Positions 1 to 64,000 of a DNA stretch of 64,000 bases are shown here, piece after piece. Below the pieces are notes generated by a model. It saw only the letters and a program-made list of their open reading frames with translations. It did not search any database and was not told the origin of the DNA. The stretch is taken from contig JAFYUS010000054.1 in assembly GCA_017549505.1 (NCBI GenBank), forward strand, positions 25,037 through 89,036, given 5' to 3'. This DNA is from Bacteroidales bacterium. GTDB lineage: Bacteria > Bacteroidota > Bacteroidia > Bacteroidales > UBA932. The number at the start of each line of letters is the position of its first letter. Position 1 is the stretch's first letter. Position numbers and translations under genes: made by a program.

Positions 1-1
1 T

Positions 2-1048
2 CCTGACACAGGAGAGATACTTTCGACACCGAAAGTGGTCTGGAACGGCATGGGAGGCAGGTATCCCGAGGCTCCGCATATCTACAAGAAGGACGGATGG
101 TACTACCTCATGATCGCCGAAGGCGGAACTGAGTTCGCGCACAGCGAGACCATCGCCCGCAGCCGCAACATCGAAGGACCGTACGATCCCGCACCGCACA
201 ACCCGATCATGACCCACTTCGCCTCATCGGCGCAGGCCAACCCGATCCAGGGTGTGGGCCACGCCGACCTGGTCGAGGCACATGACGGTTCATGGTGGCT
301 GGTATGTCTTGCCTTCCGCGTCAACCACGGACTCATCCACCTTCTCGGACGCGAGACCTTCCTCGCTCCGGTACGTTGGGACAAGAACGCATGGCCGGTA
401 GTAAACGGAAACGGCGAGATTTCCCTCAAGATGGACGTCCCTACCCTTCCTCTCAAGCCTTTTGAGCCGGAGCCTGCGCGCAACGAATTCGATGAGCCTC
501 TCGGACCGGAATGGTCATGGCTGCGCAATCCTGTCAAGGAGCGTTACAGCATCGAGGGCGGCAAGCTCCGCATGTGGGGATCTGCTGAGGGTCTCAACGA
601 GCTCCGCAACTCCCCTTCATTCGTGGGATACCGTCAGAAGGAATTCGACTTCACGGCGGAGACCTGCGTGCAGCTTGGAAACGCACGCAACGGAGACAAG
701 GCGGGAATGACTGTCTACATGGACTACAACGGACATTATGACGTATATGTAGAGAAGAAGGGAGGAAAGATGGTGATCGGAACCAACTACACCTTCGGCC
801 CTGTGAACCACGTAGAGGAAATCCCTGTGAACGCTTCGAAGGTATGGCTCCGCCTCACAGGAAACCGTATGCAGTACCACCTCTGGTACTCTACAGACGG
901 CAAGAACTTCAAGGAAGCCGGCGTCGCTGACGCACGCTTCATCAGCACCGAGACCCTAGGAAACTTCACCGGCATCATGCTCGGTCTCTGGGCTCAGTCC
1001 CCTTCTCAGAAGGGTTACGCTGACTTCGAGTATTTCGAATACAGATAA
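2..1048 (+). CDS. Glycoside hydrolase family 43 (beta-xylosidase/arabinofuranosidase type), C-terminal part; 5' end outside window
   Basis: The reading frame is open from the first bases of the window, so the gene begins upstream; a GTG at 35 is only an internal codon. What remains is the end of the five-bladed propeller (GRYPEAPHIYKKDGWYYL, the usual GH43 'EGP/EAPH' region) followed by a C-terminal beta-sandwich of about 190 residues typical of GH43 xylosidases (FDEPLGPEWSWLRNP, then GFRQ-like sheets). Such enzymes remove xylose or arabinose from xylan oligosaccharides. The Asp residues of the N-terminal half of the active site are not visible here. A strong hairpin follows the stop codon. 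The product fits with the GH10 xylanase and the arabinose operon further along. Substrate cannot be settled from this part. Confidence 0.9.
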   Translation, partial: PDTGEILSTPKVVWNGMGGRYPEAPHIYKKDGWYYLMIAEGGTEFAHSETIARSRNIEGPYDPAPHNPIMTHFASSAQANPIQGVGHADLVEAHDGSWWLVCLAFRVNHGLIHLLGRETFLAPVRWDKNAWPVVNGNGEISLKMDVPTLPLKPFEPEPARNEFDEPLGPEWSWLRNPVKERYSIEGGKLRMWGSAEGLNELRNSPSFVGYRQKEFDFTAETCVQLGNARNGDKAGMTVYMDYNGHYDVYVEKKGGKMVIGTNYTFGPVNHVEEIPVNASKVWLRLTGNRMQYHLWYSTDGKNFKEAGVADARFISTETLGNFTGIMLGLWAQSPSQKGYADFEYFEYR

Positions 1049-1082
1049 AAAAATCATCGGCTCGACGAGCCGATGATTTTTT
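1048..1082. terminator. Bidirectional terminator between GH43 gene and the DUF4252 operon
   Basis: A near-perfect palindrome with stem ATCATCGGCTCG, a 3-base loop, and A-run/T-run flanks on both sides. It overlaps the last base of the GH43 stop codon and lies 14 bases from the stop of the convergent gene, so it can end transcription from both directions. Confidence 0.9.
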
Positions 1083-1095
1083 GTATTCTATCTCG

Positions 1096-1596
1096 CTACA
1101 TCGCGGAAGTGGAAGCTTTGGCGATCAGGGATTCGACCTCCTTGCGGTCCATGGCACCGTCGAGGCAGATGAACTGGGTTTCCGTGCCGTCATTAGCGAT
1201 GAACAGGAAACTTTCGACTGTCTTTGCATCCCCTGCCGTGTACATACGCAGTTTGTCTCCGCTGTCCTTGACTTCCATCAGCATTTCATATTTTCCCTTG
1301 TTTATCAAAGTGGTGACCTCCTTGTAGAGTTCCGAAGCCAGAGTCTTTTCGCTGATGTCCAGCATGTAGAATCCGGTGAATGAACGTATCAGAGGAACAA
1401 GGTCCATCTTTTCTCCATTGCCCATATCTACGTTCAGCTCCGGAATCTGGCCGATGAGCTTGAACATTGCAGGCGATATGTATACCGCTGAGACTCCTTC
1501 AGAGTCAGAATACTTGTTGTAGAGGCGCTTGCCTTCCTGGGCGAATGCTCCGGCTGCCATGAGGAGCATTACTGTTATTGCTATAATCTTTTTCAT
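1096..1596 (-). CDS. DUF4252 domain exported protein (last gene of ECF sigma operon)
   Basis: 166 residues. A signal peptide (MKKIIAITVMLLMAAGAFAQ) is cut at about residue 19-20. The rest matches the DUF4252 pattern: a short helical start, then a sheet containing LMEVKDSGDKLRMY and a final FICLDGAMDRKEVESLI. DUF4252 proteins are found in Bacteroidetes, usually next to an ECF sigma gene; their molecular function is unknown. The closest neighbour upstream is the putative anti-sigma gene (66-base gap), and a second DUF4252 gene opens the same operon. The likely location is the periplasm. Confidence 0.85.
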   Translation of the reverse strand: MKKIIAITVMLLMAAGAFAQEGKRLYNKYSDSEGVSAVYISPAMFKLIGQIPELNVDMGNGEKMDLVPLIRSFTGFYMLDISEKTLASELYKEVTTLINKGKYEMLMEVKDSGDKLRMYTAGDAKTVESFLFIANDGTETQFICLDGAMDRKEVESLIAKASTSAM

Positions 1597-1662
1597 GTTT
1601 TTTTCTGTTTATACCCCTTTCTGAGGGGCTATGTTGACATTGATCCCGGTTACGACGGAATG

Positions 1663-2061
1663 TTATTCTTCTGAAAAGACAGATGTGGCCCTGTCGATTA
1701 TCGTTTCGGACTTGTCTGCCATTGCGAGGGCTTTGTTCATGCCCTCCGACATGGTCGAGAATGCCTTTTCCAGTTCTGCGTATGCAAGATATGGATCTGT
1801 GAACGTGTCTTTCGGTTCGCTCTGCCACCTTGCTATACCTAGGCCGATGCCTATCAGAAGGAGCACGGAGGCAGCAACGCCTATCACTGGGACCAGACGG
1901 ATTTTCCGAGGTTCCTCTTTCATGGTTTCCAGTTTGTTCTGGGCATCCAGTTCGGCTTCCAGCCTTTGTCTGAAGCCTTCCGGAACCGCAATGGCTTCAT
2001 CCTGAGAGACTGCTTCCAGCTGCTCAAGAGAGATATCTTCTATTTCCTTCAATGACTTCAT
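1663..2061 (-). CDS. Single-pass membrane protein, putative anti-sigma partner
   Basis: 132 residues, with the start taken at the ATG that overlaps the sigma gene stop (ATGA). A longer frame extends upstream but reads the sigma gene out of frame. The N-terminal 53 residues are charged and would lie in the cytoplasm (SLKEIEDISLEQLEAVSQDE). One hydrophobic segment spans about residues 55-77 (LVPVIGVAASVLLLIGIGLG), and about 55 residues follow outside. Position immediately after an ECF sigma factor and this topology suggest an anti-sigma factor, but no zinc-binding or FecR motif is seen, so the role is inferred from context only. Confidence 0.7.
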   Translation of the reverse strand: MKSLKEIEDISLEQLEAVSQDEAIAVPEGFRQRLEAELDAQNKLETMKEEPRKIRLVPVIGVAASVLLLIGIGLGIARWQSEPKDTFTDPYLAYAELEKAFSTMSEGMNKALAMADKSETIIDRATSVFSEE

Positions 2062-2540
2062 ATTCTTAACTTTTGCTTTAGAGTTTTTCTTGCTGTGCTT
2101 ATAAGTACCCTTACATGTACTTGTGAAAGGCCTGTCCTTTCCGATATTTCCTTGTAATCGAGATCTTCGATGACCATCATCTTCATCACCCGGGCCTGCG
2201 TCTGAGGGAGCCGGTCGATTTCTTCCATGACCTTTTTCAGAATGTCCCTTGCGGCGAGTCGTTTCTCGGGAGGAGCGTCTGCCAGCGGAACTCCGGCTTC
2301 CAACGGCTCGGCCTTTCTGATTTCCCGCCTTCTTATCCTGTCTATACAGATGTTCTTCAGAAGGGACATTCCGTATGCCGCCGGGCTCCTGAGATCTGTC
2401 AGGTTCGCGTGGGATTTCCATATCTTCAGGTAGAGTTCCTGGACGGCATCCTCCGCATCCTGCTGAGATTCAAGCAGATAGTATGCAGCCCGATAGAACC
2501 TCTCCGCCAATGGCATCCATATGTTCCTGAAATCCGTCAT
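2058..2540 (-). CDS. RNA polymerase sigma factor, ECF (sigma-70) family
   Basis: 160 residues. Region 2 covers about residues 5-75, with the core-binding motif DAEDAVQELYLKIWK and the -10-recognition helix following. Region 4 covers about residues 105-155, with the helix-turn-helix LDYKEISERTGLSQVHVRVL. There is no region 3, as expected for ECF factors. It overlaps both neighbours by 4 bases (ATGA), so translation is probably coupled across DUF4252, sigma and anti-sigma-like genes. It likely directs a small regulon of envelope genes, perhaps including its own operon; the target genes are not visible. Confidence 0.92.
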   Translation of the reverse strand: MTDFRNIWMPLAERFYRAAYYLLESQQDAEDAVQELYLKIWKSHANLTDLRSPAAYGMSLLKNICIDRIRRREIRKAEPLEAGVPLADAPPEKRLAARDILKKVMEEIDRLPQTQARVMKMMVIEDLDYKEISERTGLSQVHVRVLISTARKTLKQKLRI

Positions 2541-3052
2541 TTATTCATTTCTATGATATCCGCTATCTTTTCCGTGCTGATCTTGCCGAAGAGACAAATT
2601 AGGGCGCAGTCCTGGGGGACAAATAGGATGATGTCATCTATTCTTTCACCGTTGCCGGAGGAAGTTCCGTAGAGATTCATGGTTTCGCCGTTATCCTTGA
2701 CTTCAAGGATCTTTTCAGAGTTCTCCAGTACCTTTTCCACCTTGGCTGCGAACTCCTGTCTGGTTTCAGGATCGGCTGACTCATATTCCATCACGACCAC
2801 CCTGTTCAGTCCGTCAAGAATTTCCAGCGCCTGTCTGTCTTCTGGAGACTCTGCAGCGGCCTTGGCAATAACTCTTACAAGTCCAAGTCCCAGACCTCCT
2901 ACAGAAACCGTTTCAAATCCCTGTTTATTATTATACTCCCTCACAAGGCTTGTCACTGCAGCCGATTCAGATTTCCTGGATGCAGCTCCAGCCGTCATTC
3001 CAGATCCGGCCGTCAATGCCGCAAGCAGCACTATCGCTATAAATTTCTTCAT
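2537..3052 (-). CDS. DUF4252 domain exported protein (first gene of ECF sigma operon)
   Basis: 171 residues with a signal peptide (about 1-24, ending AGAA). The C-terminal half carries the DUF4252 signature (ILEVKDNGETMNLY, ILFVPQDCALICLFGKI), similar in layout to the 166-residue paralogue at the end of the same operon. The stop codon overlaps the sigma start by 4 bases. A DUF4252 gene at each end of a sigma/anti-sigma pair suggests that these exported proteins belong to the signalling unit, but no biochemical role is known. Confidence 0.85.
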   Translation of the reverse strand: MKKFIAIVLLAALTAGSGMTAGAASRKSESAAVTSLVREYNNKQGFETVSVGGLGLGLVRVIAKAAAESPEDRQALEILDGLNRVVVMEYESADPETRQEFAAKVEKVLENSEKILEVKDNGETMNLYGTSSGNGERIDDIILFVPQDCALICLFGKISTEKIADIIEMNK

Positions 3053-3131
3053 GTCAATTTTCTTTTAGTCCGTTAAACATTTTCCTGAGCGCTCACCTAT
3101 ATAGACGCACCTGCCTCGGATCTGTTAATGA

Positions 3132-3139
3132 CAAATTTA
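3132..3139 (-). promoter_or_regulatory. Probable -7 box of the ECF sigma operon
   Basis: Read on the minus strand this is TAAATTTG, matching the Bacteroidetes -7 consensus TAnnTTTG, about 80 bases before the DUF4252 start. No clear -33 box is seen at the expected distance. Confidence 0.45.
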
Positions 3140-3179
3140 GAAACTTTTTACCTGCATTTGTCTGCTTTGCATAATCTCT

Positions 3180-3306
3180 TGTCGGCTGAGTGCATGCTTT
3201 TCATGACGTTGCCGACAGCTCTCTTTAAATAAACCGTTAACAATCAATACATTATACAAAAACCACTGTCGGCTGAGTGCATGAACTTATGCACTCAGCC
3301 GACAGT
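3180..3306. repeat. Paired hairpin locus 1 (TGTCGGCTGAGTGCAT)
   Basis: Two copies of TGTCGGCTGAGTGCATG start 87 bases apart. The second (3265-3306) forms a perfect 18-bp stem with a 6-base loop. The first (3180-3218) is degenerate: the outer six stem bases still pair (TGTCGG with CCGACA) but the inner part does not match. The perfect copy lies just downstream of the small lipoprotein gene ending at 3333 and could act as its terminator, though it lacks a T-run. A third, imperfect copy of the same stem lies at 27927-27963. Confidence 0.75.
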
Positions 3307-3332
3307 AACGCAGTTCAATCAGAGCTGTGACA

Positions 3333-3728
3333 TTATAAATTGACTTTCCTTTTGAAGTCTATATAGTCACGACCCACTACACCTTGCCATTCCATCTTCC
3401 ATATCATTTCAGAGTCGTTGAGTTTGGTAACTCTATATTGATGCTCTTGCTCGTCTATACGAGTTAAGGTCAGGACCCCGTCAGAAAGGGTATATGTTCC
3501 ATTCATTGAAAATGACTCGCCAGACAGATCCCCACTAGTGAATGTGATTCTCTCGGTATAACTGCCAGTCTCATAGAACGTGTAATGCTGTGAATACTCT
3601 GTCGGCCAGACAGTTTCCCATGCACCGACCAGCAATGACTGATCTATCGTTGCCTGCTCCGTCTCGTAGTTCTTGGAACATCCCGCCAGACAGATTATTG
3701 ATGCCAGAAAAAGAAAAAAATATCTCAT
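3333..3728 (-). CDS. Small lipoprotein, lipocalin-like (tandem duplicate)
   Basis: 131 residues. The N-terminus is a lipoprotein signal with lipobox CLAGC, so the mature protein starts at Cys16. The body is made of short beta strands (LLVGAWETVWPTEYSQHYTF, GTYTLSDGVLTLTRI), the pattern of small lipocalin-like or DUF5004-type lipoproteins in Bacteroidetes. It is a paralogue of the gene immediately upstream (4-base gap): both share LxGxWExxWPxEYS and GTYTxxDGxLxxxxI. No specific function can be given. The coding sequence is visibly more AT-rich than most of the window. Confidence 0.75.
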   Translation of the reverse strand: MRYFFLFLASIICLAGCSKNYETEQATIDQSLLVGAWETVWPTEYSQHYTFYETGSYTERITFTSGDLSGESFSMNGTYTLSDGVLTLTRIDEQEHQYRVTKLNDSEMIWKMEWQGVVGRDYIDFKRKVNL

Positions 3729-3732
3729 GATT

Positions 3733-4122
3733 CTAACTGTTTTCAGGGATTATTCTGTTCATATACATATACTCTTGTTTCGTCAGCGAGTTGTCAAGTA
3801 TCTTTAACGTCATTTCTGTCTCGTTGAGTTTGACCACTTCAAATTTCTGTATGCCGTTAAACGAGAGGATTCCGTCATAGAAAGTGTAGGTACCAGAGTT
3901 AAAGCTATATTCGCCACCCCAGACTTCATCAAGGTATTTGAACTTATACGTGTAGATACCACCCTCGTAGAACGTGTAACGGATCGAATACTCCATCGGC
4001 CACAATTCCTCCCACGTACCGAGCAGTAACAATGCAGAATCCGTTTCCTGCTCAAGTTCCTGATTCTTGGAACATCCGCAGAAACAAATCAAAGTTACCA
4101 AAAACAGTAAGATTTTTTTCAT
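3733..4122 (-). CDS. Small lipoprotein, lipocalin-like (tandem duplicate)
   Basis: 129 residues, with lipobox CFCGC (mature Cys17). Strands similar to its downstream paralogue are visible (LLGTWEELWPMEYSIRYTFY, GTYTFYDGILSFNGI, FEVVKLNETEMTLKI). The two genes are probably co-transcribed from a promoter near 4162-4169. They most likely arose by tandem duplication and have diverged. The function is unknown. Confidence 0.75.
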   Translation of the reverse strand: MKKILLFLVTLICFCGCSKNQELEQETDSALLLLGTWEELWPMEYSIRYTFYEGGIYTYKFKYLDEVWGGEYSFNSGTYTFYDGILSFNGIQKFEVVKLNETEMTLKILDNSLTKQEYMYMNRIIPENS

Positions 4123-4161
4123 GATACAATACCTTTAAGTAAGTTAAACATCGGGGCTTTG

Positions 4162-4169
4162 CAAAAATA
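4162..4169 (-). promoter_or_regulatory. Probable -7 box for the lipoprotein pair
   Basis: On the minus strand this reads TATTTTTG, a full match to TAnnTTTG, 40 bases before the ATG at 4122. No convincing -33 box is seen. Confidence 0.45.
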
Positions 4170-4393
4170 ATAATTTCTATGGTACTATGGTTACCCCGGA
4201 ATCCCAAATAACATTCCAATTCTTATCTGATCCATATGTGGTATTGATAAGGTTTACATTATACTGGCATATTACCGCGTTAATGTATAATGTATTGTTT
4301 AAAAGTTCGTTGTAAATTTAATGTTAAGAAAGAAGTTAATATGTATTTTTGTATCTGAAATTTATTTCACTTCGAATATATAACAAATTGAAA

Positions 4394-4451
4394 ATCATTG
4401 GGTTACAAGAGTAAAATAAATTAAATTATTTCACGCTTGTAACCCAATGAT
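4394..4451. repeat. 16-bp perfect palindrome, terminator-like hairpin
   Basis: ATCATTGGGTTACAAG at 4394-4409 pairs perfectly with 4436-4451 across a 26-base AT-rich loop. It lies 35 bases beyond the stop codon of the TPR/HTH gene on the minus strand and may end its transcript. Confidence 0.7.
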
Positions 4452-4486
4452 AATCAAAGGACTAATAATGCTTCCTGAAATATAAA

Positions 4487-6130
4487 TCAGCCTATAACTT
4501 CAAGAAAATCTAACTTATGTTCGGCATCTGAGTTCTTAACAATACCTTTAAGACGATTCTTGATAATCCGGACAGCGTTTTCGCTACACCCCATGAAATG
4601 TGAAATAATCGTCGAATTGAAACCAAGAGCCAGGTATCCAAATAATGTATAGTATCTCTTGTTCAATGTTGGTAATTCTGTCCGAAGTTTTGTCATCATT
4701 CCATTGAGTTCCTCATCTAGATTCCTATCAAATCTGGTACTATTTTCGATATCTTTTCGAAGTTCGTCAATAAGCGATACCACTCGCTTATATATCAGTC
4801 GTTCTGCATCGACTCTATCCTCTGTCTGAAGATATTTTTCAAACAGAATCTGAAGGGTTTCATATTTTGTTTTATACATAGAGATGTACTTCTTCTGCAG
4901 AGAAGAATAAGTACCATTCTTGAATTCATCAAGTTGACGGCTTACCTCTCCTGCATATCTGATATAATACACCTTTTCTTCTTCTTTCTTACATCTATAG
5001 CGTATTATAGAAATACACATCAAAGACAAAATAAAAAGGGTAGAAATTATTACAATCCAGAGAATTAGACTACGTATTCTTATTATATTTTCTGATATTT
5101 CGTACTGAGATTGGTAGTAATCTCTCTGTGCTATGGAAATAGATTGTTTTAAGATTTGAACGACCTCTTCATTATTTATATCAGAAAATTTCTCGAAATA
5201 ATCTAAGCTCTCAACATCTCGACCTTGTGCCTTAGCTATAGCATATTGCCAATAATACGCAGTTCCTGAAGTATCAATCAGAACTAACTTATCTAGAATC
5301 TTTTGAGCAGCATCGTTATTTGAGGTTTTTACCAATGCATATGCCCATACCCAATAATCCTGATATGACATATATTTTCCATGGCCAACTTCTATCGCTT
5401 TCTCATAATACACTATAGTTGTCTTGTAATCAGGATTGGGACAAGTTCCCTTAAGAAAAGCATAGTCTCTATTAGCCTTAAGAATTATTGTTTCATTATT
5501 TGCTTTATTTAACAGAAGATCTTCAAGGATTGACTCAGCTTCTTCATAATTTCCATTGCTCATATACGATTGAGCAAGCCTTAACTTTGCGACATCAATA
5601 TAATCAACAGCATTTATTGCCGCATATATCCTCAATGCTGACTTTATACATTCTAATTCATCCAAATCATTGTAGTTCAAATCATATATATTAGCTTTCA
5701 ACATTTGGATAAAACCTAAATAAAGACTGTCACATACGACTGCTATAGGCTCTGCCTTGGAAAGCTCAGATATGGATTTATCATACTGTTCATTATAATA
5801 GTATGCAAGACCCTTATAGTATAAAGATCGAACTAGATTTCTTTTATCGCCGTGGTTCTGGTAATACTTTAACGCGACATTGGATAGAGAATCATCAGTG
5901 ACATCAATATAATTCTTATCAAGCGCCATTGCATGCAGGAGGGCATGATGGGCACGAAGATGCTCATTCTTGAGAAGAGTGCGGTCCATCGTGTCAAGTA
6001 CAGCCAGGGCACTGTCAGGACGTTCCATTATATAGGATTCGACATCCTTAAGGATTTCATTGACTCTGTGTGAAGAGCACCCGTCTAAAAGAAACAGTGA
6101 GAGGAAAATAAACAGCAAAGTCCGTTTCAT
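4487..6130 (-). CDS. Lipoprotein-anchored TPR protein with membrane segment and C-terminal helix-turn-helix
   Basis: 547 residues, with the start taken at the ATG of MKRTLLFIFLSLFLLDGC; the frame is open further upstream but lacks a signal there. The parts are: a signal sequence with a possible lipobox (Cys18); helical repeats of TPR type at about 30-340 (SILEDLLLNKA, KALRIYAA-like helices); a membrane segment at about 355-377; charged helices, possibly coiled coil, at about 380-460; and a LuxR/ECF-like helix-turn-helix at about 488-530 (LGFNSTIISHFMGCSENAV). This layout is a common Bacteroidetes family thought to be membrane-bound transcription regulators sensing through the periplasmic TPR part. 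Target genes are unknown. The coding sequence is AT-rich relative to its neighbours. Confidence 0.75.
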   Translation of the reverse strand: MKRTLLFIFLSLFLLDGCSSHRVNEILKDVESYIMERPDSALAVLDTMDRTLLKNEHLRAHHALLHAMALDKNYIDVTDDSLSNVALKYYQNHGDKRNLVRSLYYKGLAYYYNEQYDKSISELSKAEPIAVVCDSLYLGFIQMLKANIYDLNYNDLDELECIKSALRIYAAINAVDYIDVAKLRLAQSYMSNGNYEEAESILEDLLLNKANNETIILKANRDYAFLKGTCPNPDYKTTIVYYEKAIEVGHGKYMSYQDYWVWAYALVKTSNNDAAQKILDKLVLIDTSGTAYYWQYAIAKAQGRDVESLDYFEKFSDINNEEVVQILKQSISIAQRDYYQSQYEISENIIRIRSLILWIVIISTLFILSLMCISIIRYRCKKEEEKVYYIRYAGEVSRQLDEFKNGTYSSLQKKYISMYKTKYETLQILFEKYLQTEDRVDAERLIYKRVVSLIDELRKDIENSTRFDRNLDEELNGMMTKLRTELPTLNKRYYTLFGYLALGFNSTIISHFMGCSENAVRIIKNRLKGIVKNSDAEHKLDFLEVIG

Positions 6131-6253
6131 AAAATACTTATACGATATATTATGCAAAGTAACTGTTTTTTGAAGATAATTGCTACCCTTATGGCAGCTT
6201 TCCCTTTTCCTTAACACTCCTACGTAAAACATAAATTACTGACAAACAACTCC

Positions 6254-6299
6254 TTATAATAAATGCGTGCTACCAAAGGGGAGCACGCATTTACTATAA
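6254..6299. repeat. Family C palindrome, copy 1 (ATGCGTGCT stem)
   Basis: AAATGCGTGCT pairs with AGCACGCATTT; the stem extends outward with one mismatch to 18 bp. The 10-base loop ACCAAAGGGG is the reverse complement, but for one base, of the loop in the copies at 47966 and 49437. It lies between the TPR gene and the exported protein gene ending at 6392. Confidence 0.8.
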
Positions 6300-6324
6300 A
6301 ATGTTTATTATTAGCGATTTACAT

Positions 6325-6376
6325 AAGCCAGCGGGCACCGTATCTCTCTGCGAAGCGAGCCGGGTCCGTTGGTTTT
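6325..6376. repeat. Family B palindrome, degenerate copy
   Basis: The core CTGCGAAGCGAGCC matches the right half of the copy at 28077-28152. The outer arms AAGCCAGCGGG and CCGTTGGTTT pair using G-U wobbles. It sits 16 bases past the stop of the exported protein gene and probably serves as its terminator structure. Confidence 0.55.
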
Positions 6377-6391
6377 GATATTTCGAACTGA

Positions 6392-7081
6392 TTACTTGGT
6401 GGTAAGGTAGTTGAGAACCTTGACAAGGTCGTCGGTCTTGTTCCAGTTGATGTCGTTTTCCTTGAGGAAAGCCTTGAAAGCCTTCTTGTCGAGGCCTTCC
6501 ATATCGTTGACGCTCTTCTTATTGGCTACTATGAGCTGGTTTCCGATGACAAGGTATGTCTCTTCCAGGACAGGAAGCTTCTCGGCATCGTTCTTCATAG
6601 CGAGAAGGTCCTTATAGACGTCTGTCATAAGGTAGCCGTTGTACTGGTTGAGGGCGTTCTCGTTATAGAGGAACGACTTGGTGGTCGTACTGGTAAGGGA
6701 TGAAGAACCATAGGCACCGTCATCCTTGATGACAGAAGAATAGTTCGCCTTGTATTCCTTTACGATGTAGCCACCTTCGGTCTCAGCAAGAATCTTGAGC
6801 ATCTTGCCGGCAACGAAATGGAACTTGTCCTCTCCGACCACCAGACCTGTAACTCCCCATGTGTCGGCCTCCTTGATGCGACCGTTCTTACCCACGTAAT
6901 GGAGCGAACTGAGGCTGAGGTGGACATTGTACAGAGCTCTTACAGGTGCCTTTCCGACACGCATCAGTTCGCCTGCCTTGAATTCAGGGTACAGATACGG
7001 CCACTTGGTTGTCGGTTCATCCTGTGCAAGTGCTGTGGCAGCCATCAATGCTGCCATGCACACAAGAAGAAGTCTTTTCAT
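6392..7081 (-). CDS. Exported protein of unknown function
   Basis: 229 residues with a signal peptide cleaved near residue 19 (ALAQDEP). The mature part shows mixed strands and ends with a helical stretch (AFKAFLKENDINWNKTDDLVKVLNYL). I recognise no family. It starts 6 bases after aspS and is probably co-transcribed with it. The lack of a lipobox suggests a soluble periplasmic protein. Confidence 0.7.
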   Translation of the reverse strand: MKRLLLVCMAALMAATALAQDEPTTKWPYLYPEFKAGELMRVGKAPVRALYNVHLSLSSLHYVGKNGRIKEADTWGVTGLVVGEDKFHFVAGKMLKILAETEGGYIVKEYKANYSSVIKDDGAYGSSSLTSTTTKSFLYNENALNQYNGYLMTDVYKDLLAMKNDAEKLPVLEETYLVIGNQLIVANKKSVNDMEGLDKKAFKAFLKENDINWNKTDDLVKVLNYLTTK

Positions 7082-7087
7082 GATATA

Positions 7088-8860
7088 TTACTCTTTATGT
7101 TCTGCCTTTGATTCGAGGAAGAGTTCGTCCATCTGCTCCTGGTCGATGTATGAAGGAGAGTCGATCATCACGTCGCGGCCCTGGTTGTTCTTAGGGAATG
7201 CGATGTAGTCACGGATGGTCTCCTGGCCGCCGAAGAGCGAGCATACGCGGTCAAAGCCGAAGGCGAGACCGCCATGAGGAGGAGCACCGAACTTGAACGC
7301 GTTGATGATGAATCCGAACTTGTATTCCGCATCTTCCTTGCTGATGCCGAGGACTTCGAACATACGCTCCTGCATTGCCGCCTCATGGATACGGATCGAT
7401 CCGCCGCCGAGCTCTGTACCGTTGAGGACGAAGTCGTATGCGTTTGCACATACCTTCTCAAGGTCTTCCTTCTTGTCGCTGTAGAAGAGGTCAAGGTGCT
7501 CAGGCTTAGGTGCTGTAAACGGATGGTGCATGGCGTAGAAACGCTGTGTCTCGTCATCCCACTCCACGAGAGGGAAATCCACTACCCAGAGAGGTGCGAA
7601 GTTGAACGGATCGCGGAGACCGAGGCGGTTACCCATCTCGATACGGAGTACTCCGAGCATGTTCTGGGTCTTTCTCTTCGCGCCGCAGAGAACGAGCATC
7701 ATGTCGCCCTTCTTTGCGCCGAGACGGTCAGCTACTGCCTGGAGCTGCTCTGGAGTATAGAACTTGTCGATTGAAGACTTGATGCTTCCGTCCTCATTGA
7801 TCTTGATATAAACAAGTCCCTTTGCGCCTACCTGAGGTCTCTTCACCCACTCTGTGAGTTCGTCGATCTGCTTACGTGTATAGTTTGCAGTACCCTCAAC
7901 GTTGATTGCACCGATATAGTCGACGCTGTCGAACACAGAGAAACCGCAACCCTTCACGAGGTCTGTGATCTCGTGGATCTTCATGTCGAAACGGATGTCC
8001 GGCTTGTCACTTCCGTAGAAATCCATCGCGTCGTACCAGCTCATGCGAGGGATACGCTCTGCGATCTCTACGTCCAGGACGTTCTTGAAGAGGGTTCTCA
8101 TCATGCCCTCGAATGTGTTGAGTACGTCTTCCTGCTCCACGAACGACATCTCGCAGTCGATCTGTGTGAACTCAGGCTGACGGTCGGCACGGAGGTCCTC
8201 GTCACGGAAGCAGCGTACGATCTGGAAGTAGCGGTCGTAGCCGGCTACCATGAGGAGCTGCTTGAAGGTCTGAGGAGACTGAGGAAGGGCGTAGAACTGA
8301 CCAGGGTTCATGCGTGAAGGCACGACGAAGTCACGTGCCCCCTCAGGAGTTGACTTGATGAGGTATGGGGTCTCGATTTCGAGGAAGTTCTGTGCATCGA
8401 GGTAGTTGCGTACCTCATGAGCGATCTGGTGACGGATCTTGAGAGCTCTCTGGAGAGGACCTCTACGGAGGTCGAGGTAACGGTATTTAGCTCTGAGCTC
8501 CTCGCCGCCGTCGCTGTCTTCCTCGATTGTGAATGGAGGAGTATTGGCCTTGTTGAGAACCTTGATCTCGCTGAGGCTGATCTCGATGTCGCCTGTGTCC
8601 ATCTTAGGGTTCTTGCTCTGACGCTCGATAACATCTCCGGTAACCTGGAGCACCCACTCACGTCCGAGGCTTGCCGCTGCGTCCTGGAGTTCCTGTGCTG
8701 CATGGGCATCCACAACAAGCTGGGTGATGCCGTAACGGTCACGAAGGTCAACGAAGGTCATACCTCCGAGCTTTCTGCTCTTCTGTACCCATCCGGCCAG
8801 GGTCACTGTCTGGCCTACATTTTCTATGCGGAGTTCTCCGCAGGTATGTGTTCTGTACAT
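7088..8860 (-). CDS. aspS: Aspartyl-tRNA synthetase
   Basis: 590 residues, the usual bacterial length, which includes the GAD insertion domain. An N-terminal anticodon-binding OB fold (about 1-105, [19 protein letters not shown]) precedes the class II catalytic core. Motif 2 is [18 protein letters not shown], motif 3 is [13 protein letters not shown] near residue 535, and the [14 protein letters not shown] segment is the flexible active-site region. It charges tRNA(Asp) with aspartate in the cytoplasm. The start ATG at 8860 is preceded by a Bacteroidetes -7 box. The gene is divergent from rsmA. Confidence 0.97.
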
Positions 8861-8895
8861 ATGATTTGATTGATTTATTTCCTACTAAAATCTGA

Positions 8896-8903
8896 CAAAA
8901 GTA
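8896..8903 (-). promoter_or_regulatory. Probable -7 box for aspS
   Basis: Minus strand TACTTTTG matches TAnnTTTG, 36 bases before the aspS ATG. A -33 box is not clear. Confidence 0.5.
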
Positions 8904-8947
8904 ATCAAATTATATGGAATATAGAGGTGTCAGCTGGTAAAATGAAT

Positions 8948-8955
8948 TATATTTG
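8948..8955 (+). promoter_or_regulatory. Probable -7 box for rsmA
   Basis: TATATTTG is a full match to TAnnTTTG, 20 bases before the ATG at 8976. Its position argues against the GTG at 8955 as the start codon of rsmA. Confidence 0.55.
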
Positions 8956-8975
8956 TGGAAATTTATAAGTCAATT

Positions 8976-9809
8976 ATGGAAGTTAGAGCGAAGAAGGCCC
9001 TTGGCCAGCATTTCTTGACAGACCTGTCGATAGCGCAGCGTATCGCTGATGCGCTTATCGTACCTTGTCCTGGCGTTGAAACGATTAACGATGCATCCAA
9101 TCCGATGCCGGCGCTGGAGGTAGGTCCGGGTATGGGAGTGCTTACACAGTATGTGCTCCAAAGGCCTGAGGTGGACCTGCGTATGGTGGAAATCGATACG
9201 GAATCTGTTGATTATCTGCTGGTTCACTTTCCACAGGTAAATGGAAAGCTCATCGAGGCCGACTTCCTGAAACTCAAGCTGGAGTCATTCTTCCCCGGAC
9301 AGTTCTGTGTAATAGGAAACTTCCCGTACAATATCTCCTCACAGATCTTCTTCAAGGTCCTGGACTACAAGGAACAGGTACCGCAGGTAGTCTGCATGAT
9401 CCAGAAGGAGGTTGCAGAACGCATCGCAGAGAAGCCCGGCACCAAGACTTACGGCATCCTCTCTGTTCTTCTCCAGGCATGGTATGACATAGAATATCTC
9501 TTTACGGTAGGAGAAGGCGCATTCAACCCGCCGCCAAAGGTAAAATCAGCCGTGATCAGACTTGTACGTAATCAGCGTACATCATTGGGCTGCGACGAAA
9601 ACCTGTTCAAGACAGTGGTAAAGACCGGTTTCAACCAGCGCCGCAAGACCCTCCGTAATTCCCTCAAACCTCTGATCCGTGCCAAGGCGGACCGCCTCGG
9701 ATGGTCTGAAGAACAGCTCGCTGAATTCGTCTCAGACCCTGTATTCGAACTCCGTCCGGAACGCCTCAGCGTCGAGGACTTCATCAGCCTTACCCTTAAG
9801 TTAGCCTGA
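8976..9809 (+). CDS. rsmA: 16S rRNA (adenine(1518)-N(6)/adenine(1519)-N(6))-dimethyltransferase
   Basis: 277 residues from the ATG of [14 protein letters not shown]; the longer GTG start overlaps the -7 box and adds residues not usual in the family. [11 protein letters not shown] is the conserved RsmA/KsgA start, [12 protein letters not shown] is the SAM-binding motif I, and [11 protein letters not shown] is the catalytic motif IV. The C-terminal helical domain contains [13 protein letters not shown]. The enzyme dimethylates two adjacent adenines near the 3' end of 16S rRNA during small subunit maturation. Confidence 0.97.
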
Positions 9810-9872
9810 TGAATCAAAGCTCCAGGATCTGGAAGTCCGGCTGTGGACAACATTACGCTAAAACAGAGTAAT

Positions 9873-12800
9873 ATGAACAACCGTATCATTACCCTCTTCC
9901 TGATGCTGTCGACAGCCGCTCTGTCAGCCCAGGACAAGCCTTTTCTGGAAGACATTCCTTATTATGTAGAGAACCTTTCGGTTTTCGAACTCAATCAGGA
10001 GGACAGCCGTGCGCACCATATCCCGGACAAAAGCATTTCCTTGAACGGACAATGGAAGTTCAGGTATGCCGAGACGCCTGCTGAAATCCCTTCGGATTTC
10101 TTCAAGACGGGTTATAATGACAGGAAATGGGACAATATACAGGTTCCTTCAAACTGGGAGATGCAGGGTTTCGGAGAACCTCTTTTCCGAAACATGACGA
10201 CTCCTTTCCCTAATACCTTGCCTTCTACGATGCGTGATTCTCTTGAAAGAGTCATCGACGGCAGGATACCTGCGAGTGAAATGCAGAAGAGATGGGCTCG
10301 GTACCAGTTGTCAGGAGTAAGCCGTGATCCGTTCGCAGTCGAGGTACCGTATACTCCTGAATTCAATCCTACAGGTGCCTACAGGACCAGTTTTACGATT
10401 CCTTCATCGTGGAAAGGTGACAGAATCTTCCTGCGTCTCGAAAAGGTGGCTTCTGCATCATTCATCTGGATCAACGGACAGCAGGTCGGCTACAACGAAG
10501 GTGCTCAGGAGCCTGCAGAGTATGATATCACGGATTATGTAAAGCCGGGAAAGAACTTCCTCTCTGTCCTTGTCCTGAAATACAGCGACGGCTATTATCT
10601 TGAAACACAGGATTATTGGAGGCTTGCCGGCATCTTTGATGACGTATGGGTGTTCGCGACGCCGCAGGCGCGCATCTTCGACTGGCAGGTCATCACGGAC
10701 TTCGACAAGAGCTATACGGACTCAGAACTTGACATAACCGTGGATGTACGTGGTTATAATCCTGCTTCAGAGAGTTATACGGTTACGGCTGAAGTCAGCC
10801 GTAACGGCCGCATGGCCGCGGCCATGACCGGCGGTCCGTTCGTGCTGAAGCAGAACGGAAAGCATACGGTAAAGCTTCATTCTCTGGTAAAGTCACCTGA
10901 CAAATGGACTTCGGAGACTCCGGACCTCTATGACATGACCCTCATCCTTTCTGATGATGCAGGCAATGTGGTGGACAAGGTCACCAAACGTATCGGCTTC
11001 AAGAAGACCGAGATAATCGACGGAGTATTCTATCTCAACGGAGTCGCCCTGAAAGTAAACGCCCAGTGTTCGCACATGCAGCACCCGTCTACAGGCCATG
11101 TCATCACGGAAGATGTCATAAGGAAGGATATGGAAATACTCAAGCAGTTTGGCTTCAATGCAGTAAGGACATCGCATTATCCACCTGTCCACCGCTATCT
11201 CGAACTTGCAGATGAGTATGGTCTTTATGTCATCGACGAGACAGGAGATGAGGCACATGCTACAGAATATGTCAGCTCCATCCCTGAATTCAAGGAGATG
11301 TACAGGGAGAGGGTCAGAAGAATGGTGCTGCGCGACAGAAACCATGCATGCGTGCTTTTCTGGAGTGCAGGAAACGAGAGCGGAGAGGGCTTCCTTATCA
11401 ATGAAGTGGTCAAGGAAGGCAGGAAATATGATCCTACAAGATTCTGGATGTATGGCGGCAATGCCGCCGTCCATCCGGCCGAAGACATCGTCGGCCCGCG
11501 CTATCCGTCCCCGATAGAGCATGAGTTCCGCTACGGATTCAAGCCACAGGACAAGCGTCCTTCATTCATGGACGAGTATCTTTCTGTGGCAGGAAACGGT
11601 GGAGGCGGAATGGATGACTTCTGGAACGAGATATATGACCACCCGAGCCTGATGGGCGGTGCCATATGGGATTTCGTCAGCGTCGGAATAGACCAGCCGG
11701 TGCGCACATTGAAAGACAAGTCTCCATACGATACTCCGGCAAACATCATGGGACGTGCAAGACTCGTGTCCGGTCCTTCAGGAAAGGCTATAGACTTCAA
11801 CAGGCAGGACCAGTGGGTACAGGTCTACAATGCAGACAATGTCGAGATATCAGGAGACAAGCTGACTCTGACTCTTGACATATATCCTCGCAGCTACAAT
11901 GCCAGCGGTGGATACATGATCAACAAAGGAAGCAACCAGTACGGTCTCAGGCAGAACGGAAAGGACAAGCTTGAATTCTATATCGATACAGGCCGCAGGG
12001 AACTTCTGAGTGTCGATCTTCCTTCAGACTGGCAGGACAGGTGGCACAATGTCACTGCTGTCTATGACGGTGCGGAAATGACCATTTATATCGACGGCGA
12101 AAAAGCCGGCAGCAGGCCGGCAAGAGGCCGGATACGCAATCTTCCGCTTTCACTCTGCATCGGCAGGGATGAGGAAAGATGCGGACAGGAGACCATCTAT
12201 ACCTGCGATGCGATCATTGACAATGTCGGTATCTTTGATAGGGCTGTATGGCCTGCAGATGGATTCAATGCCGAAGATGCAGTCCTCTGGCTCGATTTCG
12301 AAGAAGAAGGCGGCGAAGGAATGTTCTGGTCTTATGGAGTGGGAGCTAGAACTTATGGCAGCATATGGCCGGACAGGACTCCTCAGCCGGAGATGTGGCA
12401 GATGAAGAAGAGCGTCCAGCCTCTTTCATTCAGTCTTCTGGATCCCGAAAAAGGAATAGTCGAAGTCTGGAACAGGAACCATTTCATAAATGCGGATTTC
12501 TATAGGACTTATTGGAAGATAACTGCTGATAATGAAGTAGTTGCATCCGGAGAAACAGCCCTTGACGTTGCTCCTTTGTCACGCTCTGTGGTAAAGATCC
12601 CTTATTCAAAGCCTTTAATTGTTCCCGGTAAGGAATACAGGCTGGAGATAAGCTCAGTCTTAAGGAAGGACGAAGTCTGGGCCAAGGCCGGACATGAGGT
12701 ATCATGGGAGCAGTTCGAGCTCAAGGACTGGAACAGGCCTGCAGAAAAGGCTTGCCGTACAGCAGGAGAAGTTGCTGTTACGGAAACAGACGGAAAGGTC

Positions 12801-13733
12801 GTTCTGGCAGGAAACGGATTCTCATATTCTTTTGACAAGTCGACAGGTGAACTTGTTTCCATCATGTCGGATGGTCGAGAGATCCTCACCAGGGCGGTGA
12901 CGCTGAATGTGTGGAGAGCACCGCTTGCCAATGAGGTGGACGGCTGGAACGCATATAGCGGAGGAGCAATAAATGCATCAGGATACGGCGGCATCGGACA
13001 TTCAAATGTCCTCGCCGCCCATTACTACTCCGCAGGACTGGATAATCTGGGTCATGCAGTAGCCTCTGTGAATGTCCGCGAGTTCGACGGAGGAGCGGCT
13101 GTAGACGTGCGTGAGCTTGTGCTTCTCGACGGCGGACAGGGAGAGACACGTCAGCTCGACCAGTACATCAGCGGAATGGCTTTCGACGGCTTCGAAAGCA
13201 CATGGAGGTACATCGTATACGGCGATGGAACGCTGACCATCCGTCATATCATAAAGCCGCAGGGCACCATGCCTGCATGGCTTCCTCGTCTGGGAGTCAC
13301 ATTGGGTCTGGACGGCGCTTACAGCAATGTGGAATGGCACGGAAGAGGCCCGCAGGCCAATTATCCGGACCGCAAGAGCGGCTACCGCCTCGGCATATGG
13401 AAGACCTCGGTCGAAGATATGTACGAACCATATCTCATACCGCAGGACTACGGACTGAGGACAGACAACAGATGGGTGAGGATGACGGATGCCGAAGGCC
13501 GGGGTGTGGAATTCTCGGTCGACGAGCCGTTCAACTTCAATGCCTACAATTATTCAACGGAAAACCTGACGAAGGCAGTCTACACATACCAGCTCCAGAA
13601 GACAGATGATATAACCTTCAACCTTGATTACGCGACTTCCGGAGTAGGCTGTACGGCACGAGGCATATTCAACTCATACAGAGTCTACCCTCAGGCCTGT
13701 GAAAGAACCATAACCGTCAGGCTTATTCGCTAG
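9873..13733 (+). CDS. Glycoside hydrolase family 2 (beta-galactosidase-like) with internal LamG/ConA-like domain
   Basis: 1286 residues from the ATG preceding MNNRIITLFLMLSTAALSAQ, a signal peptide. The domains are: sugar-binding jelly roll (about 40-230, SLNGQWKFRY), an immunoglobulin-like domain, and a TIM barrel. Acid/base Glu502 is in SAGNESGEG and the likely nucleophile Glu568 in FMDEYLS. A Laminin-G/ConA-like module is inserted at about 622-812 (AIDFNRQDQWVQVYN, WHNVTAVYDGAEMTIYIDG). A late jelly roll and the beta-galactosidase small chain region follow (MPAWLPRLGVTLGL, VEWHGRGPQANYPDRKSG). It is exported, probably to the periplasm. The internal binding module makes it longer than LacZ (about 1020). 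Beta-galactosidase is the best guess. Confidence 0.9.
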   Translation: MNNRIITLFLMLSTAALSAQDKPFLEDIPYYVENLSVFELNQEDSRAHHIPDKSISLNGQWKFRYAETPAEIPSDFFKTGYNDRKWDNIQVPSNWEMQGFGEPLFRNMTTPFPNTLPSTMRDSLERVIDGRIPASEMQKRWARYQLSGVSRDPFAVEVPYTPEFNPTGAYRTSFTIPSSWKGDRIFLRLEKVASASFIWINGQQVGYNEGAQEPAEYDITDYVKPGKNFLSVLVLKYSDGYYLETQDYWRLAGIFDDVWVFATPQARIFDWQVITDFDKSYTDSELDITVDVRGYNPASESYTVTAEVSRNGRMAAAMTGGPFVLKQNGKHTVKLHSLVKSPDKWTSETPDLYDMTLILSDDAGNVVDKVTKRIGFKKTEIIDGVFYLNGVALKVNAQCSHMQHPSTGHVITEDVIRKDMEILKQFGFNAVRTSHYPPVHRYLELADEYGLYVIDETGDEAHATEYVSSIPEFKEMYRERVRRMVLRDRNHACVLFWSAGNESGEGFLINEVVKEGRKYDPTRFWMYGGNAAVHPAEDIVGPRYPSPIEHEFRYGFKPQDKRPSFMDEYLSVAGNGGGGMDDFWNEIYDHPSLMGGAIWDFVSVGIDQPVRTLKDKSPYDTPANIMGRARLVSGPSGKAIDFNRQDQWVQVYNADNVEISGDKLTLTLDIYPRSYNASGGYMINKGSNQYGLRQNGKDKLEFYIDTGRRELLSVDLPSDWQDRWHNVTAVYDGAEMTIYIDGEKAGSRPARGRIRNLPLSLCIGRDEERCGQETIYTCDAIIDNVGIFDRAVWPADGFNAEDAVLWLDFEEEGGEGMFWSYGVGARTYGSIWPDRTPQPEMWQMKKSVQPLSFSLLDPEKGIVEVWNRNHFINADFYRTYWKITADNEVVASGETALDVAPLSRSVVKIPYSKPLIVPGKEYRLEISSVLRKDEVWAKAGHEVSWEQFELKDWNRPAEKACRTAGEVAVTETDGKVVLAGNGFSYSFDKSTGELVSIMSDGREILTRAVTLNVWRAPLANEVDGWNAYSGGAINASGYGGIGHSNVLAAHYYSAGLDNLGHAVASVNVREFDGGAAVDVRELVLLDGGQGETRQLDQYISGMAFDGFESTWRYIVYGDGTLTIRHIIKPQGTMPAWLPRLGVTLGLDGAYSNVEWHGRGPQANYPDRKSGYRLGIWKTSVEDMYEPYLIPQDYGLRTDNRWVRMTDAEGRGVEFSVDEPFNFNAYNYSTENLTKAVYTYQLQKTDDITFNLDYATSGVGCTARGIFNSYRVYPQACERTITVRLIR

Positions 13734-13756
13734 GAAAAAATAACAAGACGACTCAT

Positions 13757-15643
13757 ATGAAATACAAGGCTTTGATTTTCCTTTTGTCGTGTCTGCTGCC
13801 GGGAGGGTGCTTATATGGGCAGTCTCCCCGAAACATCAGGACCGACGAATACAGGCAGCTTCAGGAGAAGCTGTGTACAGGATGGAACACATGGTACAAC
13901 AACAACCTTATCTCCCATGTCCTTCTTCCGGAAGGATTGACGGTCAACATGTGCATAGCGACCGATGACAACAGGAAGATGCTGAAGGAAGTCTTCAAGT
14001 CGGCAGACATAAACGGAAGGCCGGAAAGAGTGTTTCCGGGTCTGAGGTCGGAGGACGGCAGTTATACGAGTCTCGATCTGTACTATGAAGACATGGAACT
14101 GAAGATAGAGACTGCTGTTGATGGTGAGGATTTCGTAGCTCTCATTACTCCCCGGCAGCCTTCGGAAAACGTACTCGTTGTGGAACTGGGCATGGCATAC
14201 GGCCTTGATGGCATGGTCGGAAAGACAGGAGATAGACTGACTGCATTTTGTGGCGGAAGGGAATGGACTGTTTCGTTGACAGGCCCGAACATTCAGAAGG
14301 AATATCTGACATCGACTGCACCTCGCCTGAATGTCCTTCTGGACGGGAAGCAGGCAGTCTATACCGGTAAGGAGCGTACTCTGGAACAGATAGAGGATAT
14401 TATCGCGTCAGGAAGAGAAGCCCTTGCGCATCGTGTCGGATCATATGGAGACATGTCGGATGCGTTCCTTTCCATGCAGACCATTCTTGCATGGAACACC
14501 ATCTATGATGCCCCAAACGACAGAGCGATAACTCCTGTCAGCAGAAACTGGAATCAGGGATGGGGAGGATATGTGCTCTTCGACTGGGATACATATTTCG
14601 CAGCCTACATGTTTTCTCTGTTCAACAAGGAACTGGCATATGCGAATGCCATCGAGATAACTAAAGCCATAACTCCGGAAGGCTTCATACCTAACTTCCA
14701 GTCTGTCAGCGGATATGTCAAGGATGGAAACACCTCTTCATGGGACAGGTCACAGCCTCCTGTCGGAAGCAAGATAATCTGGGAGATTTATTCCCGATAT
14801 GGAGAGAAGTGGTTCCTTGAGGAAGTCTATGACGAACTCATTACATGGAACAGATGGTGGGACAGGAAACGTAACAATAAGGGTTACCTTGCATGGGGAA
14901 GCCATTTTGTAAGGGACGGTGCGGATATCAGCGAAGGCCTTCAGGGTGCCATGTATGAGTCCGGTCTGGACAATTCACCTATGTATGACGGAGTGCCGAT
15001 GAATGAGGATTGTCTTATGGAACTTGCTGATGTCGGACTGATCAGCATGTATATTATGGATTGCAATATCTTGAAGGAGATTGCTTTGGTCCTGGGACAT
15101 AAGAAAGACGCAAAGGAACTCTCAAAGCGTTCTGAATCATACTCAAAGGCATTGGAAACTCTTTGGGATGAAGAGACGGGAATATACCGCAACAAGAGGC
15201 TGGATACAGGGGAATTCAGTCCTGCATTGTCGCCTACGAACTTCTATCCGATGCTGGCAGGATGTCCTGAAAGGCATGTAGAAAGGATGATAAATGAGCA
15301 TTATTTCAATCCTGAAGAATTCCATGGCGAATACATACTCCCATCCATAGCCCGCAATTGTCCGGGTTTCTCCGATAACGATTACTGGAGAGGCCGCGTA
15401 TGGGGACCGATGAACTTCCTTGTATATCTTGGTATGCAGAACTATGACATCGCGGATGCCAGAAAGGATCTTATCGACAAGTCATATAACCTGCTGATGA
15501 AGAACTGGAAGAAGAACGGTGGTATCTTCGAAAACTACAACTCCGTAACAGGAGAAGGCGACGACGTCTACAATGCGGACGGCTTCTACCATTGGGGCGC
15601 TCTCCTGACCTTTATGGGTTTCCTCGAAGCTGAAGCTATCTGA
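13757..15643 (+). CDS. Glycoside hydrolase family 63-like (alpha,alpha-6-barrel) glucosidase
   Basis: 628 residues. A lipoprotein-like signal is followed by GGC (Cys18), so it may be lipid-anchored. A beta-rich N-terminal part precedes an (alpha/alpha)6 barrel, with WGGYVLFDWDTYFAAYMFS near residue 275, SSWDRSQPPVGSKIIWEIYS near 328 (the Asp here is the likely general acid) and IFENYNSVTGEGDD near the end (the Glu is the likely base). These features fit bacterial GH63 enzymes such as YgjK; trehalase-like GH37 is a related alternative. It starts 23 bases after the GH2 gene and is probably in one operon with it. Confidence 0.8.
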   Translation: MKYKALIFLLSCLLPGGCLYGQSPRNIRTDEYRQLQEKLCTGWNTWYNNNLISHVLLPEGLTVNMCIATDDNRKMLKEVFKSADINGRPERVFPGLRSEDGSYTSLDLYYEDMELKIETAVDGEDFVALITPRQPSENVLVVELGMAYGLDGMVGKTGDRLTAFCGGREWTVSLTGPNIQKEYLTSTAPRLNVLLDGKQAVYTGKERTLEQIEDIIASGREALAHRVGSYGDMSDAFLSMQTILAWNTIYDAPNDRAITPVSRNWNQGWGGYVLFDWDTYFAAYMFSLFNKELAYANAIEITKAITPEGFIPNFQSVSGYVKDGNTSSWDRSQPPVGSKIIWEIYSRYGEKWFLEEVYDELITWNRWWDRKRNNKGYLAWGSHFVRDGADISEGLQGAMYESGLDNSPMYDGVPMNEDCLMELADVGLISMYIMDCNILKEIALVLGHKKDAKELSKRSESYSKALETLWDEETGIYRNKRLDTGEFSPALSPTNFYPMLAGCPERHVERMINEHYFNPEEFHGEYILPSIARNCPGFSDNDYWRGRVWGPMNFLVYLGMQNYDIADARKDLIDKSYNLLMKNWKKNGGIFENYNSVTGEGDDVYNADGFYHWGALLTFMGFLEAEAI

Positions 15644-15710
15644 TGAAATTGGTCGTAGCCGGCTTTTTCTTGACTACAAAATAGCACAAACACACAAAGT
15701 GTTAAATACT

Positions 15711-15768
15711 AATAACTTACGACGTTTAGGGTCGGCGAATTTACTGACCCTAAATGTCGTAAGTTATT
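15711..15768. repeat. 23-bp palindrome with 12-base loop
   Basis: The arms at 15711-15733 and 15746-15768 pair over 23 positions, with a single G-U wobble in the middle (AATAACTTACGACG on the left). The 272-base gap 15644-15915 between GH63 and DUF2147 holds nothing else I can identify. The hairpin lies 67 bases past the GH63 stop and may end that transcript, though no T-run follows. Confidence 0.75.
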
Positions 15769-15915
15769 GGCAGTAAGTGTTTTGAGCGTTTGGCGGATTA
15801 CGCCACATATAGATGTCTTTCACAACTTTTGCCCAGATATACTTTCATAGTTTGATACAAAGTGCCAATTTTGCATATGATGTGACAGAAGATATCATTA
15901 CTAAATACTATTATT

Positions 15916-16344
15916 ATGAAGAAGATCATTATCAGCATGGTTGCCATGCTTGCACCGCTTGCGGCTGCATTTGCACAGGACGTCGTTGGAAAATGGAAAC
16001 TTGATGACGGTTCTGCTATCGTTGAGGTTTATAAGCAGGGAGATGCTTTCAACGGCAAGATCGTCTGGCTCCAGGATCCTACAGAACCGGACGGAAGTCC
16101 TGCAGTGGACACCAACAATCCGGATGCAAAGCTCCGTTCACGCAAGCTTATCGGTCTGAACATGCTCAGCGGCCTCAAGAAGAGCGGTGCTGAGTATACT
16201 GGAGGAAGCATCTATGATCCGGGTAACGGAAAGACCTACAACTGCTCGATGAAAGTAGAAGGCGACGTACTCAAAGTACGAGGCTCTCTCGATAAAAAAG
16301 GTCTTCTCGGCAGGACCATGGACTGGTACCGCGTAAAGGAATAG
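15916..16344 (+). CDS. DUF2147 family exported protein
   Basis: 142 residues with a signal peptide ending at AAAFAQ (about residue 21). The body matches DUF2147: VVGKWKLDDGSAIVEVYKQGDAFNGKIVWL, then YDPGNGKTYNCSMKVEGDVLKVRG (quoted here in its separate parts), a calycin-like small barrel, and a closing GLLGRTMDWYR. Family members are periplasmic; their function is unknown. It stands alone between a palindromic repeat region and a family A element. Confidence 0.88.
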   Translation: MKKIIISMVAMLAPLAAAFAQDVVGKWKLDDGSAIVEVYKQGDAFNGKIVWLQDPTEPDGSPAVDTNNPDAKLRSRKLIGLNMLSGLKKSGAEYTGGSIYDPGNGKTYNCSMKVEGDVLKVRGSLDKKGLLGRTMDWYRVKE

Positions 16345-16355
16345 CCTGATTGCTA

Positions 16356-16464
16356 GCAAAATAACCGGCAGGTATTGATGTAAGTGACATGCCACCCCCG
16401 GCTAGGGGGTGCCTGTCGAAAGACAGGCGGGGGTCACTGGAATCAAACCTGCCGGTTATTTTGC
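16356..16464. repeat. Family A terminator-embedded element, short form
   Basis: The outer arms GCAAAATAACCGGCAGGT (16356-16373) and their exact reverse complement (16447-16464) form an 18-bp locus-specific stem. Inside are the conserved left block GACATGCCACCCCCGGCTA and right block CGGGGGTCACTGGAATCAAA. Between these is a short stem GCCTGTC-GAAA-GACAGGC with a GNRA tetraloop. It sits between two convergent genes and fits a bidirectional terminator. Related long copies are at 25528-25681 and 61430-61580. Confidence 0.85.
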
Positions 16465-16479
16465 CGTAAGGTGAATGCT

Positions 16480-17124
16480 TTATCGTATGAAGTTGGTCAT
16501 TACCGGCTTTTCCTTGACAGGGTCAGGGATACCGGCAGCCCTGCCGGCTTCTATGCATTTGAGAAGCCATGCCATGTTGCGGCCGAGTTCCCTCATGACC
16601 TGCATGCCTTCTTCGTCCTGACGCACCTGCTCCGGTGTGTTTCCATGTACCATGTTCCAGTATTTTGACGACACCACCGGCATGGACGAGATAGTGAAGT
16701 ACTTGTTGATCTGATCGAAAGCAGCTGTGGTGCCTCCTCTGCGGGCGCTGACGATTCCGGCAGCAGGTTTGTAGCGGTAGACTGCTCCCTTGCCGTAGAA
16801 AGCACGGTCCATGAATGAGGTCAGCGCTCCCGAAAGGGCAGCGTAATGAACCGGACTTCCGAATACGAAGCCATCAGCTTCCTTTGCCTTTGTGATGAAT
16901 TCATTGACTATGTCATCTATAACGCAGAGTCCGCTTGGCTTCTCGCCGTTCGGACCTCTTCTGCAGCATGCTCCGCATCCCAGGCAGCCTGAGATAGGCT
17001 TGGTTCCGAGCCAGAAGATTTCAGTTTCGATGCCCTCTGCATTGAGCTCCTTCTCCACCTCTGTCAGGGCGGTGTATGTGCAGCCCTCCTTATGCGGGCT
17101 TCCGTTTACAAGTATTACTTTCAT
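16480..17124 (-). CDS. Flavodoxin-fold NAD(P)H-dependent oxidoreductase / iron-sulfur flavoprotein
   Basis: 214 residues from the ATG of MKVILVNGSPHKEGCT; an upstream in-frame ATG at 17151 would overlap the -7 box. NGSPHKEGCTYTAL is the phosphate-binding loop for FMN, GSPVHYAALSGALTSFMDR is the second FMN loop, and GCLGCGACCRRG with a later Cys offers four cysteines that could bind an iron-sulfur cluster. This matches the NADPH-dependent FMN reductase/iron-sulfur flavoprotein group. The physiological substrate is unknown. It is transcribed alone. Confidence 0.85.
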   Translation of the reverse strand: MKVILVNGSPHKEGCTYTALTEVEKELNAEGIETEIFWLGTKPISGCLGCGACCRRGPNGEKPSGLCVIDDIVNEFITKAKEADGFVFGSPVHYAALSGALTSFMDRAFYGKGAVYRYKPAAGIVSARRGGTTAAFDQINKYFTISSMPVVSSKYWNMVHGNTPEQVRQDEEGMQVMRELGRNMAWLLKCIEAGRAAGIPDPVKEKPVMTNFIR

Positions 17125-17148
17125 GGGTTTCTTATGTTGTTCAACCGA

Positions 17149-17156
17149 CAAATATA
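17149..17156 (-). promoter_or_regulatory. Probable -7 box for the flavoprotein gene
   Basis: Minus strand TATATTTG matches the -7 consensus 25 bases before the ATG at 17124. A -33 box is not clear. Confidence 0.5.
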
Positions 17157-17238
17157 CAGAATATTATTGACTGTAATACATCCGAACCCACATGGTGGGC
17201 TGATATAGTGTAATTAAATCAAACTGCATAATCATAGT

Positions 17239-17352
17239 TACCTCCGTGACACGATTCGCCTTTTCTATGTTACGGAAGTGTCAAAAACAAATCATTTTGA
17301 GTCACTTTAGTGACCTCCGTGACATAGATTTTTGAATTTATGTCACGGAGGT
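17239..17352. repeat. Paired hairpin locus 2 (ACCTCCGTGACA)
   Basis: Two hairpins with the same stem start 74 bases apart. The second (17313-17352) has a perfect 14-bp stem ACCTCCGTGACATA and a 12-base loop. The first (17239-17280) has two mismatches in 13 positions. The spacing matches that of locus 3 (27079-27191), although the stem sequence is different. Confidence 0.75.
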
Positions 17353-17413
17353 TAATCTTCATTACTATATTAACCGTTAAGCATTTTTGCAAAACATCAC
17401 ATTGGGCAAAATT

Positions 17414-17447
17414 AAAGAAGCCGGCCCATTAGGGGTCGGCTTCGATC
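17414..17447 (-). terminator. Terminator of the EF-G2-type gene
   Basis: GAAGCCG pairs with CGGCTTC, and the stem continues with GCCC/GGGG. On the minus strand the hairpin is followed by a T-rich stretch (TTTAATTTT), 35 bases past the stop codon. Confidence 0.75.
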
Positions 17448-17481
17448 TTTAATTGACTTATATAAAGGTCTGTTTAAACTT

Positions 17482-19635
17482 TTAGTCTTCCTTCTCCTCT
17501 TCGAGGTAAGCCTTCAGGAGCTTCTCCTGTACATCGCCAGGTACCGGCTGGTAGTCAGCAAAGTCCATTGTGAAGGTTGCGCTACCTGATGAGAGAGAGC
17601 TGAGGGTTGTCGAGTAACGGTAGAGCTCTGCGAGAGGAACGCGTGCCTTGATCACTTCGAATCCCTTATCTGAACCCATTCCCTCGATGAGGGCGCGACG
17701 GTTCTGAAGGTCTGACATACATGCACCCATGTACTCTGATGGTGTAAGCACCTCAACATTGTAGATAGGCTCCATGATCTTAGGACCTGCGATACGGAAC
17801 GCTTCCTTGAATGCGTTACGAGCTGCGAGAACGAATGAGATTTCATTTGAGTCTACCGGATGCATCTTACCGTCGTAAACGTATACGCGGATGTCACGTG
17901 CAAGCGAACCTGTAAGAGGACCTTCGCTCATCTTCTCGTTGATACCCTTGAGGATAGCAGGCATGAAGCGTGCGTCGATAGCACCACCAACGATACAGTT
18001 GTAGTACTCGAGCTTACCGCCCCATGGAAGGTCGAATTCTTCCTTACCCTTGATGTTGAGGACAACTTCCTTGCCGTCCACCTTGAATCTGTTACCTGGG
18101 TCAACGCCTTCCTGATAAGGAGCGATGAGGAGGTGAACTTCACCGAACTGACCTGCTCCACCTGACTGCTTCTTGTGACGGTAGTCAGCACAAGCGACCT
18201 TGGTGATGGTCTCACGGTAAGAGATCTTAGGAGCCGAGAACTCGATCTCGAGCTTGTTCTCGTTCTGGAGTCTCCACTTGAGAGTATTTACGTGCTGCTC
18301 ACCCATACCCTTGAGGATGGTCTGCTTCTGCTCCTTGTGGTACTCGATGACGTATGTAGGATCCTCGGCAGCGATCTTTGCCATTGCGTCGCTTACCTTT
18401 TCCTCATCCTTAGCGTCCTTTGCCTTTACAGCACAACGATACTTGTAGTGCGGGAACTTGATGTCGAGATATGCGATGTCTGAACCAGGTGCGCAGAGAG
18501 TAACGTTTGTCTTTGCTGCACGGAGCTTCACTGTACATCCGATATCACCGGCCTGAAGTTCAGTAACCTTCTCCTTCTTCTTACCTGCAACGGCATAGAT
18601 AGCTGTAATTCTTTCCTTGTCGCCTGTTTCAGGATTTTCGAGGTCAGCTCCTTCAGTAAGCTTTCCTGACATAACCTTGAAGTATGCAACTTCTCCGAGG
18701 TGCTGCTCTACCGCGGTCTTATATATGAAGAGTGATACAGGTGCATCGACCTTGCACTCAAGTTCTTTTCCATCCTTAGTCACAACCTTGCGCTCTGCAG
18801 GAGATGCTGCTGTGCGGATTGTGAACTCCATCAGACGCTTGACTCCGATATCCTTCTTTGCAGAAAGACAGAAGATAGGCATCACATCGCCCTGGCGGAT
18901 ACCGATTCCGAGACCCTTTCTGATCTCATCCTCTGAAAGTACGCCCTGCTCGAAGAATGTCTCCATGAGGGTGTCATCGTACTCAGCTGCGCGCTCGATG
19001 AGAGCGTTTCTGAGTTCTTCAGCCTCTTCAAGCATGTTTGCAGGAATCTCGAGGTCCTGACGCTTGCCTGTATCTCCTTCGAAGCGATAATATTTCATCT
19101 TTAGAACATCCACGAAGCCGTCGAAGTCAGGTCCTACGGTAACAGGATACTGAACCACTACAGGCTTGTTTCCGAATGTCTCCTTCATTGATTCGAGAGT
19201 TCCCTCCCAATTTGCCTTATCACCATCAAGCTGGTTTACAGCCACGATCATAGGAATGCCGTATTCCTTTGCATAACGTGAGAAAATCTGAGTTCCGACT
19301 TCAACGCCCTGCTGTGCGTTCACTACGAGAACTCCAAGGTCACACACCTTGAAAGCCGACACTGCGCCACCCACGAAATCGTCTGCACCCGGAGTGTCGA
19401 TGATATTGAACTTGGTATCCATGAACTCGGCGTAAAGCGGAGTCGCATAGATGGACCTCTGGTTGATCTGTTCGATCTCGGCGTTGTCAGAAACAGTGTT
19501 CTTCGCCTCAACAGTACCTCTTCTGTCAATTACCTTACCTTCGTAAAGCATCGCTTCAGATAATGTGGTCTTACCTGACTTGGTGCTACCAAGCAGAACC
19601 ACATTACGGATGTTTTGTGTTGAATAAGTCTTCAT
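17482..19635 (-). CDS. Elongation factor G paralogue, EF-G2 type, with altered GTPase motifs
   Basis: 717 residues with all EF-G domains I-V (GKEEFDLPWGGKLEYYN in domain IV, EPIYNVEVLTPSEYMGACMSDL in domain V). The GTPase motifs differ from housekeeping EF-G. The P-loop is GSTKSGKTT (16-24), switch I reads NQRSIYATP in place of RGITI, switch II is DTPGADDF so that Ala84 replaces the catalytic His, and the guanine motif is NQLD (134-137) in place of NKxD. This matches the Bacteroidetes EF-G2 group, whose B. thetaiotaomicron member has been reported to support translation without GTPase activity and to be needed for gut colonisation. It is monocistronic. The housekeeping fusA is not in this window. 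Confidence 0.92.
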   Translation of the reverse strand: MKTYSTQNIRNVVLLGSTKSGKTTLSEAMLYEGKVIDRRGTVEAKNTVSDNAEIEQINQRSIYATPLYAEFMDTKFNIIDTPGADDFVGGAVSAFKVCDLGVLVVNAQQGVEVGTQIFSRYAKEYGIPMIVAVNQLDGDKANWEGTLESMKETFGNKPVVVQYPVTVGPDFDGFVDVLKMKYYRFEGDTGKRQDLEIPANMLEEAEELRNALIERAAEYDDTLMETFFEQGVLSEDEIRKGLGIGIRQGDVMPIFCLSAKKDIGVKRLMEFTIRTAASPAERKVVTKDGKELECKVDAPVSLFIYKTAVEQHLGEVAYFKVMSGKLTEGADLENPETGDKERITAIYAVAGKKKEKVTELQAGDIGCTVKLRAAKTNVTLCAPGSDIAYLDIKFPHYKYRCAVKAKDAKDEEKVSDAMAKIAAEDPTYVIEYHKEQKQTILKGMGEQHVNTLKWRLQNENKLEIEFSAPKISYRETITKVACADYRHKKQSGGAGQFGEVHLLIAPYQEGVDPGNRFKVDGKEVVLNIKGKEEFDLPWGGKLEYYNCIVGGAIDARFMPAILKGINEKMSEGPLTGSLARDIRVYVYDGKMHPVDSNEISFVLAARNAFKEAFRIAGPKIMEPIYNVEVLTPSEYMGACMSDLQNRRALIEGMGSDKGFEVIKARVPLAELYRYSTTLSSLSSGSATFTMDFADYQPVPGDVQEKLLKAYLEEEKED

Positions 19636-19700
19636 CAGTTTTTTGTGTTATTGTGTTTATAGTTATTTGTTCTTTCCGTGTCTTTTCAGACACATCCTCG

Positions 19701-19731
19701 CAAATCTAATAAAATATTGTCGCATTATCAA
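19701..19731 (-). promoter_or_regulatory. Promoter of the EF-G2-type gene
   Basis: Minus strand TTG at 19731-19729, a 20-base spacer, and TAGATTTG at 19708-19701 together make a complete Bacteroidetes promoter. It lies about 66 bases before the ATG at 19635, so a 5' leader of roughly 60 bases is expected. Confidence 0.7.
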
Positions 19732-19888
19732 CATTTCCCATAAGATTTTCCTGTATGTCGTCAGAAGACATACCGAAAGCGAGATAAAGAGCATTGTCAG
19801 CCAAGGCATGATCCGAGTAACATTCATCGATGCCTTTTCCAGTCATAAGTCTGCCGCAAAGGTGCAGGAATCTGATATCTTCATTCAT
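19706..19888 (-). CDS. Possible small protein of 60 residues
   Basis: This open frame from ATG (MNEDIRFLHLCGRLMTGKG) to TAG has codon choice like the neighbouring genes and an amphipathic helix pattern (HALADNALYLAFGMSSDDIQ). The frame extends 8 codons further to another ATG. It is upstream of the EF-G2 gene on the same strand, and its stop codon overlaps the EF-G2 -7 box. I do not recognise the family. It may be real because its composition is protein-like, but it has no clear promoter or ribosome-binding signal of its own. Confidence 0.42.
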   Translation of the reverse strand: MNEDIRFLHLCGRLMTGKGIDECYSDHALADNALYLAFGMSSDDIQENLMGNVDNATIFY

Positions 19889-20067
19889 AAGCGCAAGATT
19901 TAACACCAGCAAATCTGTCTGTAGTAATCGGAAAAACCAAAGTTTTGTGACGAAATCACTGGAAAAGGTCTCAGATTTTTCTTTTTTTTATCATTTTTTC
20001 CGTTTTTTAGTCAGTTTTTCCGATGTTTCGCAAGAATTTCCGGTTTAACACGGGCCTTCAGATAGGA

Positions 20068-20075
20068 TAATTTTG
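20068..20075 (+). promoter_or_regulatory. Probable -7 box for the XRE-rnhB gene run
   Basis: TAATTTTG matches TAnnTTTG, 24 bases before the ATG at 20099. Confidence 0.5.
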
Positions 20076-20098
20076 TCCATGAAATCAGAATTTCAGTC

Positions 20099-20485
20099 AT
20101 GGACAACACATCGATAAAGAAAAACATACGCACCAGAAGGAAAGCCAGAAGATACACTCAGGAAGAGATGGCCGACAAGATGGGCATGTCCCTGACCGCA
20201 TATCGCGATCTTGAAAAAGGAGAGACATCCATCGTAAACACGAATCTCCTGAAAATAGCCATGCTTCTTGATACGACCAGCGAGGAGCTTGTACTTGGCT
20301 ACCGTCCCGTCCAGATGGAAGGACCTGACCTGGAAGATGTACGGGAAGAATACTCTGGAAGGGTGGCCGCACTCGAAAGAAGGATTGCCGATCTTGAAAA
20401 ACTCGTACTTAGTCTGGAAGAAACGATCGCGACCAAGAACGAAATCATCACAATGCTCAAAAAATCCCTTGGCGAGGACAAATAG
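20099..20485 (+). CDS. XRE-family helix-turn-helix regulator with C-terminal coiled coil
   Basis: 128 residues. The N-terminal HTH spans about residues 6-62 (IRTRRKARRYTQEEMADKMG, then TAYRDLEKGETSI). A helical tail at about 78-122 has a heptad pattern (GRVAALERRIADLEKLVLSL) that probably serves for dimer formation. Proteins of this layout are frequent in Bacteroidetes, and their targets are mostly unknown. It ends 18 bases before rnhB and is preceded by its own -7 box. It may control the following genes or itself; no operator is obvious. Confidence 0.85.
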   Translation: MDNTSIKKNIRTRRKARRYTQEEMADKMGMSLTAYRDLEKGETSIVNTNLLKIAMLLDTTSEELVLGYRPVQMEGPDLEDVREEYSGRVAALERRIADLEKLVLSLEETIATKNEIITMLKKSLGEDK

Positions 20486-20491
20486 ATTGTG

Positions 20492-20499
20492 TATTTTTG
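20492..20499 (+). promoter_or_regulatory. -7-like box immediately before rnhB
   Basis: TATTTTTG lies only 4 bases before the ATG at 20504. If it is used, the transcript would be leaderless or start within the first codons, so either the promoter is inactive or a later start codon is used. Confidence 0.35.
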
Positions 20500-20503
20500 C
20501 AGA

Positions 20504-21115
20504 ATGGGCAAAGAAGCACATCTCTTGAATTATCTTAACGCCGATCTGATTGAAGCGGGATGCGACGAAGCTGGCAGAGGACCTCTGGCCGGCTCCGTTT
20601 TTGCTGCCGCCGTCATTCTTCCGAAAGATTTCCACCACCCACTTCTGAATGACTCCAAGAAGATGACCGAGAAAGCACGTGAAATCCTGCGTCCTATTAT
20701 CGAAAAGGAAGCCGTCGCATGGGCGGTTGAGGAAGTCACCGCTGAAGAAATCGATACGATCAACATACTCAATGCTTCCATAACCGGCATGCAGAGGGCG
20801 GTAAGAAGACTTATCGTCAAACCAGAGTTCCTGCTTATCGACGGAAACCGGTTCAAGCCTTTCGACGGATATCAGTATCAGTGCGTGGTCAAAGGTGACG
20901 GAAAGTACGCATCGATTGCCGCCGCATCTGTCCTGGCAAAGACATACAGGGACGAATACATGAGGAATCTTGCAAAGGAATACCCGCAGTACGGATGGGA
21001 CCGAAACATGGGATACCCTACCAAGGAACATATAGAAGCTATCGTTGCCCACGGCTACACGCCTTATCACAGGAAAAGCTTCCATCTGAAACAACTTGAA
21101 CCAACTTTATTTTAA
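20504..21115 (+). CDS. rnhB: Ribonuclease HII
   Basis: 203 residues from the ATG of MGKEAHLLNYLNADL; an upstream GTG at 20489 reads through a -7-like box and is less likely. The catalytic signature EAGCDEAGRGPLAGSV supplies the first Asp-Glu pair (21-22), and LIDGNRF and VKGDGKYASIAAASVLAKTY supply the remaining acidic and conserved residues. It cuts the RNA strand of RNA-DNA hybrids and removes misincorporated ribonucleotides. It is followed by the S46 peptidase gene with a 2-base gap. Confidence 0.96.
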   Translation: MGKEAHLLNYLNADLIEAGCDEAGRGPLAGSVFAAAVILPKDFHHPLLNDSKKMTEKAREILRPIIEKEAVAWAVEEVTAEEIDTINILNASITGMQRAVRRLIVKPEFLLIDGNRFKPFDGYQYQCVVKGDGKYASIAAASVLAKTYRDEYMRNLAKEYPQYGWDRNMGYPTKEHIEAIVAHGYTPYHRKSFHLKQLEPTLF

Positions 21116-21117
21116 AT

Positions 21118-23298
21118 ATGAAAAGAATTGTAACAATCATCACGGCTTTGACGGTAAGTCTCAGCGCATTGGCTGACGAGGGAATGTGGATGCTTCCTCT
21201 CCTTCAGAAGATGAACGCGGACGCCATGAAGGAACTGGGATGTGAACTCACTCCCAAACAGATCTACGACATAAACAACAGCTCCCTCAAGGATGCCATC
21301 GTCCAGTTCGGAAGAGGATGTACAGGCGAGATCATCTCCAAGGAAGGTCTCCTGGTCACTAACCACCACTGCGGATACGGCAACATCCAGAAGCTCAGCA
21401 GTGTGGAGCACGACTACCTCAAGGACGGCTTCTGGGCTATGAACCGCAACGAAGAGCTGCCATGCGAAGGTCTTACAGTGACGTTCCTGGAATACATGAA
21501 GGATGTCACTCCTGTGATCGACAAGGCGATAAAGAAGGCACGCAAGGAGTTCGGAGACGACGAGAAGAAAGTCGAAGAGGCACAGGTGAAGGCCATGACT
21601 GCTCTGGCTGAAAAGGCAGAGAAGGAAAATCCTCATTGCCATGTGCAGGTGACACAGTTCTATAACAAGAATGTATATTACCTTATAGTATATAAGACAT
21701 ACAGCGACATACGTTTCGTAGGAGCACCGCCTTCATCCATCGGAAAGTTCGGTGCGGACACAGACAACTGGATGTGGCCTCGCCATACAGGTGACTTCTC
21801 GATGTTCCGTGTCTATGCAGACAAGGACAACAATCCTGCAGACTATTCACCTGAAAACGTTCCGCTCAAGGCAAAGAACCATCTGAGAATATCCATGAGC
21901 GGAGTACAGGAAGGCGATTTCACCATGATCATGGGTTATCCAGGCCGTACCACACGCTTCCAGACTTCTCCGGAGCTGAAGTTCCAGATAGAAAAGAACG
22001 ACATCAGCATCGCCGCACGCACCATCCGCCAGGATGTGCTTCTCGAGGATATGCTTGCCGATCCGAAGGTGAAGATCCAGTATGCAAGCAAGTATTCAAG
22101 TTCTTCGAATGCATGGAAAAAATGGCAGGGAATGAAGCTTGCCTTCGACAAGCTGGACATCATCGGAAGGGCAGAGCAGGAGGAGGCCGAGTTTACAGAA
22201 TGGGTGAACGCCAATGCAAAGCGCCAGGCTGCATACGGCACGGCACTCAAGGACCTCGCAGAGGGAATCGAAGCCGGAAAGAAAGCCAACTTCGCATTCA
22301 CAAAAGCAACGGAGACAGTATATAATATAGAGCTTACCAGATTCGGAATCTACCTCAAGCTATATTCAGGCAGAGGTCTCATAGACGGTACAGACACCCT
22401 CTCAGCCCTCAGATCCGCATATGAAAGGTTTGCTTCACAGTACGGAGACTACTCTGTAGGCACAGACAGGAAGGTAGCAAAGGCCATGATGAAGCATTAC
22501 CGTGAAATCGCTGATCCGGAAAACTACCTCAAGGGAATCGGGGAAGACTTCGCTACAATGGATATCGACGCATTCGTGGACAATCTCTTTGACAACAGTG
22601 CATTGACTTCAGCTGAAAGCCTGAAGGCCGCAATCGAGGAGAAGGGAGCTGACATCCTCAAGGACCCTGCAGTAATCATCGGAATGGCAATCTATAACGA
22701 ATGCCTTGATGCACAGAATCTTGCAGCAGTGTCTGATGATAACCTCGCCAAGGCACGTCAGACATATACCGCAGGACTTCTGGAATGGAAGAAGGGAGAG
22801 CCTTCATATCCTGACGCAAACTTCACCATGCGTCTGACCTACGGAACCGTAAAGGGATACTCTCCTAAGGATGCCGTAGTCTACAAACACTACACCACCC
22901 TAGACGGAGTCATGGAGAAGGAAGATCCCGACAACTGGGAATTCGTTGTCCCTGAAAAGCTTAAGGAACTCTGGAAAAACAAGGACTACAGCTCGGCTGA
23001 CGGTTTCCGCAATTATGGCACTCCTGACGGAAAGATGCCGACATGCTTCCTCAGCAACAACGACATCACCGGAGGAAACTCAGGCAGCCCGATCATGAAC
23101 TCGCGCGGACAGCTTATCGGTCTTGCCTTCGACGGCAACTGGGAGTCGATGAGCAGCGACATCATGTTCGAGCCGGACCTCCAGAGATGCATCAACGTGG
23201 ACATCCGCTACGTACTCTTCATCGTCGACAAGTTCGGCGGCGCAGGCCATCTCATCGATGAAATGGATCTGGTATGGTCAACAGGAAAGGATTATTAA
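21118..23298 (+). CDS. Dipeptidyl-peptidase of family S46, DPP7-type
   Basis: 726 residues with a signal peptide ending near residue 19 (LSALADEGMW). It has a chymotrypsin-like double barrel with a helical insertion. The triad is His84 in TNHHCGYG, Asp226 in RHTGDFSMF and Ser655 in GGNSGSP. The residue that sets substrate preference in the family is Gly673 (GLAFDGNWE), as in Porphyromonas DPP7, which prefers hydrophobic residues at P1; DPP11 has Arg there. It releases dipeptides from oligopeptides in the periplasm, feeding amino acid catabolism. It lies 2 bases after rnhB and 11 bases before the Mrp gene. Confidence 0.93.
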   Translation: MKRIVTIITALTVSLSALADEGMWMLPLLQKMNADAMKELGCELTPKQIYDINNSSLKDAIVQFGRGCTGEIISKEGLLVTNHHCGYGNIQKLSSVEHDYLKDGFWAMNRNEELPCEGLTVTFLEYMKDVTPVIDKAIKKARKEFGDDEKKVEEAQVKAMTALAEKAEKENPHCHVQVTQFYNKNVYYLIVYKTYSDIRFVGAPPSSIGKFGADTDNWMWPRHTGDFSMFRVYADKDNNPADYSPENVPLKAKNHLRISMSGVQEGDFTMIMGYPGRTTRFQTSPELKFQIEKNDISIAARTIRQDVLLEDMLADPKVKIQYASKYSSSSNAWKKWQGMKLAFDKLDIIGRAEQEEAEFTEWVNANAKRQAAYGTALKDLAEGIEAGKKANFAFTKATETVYNIELTRFGIYLKLYSGRGLIDGTDTLSALRSAYERFASQYGDYSVGTDRKVAKAMMKHYREIADPENYLKGIGEDFATMDIDAFVDNLFDNSALTSAESLKAAIEEKGADILKDPAVIIGMAIYNECLDAQNLAAVSDDNLAKARQTYTAGLLEWKKGEPSYPDANFTMRLTYGTVKGYSPKDAVVYKHYTTLDGVMEKEDPDNWEFVVPEKLKELWKNKDYSSADGFRNYGTPDGKMPTCFLSNNDITGGNSGSPIMNSRGQLIGLAFDGNWESMSSDIMFEPDLQRCINVDIRYVLFIVDKFGGAGHLIDEMDLVWSTGKDY

Positions 23299-23309
23299 CA
23301 GAATTGGAT

Positions 23310-24371
23310 ATGGAAGTTAACGACATAAGAAAATGGCTCCAGGAAGTGGAGCACCCTGCAAAGGGAGACAAGAACATAGTGGAACTCGGAATGGTCGAGA
23401 AGATCGAGACCGGCGAAGGCGCCGTGACCGTGACCCTCGCATTCCCGAAGCACCGTGACCCTCTGGCAGAATACCTCATCGGCAGCACCAAGGCCACGAT
23501 AATCCGCAACTCCCCTGCCGGTACAAAGGTAGAAGTCAAGACTGTTATCAAGGACGAGGCTCCTAAGAAGAAGCCAGGTCTTGACCTCGGAGAGGAAGAG
23601 CTGGCAGATGTAAAGCATATAATAGGTATTGCATCAGGAAAAGGCGGCGTAGGCAAGTCGACCGTTTCCGTCAACCTCGCAGTCGCTCTAGCCCGCCTCG
23701 GATATAAGGTCGGACTGGCAGACGCCGATGTATACGGACCATCTGTTCCGAAGATGACAGCGACTGAAGGCGAGATGCCTGACGCAATCCAGGAAGGAGA
23801 AAAGGAGGTTATCCTGCCGATGGAGAAATATGGAGTGAAATGGATGTCCATCGGATACTTCGCCCGCCCGGAGCAGGCTCTCATATGGAGAGGTCCTATG
23901 GCATGCAATGCATTGAAACAGATGATACTGCAGGTAAGATGGGGCGAGCTGGACTTCCTCCTCATCGACATGCCTCCGGGAACAGGAGACATCCATATCA
24001 GCCTTGTCCATGATATCCCGATGGAAGGTGCAGTGATCGTCAGCACGCCGCAGGATGTGGCTCTGGCAGATGTGGAAAAGGGTGTCAACATGTTCCGCAA
24101 CGAAAGCGTGAACAAGCCTATCTTCGGACTCGTAGAGAACATGGCATGGTTCACACCGGCCGAACATCCGGACGAAAAGTATTACCTTTTCGGCAAGGAT
24201 GGCGGCATCAGGATGGCCGAGAAATACGGCATTCCTCTTCTGGGACAGATACCTATCGTCCAGAGCATACGCGAGGGCGGAGATGCAGGAGAGCCTGCGG
24301 CTCTTTCAACCCGTCCTGACGGACTTGCATTCATAGCATTGGCCGAAAAGGTTGCAGAATCCTTAAAATAA
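23310..24371 (+). CDS. mrp: Mrp/NBP35-type iron-sulfur cluster carrier ATPase
   Basis: 353 residues from the ATG of MEVNDIRKWLQ; a farther upstream ATG would overlap the peptidase gene. The N-terminal DUF59/MIP18 domain (about 1-85, IVELGMVEKIETG) is followed by a P-loop ATPase of the Mrp/ApbC group with deviant Walker A GKGGVGKST at 110-118, DADVYGPSVPKM and LIDMPPGTGD. The paired-Cys CxxC motif expected in many members is not evident: only single cysteines occur (MACNALKQM). It probably transfers Fe-S clusters to targets, alongside the Suf genes at 54-56 kb. Confidence 0.93.
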   Translation: MEVNDIRKWLQEVEHPAKGDKNIVELGMVEKIETGEGAVTVTLAFPKHRDPLAEYLIGSTKATIIRNSPAGTKVEVKTVIKDEAPKKKPGLDLGEEELADVKHIIGIASGKGGVGKSTVSVNLAVALARLGYKVGLADADVYGPSVPKMTATEGEMPDAIQEGEKEVILPMEKYGVKWMSIGYFARPEQALIWRGPMACNALKQMILQVRWGELDFLLIDMPPGTGDIHISLVHDIPMEGAVIVSTPQDVALADVEKGVNMFRNESVNKPIFGLVENMAWFTPAEHPDEKYYLFGKDGGIRMAEKYGIPLLGQIPIVQSIREGGDAGEPAALSTRPDGLAFIALAEKVAESLK

Positions 24372-24389
24372 CCATATAAAATCAGTACT

Positions 24390-25529
24390 ATGAAAAACTT
24401 CATGTTTCCACTCGTCACTGCCGTTGCAGTCATGATGTCTTCATGTGCTTCCGCACCGGAAGACACATCACTCAAGGATGCATATGCAGACAGCTTCATG
24501 ATCGGCTGCGCAGTCAACCCCCTCCATACCAGCGGCCGCCTGGAACAGGCGAACGAGCTGATATTCAAACATTTCAACGCACTCTCTCCAGAGAACTGCC
24601 TCAAACCGGAGGCAGTACATCCGAGACCGGACGTATGGGACTTCAGGGAAGCAGATGAATATGTTCAGTTCGGCGAGGATCACGACATGTGGATACTCGG
24701 CCATACCCTCGTATGGCACAACCAGACTCCTTCGTTCTATTGGGAGAACAAGGACGGTTCGCCTAAGACCCGCGAGGAGCTAATCGAAACCATGCGTCAG
24801 CACATCGAGACAGTGGCAGGCAGGTATGCCGGCCGGATCGATGCCTGGGACGTCGTCAACGAGATCATCGGCGAATTCGGTGAATACCGCAACAAGGGAT
24901 GGGTCAAGGCTTTCGGCGGCGACGGATATGAAGTCGTAAGGAACGCATTCATTTTTGCGGACCGCTATGCTCCTGATGCAGAGCTGTACTACAACGACTT
25001 CAACGTATGGAGGCCGGCACATGTCGACGGAATCGTGACCATGGTCAAGAAACTCCAGGCTGAAGGAATCAGAATCGACGGAGTGGGCATACAGGCGCAT
25101 TGGGGACTCAATTATCCCAAGACAGAGTATATAGAGCACACAATCGACACTCTTTATTCATTGGGAGTCAAGGTCATGATTACCGAACTTGACGTTGATG
25201 TCCTCCCTATTACAAGGGAAGGTCAGGTCATCGGACAGTCGCTTACCGACCCTCTCTACCAGCATGAGGAGTTCGAAGAGTATCTGGATCCATACAAGGA
25301 CGGTCTGCCTGCAGAAGTGGAGCAGCAGCTGGCCGACAGATATGAGGAGCTCTTCCGCATATTCTACAACCGTCGTGACAAGATCGACCGTGTCACTCTC
25401 TGGGGTCTTACAGACGATTCTTCGTGGAAGAACGGCTATCCTGTGCCCGGCAGAACCAATTATCCTCTTCTCTGGAACAGAGACTACACCCCGCACGCCG
25501 CACTACAATCCATATTAGCGATTCCATAA
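24390..25529 (+). CDS. Endo-1,4-beta-xylanase, glycoside hydrolase family 10, lipoprotein
   Basis: 379 residues. A signal with lipobox MSSC (Cys19) implies membrane anchoring, possibly at the cell surface. The catalytic TIM barrel has LGHTLVWHNQTPSF, acid/base Glu158 in WDVVNE and nucleophile Glu266 in ITELDVD, all standard for GH10. It cuts the xylan backbone within the chain. It starts 18 bases after the Mrp gene and closes the gene run that began with the XRE regulator. There are no carbohydrate-binding modules. With GH43 and the arabinose operon it points to arabinoxylan use. Confidence 0.96.
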   Translation: MKNFMFPLVTAVAVMMSSCASAPEDTSLKDAYADSFMIGCAVNPLHTSGRLEQANELIFKHFNALSPENCLKPEAVHPRPDVWDFREADEYVQFGEDHDMWILGHTLVWHNQTPSFYWENKDGSPKTREELIETMRQHIETVAGRYAGRIDAWDVVNEIIGEFGEYRNKGWVKAFGGDGYEVVRNAFIFADRYAPDAELYYNDFNVWRPAHVDGIVTMVKKLQAEGIRIDGVGIQAHWGLNYPKTEYIEHTIDTLYSLGVKVMITELDVDVLPITREGQVIGQSLTDPLYQHEEFEEYLDPYKDGLPAEVEQQLADRYEELFRIFYNRRDKIDRVTLWGLTDDSSWKNGYPVPGRTNYPLLWNRDYTPHAALQSILAIP

Positions 25530-25681
25530 AAAAAACAATGGGTATTAATGTAAGCGACATGCCACCCCCGGCTAGGGGTCGCGAGCGGCAAGGCAAACAG
25601 TCCAGTGGACTTTTGCAGCGAGCAGCCTGCGGCAGCAGGTTTAGGGCGGGGGTCGCTGGAATTAAACCCATTGTTTTTTTT
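25528..25681. repeat. Family A terminator-embedded element, long form
   Basis: The outer arms AAAAAAAACAATGGGT (25528-25543) and its exact reverse complement (25666-25681) form a locus-specific stem with A- and T-runs. Inside are the conserved ends GACATGCCACCCCCGGCTA and GGCGGGGGTCGCTGGAAT. The middle insert contains small stems AGTCC-AGT-GGACT and CCTGC-GGCA-GCAGG. The insert is almost identical to that at 61430-61580. The innermost pair AGCGAC/GTCGCT here corresponds to AGTGAC/GTCACT in the short copy, a compensating change. It directly follows the xylanase stop. Confidence 0.88.
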
Positions 25682-25683
25682 AC

Positions 25684-25691
25684 TATATTTG
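25684..25691 (+). promoter_or_regulatory. Probable -7 box for the MATE gene
   Basis: TATATTTG begins 3 bases after the right arm of the family A element and 39 bases before the ATG at 25723. The element therefore lies directly over the place where upstream promoter contacts would fall. Confidence 0.5.
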
Positions 25692-25722
25692 CGGCCGTTT
25701 TTTGAAAACTTAGTAGTGTAGT

Positions 25723-27060
25723 ATGAAATATGGTAAGTTAAGCAGGCAGCTTACAGCGCTTGCAGGGCCGATCTTCATCGAGACCCTGCTGGTGATGATG
25801 CTGGGTGCTGTCGATACATTCATGTTGAGTCGACACTCCGACAACAGCGTAGCTGCGGTCGGTGTCGTCAATCAGCTCATGAATCTGGTATTCCTTCTTT
25901 TTGAGGTGATCTCCCTCGGAACATCTATCTTATGCTCCCAGTACATAGGAGCCAAGAGAAGGGACAAGGTCATACAGGTAGTGGGAATCTCTCTCATCTT
26001 CAACCTTATCTCTGGTCTTCTTCTGAGCGGTTGTCTATATCTTTTCGCAGACAATTTTCTGTCCCTTATGGGACTCAGACCGGACCTTATGAGCGAAGGT
26101 CTTCCTTATATGAAGATAGTGGGAGGATTCGCATTCCTTCAGGCTGTTTCTCTCTCGCTTTCGGCATCTCTAAGAAGCGCCAACAAGGCAAAGTATCCGA
26201 TGTATATATCCCTGGTCGTCAATGTATTGAACATCATCGGCAACTATACCCTCATCTTCGGTAAGTTCGGTATGCCTGCTCTCGGAGTGGAAGGTGCGGC
26301 GATATCCACATCTTTCTGCCGTTTCGTTTCGGTAATCCTGCTTTTCATCATTCTCCTAAAGAAGCACATTCCTTCATTCCCTAAGGAGTATTTCAGACCT
26401 TTCCCATGGATCGAGCTGAAGAATCTGCTCAAGATCGGCATCCCTTCTGCCGGCGAACACATGTCCTACAGCTTGTCTCAGGTCGTGATCGCGTATTTCA
26501 TCAACATGATCAGCAACGAGGCCCTGGCGACAAGGACATATATCGTGAACATCGTCATGTTCACGTATATCTTTGCTCTGGCCCTTTCGCAGGGAGGCGC
26601 CATTCTGATCGGACAACTTGTCGGAATGAAGAAGATCAGGGCTGCCTATACCATAGGTAAGAGAATCATGAGATTAGGCGTAGCAATGTCAGTAAGCCTT
26701 TCATTTGTTACCGCTATTTTCGGAACACAGATCCTGTCCATGCTGACATCGGACCCATGGATCATCTCTACGGGAGCCATGATCCTGTGGGTTGAAATCC
26801 TGCTCGAGAACGGCCGTGCCTTGAATTTCTTCGGAGTAAACGCCTTGCGAAGCGCAGGCGACATCTATTTCCCTGTCATCATCGGCATCATCGTCATGTG
26901 GGGAATACAGGTGGTCGGAAGCTACATTCTCGGCATCACTCTGGGCTGGGGACTCATAGCCATGTGGGCAGTCTTCGCCCTCGACGAGAACATCCGCGGC
27001 CTGATCTTCGTCCGCCGCTGGAACAGCTTCAAATGGGTCGGAAAGGCATTCCTGAAATAA
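25723..27060 (+). CDS. MATE family multidrug/Na+ efflux transporter
   Basis: 445 residues with about 12 membrane segments in two similar halves, each a MatE domain. The N-terminal start LTALAGPIFIETLLVMMLGA with VDTFMLSR is typical, as is GTSILCSQYIGAK in the first half and GGAILIGQLVGMKK in the second. Such pumps exchange Na+ or H+ for drugs or metabolites at the inner membrane; the substrate here is unknown. It stands alone, with its own -7 box and paired hairpin locus 3 after the stop. Confidence 0.93.
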   Translation: MKYGKLSRQLTALAGPIFIETLLVMMLGAVDTFMLSRHSDNSVAAVGVVNQLMNLVFLLFEVISLGTSILCSQYIGAKRRDKVIQVVGISLIFNLISGLLLSGCLYLFADNFLSLMGLRPDLMSEGLPYMKIVGGFAFLQAVSLSLSASLRSANKAKYPMYISLVVNVLNIIGNYTLIFGKFGMPALGVEGAAISTSFCRFVSVILLFIILLKKHIPSFPKEYFRPFPWIELKNLLKIGIPSAGEHMSYSLSQVVIAYFINMISNEALATRTYIVNIVMFTYIFALALSQGGAILIGQLVGMKKIRAAYTIGKRIMRLGVAMSVSLSFVTAIFGTQILSMLTSDPWIISTGAMILWVEILLENGRALNFFGVNALRSAGDIYFPVIIGIIVMWGIQVVGSYILGITLGWGLIAMWAVFALDENIRGLIFVRRWNSFKWVGKAFLK

Positions 27061-27078
27061 AATCTTTCGGGAATTTCA

Positions 27079-27191
27079 ACACCTGTGACAGTTTTCGGAC
27101 TGGAAATGACACAGGTGTGGCTAAAAGAACCGTTTTTACATGGTTTCGGGAACAGCTGTGACAGTTCTGAACGTTTTTTTGACACAGGTGT
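27079..27191. repeat. Paired hairpin locus 3 (ACACCTGTGACAGTT)
   Basis: ACACCTGTG/CACAGGTGT at 27079-27087 and 27110-27118 forms a perfect 9-bp stem. A second hairpin at 27152-27160 and 27183-27191 has the same right arm and one mismatch on the left. Both copies share TGTGACAGTT after the left arm and TGACACAGGTGT on the right. The start-to-start distance is 73 bases, as in locus 2. It lies 19 bases beyond the MATE stop codon. Confidence 0.7.
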
Positions 27192-27258
27192 AAAGGACTA
27201 TACAGTAGAACACCAGATTTCAATAAAGATTCCGAGATGCAGCTGACTGTCAGAAAGT

Positions 27259-27299
27259 CGGGACGGGCGGCGGGTCGCTCCGCAGGAGCATAGGGAATA
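27259..27299. repeat. Half copy of family B element, reverse orientation
   Basis: GTCGCTCCGCAGGAGCATAG followed by GGAATAT is the reverse complement of the right half and loop of the copy at 28428-28496. The other half of the palindrome is missing, and the truncated gene at 27294 begins at this break. Confidence 0.65.
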
Positions 27300-27917
27300 T
27301 ACTTCTATGGAGAGGGAGACGACCGCTGGGTCGACCTCGGCCTCCCATCCGGCATCCTCTGGGCGAAGTACAATGTCGGTGCCACCTCCCCGGAAGAATA
27401 CGGCGGCTACTACGCCTGGGGAGAAACGGAGGAGAAGGAGAGTTATACATGGGAGAATTATAAGTATGGGGAGAAAATTTGGTCAGAAGCTGAAAAAGAT
27501 TGGGTATGGCACACTATTGGGCTCCCTTATACTATATGTAACACTCCATTTGATGTCGCTCATGTCAAATGGGGAAATGGAGCACGAATGCCTAGTTTAG
27601 AAGATATTGACGAGCTGATTGATTATTGTAAATGTGAAAGTGGATATCTATATAAGGTAGCTGGTAGTTTTGTAATTGGACCGAATGGCAACAAGATTTT
27701 CCTTCCTTTTGCAGGAGCAAAAGAAAGGAATAGCCTAAGACAACATGGTATCGAGGGCTATTATCGGTGTGGAACAGTAAATGAAGAATATATAGATGAG
27801 AGTCTTGTTTACACTCTTTGCACACGAAGTTCTATTATAAGTAAAGGGAAAGGCGGAGGAACAACATATGGTTTACCAGTCCGTCCGGTCAAAGACAAAG
27901 ATTCGATGGAAGAATAG
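27294..27917 (+). pseudogene. 5'-truncated gene of the 'VDLGLPSG...YYAWGET' Bacteroidetes repeat-domain family
   Basis: An open frame runs from just after a TAG at 27291 to the stop at 27915, but no usable start codon exists before the ATG at 27588. The frame reads DRWVDLGLPSGILWAKYNVG, then TSPEEYGGYYAWGETEE, a hallmark of a large family of Bacteroidetes surface or lipoprotein modules (often annotated near Fib_succ_major). It continues as RMPSLEDIDEL and ends with TYGLPVRPVKD, the family's usual end. Signal peptide and N-terminal part are missing. The first 140 bases are GC-rich with C/G-ending codons and the rest is AT-rich, so the fragment looks like a mosaic. A protein starting at 27588 cannot be excluded. 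Confidence 0.7.
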
Positions 27918-27926
27918 GCAGGTAAT

Positions 27927-27963
27927 GTCGGCTGAGTGCAGTTTAGATGTGACTCAGTCGACG
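27927..27963. repeat. Single hairpin related to paired locus 1
   Basis: TGTCGGCTGAGTGCA matches the stem at 3180 and 3267. Here its partner arm is ACTCAGTCGAC, so the stem has one G-T position. It lies 9 bases after the stop of the truncated gene. Confidence 0.6.
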
Positions 27964-28000
27964 TTTGTTGTCTTTAATGTAATGTAAGGATCCTTATTCT

Positions 28001-28042
28001 AAGGATGCTTCACTCCGTTCAGCATGACAGAGTGAAGATCCC
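28001..28042. repeat. Dispersed GTCAT...GAGCG...GGATC-type repeat, intergenic copy
   Basis: On the minus strand this reads GTCATGCTGAACGGAGTGAA followed by GCATCC, a form of the very common GTCATTCTGAGCGAAGCGAA repeat of Bacteroidetes and other genomes. Related sequence lies inside the coding frames of YfhO (47535) and MutS (41284). Confidence 0.55.
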
Positions 28043-28076
28043 ACTAATAAAAACTGTATATAGTTCAATTAATGTA

Positions 28077-28152
28077 TCGTCCGGTCACGGGAGGGGCGAG
28101 CGGAGCATATACCTATGCTCCTGCGAAGCGAGCCACTTCTGTGACCGGACGA
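28077..28152. repeat. Family B palindrome, complete copy 1
   Basis: The outer arms TCGTCCGGTCAC and its exact reverse complement (28077-28088, 28141-28152) are locus-specific. The conserved core has GGCGAGCGGAGCAT, a short loop, then ATGCTCCTGCGAAGCGAGCC. Confidence 0.82.
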
Positions 28153-28354
28153 CAATGCACCAGATCAATCAAAGGCCCTTATGAGTAAAGAGTTTGCGGG
28201 GACCGGCGAAGAATCATGAAAACTAATTTATTAACAATCAACCACTTACACCAATACATTATCGCCAGTCTCTGTAAATGTCTTCATCGCATCGTCTAAG
28301 AACTGGGACTATAACTGTCGTGTCAAACAAAATATTGTCTCTCAATAATTTACA

Positions 28355-28389
28355 GAAAATGCGTGCCGCCAATGGGGAGAAAGCATTTT
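28355..28389. repeat. Family C palindrome, degenerate copy
   Basis: AAAATGCGTGCCGCCAATGG then GGAG and GCATTTT. The loop GCCAATGGGG differs in one base from the GCCAAAGGGG form (complement of CCCCTTTGGC) of the better copies, and the right arm has decayed. Confidence 0.55.
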
Positions 28390-28427
28390 GCATATAACAC
28401 TAATAATCAACATGTTACAGAACACAC

Positions 28428-28496
28428 CAGACCCCGTCGGTGGCGGAGCGGAGCATATTCCTATGCTCCTGCGGAGCGAGCCACTGACGGGGTCTG
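28428..28496. repeat. Family B palindrome, complete copy 2
   Basis: The outer arms CAGACCCCGTCGGTGGC (28428-28444) and 28480-28496 pair over 17 positions with one G-U wobble. The core GGAGCATATTCCTATGCTCC and GCGGAGCGAGCC match the copy at 28077. It lies 39 bases after the stop codon of the lipoprotein mutarotase and probably ends the arabinose operon transcript. Confidence 0.82.
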
Positions 28497-28535
28497 ATGT
28501 TTATGAAATTCCCTGTCGGGACCTGAGGTGACGAA

Positions 28536-29684
28536 TTACTTCACGCTGAACTTGTAGATGCAGCGGTGGGTGTAGGTTTCACCTGGGCGGAGAGTTGCGG
28601 ATGGCCACTCAGGCATATTAGGTGAGTTTGGATAAAGCTGTGTCTCGATGCAGACAGAAGCTCTCATAGGGTACTTGATGCCATGCTTTCCAGGAACCTC
28701 TCCTGTAAGGAAGTTACCAGTATACACCTGTACGCCTGGCTGATCTGTGTACTCCTCGAGGAGGATACCTGTCTTAGGAGAGTAGACGCTGACAGCGAGC
28801 TTGTTGATGTCACCTGCTGTGTTGAGCACCCAGTTGTGGTCATAACCGTTACCGAGAACGAGCTGGTCGTAGTCCTGGTTGATATCCTGTCCGATAGCCT
28901 TAGGAGTACGGAAATCGAACGGAGTACCCTCTACAGGGCGCATCTCTCCGCTAGGGATGAGCTTGTCGTTTGCAGGAGTGAAGACGTCAGAGTTCACATA
29001 AAGAATCTGGTCTGTTCCCTCTACAGCGTGGTCTCCAGAAAGGTTGAAGTATGCATGGTTGGTCATGCTGAGCACTGTCGGCTTGTCAGTTGTACCGCTG
29101 TATGTAATGTCGATGGCGTTGTCGTCAGTAAGAGTGTAAGTAACTACTGCTGTAACTGTACCAGGGAATCCCATGTGTCCGTCTGGATCTACCATTGTGA
29201 GCTTAAGGGTCTGAGGGTCAACCTGCGCAGCCTCATAAACCTGATACTGCCAGCCTTCTGCACCGCCGTGGAGACAGTTCTCGCCGTCATTCTGGTTGAG
29301 AACCACCTTCTGACCGTCGAGCTCGAAAGTACCGCCTGCGATACGGTTTGCATAACGTCCGATAGAAGCACCGAAATCGCTTGCCTTGGTCATGTAGTCG
29401 TTGATGTTGTCGAAACCGAGGATAACGTCAACCATGTTGCCATCCTTGTCCGGAACCATTACGGATACGAGACGTCCACCGAAGTTTGTGATGCAGACCT
29501 CCATTCCGTTTGCATTGGTCAATGTATACAGAGCTGTAGCCTTACCGTTCTTTTCGCCTACGAAAGCTTCAGGATCGAGTCCTGAAAGGGTAAGTGCAGG
29601 CTTGCTCGAGCAAGCTGCAAGGCAGAGGGCAGCCATAGCTGCCCCTGCGATTGTCTTGAAGATTCTTTTCATATTATCATTCAT
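28536..29684 (-). CDS. Aldose 1-epimerase (mutarotase), lipoprotein; last gene of arabinose operon
   Basis: 382 residues. The ATG used here shares one base with the araB stop (TAATG); a second ATG 4 codons later (MKRIFK) is equally plausible. A signal with lipobox LAAC (Cys at about residue 25) exports and anchors the protein, unlike the cytoplasmic paralogue at 50830. The family motifs are visible: GRYANRIAGGTFELDG, NDGENCLHGG, MTNHAYFNLSG with the catalytic His, and the C-terminal ETQLYPNSPN region supplying the catalytic Glu. It would interconvert alpha and beta sugar anomers in the periplasm before uptake by the operon's symporter. Confidence 0.92.
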   Translation of the reverse strand: MNDNMKRIFKTIAGAAMAALCLAACSSKPALTLSGLDPEAFVGEKNGKATALYTLTNANGMEVCITNFGGRLVSVMVPDKDGNMVDVILGFDNINDYMTKASDFGASIGRYANRIAGGTFELDGQKVVLNQNDGENCLHGGAEGWQYQVYEAAQVDPQTLKLTMVDPDGHMGFPGTVTAVVTYTLTDDNAIDITYSGTTDKPTVLSMTNHAYFNLSGDHAVEGTDQILYVNSDVFTPANDKLIPSGEMRPVEGTPFDFRTPKAIGQDINQDYDQLVLGNGYDHNWVLNTAGDINKLAVSVYSPKTGILLEEYTDQPGVQVYTGNFLTGEVPGKHGIKYPMRASVCIETQLYPNSPNMPEWPSATLRPGETYTHRCIYKFSVK

Positions 29685-31333
29685 TATTTTGCTACCTCTT
29701 CGCAGTATGCACCGAGCTTGAGATAACGCTGATAAACCTCATCATAAATCTTGACCTGGTCTGGCTCAGGGAAGTATTCCTTAGCAAAACCTGAGTTCAT
29801 TGCATCCTGAGCATCAGCTACAGTAGCATATGCACCTGCAGCAGTGGCTGCGAACATCGCAGCACCGAGAGCACAAGCCTGGTCGGTATTACATACCTTG
29901 ATAGGCATGTTGAGCACATTCGAGAGAGTCTGCATTACAAAAGGTGACTTGAGGGCGATACCTCCGATACCGATGACATCGTTGATACGCATTCCCTCTG
30001 ACTTGAATCTCTCTACGATTGCACGTGAACCGAATGCAGTCGCCTCGACAAGTGCACGGAAGATCATAGGAGCTGTAGTACCGAGATTGATGCCGCTGAT
30101 AGCACCCTGAAGGAGCTGGTTGGCATCCGGAGTACGACGTCCGTTCATCCAGTCTGTAGCTACTACCGAGCTCTCGCCTGCAGGTATCTTCATCGCCTCT
30201 ACAGTGAGTGCAGGGATGATCTTGTCGCAAGCCTTGTCGAGAGCCTCACCCTCAAGACCTGAAACAGTCTTGAGCGGCCACTCGAGGACGCGGCGGAACC
30301 ATGCATAGATGTCACCGAAAGCTGACTGACCAGCCTCAAGACCGATCATGCCAGGCATTACGGAACCGTCCACCTGACCGCAGATACCTCTTACGAGCTT
30401 GTCGCCAAGTTCCTCAGGAGATACTGTCATGATGTCGCATGTTGAAGTACCGATCACGCGTACGAAAGTGTTGTTCTTTGCACCTGCTCCGATTGCACCC
30501 ATATGGCAGTCGAATTCGCTGCCTGCAACCACTACGTCTGTAGAAAGTCCGAGGCGCTCAGCCCACTCAGGACAAAGCTTTCCTACAGGCTTCTCTGCTG
30601 TAGTTGTCTCGCTGTAGAGACGGTCACGGAATCCTACGAGAACAGGATCGAGGCTGCTGAGGAACTCTTCCGAAGGAAGACCGCCCCACTTTGCATGCCA
30701 CATGGCCTTATGGCCGGCTGCGCAACGGCTGCGAGGCACCTCGCTGATGTGCTTTGCACCGATAAGGAGAGCAGGCATCCAGTCGCAATGCTCTACGATC
30801 GAATAAGCAGCCTCACGTACAGCTGCATCCTCACGGAGAACATGCAGAGCCTTGGCCCAGAACCACTCTGATGAGTAGATACCTCCCTCGTATGCTGTGT
30901 AATCTATCTCGTTTGCATGGCATTTCTCGTTGATCTCTGCAGCTTCCTTTACAGCGGTGTGGTCCTTCCAGAGGACGAACATTGCGTTAGGATTCTCTGC
31001 GAATTCAGGCTTGAGAGCGAGAGGAACACCATTCTCGTCTGTAAATACAGGAGTTGAACCGGTAGTATCGAAAGCGATACCGATCACATTCTCAGCTGTT
31101 CCGGCAGGACATGCTGCAAGAGCCTCCTTCACAGAGCCTTCGAGCACCTCGATATAATCTAGCGGATGCTGACGCCACTGGTTTGCAGAAGGTACGCAGT
31201 ACATACCCTTCTTCCAACGAGGATAATACTTCACAGCTGTTGCGAGAGTCCTTCCGTCTGCGACATCAACAACCACCGCACGTGCTGAATCCGAACCGTA
31301 GTCCAGACCTATTACATATTTGGTATCTGCCAT
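29684..31333 (-). CDS. araB: L-ribulokinase
   Basis: 549 residues, the typical AraB length. The FGGY kinase N-domain begins VIGLDYGSDSARAVVVD (phosphate loop 1). ATDWMNGRRTPDANQLLQGA and IGIGGIALKSPFVMQ belong to the C-domain and ADP site, and GSEFDCHMGAIGAG is family-typical. It phosphorylates L-ribulose at O5 using ATP. It starts 2 bases after araA and shares a base with the mutarotase gene. It is the third enzyme-coding gene of the operon by position and the second step of the pathway. Confidence 0.97.
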   Translation of the reverse strand: MADTKYVIGLDYGSDSARAVVVDVADGRTLATAVKYYPRWKKGMYCVPSANQWRQHPLDYIEVLEGSVKEALAACPAGTAENVIGIAFDTTGSTPVFTDENGVPLALKPEFAENPNAMFVLWKDHTAVKEAAEINEKCHANEIDYTAYEGGIYSSEWFWAKALHVLREDAAVREAAYSIVEHCDWMPALLIGAKHISEVPRSRCAAGHKAMWHAKWGGLPSEEFLSSLDPVLVGFRDRLYSETTTAEKPVGKLCPEWAERLGLSTDVVVAGSEFDCHMGAIGAGAKNNTFVRVIGTSTCDIMTVSPEELGDKLVRGICGQVDGSVMPGMIGLEAGQSAFGDIYAWFRRVLEWPLKTVSGLEGEALDKACDKIIPALTVEAMKIPAGESSVVATDWMNGRRTPDANQLLQGAISGINLGTTAPMIFRALVEATAFGSRAIVERFKSEGMRINDVIGIGGIALKSPFVMQTLSNVLNMPIKVCNTDQACALGAAMFAATAAGAYATVADAQDAMNSGFAKEYFPEPDQVKIYDEVYQRYLKLGAYCEEVAK

Positions 31334-31335
31334 GA

Positions 31336-32877
31336 TTATTTAAGAGCTTTGTTCAACATGTAGTAAACCTCGTTGACTCTCATTTCCTTCTTGAAGTCAG
31401 AAATTGTAGTCTTGTCATCGATCACGAGCATCTCGACGTCAGCGATCTCAGCATAATCCTCCCAGTACTCTGTAGTAAGGTCATATGAGAAGCTTGTATG
31501 GTGAGTACCACCTGCGAGCATCCATGCTGCAGCACCTACCTCGAAGCTTGGCTTAGGAATCCAGAGAGCGGATGCCACAGGAAGCTTAGGAAGCGGCTTT
31601 GACTCGATGCACTTCACTTCATTTACGATAAGACGGAAACGGTTACCCATATCGACGACAGTCGCGGCTACGCCGTCTCCTGTCTTGCTGGTGAATACGA
31701 GACGAGCTGTCTGGGTCTTGCGCACTCCGATACCGAGGTGGTGAACCTCAAGCTTCGGCTTCTCAGCTGCGATTGCTGGGCTGATCTCGAGCATATGAGC
31801 CTGGAGAAGAGCAGAGTTTGCGCCGTCGAAGTGGATTGTATAGTCCTCAAGGAATGATGAGCCCTTTGGAAGGCCCTGGCCCATGTACCATGCTGTACGT
31901 ACGAGAGCGGCAGTCTTCCAGTCACCTTCGCCGCCGAAGCCGTAACCGTCAGCCATAAGACGCTGCGAAGCGAGACCAGGGATCTGGTCGAAGCCCTTGC
32001 CTGTCTGCTCTACATTTACGTCGCCGAGGTCATCGAAGTTAGATGTGAACGCCTTTGCGCCATATGCCTCAAGAACTGCACGGAGAGTAAGCTCAGCCTT
32101 TGCAGAGTTCCATACCTTTCTGTATGCCTCTGTAGACTTGTCTTCAAGCTCAGGAGCATGGTCATACTCGTTGAAATATACAGCCACGAGTTCGTCAACT
32201 GCCTTATCCTCAACCTTTTCAAAGTAAGTCATCACCTCGCTGAAAGGAACATAGTCAACGTGGAAACCGAAACGGATCTCAGCCTCAACCTTGTCACCGT
32301 CTGTAACGGCTACGTTGTTCATCTGGTCTCCGAAACGGATGATCCTCATATCCTGTGAGTCAGCCCAGGCTGCAGCGACTCTCTGCCATACGGCGATTCT
32401 CTCGAGAGTCTTAGGATCCTGCCAATGACCTACGACGGTCTTGCGGCCCTTGCGAAGGCGTGAAAGGATATGTGCATATTCTCTGTCACCATGAGCACTC
32501 TGGTTGAGGTTCATGAAGTCCATGTCCATTGTATCCCAAGGAATCTCCTTGTTGAACTGGGTATGGAGATGGAGGAGAGGCTTGCGGAGGATCTGCATGC
32601 CGTGGATCCACATCTTTGCAGGAGAGAAAGTATGCATCCATGTGATCACACCGACGCACTTCTTGTCTGCTTCGGCAGCTGTCATGAGGTCAGCAACCTC
32701 CTTTGAAGAGTTTGCAGTACCTTTATATACAACCTTTACTGGAAGAATGCCTGAAGCGTTCATTCCTTCAACCATTGCTGAAGAGTGGCCGTCAACCTGT
32801 ACCACTGCATCACCTCCGTAAAGGAGCTGAGCTCCTGTTACGAACCATATTTCGTGATTTTCAAATGCCTTGATCAT
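31336..32877 (-). CDS. araA: L-arabinose isomerase
   Basis: 513 residues, slightly longer than E. coli AraA (500). EIWFVTGAQLLYGG is the conserved start, GVITWMHTFSPAKMWI carries the active-site region, and GFGGEGDWKTAALVR contains one of the catalytic Glu residues; HHTSFSYDLTTE near the C-terminus carries metal-binding His. It converts L-arabinose to L-ribulose with a divalent metal. It lies 17 bases after araD and 2 before araB. Confidence 0.98.
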   Translation of the reverse strand: MIKAFENHEIWFVTGAQLLYGGDAVVQVDGHSSAMVEGMNASGILPVKVVYKGTANSSKEVADLMTAAEADKKCVGVITWMHTFSPAKMWIHGMQILRKPLLHLHTQFNKEIPWDTMDMDFMNLNQSAHGDREYAHILSRLRKGRKTVVGHWQDPKTLERIAVWQRVAAAWADSQDMRIIRFGDQMNNVAVTDGDKVEAEIRFGFHVDYVPFSEVMTYFEKVEDKAVDELVAVYFNEYDHAPELEDKSTEAYRKVWNSAKAELTLRAVLEAYGAKAFTSNFDDLGDVNVEQTGKGFDQIPGLASQRLMADGYGFGGEGDWKTAALVRTAWYMGQGLPKGSSFLEDYTIHFDGANSALLQAHMLEISPAIAAEKPKLEVHHLGIGVRKTQTARLVFTSKTGDGVAATVVDMGNRFRLIVNEVKCIESKPLPKLPVASALWIPKPSFEVGAAAWMLAGGTHHTSFSYDLTTEYWEDYAEIADVEMLVIDDKTTISDFKKEMRVNEVYYMLNKALK

Positions 32878-32894
32878 ATCTGTAATGTTTTATG

Positions 32895-33587
32895 TTATTT
32901 CTTTTTCTGTCCGTAGTATGCGTTAGGACCATGCTTGCGGTTGAAGTGCTTCTCGATGAGAAGGTCGTTCATTGTGAGGTTAGGGTTCACACCGTAAGCG
33001 ATATACGCCATCTTCGCAACCTGCTCCATCACAACTGCGTTGTGTACAGCATCGAAACCGTCCTTACCCCATGAGAAAGGACCGTGGTTCTTCACGAGTA
33101 CACCTGGAGTATGTACCGGGTTGAGACCCTCGAAACGCTTTATGATCACGTTTCCTGTCTCGAGTTCATATGCACCCTTTACCTCCTCCTCGGTCATGCT
33201 CTCTGTGCATGGAATCGCGTTGTGGAAGTAATCGGCATGGGTTGTGCCGATGTTAGGGATGTCCCTGCCTGCCTGCGCCCATGCGGTAGCATAAGTCGAG
33301 TGCGTGTGGACCACACCACCGATTTCAGGCCATGCACGATAAAGTGCAAGGTGGGTAGGAGTATCTGATGAAGGGTTGAGGTCTCCCTCGACGATATTTC
33401 CGTCGAGGTCGACCACAACCATATCTGATGGTTTCATATTATCATACGAAACGCCGCTTGGCTTGATTACCACAAGGCCGCTTTCGCGGTCGATTGCAGA
33501 GACGTTACCCCATGTAAAGATGACGAGTCCATGCTCCACAAGTTCAAGATTGGCCTTGCAGACTTTTTCTTTGAGTTCTTCCAACAT
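32895..33587 (-). CDS. araD: L-ribulose-5-phosphate 4-epimerase
   Basis: 230 residues, a class II aldolase/epimerase fold. [20 protein letters not shown] is the phosphate-binding region, [14 protein letters not shown] precedes the metal ligands, and [18 protein letters not shown] gives the zinc-binding HTH pair; a third His follows near [12 protein letters not shown]. It turns L-ribulose 5-phosphate into D-xylulose 5-phosphate, the entry into the pentose phosphate pathway. It starts 1 base after the symporter stop. Confidence 0.97.
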
Positions 33588-33588
33588 A

Positions 33589-35574
33589 TTACCAGAGAGC
33601 TACGTAAAGTACAACGATGATGATACCGATTGCAAGAGCACCCCATGCATATTCCTTGCTTGTCTCGAAGAGCTTGAGGTCAAGGCTATGACCCTTAGGG
33701 TCGATCTTCTTGTCGTTTGCGTCTGACCAGAGCCATACTGCGTTGCAGCCTACGATTGCTCCGAAGAAGAAGAATGCCTGGAATCCGATATCATTGAGGT
33801 AAGCGATGAAGCTTGTCTCAGGAGTTGCTGTTGCAGGGAGACATGCGCCCCAGATAGTGACGACAGCTGCAATGAAGATGAAGAATACACCTGCACCACC
33901 GAGGATCTTCGCCCACTTGATCATGGTCTTTCTGTCCTTCTCCTCAGGAAGTTCGCAAGAGATGAACTTCTTGTCAATGAGGGAGATGATGATGAACATT
34001 GTAACGAGGATCATGAAGACGTAACCTGCGCGGAGCTGGAAGGCAACTTCAGGCATGGTGAGCTTGAAGAGGACTCCGAGAGGAATTGTAGCGATAGCGC
34101 TCCATACGGCAGCCTTGTTGGAAGCACGCTTCCACAGAAGACCGAGACCGAATACGACCACGATACCAGGATAGATGAATCCTGAATACTCCTGGATATA
34201 CTGGAACGCCTGGTCGAGACCGCCAAGGAGAGGCTTTACAGCGACTGCAGCAATCACGAGAGCTACAAGAGAAGTAAGACGACCTGTGTTTACGAGATTC
34301 TTGTCAGAAGCCTTAGGATTGATGTACTTCTTGTAGATATCCATTGTGAAGAGGGTCGAAGTCGAGTTGAACATCGACGCAAGCGATGAAATGATCGCTG
34401 CAGCAAGAGCTGCGAACGAGAGACCCTTCACTACAGGAGGTGCGAAGTTACGGATGAGCCATGGGTAAGCATCGTCAGCTACGTTGATTGAACCCTGGAG
34501 CATTGTGAACTGGTCAGCGTGTTTGGTCATGTAGAATGCACATACGCCCGGAAGCACAACGATGAAAGGAATGAGGAGCTTGAGGAGACCTGCGAAGATG
34601 AGACCCTTCTGAGCTTCATTGATGCTCTTCGCTGCAAGACCCTTCTGGATGATGTACTGGTTGAAGCCCCAGTAACCGAGGTTTGTGAGCCAGAGGGCAC
34701 CTACGAGAGCCACGAGACCTGGTACGTTAGCGAATGCCTCAGGATTGTGCGACTTCTGGATTACAAGATGGAAGTGGGTGTCGTTTGCATACTCACCTGT
34801 TGTCAAAGTGGTGTAAACGTTTCTGAGACCCTCCATTGCAGCACCGTCACCGGCTGCCTTGAGGGCGAAGAATGCAGTGATGAGACCACCACCGACGAGG
34901 AATACCACCTGCATCACGTCTGTCCATGCCACTGAAGCAAGACCGCCGTAGATAGAGTAGATACCTGCAATGAGGAAGAGGAATACCACGATTACCATTC
35001 TCATAGAGATCATTGTCTCTCCGAATGTGATGAACACTCCCTGGAGTCCGAGGATCTGCTCGATGGCAAGAGCACCGAGCCATGCCACTGAAGTAAGGTT
35101 TACGAACACATAAAGGAAGAGCCAGAGGATAGAGAATGCAAGACCCACTCCGTCGCTGTACCTCTCGCGGAGGAACTGAGGGATAGTGAAGATCTTTCTC
35201 TTGAGCATGACCGGAAGCAGGAACTTACCGATCACCACCAGCGTGATGGCAGCCATGATCTCATATGCCGCAGTAGCGATACCGTCACGGAAACCTGTTC
35301 CGGACATACCGATGAACTGCTCCGCAGAGATGTTTGCGGCAATGAGGGAAGCTCCGACAGCCCACCATGTCAATGTGTTACCTGCGAGGAAGTAGTCGTT
35401 TGCACTCTTTTCCTCACCTTTCTTTGTGCGGCCAAGGAAGAGACCCAGACCTACGAGAACTACAAGATAGATGACCAGGATAACGAGGTCAATGGTCTTG
35501 AATCCCGATGCACCGATGGCGGCACCGAGGTCGATCGACCTCATGGTTTCGCCGAATTGCTGTACAAAATTCAT
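33589..35574 (-). CDS. Sodium/sugar symporter (SSS family), first gene of arabinose operon
   Basis: 661 residues with about 14-15 membrane segments. The family signature is clear: [51 protein letters not shown], and the SGLT-like [13 protein letters not shown]. It probably carries L-arabinose with Na+ through the inner membrane, judging from its position at the head of the araDAB genes; galactose or glucose are alternatives known in the family. The initial ATG is 54 bases downstream of a -7 box. An internal ATG at codon 11 is a possible alternative start. Confidence 0.93.
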
Positions 35575-35603
35575 GATTTTAGGTTATTAGTTATTTAGAT
35601 TAA

Positions 35604-35629
35604 TGCGTGCTTATCCTATTAAGCAAGCA
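35604..35629. promoter_or_regulatory. Inverted repeat just downstream of the arabinose operon -7 box
   Basis: TGCGTGCTTA and TAAGCAAGCA are complementary except for one position and surround a 6-base centre. The repeat overlaps the expected transcription start of the symporter-araDAB operon, where a repressor site would act. It also resembles a worn family C stem (ATGCGTGCT). Confidence 0.4.
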
Positions 35630-35635
35630 AATATA
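35628..35635 (-). promoter_or_regulatory. Probable -7 box of the arabinose operon
   Basis: Minus strand TATATTTG matches TAnnTTTG, 54 bases before the symporter ATG. No convincing -33 box is seen about 20 bases upstream. Confidence 0.5.
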
Positions 35636-35642
35636 AACAAAA

Positions 35643-35676
35643 AAACAGAGACTTCATATAAATAAAGTCTCTGTTT
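35643..35676 (-). terminator. Terminator of the tryptophanase gene
   Basis: AAACAGAGACTT and AAGTCTCTGTTT form a perfect 12-bp stem with a 10-base loop. On the minus strand it follows the tnaA stop by 19 bases and is succeeded by a T-run (GTTTTTTTG). Confidence 0.9.
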
Positions 35677-35695
35677 CAATCAATATCTATCTATG

Positions 35696-37069
35696 TTAGA
35701 GTCTCTCGAGCTTTACTGTGAAGTGGCGCATGAGTTCAGTCTCCCATACGATCTTCACACCGCGTGTGATCTCGTGACGACGGTCGTAAACGTTCTTGAG
35801 GGCTGCTGCAATCACGTCCATGTGGTTGTTTGTGTAGACACGACGTGCGATGCACAGACGGAGAAGGTCGAGACCTCCGAAACGGTTCTCACGTGTAACA
35901 GGATCACGGTCAGCGAGGATGTATCCGATCTCGCATCCACGTACACCAGCCTCGATATAGAGCTCGATGGCAAGAGTCTGTGCAGGAAACTCCTCCTTAG
36001 GGATCTGGTCGAGAACGCGGTCAGCATCCACGAAGATCGCGTGACCACCTACAGGACGCTGGTAAGGGATACCATACTCGTCAAGCTTTGCAGCAAGATA
36101 CTGTACCTGACGGATACGTGTCTCGATTGTCTCGAGCTCTGTGTTCTCATCAAGACCTACAGCAAGAGCTGCCATATCACGACCGTTCATACCACCGTAT
36201 GTAAGGAAGCCCTCGAATGGGATACAGAATCTCTTTGCACCCTCGTACCAGTCCTCGTGACGTGTAGCGATGAAACCACCCATGTTCACGAGACCGTCCT
36301 TCTTTGATGACATTGTCATACCGTCTGCATATGAGAACATCTCCTTGCAGATCTCCTTGATGGTCTTGTCAGCATATCCTTCCTCACGCTCATAGATGAA
36401 GAAAGCGTTCTCTACGAAACGTGCAGAGTCGAAGATCACTCTCTTGCCGTATTTGTCAGCGATCGCACGTACCTCGCGAAGGTTCTGCATTGATACAGGC
36501 TGTCCTCCGGCTGTGTTGTTGGTGATTGTAACGATGATGAAAGGAACTTTCTCAGCGTTCTCTGCAAGAACCTTCTCAAGCTTCTTAGGATCTACGTTAC
36601 CCTTGAAAGGAACCTCAAGCTGAGTATCCTTTGCCTCGTCTACAGTGCAGTCAACAGCGAATGCCTTGCGGCTCTCGATATGGCCCTTTGTAGTATCGAA
36701 ATGTGAGTTACCGGGAACGATGGCACCAGCAGTCACAAGGTGGCTGAAGAGAACGTTCTCGGCAGCACGTCCCTGATGGGTAGGAATGACATATTCGAAT
36801 CCTGTAAGTCTTGTGATGGTATCCTTGAGCTGGAAGAACGAAGAAGAACCTGCATAGCTCTCGTCACCCATCATCATGGCAGCCCACTGGCGGTCGCTCA
36901 TCGCACCTGTACCGGAGTCAGTAAGACAGTCGATATAGACCTGGTCAGACTTGAGCTGGAAAAGGTTGTAGTCAGCTTCCTTGATCCACTGTTCGCGCTC
37001 CTCGCGTGTGCTCATGCGAAGAGGCTCCACCATCTTGATCTTGTAAGATTCTGCAAAAGGTAATTTCAT
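35696..37069 (-). CDS. tnaA: Tryptophanase (tyrosine phenol-lyase family)
   Basis: 457 residues, a PLP-dependent beta-lyase. TDSGTGAMSDRQWAAMMMGD, THQGRAAENVLF and ITNNTAGGQPVSM are family motifs, and SSKKDGLVNMGGF contains the PLP lysine. DSARFVENAFF and TTKGHIESR resemble tryptophanases, including the Bacteroides indole-producing enzyme, more than Citrobacter tyrosine phenol-lyase (DATRCVENAYF). It would split tryptophan into indole, pyruvate and ammonia. It follows a lipoprotein gene by 13 bases and probably uses that gene's promoter, so it lacks the leader-peptide control region known in enterobacteria. Confidence 0.88.
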   Translation of the reverse strand: MKLPFAESYKIKMVEPLRMSTREEREQWIKEADYNLFQLKSDQVYIDCLTDSGTGAMSDRQWAAMMMGDESYAGSSSFFQLKDTITRLTGFEYVIPTHQGRAAENVLFSHLVTAGAIVPGNSHFDTTKGHIESRKAFAVDCTVDEAKDTQLEVPFKGNVDPKKLEKVLAENAEKVPFIIVTITNNTAGGQPVSMQNLREVRAIADKYGKRVIFDSARFVENAFFIYEREEGYADKTIKEICKEMFSYADGMTMSSKKDGLVNMGGFIATRHEDWYEGAKRFCIPFEGFLTYGGMNGRDMAALAVGLDENTELETIETRIRQVQYLAAKLDEYGIPYQRPVGGHAIFVDADRVLDQIPKEEFPAQTLAIELYIEAGVRGCEIGYILADRDPVTRENRFGGLDLLRLCIARRVYTNNHMDVIAAALKNVYDRRHEITRGVKIVWETELMRHFTVKLERL

Positions 37070-37082
37070 GATTATCAGTTTT

Positions 37083-37793
37083 TTAGTATGTAAATTTATA
37101 ATGTTCAGTCAATGAATTCTCGGAAGCGGTAGAAACGACTATCATGTCGGTAACTCTTCCGTCCTTGTCGAAATTGTATGTGAAATAATAAGAGGTATCT
37201 CCTACTTCTACACTCTTTATAAGATTCTTGCTGTACATGCCCTGAATCTTCATGGTATTGAACATGGTGAACATGTTCGAAATCTGAGGCACATTGTTCA
37301 GGTCTATGCTGTAATGGTTCTCATACTGCGTATAAGTATACTTAAGGGTATTGCCTTCAAAGTCGTGAAGGACTGTGAAGTTACCGTTCTGTACCTGAGT
37401 GGCAAGAGAATAGCTTGTATCTCCGGAGTTGACGTCGAAACGGCTGAGATAACCGTCAGATCCGTAAGAGCACATCACGATGCCTGATCCGGAAACGATC
37501 TTCTCAGGAATACCTGCCTTGTTGATATTGATGATGCAGGCTCCCCTGTTACCTAGAATGGTAATGGACTCAGGAGAGTAGTAGAATGTCCTTGAATGGT
37601 CATAAATGGTCGAAAAATTGACGATATCTGTAAGCTGACCCTTTGAATCATACTCATATCCTATTCCATATTCCAATTTTCCTCCCTGGTAGCACTCCAC
37701 CTTCTTCACTACCTTGGAAACCACAGGGGCTTCCTTTCCGCATCCGGCGAAGAGAAACACAAGACAAGCAAGTGCCGATAATTTCTTTAACAT
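37083..37793 (-). CDS. Lipoprotein, DUF4595-like, upstream of tnaA
   Basis: 236 residues with lipobox LFAGC (Cys18). The mature part consists of repeated antiparallel strands with tyrosine-rich 'YxYDxxGRL' style motifs (GIGYEYDSKGQLTDIVNF, FTYNFDKDGRVTDMIV), like the DUF4595 family of Bacteroidetes lipoproteins. The function is unknown. It is the first gene of a likely two-gene unit with tnaA, with a full promoter at 37820-37849. Confidence 0.75.
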   Translation of the reverse strand: MLKKLSALACLVFLFAGCGKEAPVVSKVVKKVECYQGGKLEYGIGYEYDSKGQLTDIVNFSTIYDHSRTFYYSPESITILGNRGACIININKAGIPEKIVSGSGIVMCSYGSDGYLSRFDVNSGDTSYSLATQVQNGNFTVLHDFEGNTLKYTYTQYENHYSIDLNNVPQISNMFTMFNTMKIQGMYSKNLIKSVEVGDTSYYFTYNFDKDGRVTDMIVVSTASENSLTEHYKFTY

Positions 37794-37819
37794 ATTAAGA
37801 TTATTTTTGTTTTAACTTA

Positions 37820-37849
37820 CAAATGTACAAAGAATTTACGTTTGGACAA
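37820..37849 (-). promoter_or_regulatory. Promoter of the lipoprotein-tnaA unit
   Basis: Minus strand TTG at 37849-37847, a 19-base spacer, and TACATTTG at 37827-37820, 27 bases before the lipoprotein ATG. The upstream edge reaches to within 8 bases of the GH97 stop. Confidence 0.65.
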
Positions 37850-37856
37850 TTATTTT

Positions 37857-39863
37857 TTAACGTACATTCTTGGGTACTATTCTGGCCGCATATCCGCCTC
37901 CCGGAGCCATCACGGCAGTGAGTCTCATGTCTGCCGGAAGGTCGATGCACTCCTTGGCATAGTCAGTGGCAGACCTGTGTGCATTGACACCGTCGCGATA
38001 TATCTCGACGCTGTATTCACCTTCAGGAAGGAATCCCAGATCAAGGACAAGAGTCCTTTCGTCCCAATCAGTCAGAGCACCGACATACCATGTGTCACCG
38101 CTTCTTCTTGCCATGGAGATGTAATCGCCGACCTTTCCGTCCAGACCGACGGTCTCGTCCCATACGGTAGGAATTGCAGCAATATATTCAGTACATTCCT
38201 TCTCCTTCATATAGTTGGATGGAGAATCGCAGAGCATATTGAGCGGAGATTCGAAGATCACATACTCGGCAAGCTGCCTGCAGCGTGTTCCCTGGCTCAT
38301 CGGCTCTGAATTCGAAGGATGGTATGAAGATCTGGTAGCATTTCTCATGGCTCCCTGAGTATAATCCATCGGACCTGCCATCATTCTGATGTATGGAACA
38401 GTCACATCATATGTAACCTGATCCACGGAAGCAGGACTCCATTTCATGTTCTCAAGTCCGTGTACTCCCTCATAGTTGATGACATTAGGATAGGTCCTGT
38501 GGAGACCTACAGGCTTGTAGGTTCCGTGGAAGTCCACCAGCATGTGGTACTTTGCGGCAGTTTCGGCGGCTCTTGTATGGAAATCCACGACATCCTGGTC
38601 CGCACGGTCCATGAAATCGATCTTGAATCCCTTGAATCCCATCTCCGAATAATGCCTGCACACCTCTTCCATATCCCTTTCGAATGCGATATATCCAGCC
38701 CAAAGAATAAGGCCTACTCCCTTTGAATCGGCATAAGTGACAAGTTCCTGGAGGTCGATTTCCGGCACTACCTTGAAAAGGTCTGCCTCTCCGTTTACCG
38801 ACCATCCCTCATCGAGGATGACATACTCGACACCGTACTCTGCCGCAAAATCTATATAATATTTATATGTAGCATTGTTCACTCCTGACTTGAAGTCCAC
38901 TCCACGGATGTTCCAGTCATTCCACCAGTCCCAGGCAACCTTGCCAGGCTTAACCCAGCTCCAGTCTGTCGACATGTCAGCAGGAGCCGCAAGACGATAG
39001 ACCATATCATTATCGGCCATCTGGACATCATTCTCGGACACCGCTACCACTCTCCAAGGAAAAGCCTGCTCTCCTTTGCACTTTGCGATATGATTCTCCC
39101 TGCTCTCGACAATCATCTGGAGGTTGTTATGTCCTCCCTGCTTGAGATCCTTAGGGAATGCCGGAATCCTGGCGGTCAGTTCCTTTCCGCCTTCGTAATT
39201 ATAGAGATAGAAGCATGGATAGTCCCTGTTGTCCGCTTCTGTAACTACGATCTTCTTTCCTGACGGGCCGTCTACCATGAGCGGAAGCATGGCGATCCTG
39301 TCCTTGTTCCACTCTGAAAGAGGCTCATAAGTATACTGCGCCTCGTTAGATGTAAAGTACTGTCCTTCAAGAGACCATGTGTTGTGGACCACATATGCTG
39401 CCCACATGTTCCAGTCCTGCGCGAAATTGAACCTGACGGTTTCGCTTTCCACATTATAAGGTGTCTTTATATGGGAGACGAACCTGTATGCCATACCATC
39501 ATCATAGGCTCTGAAGATCACGGAGAACTTCTGGAACTTCAAGGTCATCTCGTTAAAGACATCCTTCACTTCCGCCTTCTTATATACGACAGCACTGATT
39601 GTCTCGTTGACACTCCTTCTGGAAACCTTCTTTACAGACTGAGCTCCACCGAATACTGTTCCATCCTCAAGACACATCCCGAGAGGAGACTTGTCCAGAA
39701 GCTTATCCGACTCATGGGAAAGAGAGTAATTGAGTTCCTCTCCAGCTTCCACAGTCACGATAAGTTTTCCATCCGGAGATTTGAGTTCATAATTCCGGGG
39801 TGCAGCTGAAGCCGCTGCCGCTGCAAAAATCATCGCAGCAATAAGAATGGTTATTCGTTTCAT
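37857..39863 (-). CDS. Glycoside hydrolase family 97 (retaining, alpha-galactosidase-like)
   Basis: 668 residues with a signal peptide ending near residue 20 (ASAAPRNY). It has an N-terminal beta-sandwich, a TIM barrel with YVILDEGWSVNGEADLF, and a C-terminal beta domain. KGFKIDFMDRADQD places Asp416 where the nucleophile lies in retaining GH97 enzymes such as Bacteroides Gal97b; Glu465 or Glu471 (INYEGVHGLENMKW) is the likely acid/base. The inverting SusB-type alpha-glucosidases lack this Asp. Alpha-galactosidase is therefore favoured but not proven. It begins 3 bases after the ATPase gene. Confidence 0.9.
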   Translation of the reverse strand: MKRITILIAAMIFAAAAASAAPRNYELKSPDGKLIVTVEAGEELNYSLSHESDKLLDKSPLGMCLEDGTVFGGAQSVKKVSRRSVNETISAVVYKKAEVKDVFNEMTLKFQKFSVIFRAYDDGMAYRFVSHIKTPYNVESETVRFNFAQDWNMWAAYVVHNTWSLEGQYFTSNEAQYTYEPLSEWNKDRIAMLPLMVDGPSGKKIVVTEADNRDYPCFYLYNYEGGKELTARIPAFPKDLKQGGHNNLQMIVESRENHIAKCKGEQAFPWRVVAVSENDVQMADNDMVYRLAAPADMSTDWSWVKPGKVAWDWWNDWNIRGVDFKSGVNNATYKYYIDFAAEYGVEYVILDEGWSVNGEADLFKVVPEIDLQELVTYADSKGVGLILWAGYIAFERDMEEVCRHYSEMGFKGFKIDFMDRADQDVVDFHTRAAETAAKYHMLVDFHGTYKPVGLHRTYPNVINYEGVHGLENMKWSPASVDQVTYDVTVPYIRMMAGPMDYTQGAMRNATRSSYHPSNSEPMSQGTRCRQLAEYVIFESPLNMLCDSPSNYMKEKECTEYIAAIPTVWDETVGLDGKVGDYISMARRSGDTWYVGALTDWDERTLVLDLGFLPEGEYSVEIYRDGVNAHRSATDYAKECIDLPADMRLTAVMAPGGGYAARIVPKNVR

Positions 39864-39866
39864 ATG

Positions 39867-40994
39867 TTATCTGTTATTGAAAAATCTGTTCTTAAGCCAA
39901 TACGAATACACCGGGTCCGTCATGAAGATCCGACCATCTGAATTATAGACAATCCCTCTTTCCAGAAGCGCCGCCTTTGAACGGGACGCTGATGTCGCGG
40001 AGGTTATATGGTGACGATGGAGGACTTCCGAAGTGCTTATTACGGTTTCACCGGCTATGACTGCATGTAGATAGCAAAGCTGCTGGGTCGTAAGACTGTC
40101 AGTGATATTTCTGAACACCATATCCATCTGATCCACAATTGTTTCAAAGGACTGGACCACCACCTCTCGCGAACATACCACGGATGTTCCGAGCCATGAG
40201 AGATGCGCCAGCTGCTGGGTGTAGAACGCATTACCTCCAACCATATCATATATCAGCCCTGCAATCTCGTTGTCAAGATACTTTGCACTGTCTGCAAACT
40301 TTTCACGAAGAGATCCGACCATATCCTTCCTGGACACATGTCCGATATGGATGATATCTCCATATCTGTAGAACATCGGAACCGATTTGAGGAATTTATC
40401 AACAAAGGACACAGGGGCTGCACAGATGCAGTAAACTACGCCTTCGTGACGCTTCCACCTGTTCTTCAGCCTTTCCAACAGGCCATCAGGGTCGGAAAAA
40501 CGACCGATGGCATTGAAATCATCTATACATACCACCAGTTTGAGACCTTTGTCCTTCGCTACGACAAAAGGAAGGTCGATCAGCTCATCCTGATTCCTTC
40601 TGATATCTTCCCAATCGAAATCTACGGTAAAGGAACCTTCGGTATCAAAGGTCACTCTTGGAGATGTACTGCAGAAATACTTCTTTACATTTTCCACAAC
40701 CTCTGACTGATTTCGAGACACTGCCTTCAGGACACCTTGGACCAAAAGTTCATAAAACCTTTCCTCATTACGTACGTTTGAAAGGTCAGTAAAACAAAAG
40801 CGGAGCGCCTTTTCCTTATGCATTGCATCGCCTGCAGCTTTGTGGACAAGGGAAGATTTTCCCCACCCGTCAGGCGCAATTATTGCTGTATTTGTAAGGA
40901 AAATGAAGTCGGAAGAAAGCCTTTTTACCTCGTCATCCCGCCCAACAAAGTGCTTTCCCTCAGCTATCTTACTGTAATCAAATAGTTTAGCCAT
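39867..40994 (-). CDS. AAA-type ATP-binding protein with winged helix
   Basis: 375 residues from the ATG of MAKLFDYSKIAEGKHFVGRD; an in-frame ATG 8 codons upstream lies between the -7 box and this start and is less likely. Walker A is APDGWGKSSL (40-49), the Walker B-like strand is LVVCIDDFN, and sensor and arginine-finger regions follow. The C-terminal 70 residues (TTQQLCYLHAVIAGE, ALLERGIVYNSDGRIFM) look like a winged helix. It belongs to the archaeal-type ATPase/STAND-like group (PF01637-like), common in Bacteroidetes and of unknown function. It has a full promoter and is followed by GH97 after 3 bases. Confidence 0.8.
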   Translation of the reverse strand: MAKLFDYSKIAEGKHFVGRDDEVKRLSSDFIFLTNTAIIAPDGWGKSSLVHKAAGDAMHKEKALRFCFTDLSNVRNEERFYELLVQGVLKAVSRNQSEVVENVKKYFCSTSPRVTFDTEGSFTVDFDWEDIRRNQDELIDLPFVVAKDKGLKLVVCIDDFNAIGRFSDPDGLLERLKNRWKRHEGVVYCICAAPVSFVDKFLKSVPMFYRYGDIIHIGHVSRKDMVGSLREKFADSAKYLDNEIAGLIYDMVGGNAFYTQQLAHLSWLGTSVVCSREVVVQSFETIVDQMDMVFRNITDSLTTQQLCYLHAVIAGETVISTSEVLHRHHITSATSASRSKAALLERGIVYNSDGRIFMTDPVYSYWLKNRFFNNR

Positions 40995-41015
40995 AGTAAA
41001 AGTATTATTTTCCCA

Positions 41016-41047
41016 CAAATGTAATACAATTTATGTATTTACACAAA
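41016..41047 (-). promoter_or_regulatory. Promoter of the ATPase-GH97 operon
   Basis: Minus strand TTTG at 41047-41044, a 20-base spacer, TACATTTG at 41023-41016, and the ATG 22 bases on. It is a complete Bacteroidetes promoter. Confidence 0.7.
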
Positions 41048-41073
41048 TTGTAAATCAAATCTTGCAAAACGTT

Positions 41074-43725
41074 TTAATTCAACCCCATTTTCTCCTTCAT
41101 ACTCCTTAAAACATCGAATGCCTGGAGCGGAGTGAGATTGTTGAGATCGACAGAATCGAGGTCTTCCTTGAGGGAAGATAACAGAGGATCCTCAAGCTGG
41201 AAGAATGACAGCTGAAGGGAGCCGTCGCTTTCGACGCGACCTTCCTTTACATTATGAGGCTTCTGCATCTTACGCTTGCGAGGGGTTTCCTCGGCGACGC
41301 TCGGAATGACTCCTTTTTCCAAAGATGCTAGGGTCTTCTCAGCGGATTCAAGAACCTGCTTAGGCATTCCGGCCATACGTGCAACATGAAGACCGAAGCT
41401 ATGGGCCACTCCTCCCTCCTTAAGTTTTCGGAGGAAGATCACGTTCTTGCCGACTTCCTTTACTGCGATATGGAAATTCTTCACGCGAGGATAGATTTCC
41501 TCAAGGTCGTTGAGTTCATGATAATGCGTGGCGAAGAGCGTCTTCGCTCCTTCGCCGTATTCATGGACATATTCCACGATCGCACGTGCGATCGACATAC
41601 CGTCATATGTGGATGTTCCTCGTCCGATCTCATCAAGAAGGACAAGGGAACGCGAAGACAGGTTATGAAGAATCATCGATGTCTCCAGCATCTCTACCAT
41701 GAAGGTGGATTCTCCGCGGGAAATGTTGTCCGAAGCGCCTACACGGGTGAATATCTTGTCACAATACCCCAGCTGGGCAGATTCTGCAGGGACAAATGAT
41801 CCGACCTGTGCCATCAGAACTATAAGCGCAGTCTGGCGCAGGAGCGCAGACTTACCGGCCATATTGGGACCTGTAAGGATTATTATCTGCTGATTTTCAT
41901 TATCAAGATATATATCGTTAGGAACAAACTCTTCTCCGGCCTGCATCATGGTCTCGATGACCGGATGACGGCCCTTGGAAATGGAGATTGTCCTACCGTC
42001 ATTCATCTTCGGACGACAGTAATTATTTGAAATAGCAAGGTCGGCAAAACCTGAAAGAACATCAAGACGGGCCAGTATACGGCAATTCTTCTGGATTGAG
42101 GAGATGTTTGCCTGGATACGTGCTACAAGTTCTGCATATATTTGTGTTTCAATCAGATAAATGCGTTCTTCCGCTCCAAGGATCTTATGTTCGTACTCCT
42201 TGAGTTCCTCTGTTATGTACCTTTCGGCATTTACAAGGGTCTGCTTTCGTACCCATTCTTCCGGAACCTTGTCCTTGTGAGTATTGCGGACTTCGAGGTA
42301 GTATCCGAATACGGAATTATAGCCGATCTTCAGAGACGGAATTCCTGTTCGCTCCGTCTCCCTTTCTTGAATCTTGAGGAGGTAATCCTTGCCGTTACGT
42401 GCAATGTCCCTGAGTTCATCAAGCTCTGCGGAGACTCCTGAAGCGATCACATCACCTTTTCCGACAGCCGCAGCTGTCTCGGGATGCATGGTCCTGCCGA
42501 GGTACTCGAGAAGTTCATTGCAGTCGGTAATGGATTTCATCATGTTGTCAAGGGCTTCATTTCCCTTGCCAAGGCATATCTTCATGATAGGCTCCGTCTG
42601 GCCAAGGCCGCGACGAAGCTGCATCACCTCGCGAGGGGCAATCTTTCCTGCAGCTGCACGGGATATGATTCTTTCCAGGTCTCCAATATCTCCGACCATC
42701 GTCTGAAGACGGGTCAGATCTTCTTGATTATCAACAAAATGCTGGACTACAGAATGTCTATCCTCAAGTTCGCGAAGATCCATTACCGGCATCGAAAGCC
42801 ATGTCCTGAGCATCCTGGCACCCATCGGTGAAGAACACTTGTCCATTACCTCAACCAGGGATGTTCCTTCCTTTCCGGCTGTGGATGAGAAGATTTCAAG
42901 GTTTCTGAAAGTGAAGCGGTCCATCCATACAAACGAACCCTCATCGATACGGGAGATAGAACAGATGTTCGAAAGCCCGTAATGCTGCGTCTGTTCAAGA
43001 TAGATGAGCAGGGCGCCGGCAGATGTAATTCCCAGCGGGAAATTATCTATAGCAAATCCCTTGAGGGAATCTACCTTGAGCTGACGTTTGAGTTTCTCGA
43101 CCGAATTGTCATAGATGAAGGCCCATTCTTCGAGTGTGGAAATATAATAATGGTCCCCGTAGCGTTCCCTGACCCCTTTTTCATACCCTCTCGGCACAAG
43201 AAGTTCCTTCGGAGCAAACGAACTGAGAAGGGTGCCGATATAATCCAGGGAGCCTTCGGCGACCTGGAATGTTCCTGTCGACACATCGAGAAATGCAGCA
43301 CCGCATCTGTCCTTGTGGAAGGTAAGTCCTGCAATGTAATTATGTTCCTTCTGGTCAAGAAGCTGATCATTGAAGGCGACACCAGGAGTCACAAGTTCGG
43401 TCACTCCCCTCTTGACGATATTCTTGGTAAGCTTGGGATCTTCAAGCTGGTCGCAGACAGCAACCTTATAACCTGCACGTACTAGTCTCGGCAGATAAAT
43501 TTCAAGGGAATGATGCGGAAATCCTGCCATCGGAATGGCACCGGGGACTGCACTGGAACGCTTTGTAAGCACGATTCCAAGCACCTTGCTGGCAATCAGG
43601 GCATCATCTCCGTATGTCTCATAGAAGTCACCGCATCTGAAAAGCAATACAGCTTCAGGGTAATCCGCCTTGAAGGAGAAGAACTGCTTCATCATCGGTG
43701 TTTCAGTCTGTTTTTTCTCTGCCAT
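41074..43725 (-). CDS. mutS: DNA mismatch repair protein MutS
   Basis: 883 residues from the ATG of MAEKKQTETPMMKQFF. The mismatch-binding domain has RCGDFYETYGDDA (Phe-x-Glu). The ATPase has TGPNMAGKSALLRQ (Walker A), STFMVEMLE, and LVLLDEIGRGTSTYDG (Walker B). The C-terminal linker at about 805-825 reads KGVIPSVAEETPRKRK, which is encoded by a stretch resembling a dispersed genomic repeat. It recognises mispaired bases and starts mismatch repair. It is divergent from the glycosyltransferase gene. Confidence 0.97.
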   Translation of the reverse strand: MAEKKQTETPMMKQFFSFKADYPEAVLLFRCGDFYETYGDDALIASKVLGIVLTKRSSAVPGAIPMAGFPHHSLEIYLPRLVRAGYKVAVCDQLEDPKLTKNIVKRGVTELVTPGVAFNDQLLDQKEHNYIAGLTFHKDRCGAAFLDVSTGTFQVAEGSLDYIGTLLSSFAPKELLVPRGYEKGVRERYGDHYYISTLEEWAFIYDNSVEKLKRQLKVDSLKGFAIDNFPLGITSAGALLIYLEQTQHYGLSNICSISRIDEGSFVWMDRFTFRNLEIFSSTAGKEGTSLVEVMDKCSSPMGARMLRTWLSMPVMDLRELEDRHSVVQHFVDNQEDLTRLQTMVGDIGDLERIISRAAAGKIAPREVMQLRRGLGQTEPIMKICLGKGNEALDNMMKSITDCNELLEYLGRTMHPETAAAVGKGDVIASGVSAELDELRDIARNGKDYLLKIQERETERTGIPSLKIGYNSVFGYYLEVRNTHKDKVPEEWVRKQTLVNAERYITEELKEYEHKILGAEERIYLIETQIYAELVARIQANISSIQKNCRILARLDVLSGFADLAISNNYCRPKMNDGRTISISKGRHPVIETMMQAGEEFVPNDIYLDNENQQIIILTGPNMAGKSALLRQTALIVLMAQVGSFVPAESAQLGYCDKIFTRVGASDNISRGESTFMVEMLETSMILHNLSSRSLVLLDEIGRGTSTYDGMSIARAIVEYVHEYGEGAKTLFATHYHELNDLEEIYPRVKNFHIAVKEVGKNVIFLRKLKEGGVAHSFGLHVARMAGMPKQVLESAEKTLASLEKGVIPSVAEETPRKRKMQKPHNVKEGRVESDGSLQLSFFQLEDPLLSSLKEDLDSVDLNNLTPLQAFDVLRSMKEKMGLN

Positions 43726-43748
43726 ATAATCAAGAATATATCTTGGCA

Positions 43749-43756
43749 AAATTACC
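43749..43756 (-). promoter_or_regulatory. Probable -7 box for mutS
   Basis: Minus strand TAATTTTG, 24 bases before the mutS ATG at 43725. It shares a 73-base divergent region with the glycosyltransferase promoter. Confidence 0.5.
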
Positions 43757-43782
43757 GTTTTTTATTTAAAAATAAAAACGCG

Positions 43783-43790
43783 TATATTTG
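43783..43790 (+). promoter_or_regulatory. Probable -7 box for the glycosyltransferase gene
   Basis: TATATTTG is placed 8 bases before the ATG at 43798, so the transcript would have a very short leader. It supports the ATG at 43798 over the long frame that opens inside mutS. Confidence 0.5.
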
Positions 43791-43797
43791 TGGGATT

Positions 43798-45135
43798 ATG
43801 AAAAGGGTGCTTGTAATAACGTATTATTGGCCGCCGACAGGAGGGTCGGGAGTGCAGAGATGGGTGAAGTTCGCCAAGTATCTTCCGTCCGAAGGATGGC
43901 AGCCGGTAATCTATACTCCGGAAAATCCTGAACAGCTGGCTGTCGACCACTCTCTTGAAGCAGATATTCCCGAAGGCACTGAGATAATAAAGACCAGAAT
44001 CACAGAACCTTACGAGCTTTACAAGAAATTCCTGCGCCGCTCCGGACACAGCAAGGAAGCGGTAGAGGTCAATCCTGTCAACGCACAGAACAAGTCGTTT
44101 GCACAGAAGGCTGCAATGTGGGTACGAGGCAATCTGTTCCGTCCTGACCCAAGATGTCTTTGGATACGCCCATCCGTGAAATTCCTGAAGAAATATCTTG
44201 AAGAGCATCCGGTCGACCTCATCGTGAGCACCGGACCTCCTCAGTCAATGCACATGATCGGACGTCTTCTGTCGAGGGAGACCGGTCTTCCATGGATTGC
44301 CGATTTCCGTGACCCATGGACCAAGATATTCTATTTCAAGCATTTGTCCATGACAAAGGCCACGGAAAGATGGCACCAGAAGATGGAAAGGAAGGTTCTG
44401 GATGAGGCCAGTGCGGTAGTAGCAGTCTCCCCTCTCGTGCAGCAGGAATTCCAGTCCATGACCCGGACTCATGTGGAACTAATCACCAACGGATACGACG
44501 AGTGTGATTTTCCGGACATGAAAGATACAGGCGCGACTGGCGGTCCTGACAAGGATTTCGTGATAACTCACACCGGTCTTTTCGCTGCTGACGGTAACCC
44601 TACCCTTCTCTGGGATGTGTTATCCGAGATGTGTGCAGAAGACCCTGCCTTCAAAAAAGCATTGAAAATCAGACTTATAGGAAAGACTGACACACAGATT
44701 CTTGAAGCTATAACAGAATCAGGACTTAAAGATAACCTGACAGATCTCGGATATCAGCCCCATGGCACCGCTGTCGAAGAACAGAGAAGTGCCTCGATCC
44801 TCATTCTTCCGCTGAGAAAGGAACCTGAGTACAAGGCAGTTCTTCCTGGCAAACTTTTCGAGTATCTTGCTTCCGGCAGACCTGTTCTGGGAATAGGACA
44901 GCCGGACGGAGCGATGTCCATGATCCTCAACAAGACGAATACCGGCGTAGTCGTCGATTGGGAAGACAAGATTTCAATGAAAAAATACATTGACGACTGC
45001 TGGAAGGCACATTTTGACGGCAATCTGACCATAAACGACGGAGAAATCGCTACATTCACCCGCCGCAACCTTACCCGTCAGATGGCGGAGCTTTTTGACA
45101 AGGTAACGGAAAACTCTTCGTCCGGAAAAAGATAG
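43798..45135 (+). CDS. Glycosyltransferase, GT4-like
   Basis: 445 residues from the ATG of MKRVLVITYYWPPTGGSGVQ; the open frame continues upstream over mutS, but that part is antisense. It has a GT-B fold: the N-domain carries the Gly-rich start and IVSTGPPQSMHMIGRLL, DFRDPWTKIFYF is family-typical, and the C-domain has ITNGYDE and AVLPGKLFEYLASGRPVLGI with the conserved Glu of GT4 enzymes. It probably adds a sugar to a surface polysaccharide or lipid. Donor and acceptor are unknown. Confidence 0.87.
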   Translation: MKRVLVITYYWPPTGGSGVQRWVKFAKYLPSEGWQPVIYTPENPEQLAVDHSLEADIPEGTEIIKTRITEPYELYKKFLRRSGHSKEAVEVNPVNAQNKSFAQKAAMWVRGNLFRPDPRCLWIRPSVKFLKKYLEEHPVDLIVSTGPPQSMHMIGRLLSRETGLPWIADFRDPWTKIFYFKHLSMTKATERWHQKMERKVLDEASAVVAVSPLVQQEFQSMTRTHVELITNGYDECDFPDMKDTGATGGPDKDFVITHTGLFAADGNPTLLWDVLSEMCAEDPAFKKALKIRLIGKTDTQILEAITESGLKDNLTDLGYQPHGTAVEEQRSASILILPLRKEPEYKAVLPGKLFEYLASGRPVLGIGQPDGAMSMILNKTNTGVVVDWEDKISMKKYIDDCWKAHFDGNLTINDGEIATFTRRNLTRQMAELFDKVTENSSSGKR

Positions 45136-45213
45136 GATTCTCCGGACCAAACAAAGAAAATACACATTGTATCCGGAATAAGATCAGATTTTCCGGACGA
45201 AACGAAAAAAGAT

Positions 45214-47940
45214 ATGAATAAGGAACTGTTGAAGAAAATTCTGGTTTATGCAGGCATCATCCTGCTTTTCATTGTCATAGCATACGGCTTCGTGCCGCAG
45301 GTATTGAGCGGCAAGATCGTGAACCAGAGCGATATAGCATCGTGGAAAGGCATGGCGAACGAAGCCATGACCCATAATGCGGCGCATCCGGAGGATCCGA
45401 CCGCATGGACAAATTCGATGTTCGGAGGCATGCCGACGACTGCAACCATCGACGATTTCCATGGCGACTGGACAGATTACATCTATGATTTTCTTCTGAC
45501 AGGACGTAGACCTGCTACTTATCTGTTCCTTACTCTGGTAGGAGCCTTTCTGCTGATGCTGTCCATGGGCATGAACGGCATCGTGGCCGTGGCCGGAGCC
45601 ATCGCAGTCGCCTTCTGTTCATACAACATGCAGATCATCCAGGTGGGACACAACACAAAGATGCAGGCCATAGCATATTTCCCTTGGGTACTTGCCGGCG
45701 TCATATATACATATCGGGCAGCTTTGGGACAGACACGTCGCTCCGCTTCCCGCAATGATATAAAAGGGTGGCTGCCTGAAACTATCCTGGGTGCAACCCT
45801 TTTCGCTTTTGCCCTCAGCATGCAGATCAAGGCGAACCATATCCAGATAACATATTATCTCGCCATCGTCATCTTTGTCTATGCAATTGCCTTACTGATA
45901 AGCCTTTGCATCGACAAGACCAAAAGAAGCAGGCTCGGCCGCTTCTTCGCGGCCTCAGCGCTTCTGCTTGTAATCGGCTGTGTGGGAATCGCGACAAATG
46001 CCAACAAACTCATCCCGACATACGAATACACTCCGTACACAATGCGCGGAGGATCGGAACTTTCCGGAAGCGGAAACGGACACAATTCCAAGGGCCTTGA
46101 CCTTAATTATGCCACAGCATGGTCGTATGGAATCGAAGAGATGCCTAACCTGCTGATTCCTAACTTCAATGGCGGCTCGTCCGCAGGACCTCTTGACATG
46201 GATTCCGAAACCGGAAAACTGCTCAAAAGGGCCGGTCAGCCGAACCTTCGTCAGACTCTCAAGTCAATGCCTCTGTATTGGGGTCCTCAACCTTTCACAG
46301 CCGGTCCTATGTACATGGGAGCCATCACCATCTTCCTTTTCGTATTGGGATTATGCCTTGTCAGAGGACGTGAAAAATGGTGGATTGTAATCGCTACAAT
46401 CATCGCCATCCTGCTTGCATGGGGAAGCCATTTCATGTGGTTCACGAAGCTCTGGTTCGACTATGCGCCGTTCTACAATAAGTTCAGGACGGTTTCCATG
46501 GCTCTTACCGTACTCCAGGTGACTCTTCCTCTGCTTGGATTCTATGTACTTGACAAGATCATCAAGGAGAAATATGACAGGAAGACCTTCATGAAGGGAG
46601 GTTATATAGCTTATGGAATTACAGCCGGATTCTGTCTGCTCTGCGTGCTTATCCCAGGTATTGCAGGTACATTCACCGGCTCGGCAGACGCCGGTCAGCC
46701 GGATATTCTCATTGATGCTCTTGCCGCTGACAGACAGGCACTTATGGTAAAGGATGCCGTAAGATCGCTTATACTTATAACCATCGTCTTCGTGCTTCTG
46801 ATCTGGGCATTCCGTACTCCGAAATATGACGCCAAGGGACCTGAAGGCTCATTCGTAAGAAAAGGAAGGATGACATTGGTCGCCTTTGCGATGATCTTCC
46901 TCGTATGGATCGACCTCGTATCTGTAGGAAAACGCTATCTGAACAAGGACCATTTCGTGACACGAAAAGACTTTTCAGCGCAATATGAACTCCGTCCGGT
47001 AGATGAGATCATACTTGAGGATCCAGCACTGGATTACAGGGTTCTGGACATCAGCGTAAACACATTCAACAGCTCCATCCCAAGCTACCACCACAAGACC
47101 ATCGGTGGCTACAGCCCTGTAAAGCTTCAGCGCTATCAGGACCTCATAGAAAAGTATATAACTCCTGAAATATACGACATATATGATGTTGTGGAGACTT
47201 CCGAAACCATCACTGAAGTTTCCGAAAACCTTCCGCAGCTGAAGGTGATATCTATGCTGAACGGAAAATACATCATTCTCGGAGCAGAATATCCTCCTGT
47301 GGAGAATCCTCATGCGTATGGCAATGCTTGGTTCGTTTCATCTGCAGTTCCTGCGGCAACTCCTGACGAGGAGATCGCCCTCCTTGAGGGTACCGATCTC
47401 CGCAATGCTGCGGTCATCGGAGATGACTTCGCATCTGTCAGAGAGCGTCTCTCCGGCCATAAAACGGTCGGCAGAGAAACAGGGGAAATGCCGACCTTAT
47501 TTACGGCCGGAGAGACTGACGACGAAGCATCACACGTCATTCCGAGCGAAGCGTGGGAATCTCCTTCAATAGTACTGACACACTATGCTCCGAATGAGTT
47601 GAGATATAGCTATAGCACTGATTCTGAGAGGGCTGCGATATTCAGCGAAATCTATTATCCTAAGGGATGGAAGGCATGGATCGAGCCTGCCGGATCATAT
47701 GGAGAAGTACGTAAGGGACATTACCAGCCTACCGCGGATGCCCGTGAAATCGAACTCTTCCGTGCAGACTGGATGCTCCGCGGAGCGATCATTCCTGAAG
47801 GCGAAGGCCAGCTGATCATGCGATTCGAACCGGACTCTTACCAGCTCGGAGAGAATGTGTCAAAAGCTTCTTCAATCGCCTTGATACTCCTCCTCCTCGG
47901 CTCTGCCGCCATGGTAGTCTTTACAAAACGTCTTAAATAG
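45214..47940 (+). CDS. YfhO-family multi-pass membrane protein
   Basis: 908 residues. An N-terminal segment is followed by about 11-12 membrane helices to residue 550 or so, and then a large soluble C-terminal domain and a last membrane helix (ASSIALILLLLGSAAMVVF). NQSDIASWKGMANEA and PFYNKFRTVSMALTVLQ are typical of Bacteroidetes YfhO proteins. In Firmicutes YfhO helps glycosylate teichoic acids; the role here is unknown, perhaps a GT-C-like sugar transferase, which fits the upstream glycosyltransferase 78 bases away. Residues around 775-785 (SHVIPSEAWESPS) are encoded by a dispersed-repeat-like stretch. Confidence 0.88.
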   Translation: MNKELLKKILVYAGIILLFIVIAYGFVPQVLSGKIVNQSDIASWKGMANEAMTHNAAHPEDPTAWTNSMFGGMPTTATIDDFHGDWTDYIYDFLLTGRRPATYLFLTLVGAFLLMLSMGMNGIVAVAGAIAVAFCSYNMQIIQVGHNTKMQAIAYFPWVLAGVIYTYRAALGQTRRSASRNDIKGWLPETILGATLFAFALSMQIKANHIQITYYLAIVIFVYAIALLISLCIDKTKRSRLGRFFAASALLLVIGCVGIATNANKLIPTYEYTPYTMRGGSELSGSGNGHNSKGLDLNYATAWSYGIEEMPNLLIPNFNGGSSAGPLDMDSETGKLLKRAGQPNLRQTLKSMPLYWGPQPFTAGPMYMGAITIFLFVLGLCLVRGREKWWIVIATIIAILLAWGSHFMWFTKLWFDYAPFYNKFRTVSMALTVLQVTLPLLGFYVLDKIIKEKYDRKTFMKGGYIAYGITAGFCLLCVLIPGIAGTFTGSADAGQPDILIDALAADRQALMVKDAVRSLILITIVFVLLIWAFRTPKYDAKGPEGSFVRKGRMTLVAFAMIFLVWIDLVSVGKRYLNKDHFVTRKDFSAQYELRPVDEIILEDPALDYRVLDISVNTFNSSIPSYHHKTIGGYSPVKLQRYQDLIEKYITPEIYDIYDVVETSETITEVSENLPQLKVISMLNGKYIILGAEYPPVENPHAYGNAWFVSSAVPAATPDEEIALLEGTDLRNAAVIGDDFASVRERLSGHKTVGRETGEMPTLFTAGETDDEASHVIPSEAWESPSIVLTHYAPNELRYSYSTDSERAAIFSEIYYPKGWKAWIEPAGSYGEVRKGHYQPTADAREIELFRADWMLRGAIIPEGEGQLIMRFEPDSYQLGENVSKASSIALILLLLGSAAMVVFTKRLK

Positions 47941-47965
47941 TACAACATAGAACCTATTGACAACC

Positions 47966-48023
47966 AATTATTTACAAAAAATGCGTGCTCCCCTTTGGCA
48001 GCACGCATTTTTTGTAAATAATT
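47966..48023. repeat. Family C palindrome, copy 2, acting as bidirectional terminator
   Basis: A perfect 24-bp stem: left arm 47966-47989 ending ATGCGTGCT, right arm 48000-48023. The 10-base loop is CCCCTTTGGC. A-run and T-run flanks lie inside the arms. It separates convergent yfhO and the SNF transporter gene. The outer part of the stem (AATTATTTACAAAA) is unique to this locus. Confidence 0.9.
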
Positions 48024-48054
48024 ATCTTATAAGTAGTTACTGATTACGCTTTTA

Positions 48055-49389
48055 TTAGAGCAAACCGGAAATAAAGACCGTAGTGATTGCTACAGGGCAG
48101 ACGTAACGGATAAGGAACCAAAGGACACCGAATATCTTCACGTTTGTGGAGAGGGTGCCTCCGTTGGTGAATTCGTCGTAGATATCTGTCTTCTTGAGAC
48201 GCCATCCTACAAAGAGGACTGTCAAGAGACTTCCGAGAGTCATCAGTACATTCGACGAAAGATTGTCGAAAAAGTCGAAGATCGAACGTCCTGCGATGCT
48301 GAAGCCGGCCAGAGGTCCGAAAGAAAGCGAACAAAGAGCACCGACAGCCCAACACAGAACAAACAGCACACCGCAAGCTGAAACGCGCGTAAAACGTTTT
48401 TCTTCAACAAGATACGCAACAGCAACCTCCAACATTGAGATTGAAGAAGTCAAGGCTGCCACAAGGAGGGCCACGAAAAAGACAATTGCGATGACTCCAC
48501 CTGCCGGCATCTGAGAAAACACAAAAGGAAGTGTTTCAAATACAAGACCGGGACCCGACTGAGGATCAAGACCGAAAGCAAACACCGCCGGCATGATTGC
48601 CATACCGGCAATAAGAGCAAACATCAGGTCAGAAACCGCCGTTGCCGAACTCTGGAAGAATATGTTCTCCTTTTTATCGACATATGAACCGTAAGTCAGG
48701 ATTGTTCCGAAACCCAGCGACAGCGAGAAGAAGGCCTGACCGAGAGCTGCCGCACATGCATGCCCGTCTATCTTCGAAAAATCCGGATTGAAGAGATATT
48801 CAAGACCTCTTCCGGCACCCGGAAGCGTAAGCGAATAGACTGCTATGGCAATTACCATCACAAAAAGCAGCGGCATCATCACCTTGCTGAATTTCTCGAT
48901 TCCGTCCTTTATTCCGATTACCACTATCAATGTCGTAACCAACATGAAGACGGTATGCATGATCAGCGGCATCCATGTCGAAGAAACAAATCCCGAGAAC
49001 ATCGTTGCCTGACTCTCACCTCCTGTAAATGAGAATGTTACAGATTTGAGAAGATATTCGATGGACCATCCTCCTATGACGCTGTAATACGAAAGTACGA
49101 CGAGAGGAACTATGACAGTGAACAATCCTACCCACTTCCATGCAGATCCTCCGCTCAAATCACGAAAAGCGGCGAATGCATTCTTCTGGCTGCGACGTCC
49201 GATCACAAATTCTGACACGAATATAGGCAGACATATCAGAAAACTGAAGGCAATATATACGATGATGAATGCAGCACCACCGTTTTCTCCCACAAGATAC
49301 GGGAAGCGCCACAGATTTCCCAATCCAACTGCCGAGCCAGCCATCGCCACAAGGGCACCGAACCGGCTTCCAAAACTGTCTCTTGCCAT
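48055..49389 (-). CDS. Sodium-dependent neurotransmitter-symporter (SNF/NSS) family transporter
   Basis: 444 residues, about 11-12 membrane segments with the LeuT fold. SRFGALVAMAGSAVGLGNLW then RFPYLVGENGGAAF is the conserved TM1 region with the Na+ and substrate sites, and FFSLSLGFGTILTYGSY is TM6. Bacterial members take up amino acids, often tryptophan, tyrosine or leucine, with Na+. The substrate is unknown. It lies between two family C palindromes and is transcribed alone. Confidence 0.94.
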   Translation of the reverse strand: MARDSFGSRFGALVAMAGSAVGLGNLWRFPYLVGENGGAAFIIVYIAFSFLICLPIFVSEFVIGRRSQKNAFAAFRDLSGGSAWKWVGLFTVIVPLVVLSYYSVIGGWSIEYLLKSVTFSFTGGESQATMFSGFVSSTWMPLIMHTVFMLVTTLIVVIGIKDGIEKFSKVMMPLLFVMVIAIAVYSLTLPGAGRGLEYLFNPDFSKIDGHACAAALGQAFFSLSLGFGTILTYGSYVDKKENIFFQSSATAVSDLMFALIAGMAIMPAVFAFGLDPQSGPGLVFETLPFVFSQMPAGGVIAIVFFVALLVAALTSSISMLEVAVAYLVEEKRFTRVSACGVLFVLCWAVGALCSLSFGPLAGFSIAGRSIFDFFDNLSSNVLMTLGSLLTVLFVGWRLKKTDIYDEFTNGGTLSTNVKIFGVLWFLIRYVCPVAITTVFISGLL

Positions 49390-49436
49390 ATTTACTATAA
49401 AAATCTAATTGTCTTAAAATCAACAACTTAAACAAT

Positions 49437-49464
49437 ATGCGTGCTCCCCTTTGGCGGCACGCAC
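49437..49464. repeat. Family C palindrome, copy 3
   Basis: ATGCGTGCT, loop CCCCTTTGGC (identical to the loop at 47990), then GGCACGCAC. The right arm has one wobble and one mismatch against the left. No long outer stem is seen. It lies between folA and the SNF gene, 29 bases past the folA stop. Confidence 0.8.
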
Positions 49465-49492
49465 TTTTTATAACTCCTTATAAAACAATAAG

Positions 49493-50002
49493 TTACATTC
49501 TACGAATATATTCCACAAATTCGAAGTCGAAGCCCGATCCGTCGTCATGAAGCATATCCGAACGGGTCGCCACCTGCCATATCGAAGGGTCTATCGCAGG
49601 GAAGAAGGTGTCGGCGTCTTCGATGACGGTATGTACATGGGTCACGATAAGGCGGTCGGCATCACCGAGAGCCTGGGCATAAATCTGTCCGCCGCCGATG
49701 ACAAAGCATCGGGTGTCCCCGATTTCATCGGGAATGGCGGACAAAGCCGCCCTATATGCCTCTTCGAGGGATGAAACTACAACAACCCCTTCCGGCGCAT
49801 CAAAGCCGCGGGAAACGACGATATTCGTGCGTTTCGGGAGCGGCCTGCCGATGGATTCGAATGTCTTGCGGCCCATGATGACCGGCGAACCGGAAGTCGT
49901 GCGCTTGAAGAACTTCAGGTCTTCGGAAATATGCCATAGGAGGGCATTGGCCCGACCTATGGCATTATTGTCCGCTATCGCTACTATGATGCATTTTTCC
50001 AT
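49493..50002 (-). CDS. folA: Dihydrofolate reductase
   Basis: 169 residues. IVAIADNNAIGRANALLWH with the conserved Trp, then ISEDLKFFKRTTSGSPVIMG and RKTFESIGRPLP form the NADPH and substrate sites; the FVIGGGQIYAQAL segment completes the Rossmann-like core. It reduces dihydrofolate to tetrahydrofolate, regenerating the cofactor consumed by ThyA. It starts 2 bases after thyA. Confidence 0.96.
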   Translation of the reverse strand: MEKCIIVAIADNNAIGRANALLWHISEDLKFFKRTTSGSPVIMGRKTFESIGRPLPKRTNIVVSRGFDAPEGVVVVSSLEEAYRAALSAIPDEIGDTRCFVIGGGQIYAQALGDADRLIVTHVHTVIEDADTFFPAIDPSIWQVATRSDMLHDDGSGFDFEFVEYIRRM

Positions 50003-50004
50003 GA

Positions 50005-50799
50005 CTATACGGCTACCGGTGCAGGAATTCTAGGATATGGATCGTAATCTACAAGTTCGAAGTCTTCGTACTTGAAGTCGAAGATGTCCTTTACATCCGG
50101 ATTTATCTTCATCTTCGGCAGCGGGCGAGGCTCACGGCTGAGCTGCAAAGCCACCTGCTCGAAATGGTTGGTGTAGATATGTGTATCACCTGTGGTATGG
50201 ACGAATTCTCCCGGCTGAAGGCCGCATACCTGTGCAATCATCATGGTCAGGAGCGCATAGGATGCGATATTGAACGGCACTCCGAGGAATACGTCGGCGC
50301 TTCTCTGATAAAGCTGACACGAAAGTTTTCCGTCTGCTACATAGAACTGGAAGAGCGAGTGACATGGCGGAAGGGCCATCTTCTCGACTTCAGCGACATT
50401 CCATGCTGAAACGATCATACGACGCGAATCCGGACTGTTCTTTATCTGGTTGATGACGTTCGAAAGCTGGTCGATCGTACCTCCGTCTGGAGTAGGCCAG
50501 CTACGCCACTGGTGGCCATAGACAGGACCGAGGTCACCGTTCTCGTCCGCCCATTCATCCCAGATAGTCACTCCATGGTCCTGGAGATATTTCACGTTTG
50601 TATCACCTGCTATGAACCACAGAAGTTCATAGATGATCGATTTGAGGTGAACTTTCTTTGTAGTAAGAAGCGGGAAACCTTCGCTGAGGTCATAACGCAT
50701 CTGATAACCGAACACGCTCTGTGTGCCGGTTCCGGTGCGGTCGGACTTCATTGTTCCGTTTTCACGGATGTGTCTAAGCAGTTCCAGGTATTGTTTCAT
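50005..50799 (-). CDS. thyA: Thymidylate synthase
   Basis: 264 residues, identical in length to E. coli ThyA. The active-site Cys is in [32 protein letters not shown] and [20 protein letters not shown] are conserved, and [10 protein letters not shown] and the C-terminal APVAV closing residues are present. It methylates dUMP to dTMP using methylene-tetrahydrofolate. It lies 30 bases after the mutarotase gene and 2 before folA, forming a thyA-folA unit. Confidence 0.98.
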
Positions 50800-50829
50800 A
50801 ACCTCGGCAATCTTTTGATGAATTGATGA

Positions 50830-51879
50830 TTAACGGATTCCGAAGGCATAGATTATCGCCTGTTCGTATACTTCACCCGGGCGGAGCACGCAATTCGGAT
50901 ATTCAGGCTTGTTAGGTGCGTCAGGGTAGTTCTGGCACTCTATGGCGATACCGTCATTCTCTCCGTACGCGTGGTCGTTCTTGCCCTCAGGACATCCTGC
51001 AAGCCAGTTTCCTGTATATACCTGGACTCCCGGCTGGGTAGTATAGATATTGAGGGTTCTTCCGCTTTCAGGTGCGTAGAGTTCACAGCAGAACTGGAGC
51101 TGACCAGGTTCAGCACCGTCAATCACCCAGCAGTGGTCATATCCGGAACCTATCTTCAAGGCCTCGAAATCAGCTCTGATATCCTGTCCGACAGGCTTCT
51201 CGTTTACGAAATCCATCGGAGTACCGGCAACAGGTGCGCTTTCTCCGAGCGGAATCTGGGTTTCGTCTGTAGGAAGATACTCCGAGCAGTTCATACGGAG
51301 AGTATGTCCGAGAATGTTTCCGTTTCCTTCTCCGTTGAGGTTGAAATAAGCATGGTTAGTGAGATTGATGACTGTAGGAGCATCTGATTCAGCCGTATAA
51401 GTCATACGAAGCTCGCACTCATCAGTCCATTCATAACGAAGAACTGCCTTCACAGCACCCGGATAGCCCTGTTCGCCATCTTCTGAATAATACATGAACT
51501 CCACTCCACCTTCATGTTCGCGGCTTTCCCATACCTTGTTCTGGAAGCCTTCCGGACCTCCGTGAAGGCTGTTCGGACCATTGTTTATTGGAAGTGAATA
51601 TTCCTTTTCGTCAAGAGTGAACTTACCCAGAGCAATACGGTTTGCGTATCTTCCAGGAGTCTTTCCAAGACACGGTCCGTCTCCGAAATAGCTCATCGGA
51701 TCAGCATATCCGAGAGATACATCAGCCATGTTGCCGTCCTTGTCAGGAACAACGACAGATACGATGGCCGCACCGATACTTCCCAGCTGCACATATGCAC
51801 CTTTAGAGTTTGTTAGGGTATAGAGGAATATCTCCTTACCGCAGGCAGACTTGCCCCAAAGTTCTTTTTTCACTTCCAT
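50830..51879 (-). CDS. Aldose 1-epimerase (mutarotase), cytoplasmic
   Basis: 349 residues without a signal peptide, unlike the lipoprotein paralogue in the arabinose operon. GRYANRIALGKFTLDEKEYS, NNGPNSLHGGPEGFQNKVW, INLTNHAYFNLNG (catalytic His) and the C-terminal IAIECQNYPDAPN (catalytic Glu) are present. It interconverts anomers of galactose or a similar sugar inside the cell. It is the first gene of the run with thyA and folA. Confidence 0.95.
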   Translation of the reverse strand: MEVKKELWGKSACGKEIFLYTLTNSKGAYVQLGSIGAAIVSVVVPDKDGNMADVSLGYADPMSYFGDGPCLGKTPGRYANRIALGKFTLDEKEYSLPINNGPNSLHGGPEGFQNKVWESREHEGGVEFMYYSEDGEQGYPGAVKAVLRYEWTDECELRMTYTAESDAPTVINLTNHAYFNLNGEGNGNILGHTLRMNCSEYLPTDETQIPLGESAPVAGTPMDFVNEKPVGQDIRADFEALKIGSGYDHCWVIDGAEPGQLQFCCELYAPESGRTLNIYTTQPGVQVYTGNWLAGCPEGKNDHAYGENDGIAIECQNYPDAPNKPEYPNCVLRPGEVYEQAIIYAFGIR

Positions 51880-51914
51880 GATATAGTATGTTTGATTATT
51901 TCAGGCAAAACATT

Positions 51915-51922
51915 CAAAGTTA
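51915..51922 (-). promoter_or_regulatory. Probable -7 box for the mutarotase-thyA-folA unit
   Basis: Minus strand TAACTTTG matches TAnnTTTG, 36 bases before the ATG at 51879. Confidence 0.5.
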
Positions 51923-51946
51923 ACATATATATCCGAAAGGGACAAG

Positions 51947-51973
51947 AAAAAGCCACCCGTCGGGTGGCTTTTT
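51947..51973 (-). terminator. Terminator of the suf-folK-glyS operon
   Basis: AGCCACCC-GTC-GGGTGGCT with A- and T-runs on both sides. On the minus strand it begins 17 bases past the glyS stop and ends in TTTTT. Confidence 0.92.
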
Positions 51974-51989
51974 CTGATATTTATAAATG

Positions 51990-53531
51990 TTATTTCAGCT
52001 TCTTGAGGATGTTGCTGAGGTTGACTTCCTTAGAGATGATTGCGTGAAGATCTTCGATTTTTACACGCTCCTGCTCCATGGAATCACGATGACGGATTGT
52101 AACGCAACGGTCTGTGAGAGAGTCGTGGTCAATGGTCACGCAGAAAGGTGTTCCGATCGCATCCTGACGACGATATCTCTTACCGATAGAGTCCTTCTCA
52201 TCATACTGGCAGTTGAAGTCATACTTGAGCTCGTCCATGATCTCTCTTGCAAGTTCAGGAAGACCGTCCTTCTTGATAAGAGGAAGCACAGCAACCTTTA
52301 CCGGTGCAAGAGGTGCAGGAATGCTGAGAACTACGCGGCTTTCGCCATTCTCAAGCTGCTCCTCCTTGTATGAATTAGAAAGAACTGCAAGGAACATACG
52401 GTCAACTCCGATTGAAGTTTCTACAACATATGGAACATAGTTCTCACCGAGTTCAGGATCGAAGTACTGGATCTTCTTTCCAGAGAACTTCTGGTGGTTT
52501 CCAAGGTCAAAATCGGTACGTGAGTGGATTCCCTCAAGCTCCTTGAAACCGAACGGGAAGCGGAATTCGATATCTGTTGCTGCATTTGCATAGTGTGCAA
52601 GCTTGTCATGATCGTGGAAACGATAGTTCTCGTCACCCATTCCAAGAGCCTTATGCCATGCCATACGGTTTTCCTTCCACTTTGCAAACCAGTCGAGTTC
52701 TGTACCAGGCTTGATGAAGAACTGCATCTCCATCTGCTCGAACTCCCTCATACGGAAGATGAACTGACGTGCTACAATCTCGTTTCTGAAAGCCTTACCG
52801 ATCTGTGCGATACCGAAAGGAATCTTCATACGGCCAGTCTTCTGCACATTAAGATAGTTTACGAAAATACCCTGTGCAGTCTCCGGACGGAGATAAATGA
52901 TGTTTGACTCACCTGAAACGCTTCCAAGCTGTGTCGAGAACATAAGGTTGAACTGACGTACATCTGTCCAGTTCTTTGTACCTGAAATAGGGCATGCAAT
53001 CTCACAGTCGATAATGATCTGGCGAAGCTCTGCAAGGTCATTTGCATTGAGAGCGTCAGCCATTCTCTTCTTTACCTCGTCTATCTTCTTCTGATTTCTG
53101 AGGACATTAGGGTTTGTAGCCCTGAACTGAGTCTCATCGAATGACTCACCGAATTTCTTCTTACCCTTCTCTACATCCTTCTCGATCTTTTCCTCGAGCT
53201 TGCCGATATAATCCTCGATAAGAACGTCAGCACGATATCTCTTCTTTGAATCCTTGTTGTCGATAAGAGGGTCGTTGAAGGCACCAACATGTCCTGAAGC
53301 CTCCCAGATCTTAGGATGCATGAAGATCGCAGAGTCAATACCTACGATATTCTCATGAAGCCTTGTCATTGCCTCCCACCAGTATCTCTTGATGTTGCTC
53401 TTGAGTTCTGATCCAAGCTGTCCATAGTCGTATACGGCACCGAGACCGTCATAGATCTCGCTTGAAGGGAAAATGAAACCGTACTCCTTACAGTGAGCTA
53501 CGAGAATCTTAAAAAGTTCTTCCTGTGTCAT
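51990..53531 (-). CDS. glyS: Glycyl-tRNA synthetase, single-chain (alpha2) type
   Basis: 513 residues; class II synthetase of the dimeric eukaryote-like type rather than the alpha2beta2 type of E. coli. YGFIFPSSEIYDGLGAVYDY then GQLGSELKSNIKRYWW is the conserved start, RPETAQGIFVNYLN and FRNEIVARQFIFRMREFEQM hold motif 2, and VVETSIGVDRMFLAVL is motif 3. The C-terminal anticodon domain begins at about residue 405 (APVKVAVLPLI). It charges tRNA(Gly). It is the last gene of an operon and starts 7 bases after folK. Confidence 0.96.
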   Translation of the reverse strand: MTQEELFKILVAHCKEYGFIFPSSEIYDGLGAVYDYGQLGSELKSNIKRYWWEAMTRLHENIVGIDSAIFMHPKIWEASGHVGAFNDPLIDNKDSKKRYRADVLIEDYIGKLEEKIEKDVEKGKKKFGESFDETQFRATNPNVLRNQKKIDEVKKRMADALNANDLAELRQIIIDCEIACPISGTKNWTDVRQFNLMFSTQLGSVSGESNIIYLRPETAQGIFVNYLNVQKTGRMKIPFGIAQIGKAFRNEIVARQFIFRMREFEQMEMQFFIKPGTELDWFAKWKENRMAWHKALGMGDENYRFHDHDKLAHYANAATDIEFRFPFGFKELEGIHSRTDFDLGNHQKFSGKKIQYFDPELGENYVPYVVETSIGVDRMFLAVLSNSYKEEQLENGESRVVLSIPAPLAPVKVAVLPLIKKDGLPELAREIMDELKYDFNCQYDEKDSIGKRYRRQDAIGTPFCVTIDHDSLTDRCVTIRHRDSMEQERVKIEDLHAIISKEVNLSNILKKLK

Positions 53532-53538
53532 AATTGTA

Positions 53539-53997
53539 TTATAGTTTATTATTGATTTCCTTTAAGGGTATCATAACGAAATCCCTCTCGTACATAAGTT
53601 TATGCGGAACCGTAAGTTCCTCACAATCAATTTTATTATCTCCGAAGAGCAGGATATCTATATCTATCGGACGATCCGAATATATCCTCTCACCTTTTTC
53701 ATCATACTGTGGATTTCCTGTCCTGCCAAGCCTTCTTTCGATACTCTTGCATATTTCGAGTATCATTAGACCCTCGGCTTCCGGATTATATCCTTCATTA
53801 AATTCGAGTTCATAAAGAACAGCTGCATTAATGAAATTATCTGCTGATTCAAATCCCCATGGTTCTGTCTCTATAAAACTGGAAACAGCCTTGAAAGGCG
53901 TTCCTAATTCAATATTGAGCAGACTCAGGGCATCTTCTATATTCTTCCTCTTATCGCCTCTATTAGAGCCTAAAGACAGATATAAATCAACCTTCAC
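53539..53997 (-). CDS. folK: 2-amino-4-hydroxy-6-hydroxymethyldihydropteridine diphosphokinase
   Basis: 152 residues. LYLSLGSNRGDKRKNIEDAL is the conserved start with the GSN loop, the FIETEPWGFESADNFINAAV segment matches the pterin site, and DRPIDIDILLFGD carries the two Asp that hold Mg-ATP. It transfers diphosphate from ATP to the pterin in folate synthesis. It lies 27 bases after the DUF59 gene. Confidence 0.95.
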   Translation of the reverse strand: MKVDLYLSLGSNRGDKRKNIEDALSLLNIELGTPFKAVSSFIETEPWGFESADNFINAAVLYELEFNEGYNPEAEGLMILEICKSIERRLGRTGNPQYDEKGERIYSDRPIDIDILLFGDNKIDCEELTVPHKLMYERDFVMIPLKEINNKL

Positions 53998-54024
53998 CTT
54001 ACCTTCTCTCTCCCCTTCTGTCCT

Positions 54025-54396
54025 TCAGTCATCAAGTCCAAGTTCAACAAGTGCCTCCTCAGACATCCTGCTTCTGTCCCATTCCGGTTCCCAGACAAGA
54101 TCAACTCTGACGCTTACCACACCAGGGACATCAGCAACAGCCGACCTTACCTGTTCAACAACATAATCAGCCATCGGACAATTCGGAGCTGTAAGAGTCA
54201 TCTGGATATAGACATTATGATCATCGTCGACCTTGACTTCGTAAATAAGTCCAAGATCATACACATTTACCGGAATCTCAGGGTCATAAACCTGCCTGAG
54301 AGCCATTATTATATCTCTTTCAAGTCTCATCTTTCTTTCCTTATCTTCCTCTGCTATCTCAGCAGATTTACGTTTAAACCAATCCTTCAGTCCCAT
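54025..54396 (-). CDS. MIP18/DUF59 family iron-sulfur assembly factor (SufT-like)
   Basis: 123 residues. A charged N-terminal helix of about 28 residues precedes the DUF59 domain, with QVYDPEIPVNVYDLGLIYEV and LTAPNCPMADYVVEQVRSAV, whose Cys is the conserved reactive residue. Proteins of this family assist maturation of Fe-S proteins. It overlaps the sufE gene by 23 bases. Confidence 0.93.
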   Translation of the reverse strand: MGLKDWFKRKSAEIAEEDKERKMRLERDIIMALRQVYDPEIPVNVYDLGLIYEVKVDDDHNVYIQMTLTAPNCPMADYVVEQVRSAVADVPGVVSVRVDLVWEPEWDRSRMSEEALVELGLDD

Positions 54397-54793
54397 AAGC
54401 TATTTCTCTGATCTTTGCAATCATCGACACCAATCCGTTTGCACGTGTAGGAGACAAATTCTCCTTTAATCCTATCTTCTCCACAACGGAGAAATCCGAT
54501 GAAAGTATCTCATTTGCAGTTCTGCCGGAATAAAGTCCTATCAGAAGTGAAATTATACCCTTGGTAATGATGGCATCACTGTCTGCATTGAAGAAGATTT
54601 TTCCATCTTCAACCTTATAATCCAGCCATACTCTTGATTGACAACCTTTTATAAGTTTATCATCAGTCTTGGCACTATCTGGATAGTCTGTAAGTGACTT
54701 TCCAAGTTCGATCAGATATTCGTATTTGTCCAGCCACTCTTCATACATCGAGAATTCCTCGACAATGGCGTTTTCTGCTTCCTGTAATGTCAT
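54374..54793 (-). CDS. sufE: SufE-family sulfur acceptor
   Basis: 139 residues. LIKGCQSRVWL contains the Cys that takes persulfide from SufS, and NADSDAIITKGIISLLIGLY and LSPTRANGLVSMI are family motifs. It passes sulfur from the desulfurase to the scaffold. It begins 6 bases after sufS and overlaps the following gene by 23 bases. Confidence 0.95.
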   Translation of the reverse strand: MTLQEAENAIVEEFSMYEEWLDKYEYLIELGKSLTDYPDSAKTDDKLIKGCQSRVWLDYKVEDGKIFFNADSDAIITKGIISLLIGLYSGRTANEILSSDFSVVEKIGLKENLSPTRANGLVSMIAKIREIAYGTEGLV

Positions 54794-54799
54794 GATTCC

Positions 54800-56029
54800 T
54801 TATTGCAACATCTTTATGGCTTTATCCAAGCACCTAATAAAATATTCTGCTTCCTCAAGCGTGTTATATGGAGCTAGAGACACTCTCAGCATACCTGTGA
54901 CACCAAACCGGGTCATAAGAGGTTCAGCACACATCTGACCTGACCTGACAGCAATTCCCATCTTATCAAGAATCAAAGCCAGATCCTCATGATGAATACC
55001 TTTTACAGTAAATGAGAAAAGAGGAATCTTTTCTTCATTTGTTCCTCGTGGAACTCCATAAAGGGTTATTCTTTCATCTGATCTCAGATAATCGAGCAAA
55101 TAATCCCTTATTTTATCTAATTTATCCACTAATTCATTATCATTCAATAAATTAGTAAATTCAATAGCTGACTTTAATGTAGCTGCAGATGCAAAATTCT
55201 GAGTACCGGCCTCAAACTTCATAGGGAGCGGAGCATATGTTGTCTCCTCGAAAGAAACAGTACCAACCATCTCGCCTCCTCCCATATATGGAGGCATCTC
55301 ATCAAGAAGTTCCTTCTTTCCATAAAGAACTCCTGTTCCGGTGGCAGCATACAACTTATGGCCGGAGAATACATAAAAATCACAATCAAGATCCTGGACA
55401 TCCACCTTGGAATGAACCACTCCCTGAGCTCCATCTATAAGGACAGGAATTCCTGAAGCGTGGCATTTCTCTATTATTTCCTTGACCGGATTGATCAATC
55501 CAAGAACATTGGAAATATGAGTCACTGCCATTATCCTGGTCTTGTCAGAAAGAATTTCATCAAGCATTTCAGTCCTGAGATGACCGCTGTCGTCTACAGG
55601 AAGCACCTTCAGAACAGCACCTTTCCTTTTGCACATCATCTGCCACGGAACAATGTTGGAATGATGTTCAGCTTCAGTGACTACAATTTCATCACCTTCC
55701 TTGACAAACGCTTCTCCGAAACTGAATGCTACAAGATTTAAAGCAGCTGTAGTTCCACTTGTAAATATTATTTCTTCCCTGCTTATTGCATTGATAAAAT
55801 CCCTTACAGAATCTCTTGCCTGTTCATATGCCTGAGTCGCCTCATCAGCTAGACGATGAACAGCTCGGTGTATGTTTGCATTTGACTCCGAAGTGATCTT
55901 TGTCCACATATCAATTACAGACTGAGGTCTCTGACTTGTAGCAGCATTATCAAAATACACAAGATCCTTACCGTACACCTTTCTGGAAAGTGCAGGAAAA
56001 AGGGATCTTATTTCTTCAATTCTAGCCAT
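54800..56029 (-). CDS. sufS: Cysteine desulfurase, SufS type
   Basis: 409 residues from the ATG of MARIEEIRSLFPAL. An ATG 3 codons upstream is possible; the farther open frame passes through the -7 box and is rejected. DLVYFDNAATSQRPQSVID is the conserved start, FSGHKLYAATGTGVLYG contains the PLP lysine, and VRSGQMCAEPLM the catalytic Cys. It releases sulfur from cysteine for Fe-S assembly with the adjacent SufE. The scaffold genes sufBCD are not in this window. Confidence 0.95.
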   Translation of the reverse strand: MARIEEIRSLFPALSRKVYGKDLVYFDNAATSQRPQSVIDMWTKITSESNANIHRAVHRLADEATQAYEQARDSVRDFINAISREEIIFTSGTTAALNLVAFSFGEAFVKEGDEIVVTEAEHHSNIVPWQMMCKRKGAVLKVLPVDDSGHLRTEMLDEILSDKTRIMAVTHISNVLGLINPVKEIIEKCHASGIPVLIDGAQGVVHSKVDVQDLDCDFYVFSGHKLYAATGTGVLYGKKELLDEMPPYMGGGEMVGTVSFEETTYAPLPMKFEAGTQNFASAATLKSAIEFTNLLNDNELVDKLDKIRDYLLDYLRSDERITLYGVPRGTNEEKIPLFSFTVKGIHHEDLALILDKMGIAVRSGQMCAEPLMTRFGVTGMLRVSLAPYNTLEEAEYFIRCLDKAIKMLQ

Positions 56030-56070
56030 AAAAGTCATTGATACACGCGCGCATACACGCAATAAGCCTG

Positions 56071-56078
56071 CAAATTTA
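56071..56078 (-). promoter_or_regulatory. Probable -7 box for the suf-folK-glyS operon
   Basis: Minus strand TAAATTTG, 42 bases before the sufS ATG at 56029. Confidence 0.5.
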
Positions 56079-56111
56079 GCAATTTTGCTCGTTCTTTTAC
56101 AGAATTTTAGA

Positions 56112-56119
56112 TATTTTTG
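56112..56119 (+). promoter_or_regulatory. Probable -7 box for ruvA
   Basis: TATTTTTG matches TAnnTTTG. It implies a leader of about 60 bases before the ATG at 56181. Confidence 0.5.
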
Positions 56120-56180
56120 CAATGTACCGCCGTTGCAGGTACTGAATAAAAAGCAGAAACAAATCTAAAAACATAAGAAA

Positions 56181-56768
56181 ATGATAGACTACATAAAGGG
56201 TAACGTAGCAGAATTAACTCCTACAGACCTGGTCCTGGAATGCTACGGAATCGGATATAGAATACTGATTTCTCTCCAGACTTATGAAGTACTGAACGGA
56301 AAATCTGAAACTACCGTATACATACATCACTACCTGAGAGAAGATGAAGAACTGTATTATGGTTTCGCAACCAAAGATGAAAGAGAACTGTTCAGACTCC
56401 TTATCGGAGTATCTGGAATAGGCGCATCAACAGCCAGAATGATGTTATCTTCTCTCACATCCGATGAAATAAGAAATGCAATCATTGCAGAAGATATAAA
56501 TAAGATAAAGAGCATAAAGGGTATTGGACTGAAGAGTGCCCAAAGGCTCATTTTAGAGCTGAAGGATAAAGTTGTCGGAGGAAAAGGAAGTGACACTACC
56601 CCACTATTCCAGACAGGATCTCCAGGAGTTACTGACGAAGCTGTCACCGCACTTGTGATGCTGGGCTTCACAAAAGCGAATGTAAACAAAGCCGTAGCAG
56701 CTGTTCTCAAGGAATCACCAAAAGCGACTTTAGAAGAAATAATAAAATTAGCTTTGAAAAGATTATAA
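56181..56768 (+). CDS. ruvA: Holliday junction branch migration complex subunit RuvA
   Basis: 195 residues, usual length. The N-terminal OB domain begins MIDYIKGNVAELTPTDLVLE. Two helix-hairpin-helix motifs follow (LIGVSGIGASTARMML, IKGIGLKSAQRLILELKD), and the C-terminal RuvB-binding domain (about 147-195) includes VTALVMLGFTKANVNKAV. It binds the four-way junction and loads RuvB. It converges with mnmG across the 40-base palindrome. Confidence 0.97.
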   Translation: MIDYIKGNVAELTPTDLVLECYGIGYRILISLQTYEVLNGKSETTVYIHHYLREDEELYYGFATKDERELFRLLIGVSGIGASTARMMLSSLTSDEIRNAIIAEDINKIKSIKGIGLKSAQRLILELKDKVVGGKGSDTTPLFQTGSPGVTDEAVTALVMLGFTKANVNKAVAAVLKESPKATLEEIIKLALKRL

Positions 56769-56806
56769 AAAGAAAAAGAGTTCCACGTGGAACTCTTTTT
56801 CTTTTT
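56767..56806. terminator. 40-base perfect palindrome: bidirectional terminator of ruvA and mnmG with parS-like centre
   Basis: The left arm AAAAAGAAAAAGAGTTCCAC is followed at once by its exact reverse complement. A-rich and T-rich ends suit termination in both directions, and the stop codons of ruvA and mnmG border it within 2 bases. The central 14 bases are GTTCCACGTGGAAC. Confidence 0.8.
56780..56793. promoter_or_regulatory. parS-like site 1
   Basis: GTTCCACGTGGAAC agrees with the inner part of the widely conserved ParB site (TGTTNCACGTGNAACA). The outermost bases are A and T instead of T and A. It is located between ruvA and mnmG. mnmG (gidA) neighbours parAB and the origin in many bacteria, but no parA or parB gene is in this window. 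Confidence 0.6.
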
Positions 56807-56807
56807 T

Positions 56808-58910
56808 TTATCTACCAAAATACACAAGTAGGACTGATATATCAGCAGGAGAAATTCCCGATATTCGAGAAGCCTGAGCTATTGTTCTAGGTGCATATTT
56901 TTTAAGTTTCTGTCTACATTCAATTGACAGACTTTCAACTTTATCAAAATCAAAATCTTCAGGAATGGCAAGATTTTCAAGCCTCATGATCTTATCAGCC
57001 ATCTGCTGTTCCCTTTCAATATATCCCTTATATTTGATGGATATTTCAGATGAATCCAATATTTCTCTACAGTAGTTCCTATTAATCTTAGAGTTCATAT
57101 ATTCCCTGTCTAGCTTCGAAACAGGATATTCAGTATTGAACTTCAAAGTATATACTGCATCAGAATATGAAGTAGTTTCACATTCTTTATTAATAAACTG
57201 GCTGACAGAATCTCTATTACCATATTCTAAAAGATCAGAATAAACAGAAGATTCTTTTAAGATACCTGTTAAAGGAGAAAGAAATTCTTCTTCTATATTG
57301 ATATTGAATTTAGAAAAAGTTCCACGTGGAACTAAATTAAAAATATCAGATAATTTTGTCTGAGGCCTCGATATCAATTCAGCAATACGTCTACGGGACG
57401 GTATTTCAGAAGTTCCCACAGAAACAAGATAATCATTGATATATTCTGGTTTGATAGACGCGTCCTGGAAGAAATTATTGAATCTTTCAATAGAATCATA
57501 CTTTCTCATAGTATAATCATACCTGAACTTATCGGCCAGACCTATTTCAAAAGAAGACGGAGTAAGTCTTATATCAGCATTATCCTGGCGCAAAAGAATC
57601 CTGTACTCTGCTCTGGAAGTAAACATTCTATAAGGTTCATCAACTCCCTTTGTAATAAGGTCATCTATCAGGACGCCGATATATGCCTGGTCACGCTTAA
57701 GGATAAACGGATCCTTACCGGCTACCTTAAGATGCGCATTGATTCCCGCCATCAATCCCTGGGCGGCAGCTTCTTCGTAACCTGTAGTTCCGTTTACCTG
57801 TCCGGCAAGGAAAAGACCGTCAATCTGCTTCAATTCAAGCGTAGGCTTGAGTTGAGTAGGGTCAAAATAATCATATTCGACCGCATAAGCTGGTCTATAA
57901 ACTTTAGCATTCTCCAGTCCCTCTATATTATGAAGAGCTTCCATCTGAATATCGAGTGGAAGAGATGAAGAAAATCCCTGGAGATAATATTCGTTGGTTC
58001 CTCTTCCCTCTGGCTCAAGGAAAAGCTGATGTTCGTTCTTTCCGGCAAAGGTCCTGAGCTTATCTTCAATACTAGGACAATATCTTGGTCCTATTCCAGT
58101 GATCAATCCGGAGAACAATGGAGAATCACCAAATCCACTCTTTAGGATATCATGTACCTTCTCATTTGTATGAACAATGAAGCAAGGCATCTGGGGAGTA
58201 CCGTTCTGCGCAGTCGAAAGATAAGGTAGGTAAGAAAACTTTTCAGGATCTTCATCACCAAACTGATGGATCATATTCGAAGTGTCGACAGAAGATATAT
58301 CAATACGAGGCGGAGTACCTGTCTTCATTCTTGCAGTAGCCACACCCATGGAAACAAGTTGTGAAGTCAGACCATGGGAAGGCAACTCCCCTATTCGTCC
58401 TCCTTCGAACATCGTACGTCCTATGAACATCCTACCTTCAAGAAAGGTTCCTGCAGTCAGAATAACCGTCTGAGAATTGAATTTTGCACCTGTAGTTGTA
58501 CATACACCCGAAATTTTTGAACCATCAAAAAGAAAACCAGTCACAGTATCTTGGTAAATATCTAATTTACAGGCACTTTCGAGCAATTTTCTCCAATACA
58601 AGGAAAATTGGATTTTATCACATTGAGCACGAGGACTCCACATTGCAGGACCTTTGGACCTGTTGAGCATCCTGAACTGAAGAGTAGAAGCATCAGTTAT
58701 AATGCCTGTATATCCCCCAAGAGCATCTATCTCTCTGATTATCTGACCTTTAGCAATACCTCCAATAGCAGGATTACAAGACATCTGTGCAAATTTGTTC
58801 ATATCCATAGATATAAGAAGCACAGATGAACCCATCCTTGATGCAGCCATGGCGGCTTCACAACCGGCATGACCACCACCTACGACTATAACATCATAAA
58901 CTTTATTCAT
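56808..58910 (-). CDS. mnmG: tRNA uridine-5-carboxymethylaminomethyl modification enzyme MnmG (GidA)
   Basis: 700 residues, about 70-80 more than usual (roughly 620-630). The FAD-binding start [20 protein letters not shown] and the motifs [20 protein letters not shown] and [17 protein letters not shown] are standard. The conserved C-terminal part resumes with [17 protein letters not shown] and ends [12 protein letters not shown]. Between about residue 526 ([16 protein letters not shown]) and 605 lies sequence I cannot match to the family, and its beginning is encoded by a parS-like palindrome. With MnmE it modifies the wobble uridine of several tRNAs. It starts 3 bases after ybeY. Confidence 0.93.
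57319..57332. promoter_or_regulatory. parS-like site 2, inside mnmG
   Basis: A second perfect GTTCCACGTGGAAC, 539 bases from site 1. It encodes Val-Pro-Arg-Gly-Thr in MnmG (VPRGT) at the start of the unmatched segment. No other copy was found in the window. Confidence 0.6.
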
Positions 58911-58913
58911 ACA

Positions 58914-59333
58914 CTAAACCAGCTCTCTTAATGAAAGATAATAATTCTCTTTCTTTCTCATCATCGCGATATCTTCGTCATTATGGTCGTCGTAACCTAT
59001 AAGATGAAGAACACCATGTACTATTACACGATAGAGTTCCTCTGAAAATTCAGTACCGTATTCGACAGCATTCTCTCTGACTGAATCGACACTGATGAAA
59101 AGATCTCCGGAAAGCCTGTCACCCTCACAATAATCAAAAGTGATTATATCCGTGAAATAATCATGCTGAAGGTATTTCTGATTTACATCAAGTATATAAT
59201 TGTCGGAACAGAATATTATCGAAATATCTCCGATCTTTCGGATTTCACTTTCAGCAACAAGTCTTAACCACTTGCTGTTTCTGGTTTTACCCTTGAATAT
59301 GAAGTCAGTATCTTCGAAATAATAAGAAATCAT
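58914..59333 (-). CDS. ybeY: Endoribonuclease YbeY (rRNA maturation factor)
   Basis: 139 residues. HGVLHLIGYDDHNDED contains the three-His zinc motif (HGxLHLxGYDH); TDIITFDYCEGDRLSGDLFIS precedes it as in the family. It acts in 16S rRNA 3' end maturation and ribosome quality control. It is the first gene of a unit with mnmG, 3 bases apart. Confidence 0.95.
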   Translation of the reverse strand: MISYYFEDTDFIFKGKTRNSKWLRLVAESEIRKIGDISIIFCSDNYILDVNQKYLQHDYFTDIITFDYCEGDRLSGDLFISVDSVRENAVEYGTEFSEELYRVIVHGVLHLIGYDDHNDEDIAMMRKKENYYLSLRELV

Positions 59334-59349
59334 GGCTAAAATATTTTTG

Positions 59350-59357
59350 CAAATCTA
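59350..59357 (-). promoter_or_regulatory. Probable -7 box for ybeY-mnmG
   Basis: Minus strand TAGATTTG, 16 bases before the ybeY ATG. It touches TATTTTTG on the plus strand (59342-59349), so two opposite -7 boxes lie back to back. Confidence 0.5.
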
Positions 59358-59373
59358 CAAAATGTATAAAAAG

Positions 59374-59404
59374 TTTGAAATAAAAAATATAATTTCTAAC
59401 TTTA
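59374..59404 (+). promoter_or_regulatory. Promoter of tonB
   Basis: TTTG at 59374-59377, a 19-base spacer, and TAACTTTA at 59397-59404 (one base off TAnnTTTG). The ATG follows 35 bases later. Confidence 0.55.
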
Positions 59405-59439
59405 CCGGGCAAAATGGAAAATAAAAACTAACGATCAAT

Positions 59440-60129
59440 ATGGAAATCAAAAAGTCAGAAAAAGCCAACTTGGAAAACAAGAAACTTCTCTTTGTTGAGA
59501 TAGGACTTGTAGTTGCGTTGGGTATCACTCTCTTTGCATTCGAGTGGACAAGCAAGGAAACAAAGGTATCAACTCTCGAAGATACTACTGAAGTACTTAT
59601 TGAAGAGGAAATCATTCCTATCACACAGGAAACTCCACCTCCTCCACCAGCAGCACCAAAGATTCCTGTTCTTTCAGACCAGATCGATATCGTAGATGAT
59701 GAAATCGAACTTGAGGATGACCTTTTCATGAACCTCGAGGATGATGCAAGCCTTGGAGTTGAAATCATGGACTATATTGAGGTTGAAGAGGAAGTAGTTG
59801 AAGAGGAAGCTATTCCATTCCAGCTCGTAGAGGAAAAACCTTCATTCCAGGGTGGTGACGCTAACCAGTTCTCAAAGTGGGTGAACCAGAGACTTGTATA
59901 TCCTGAGATTGCAAAGGAAAACGGTGTACAGGGTCGTGTTACTCTTCAGTTCACAGTTGAGAAGGACGGTACTGTAACAAAGGTAAAGGTTCTCCGTGGT
60001 GTAGACCCATCACTTGACAAAGAGGCAGTACGTGTAGTATCAATGTCTCCAAAGTGGAAGCCAGGAAAGCAGAGAGACCGCGCGGTACCTGTAACCTATA
60101 CATTCCCTGTTATCTTCCAGTTGAGATAA
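59440..60129 (+). CDS. tonB: Energy transducer TonB
   Basis: 229 residues. A short cytoplasmic N-terminus, one membrane helix at about 18-36 (LLFVEIGLVVALGITLFAFE), a Pro-rich and acidic periplasmic stretch (ETPPPPPAAPKIPV, then many Glu/Asp), and a C-terminal TonB domain at about 140-229 (NQRLVYPEIAKENGVQGRV, LQFTVEKDGTVTKVKVLRGV). It passes proton-motive energy to outer-membrane receptors such as SusC-type transporters. It stands alone, followed by a strong terminator. The partner exbBD genes are not seen here. Confidence 0.95.
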   Translation: MEIKKSEKANLENKKLLFVEIGLVVALGITLFAFEWTSKETKVSTLEDTTEVLIEEEIIPITQETPPPPPAAPKIPVLSDQIDIVDDEIELEDDLFMNLEDDASLGVEIMDYIEVEEEVVEEEAIPFQLVEEKPSFQGGDANQFSKWVNQRLVYPEIAKENGVQGRVTLQFTVEKDGTVTKVKVLRGVDPSLDKEAVRVVSMSPKWKPGKQRDRAVPVTYTFPVIFQLR

Positions 60130-60150
60130 TTATTTGATTTACAAATATAT

Positions 60151-60185
60151 AATAAGTCCGATCAATATACTTGACCGGACTTATT
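60151..60185 (+). terminator. Terminator of tonB
   Basis: AATAAGTCCG and CGGACTTATT pair perfectly, with further pairing in the middle (ATCAA/TTGA). The T-rich tail TTATTTTAATT follows. Confidence 0.85.
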
Positions 60186-60198
60186 TTAATTAAACATT

Positions 60199-61389
60199 AT
60201 GGCAAAAATTACAGTAGAACAGCATAACGAAAAAGCAGTCTTCGTCGGTGTGATAAAGCAGGGTGATGACGAAAGACAGGTTATGGAATATCTTGACGAA
60301 CTTGAGTTTCTCGCTGAGACAGCGGGTGCTGTCGGTGTCAAGAAATTTATCCAGAAGGTAGACAGACCCGATTCGAGGACATATATAAGAAGCGGTAAAC
60401 TTCAGGAAATAAGGGAATATATTGAGGAAAATGATATAGAAGTAGTTATATTCGACGACGAACTCTCCCCTACTCAGCTGAGAAATATCGAACGCGAACT
60501 TAATATAAGAATCCTTGACAGAACAAACCTGATTCTTGATATTTTCGCTCAGAGAGCAAAGACTGCATATGCAAAGATGCAGGTAGAACTTGCTCAATAT
60601 CAATATCTTCTCCCAAGACTGACAAGAATGTGGACCCACCTTGAAAGACAGAAAGGAGGTATCGGTATGAGAGGTCCAGGTGAAACTCAGATTGAGACAG
60701 ACCGCCGTATAATCCAGGATAAGATAGCAAGGCTTAAGGAACAGCTGAAAAAGGTTGACAAACAGATGGCTTCACAGCGCGGAAACAGGGGTTCTTTAGT
60801 GCGTATTTCGCTTGTAGGATATACAAACGTAGGTAAGAGCACCTTAATGAATTTACTGGCTAAAAGCGACGTTTTTGCAGAAAACAAACTGTTCGCAACG
60901 CTGGATACCACAGTAAGAAAGGTAGTCATCGAAAACGTACCGTTCCTGCTTAGTGACACTGTAGGATTCATCAGAAAGCTACCTCATCAGCTTGTAGAAG
61001 CTTTCAAGAGTACTTTGGATGAGGTAAGAGAAGCTGATATCCTTATGCATGTAGTGGATATATCACACCCTAATTTCGAGGATCATATCAGAGTCGTAGA
61101 GGAAACATTAAGGGATATCAAGGCTATAGATAAGCCTATTTTCGTCGTATTCAATAAGATTGATGCATACAGATACGAAGAATATGATGAGTTCTCTCTG
61201 GAACCTAAAAAACAGGAAAACTACACTCTTGACGAATTCAAGAACAGTTGGATAGCAAAGGAAAATACACCATGTATATTCATCTCCGCCCGTGAAAAGA
61301 TCGGCATAGACAAACTCCGCGGAGACTTATACAAAATGGTAGCAGAAATCCATGCAGGTCGTTACCCTTTCGATAATTTCCTTTGGTAG
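60199..61389 (+). CDS. hflX: Ribosome-associated GTPase HflX
   Basis: 396 residues. An N-terminal HflX domain (VIFDDELSPTQLRNIERELN, then ILDRTNLILDIFAQRA) and linker RGPGETQIETDRR precede the GTPase core: GYTNVGKSTLMN (G1), DTVGFIRKLPHQ (G3), NKID (G4). It splits stalled or hibernating ribosomes under stress. It is separated from tonB by a terminator, so it needs its own promoter, which I could not locate with confidence. Confidence 0.97.
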   Translation: MAKITVEQHNEKAVFVGVIKQGDDERQVMEYLDELEFLAETAGAVGVKKFIQKVDRPDSRTYIRSGKLQEIREYIEENDIEVVIFDDELSPTQLRNIERELNIRILDRTNLILDIFAQRAKTAYAKMQVELAQYQYLLPRLTRMWTHLERQKGGIGMRGPGETQIETDRRIIQDKIARLKEQLKKVDKQMASQRGNRGSLVRISLVGYTNVGKSTLMNLLAKSDVFAENKLFATLDTTVRKVVIENVPFLLSDTVGFIRKLPHQLVEAFKSTLDEVREADILMHVVDISHPNFEDHIRVVEETLRDIKAIDKPIFVVFNKIDAYRYEEYDEFSLEPKKQENYTLDEFKNSWIAKENTPCIFISAREKIGIDKLRGDLYKMVAEIHAGRYPFDNFLW

Positions 61390-61429
61390 CGTATATTGGA
61401 GCGATATTCAGGACGCACACATATATATA

Positions 61430-61580
61430 AAATAAATAGGAAGTTTGATGTAGATGACATGCCACCCCCGGCTATGGGTCGCGAGCGGCAAGGCAAACAG
61501 TCCAGTGGACTTTTGCAGCGAGCAGCCTGCGGCAGCAGGTTTAGGGCGGGGGTCACTGGAATCAAACCCACTATTTATAT
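61430..61580. repeat. Family A terminator-embedded element, long form, second copy
   Basis: The outer arms around ATAAATAG (61432-61439) and CTATTTAT (61571-61578) are locus-specific. The ends GACATGCCACCCCCGGCTA (last base T-shifted by one substitution) and GGCGGGGGTCACTGGAAT are conserved. The internal 80 bases, with CAGTCCAGTGGACTTTTG and CCTGCGGCAGCAGG, are the same as at 25575-25655. It lies 41 bases past the hflX stop. Confidence 0.88.
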
Positions 61581-61585
61581 TAAAA

Positions 61586-61616
61586 ATGAGGTGATTATCA
61601 ATAAGATAACCACCTC
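61586..61616. terminator. Terminator of the fumarate reductase operon (and possibly hflX)
   Basis: TGAGGTGATTATC and GATAACCACCTCA pair with one wobble. The hairpin lies 27 bases past the frdB stop on the minus strand, directly beside the family A element. Confidence 0.75.
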
Positions 61617-61642
61617 AAATCTATTTATATCAGATCTATATA

Positions 61643-62422
61643 TTAGTCCTGAAGTTTAGCGCAGAGGAACTCTCTGTTAAGACGTGCGATATGAGTTACA
61701 GTCACATGCTTTGGACACTCCATCTCGCAAGCCTTGGTGTTTGTACAAGCACCGAAACCGAGTTCGTCCATCTTTGCAACCATCGCCTTTGCACGCTTAG
61801 CAGCCTCAACCTTACCCTGTGGAAGAAGTGCAAGTGAGCTTACACGAGCAGCTACGAAAAGCATAGCTGAACCGTTCTTACAAGTTGCAACGCAAGCACC
61901 GCAACCAACGCAAGCAGCAGCATCCATACTCTCCTCTGCCTTCTCATTTGGAATAGGAATAGCGTTTCCGTCTGGAACTCCACCTGTACCAACAGATACA
62001 TAACCACCTGCCTGGAGAATCTTGTCAAATGCCTGACGGTCAACAACAAGGTCCTTGATTACAGGGAATCCCTTCGATCTCCAAGGCTCGATAGTGATAG
62101 TATCGCCATCCTTGAACTTACGCATATGAAGCTGGCATGTAGTCACCTCATCGTCTGGTCCGTGTGCACGGCCGTTGATGTAGAGTGAACATGCACCGCA
62201 GATACCCTCACGGCAGTCATGATCGAAAGATACAGGACCGCTGCTCTGGCATCCCTTCTCGACAGCTACCGGATCAGCACCCTCAGCGATAAGCTGTTCA
62301 TTGAGGATATCGAGCATCTCGAGGAAAGAGCTGTCTGCGGATATATTCTTAACCTTGTAGGTCTCAAAATGTCCTTTTGCCTTGGCGTTTTTCTGACGCC
62401 ATACTTTCAATGTCAAATCCAT
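61643..62422 (-). CDS. frdB: Fumarate reductase/succinate dehydrogenase iron-sulfur subunit
   Basis: 259 residues. The [2Fe-2S] domain has [16 protein letters not shown]; the second domain has [11 protein letters not shown] for one cluster and further Cys in [14 protein letters not shown] for the others. This matches the Bacteroidetes menaquinol-linked complex, which mainly reduces fumarate to succinate in anaerobes. It begins 5 bases after the flavoprotein subunit gene. The cytochrome b subunit would lie upstream of that gene, outside the window. Confidence 0.95.
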
Positions 62423-62427
62423 GTCAA

Positions 62428-64000
62428 TTAGTCTTTATAGTTTCTGGTAGCAATCTTGATGTTCTCGTATACGAGTGGCTCCTTATGGAGTTCTGGCTCA
62501 ACATCTTCGCCCTTGTATTCCCAAGCAGCTACATACATGTAGTTCTCGTCGTCACGCTTGGTCTCACCATCCTCAGTCTGCATTTCTTCACGGAAGTGAC
62601 CTCCGCAAGACTCGTTACGGTTGAGAGCGTCACGTGCCATGAGCTCACCGATTTCAAAGAAGTCGATAAGACGGAGAGCCTTCTCGAGTTCCTGGTTGAA
62701 TTCGCCGTTCTCACCAGCTACATATACGTTCTTCCAGAATTCCTTCTTGAGGGCCTGGATCTTCACGATAGCTTCCTTAAGACCTGCCTCATTACGTGCC
62801 ATACCTACGTTGTTCCACATGATGAGACCGAGTTCCTTATGGAATGAATCGACAGACCTCTTTCCCTTGATAGCGAAGAGTTTCGCAATCTTATCTGTAA
62901 TAGCCTTTTCAGCCTCAGCGAACTCTGGTGCGTTCACGTCTGTCTTAGGCTCCTTGAACTTACCTGCGAGGTAGTCACCGATTGTATAAGGAAGGATGAA
63001 GTAACCGTCAGCAAGACCCTGCATGAGAGCAGAAGCACCGAGGCGGTTTCCACCGTGGTCTGAGAAGTTAGCCTCACCGATAGCATAGAGACCAGGAACA
63101 GTTGTCTGGAGGTTATAGTCTACCCAGATACCACCCATTGTATAGTGGATAGCAGGATAGATCATCATAGGCTCCTTATATGGATCCACGTCAGTGATCT
63201 TCTCGTACATCTGGAAGAGGTTACCGTATCTTGCAGCGATCACATCCTTACCAAGGCGCTCGATAGCTGTCTTGAAGTCAAGGAATACTGCGAGACCTGT
63301 ATTGTTCACACCGTAACCAGCGTCGCAACGCTCCTTAGCTGCACGTGATGCAACGTCACGTGGTACGAGGTTACCGAATGCAGGGTAACGACGCTCGAGA
63401 TAGTAGTCACGATCTTCTTCTGCAATCTGAGATGGCTTCAAGGTACCTGCGCGGAGAGCCTTTACATCCTCCATCTTCTTAGGTACCCAGATACGTCCGT
63501 CGTTACGGAGTGACTCTGACATGAGAGTAAGCTTAGACTGCTGGTCTCCGTGTACAGGGATACATGTAGGGTGGATCTGTGCGAAGCAAGGGTTTGCAAA
63601 GAATGCACCCTTCTTATAGCACTGCCATGCTGCTGAACCGTTAGAGTTCATTGCATTGGTAGAGAGGAAGTAAGCGTTTCCGTAACCACCTGTTGCGATA
63701 ACTACTGCATGAGCACCGAATCTCTCGATCTTACCTGTAACGAGGTTTCTTGCAATGATACCCTTAGCTTCACCGTTGATAAGGACTACATCGAGCATCT
63801 CATAGCGTGGGTAGCTCTTTACTGTACCTGCTGCAATCTGACGGTTAAGGGCAGCATATGCACCGAGAAGGAGCTGCTGTCCGGTTTGTCCGCGGGCATA
63901 GAAGGTACGGCTGACCTGCGCACCTCCGAAAGAGCGGTTGGCGAGAAGTCCGCCGTATTCCCTTGCGAAAGGAACACCCTGTGCAACGCACTGGTCAATG
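62428..64000 (-). CDS. frdA: Fumarate reductase/succinate dehydrogenase flavoprotein subunit, 5' end outside window
   Basis: The frame is open to the right edge, so the gene starts beyond the window; an ATG at 63798 is internal. Residues visible upstream of it read [33 protein letters not shown], and continue into [19 protein letters not shown], the flavin domain. The catalytic region [20 protein letters not shown] and [20 protein letters not shown] are typical of the long-form Bacteroidetes FrdA. It oxidises succinate or reduces fumarate using covalently bound FAD. Confidence 0.95.

Follow-up and report, generated by a model that had tools for sequence, protein, structure and literature searches.

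MITEs and ERIC-type palindromes are small non-coding mobile units that lie near genes and can fold along most of their length, and attC sites and the ends of IS200/IS605 elements are recognized as a folded single strand rather than as duplex. The palindromic element analyzed here is likewise small, non-coding, near genes and foldable along most of its length, but it lacks the conserved terminal inverted repeat of MITEs, its ends being the least conserved part in 142 copies. As with attC sites and IS200/IS605 ends, a folded single strand would be the recognized form, although no integrase or Y1 enzyme is tied to the element and it carries no cassette. REP and REPIN sequences are palindromes that lie between convergent or unidirectional genes, with some inside genes, and carry a GTAG- or GGAG-like foot (PMC3733652). 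Our element shares these traits, with a GTAG or GGAG foot in 42 of 142 copies, located within the palindrome and not at its end. However, at 100–150 bp it is three to five times longer than the 20–40-bp REP unit with its unpaired GTAG end tag, and unlike in REP/RAYT systems, RAYT genes here do not have it at their flanks. Two features were tested, RAYT flanking and a short unit with an end tag, and on both the element is not REP/RAYT.

The RPE palindromes of Rickettsia reach ~150 bp, form several families per genome and occur both outside genes and in frame within unrelated ones (PMC10969869, PMC3733652). Our element, from another phylum, is a palindrome of this size that also lies between genes and in frame within genes, and truB is a host gene in both. 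Its plan differs from that of RPE as described there: the inner fold is fixed, with a conserved three-way-junction core, and the arms are free in sequence and kept only in that they always pair. Judged by description and behavior, RPE appear to be the nearest known kind. We found no report of this palindrome family in Bacteroidales in the literature covered, which excluded subscription journals and preprints; within the same coverage, the only match to core strings or peptide was a single 14-base string in work on Streptomyces.

Our best reading is that the element is probably a non-autonomous, RPE-like family of mobile palindromic DNA, ~100–150 bp long, in one large Bacteroidales genus. If so, RPE-type palindromes, which add segments to conserved and often essential proteins, would be widespread in gut Bacteroidales too.

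Three copies and their fold

The window, the whole 64,000-nucleotide stretch of DNA analyzed, contains the three copies named in the original prediction, at 16356–16464 (short form) and at 25528–25681 and 61426–61582 (long form). Common to all three are GACATGCCACCCCCGGCTA on the left side and, on the right side, GGCGGGGGTC(A/G)CTGGAAT. Both forms recur among the listed copies, the long form having an extra hairpin region.

16356..16379, + strand: copy 1, left outer arm (P1), by alignment and folding
16380..16382, + strand: copy 1, internal loop, left side, GTA, by folding and copy comparison
16383..16388, + strand: copy 1, inner stem left, AGTGAC, by folding and covariation
16386..16435, + strand: copy 1, conserved core, three-way junction, GACATGCC...GGGGGTC, by folding and covariation
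16433..16438, + strand: copy 1, inner stem right, GTCACT, by folding and covariation
16442..16464, + strand: copy 1, right outer arm, by alignment and folding
25528..25549, + strand: copy 2 (long form), left outer arm
25556..25654, + strand: copy 2, core, in which the second hairpin region is extended
25661..25681, + strand: copy 2, right outer arm, between the end of a GH10 gene and a MatE gene's promoter region
61426..61449, + strand: copy 3 (long form), left outer arm
61456..61554, + strand: copy 3, core, in which the second hairpin region is extended
61561..61582, + strand: copy 3, right outer arm
61587..61617, no strand assigned: ordinary terminator hairpin adjoining copy 3, outside the element; a terminator hairpin is here in many relatives too

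The outer arms of each copy pair with one another, perfectly over 17 bp in copy 1, over 15–16 bp in copy 2 and imperfectly in copy 3 (by eye). The arms differ between the three copies, but the statement that they differ completely needs correction: related arms are recognizable in some copies at unrelated loci. The compensating change claimed at the inner edge is genuine (AGT/ACT in copy 1, AGC/GCT in copy 2); the corresponding edge of copy 3, GAT/ACT, is incompletely paired.

From 25 short copies in the window's genome (G000) and its relatives, we derived a fold consisting of a long outer stem P1 (18 bp counted), a 3 × 3 GNA/GNA loop, P2 and a three-way junction that carries two hairpins, P3 (CCCCC-GGCTA-GGGGG) and P4. 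RNA folding gave a z score of −10.7 for copy 1 against 200 shuffles and one of −2.8 for copy 2, folded over its inner 131 nt. Both sides have changed in 18 of 18 P1 pairs, 3 of 9 P2-side pairs and 5 of 7 P4 pairs, and P3 gives no pairing test because it is nearly invariant. In these 25 sequences, 86.2% of cells are paired, compared with 42.7–52.4% with slid partners, and the covariation score is 0.491, compared with 0.098–0.186 with slid partners and 0.140 after shuffling. The covariation anticipated in the original prediction is thus present, pairing being retained under sequence change. In 142 distinct copies, a set without those whose right end had no accepted GGGGGTC-like end or lay close to the locus end, inner-stem positions 1–3 are Watson–Crick in 136, 131 and 115 copies, respectively. 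Once a GC-rich subfamily (core 68–70 nt; 18 of 142 copies), which was also left out of the arm and wobble tests, is set aside, 79 of the remaining 124 copies have a GNA/GNA loop. Rfam 15 returned no match at gathering in the window; across four loci it gave three with E ≤ 1, none of which covers the element.

Spread, placement and in-frame copies

A 19-mer of the core, with up to two mismatches, matched 18 times in the window's genome (2.13 Mb, 77.8% complete), whereas the reversed pattern did not match; two of the matches are odd, one being half an element (L017) and one having a single core change (L018). A covariance model built from the 25 short copies, with a cut-off of E ≤ 0.001 and at most ten candidates scored per genome, found matches in 77 of 400 same-genus genomes. 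An exact 23-mer of the core occurs in at least 109 stretches of genome contigs; among the 80 matches listed, all are assigned to Bacteroidales, Bacteroidia or Bacteroidaceae, and nearly all come from metagenome bins. Lone matches in a 3-mismatch core search are partly due to chance, the reversed control also giving one or two in many genomes, and decayed copies are under-counted because the searches demanded a nearly intact core. Positions 25540–25670 of the window had no match in phages and plasmids, and IMG/VR contained no exact match to the 23-mer.

Among 80 loci, 47 copies lie outside open reading frames with both neighbors called: 22 between convergent genes (+−), 18 with both neighbors antisense (−−), 7 with both sense (++) and none between divergent genes. 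In a wider set freed of near-duplicates (n = 112), the counts are 40, 34, 9 and 0, with 17 copies in open reading frames and 12 with one neighbor; some of the copies inside frames are spurious because genes were called by a crude script that takes the longest ORF. A run of at least four T follows the right arm at 23 of 72 loci, a hairpin plus U-run being a feature of intrinsic terminators.

In several relatives, open frames traverse the element, in genes including murB, prmC, truB and aroK, and the arms pair there as well. Pfam domains are matched on both sides of the element in MurB (L168), TruB (L053 and L093) and PrmC (L172 and L179); the two TruB copies sit at different positions and the two PrmC copies in opposite orientation. 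A shikimate kinase with the element (L079) has two matched stretches, and the domain is matched on one side only at L118 (contig end), L147 (radical SAM), L080 (SufBD core) and L018 (pseudouridine synthase). We searched for murB in 42 genomes picked for having the element elsewhere or for nearness to such genomes; 38 matched, and 30 loci were taken. In the linker of the 29 readable loci, five have the core at up to two mismatches (four exact, one with two), one has a remnant and 23 are without it. Some of these 23 core-free loci hold other inserts.

Sites with and without the core

In one of the two readings offered by the original prediction, the core lands in the loop of an existing terminator, and core-free loci would keep the short hairpin. 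We compared 14 collinear core-free sites by eye (one for copy 1, five for copy 2, three each for L001 and L012 and two for L011; gain and loss unpolarized on the tree). Nine have no hairpin, four have an unrelated short hairpin and one, G337 at L011, has the element's stem, as that reading predicts; in addition, copy 3 adjoins a separate terminator. The landing in terminator loops is therefore not supported, whereas a multi-copy, structured and apparently mobile element with real covariation stands.

For copy 1, 29 loci of relatives were compared, and the core was absent within 330 nt of the gene end in every one. The single collinear locus, that of G328, reads TAGCCTATTGCCGTAAGG at this site and has no hairpin; comparison with this empty site by eye gave a possible 4-bp TTGC repeat (n = 1). 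No clean target-site duplication was found at the compared sites. For copy 2, five of eight loci are collinear and all are without the element, four having no hairpin and G299 a short terminator. Hairpins are absent from all three collinear sites of L012 and from one of three for L001, the other two sites having unrelated ones. Three loci without the element at L016 are non-collinear on the upstream side and have ordinary terminators.

Other sites retain the element or its traces. At L011, the stem stands without a core in G337, whereas G236 has a copy that is inverted and decayed and G241 an unrelated hairpin; five loci are non-collinear. The loop in G337 carries GAATATCG of the element in opposite orientation, and we therefore read it as core loss, although it counts as one site that favors the original prediction. 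Among 28 readable relatives' loci for copy 3, the core is present in G245, G356 and G025 and a decayed long form in G135 (two contigs); many have a terminator hairpin, and the window's genome retains one beside the element. Another repeat, which we call family B, occupies the copy 3 locus in G025 and G122. The element is present between two genes in L157/L164 and absent between them in L098, and intact cores at several sites are common to diverged species.

Arms, strand asymmetry and explanations

Among non-orthologous arms, 12 of 7,520 pairs match at 27 or more of 36 positions, compared with none in 20 shuffles, and 30 pairs do so at 24 or more, compared with a shuffle mean of 0.25. Because these arms are alike beyond shuffles, the unit carries at least some of its arm sequence along. 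In related arm pairs, 165 single pair-breaking changes, compared with 61 compensated double changes, count against rapid arm homogenization. In yeast, template switching between inverted repeats is reported to homogenize the arms and invert the spacer (PMC8604942). Apparent signs of both outcomes are seen in our sequences. In L043, relative to L035, loop GTA is replaced by TCC, the exact complement of the other side, and the core is inverted within similar arms in L020 relative to L188 and, at the L011 locus, in G000 relative to G236 and G337. L020, L165 and L188 belong to one locus, at which the core occurs in both orientations, and L022, L082, L153 and L108 belong to another, at which the arms are unrelated. 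By analogy, the arms are probably homogenized by template switching. At copy 2, relatives that have the right-side T-run lack the left arm's A-run, a single case that suggests inverted copying of target sequence.

Mismatches in P1, read on the core strand, are G·T in 43 cases and A·C in 11 (112 copies); by locus, the counts are 42 and 12 over 72 locus clusters, with 20 loci favoring G·T, 4 favoring A·C and 2 ties. The excess persists in the 34 copies with both neighbors antisense (19 versus 2), so the asymmetry follows the core, not the genes. We take it as a sign that one folded strand may be selected, with which DNA and RNA are alike compatible; the asymmetry might instead be mutational in origin.

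In the reading that we favor, the whole palindrome including its arms would be the unit that comes and goes, because empty sites exist and related arms recur at unrelated loci. Its identity would lie in the inner core, made up of an inner stem that ends in GAC/GTC, the CCCCC-GGCTA-GGGGG hairpin, a second hairpin whose sequence is free and, last, GGGGGTC, with only pairing kept in the arms. The wobble asymmetry suggests that one core strand, folded as single-stranded DNA or RNA, would be the recognized form, which some enzyme would move. Template switching of the kind published for other inverted repeats (PMC8604942) would keep the arms complementary and flip the core within the same arms. Surviving copies are located chiefly right after gene ends, a position in which the hairpin may also serve as a terminator, and, to judge from open frames and predicted protein, in frame in protein linkers. 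Against this reading, G337 keeps the stem, there is no clean target-site duplication, and shared intact cores fit selection too. It makes two things testable: the co-evolution of the arms, by template switching or selection, and which enzyme moves an element without conserved ends. A bolder proposal, which we consider doubtful, is a mobile DNA defined by an internal folded three-way junction with ends of no fixed sequence; the folded strand would be the substrate, the outer ends would be re-created by inverted copying, in part from target sequence, and each insertion would make its own long hairpin. Were that true, family B, with another core and the same plan, would make a superfamily.

An immobile structured RNA or terminator held by selection at mRNA 3′ ends would account for the strong covariation, the absence of all 47 scored copies from divergent intergenic regions, the T-runs at 23 of 72 loci, the strand-fixed wobble bias and the intact cores at some sites common to diverged species. 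We nevertheless regard it as improbable: the element is missing at most collinear relatives examined, occurs inside coding genes and in both orientations relative to genes, and in copy 3 adjoins a separate terminator. Strong covariation and a location at gene ends are no proof of a functional RNA. Mobility of the core alone, by insertion into the loops of existing terminator hairpins, is highly improbable in our estimate. The L011 stem without a core in G337, the locus-specific outer arms and the T-runs at part of the loci fit it, but the core-free sites mostly have no hairpin or an unrelated one, the arms pair inside coding genes, and conservation of the inner stem and GNA loop reaches beyond the point where the core would have inserted.

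An unusual GTAG-type REP element moved in trans by a RAYT (Y1) transposase is unlikely, although the foot described above and four PF01797 matches in the window's own genome speak for it. Relatives of the L141 RAYT occur in 317 of 400 genomes, and the model matched in 33 of 38 genomes with a close RAYT compared with 44 of 362 without (Fisher 8e-22, ignoring kinship). The expected RAYT gene flanked by the same ends did not emerge: the core is absent from the flanks of all four Y1 ORFs of the window's genome and lies within 1.5 kb of 1 of 60 RAYT loci (L141 type, 1 of 30; L047 type, 0 of 30), with ~2 expected by chance. On this count we rejected a RAYT-flanked REP, a rejection against which the genome-level co-occurrence speaks; the unit length also sets the element apart. 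No transposase or recombinase was linked to it. The one RAYT with a copy nearby, ~80 bp upstream, is in G241 (L141/L189), and other short repeats flank both sides of the RAYT loci inspected (L193, L196, L200 and L208).

Family A: GC-rich, paired and half copies

One subfamily of the family A element is GC-rich, with a core of 68–70 nt and arms that are closely similar from locus to locus, and at times it occurs as paired copies spaced 250–290 bp apart. With its near-alike arms and closely spaced pairs, this subfamily is a recent amplification. Its numbered loci are as follows:

L081, L099, L102, L103, L113, L121, L133–L135, L152, L156, L160, L162, L163, L175, L185: GC-rich subfamily

Paired family A copies in opposite orientation, with ~700 bp between them, are present at L026, L080 and L145. 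L017 (G000:C19:61408) is a half element, in which the start of the core is followed by an unrelated terminator hairpin.

Other palindromic repeats

A second palindromic repeat, family B, has a conserved core (CCTCCCACGACTTCGTCGCGGGCCCCTCCCG type) unlike that of family A and arms specific to each locus.

Intergenic sites at L164, L265, L257, L333: family B

One strict pattern for family B matched 8 of the 338 loci, and a second pattern had no matches within the 64-kb window. Short palindromic repeats also flank the RAYT (Y1-type transposase) genes of the genus on either side, and the repeat differs from gene to gene.

Flanks of L193, L196, L200, L208; also L049: RAYT-flanking palindromic repeats

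The window contains another inverted repeat, a hairpin positioned between genes at 15707–15775. Both of its strands matched a microRNA family to which it is unrelated, but below threshold: the E-value was 0.00035 and the score fell far short of that family's gathering score.

A short repeat within genes

An additional short repeat is placed within genes and codes for peptides such as CHFERSGSGDEKS or CHSERSEES. It occupies the same murB linker as the family A element, as well as other genes.

L041/L356, L118, L018, L341, L368: peptide-encoding short repeat
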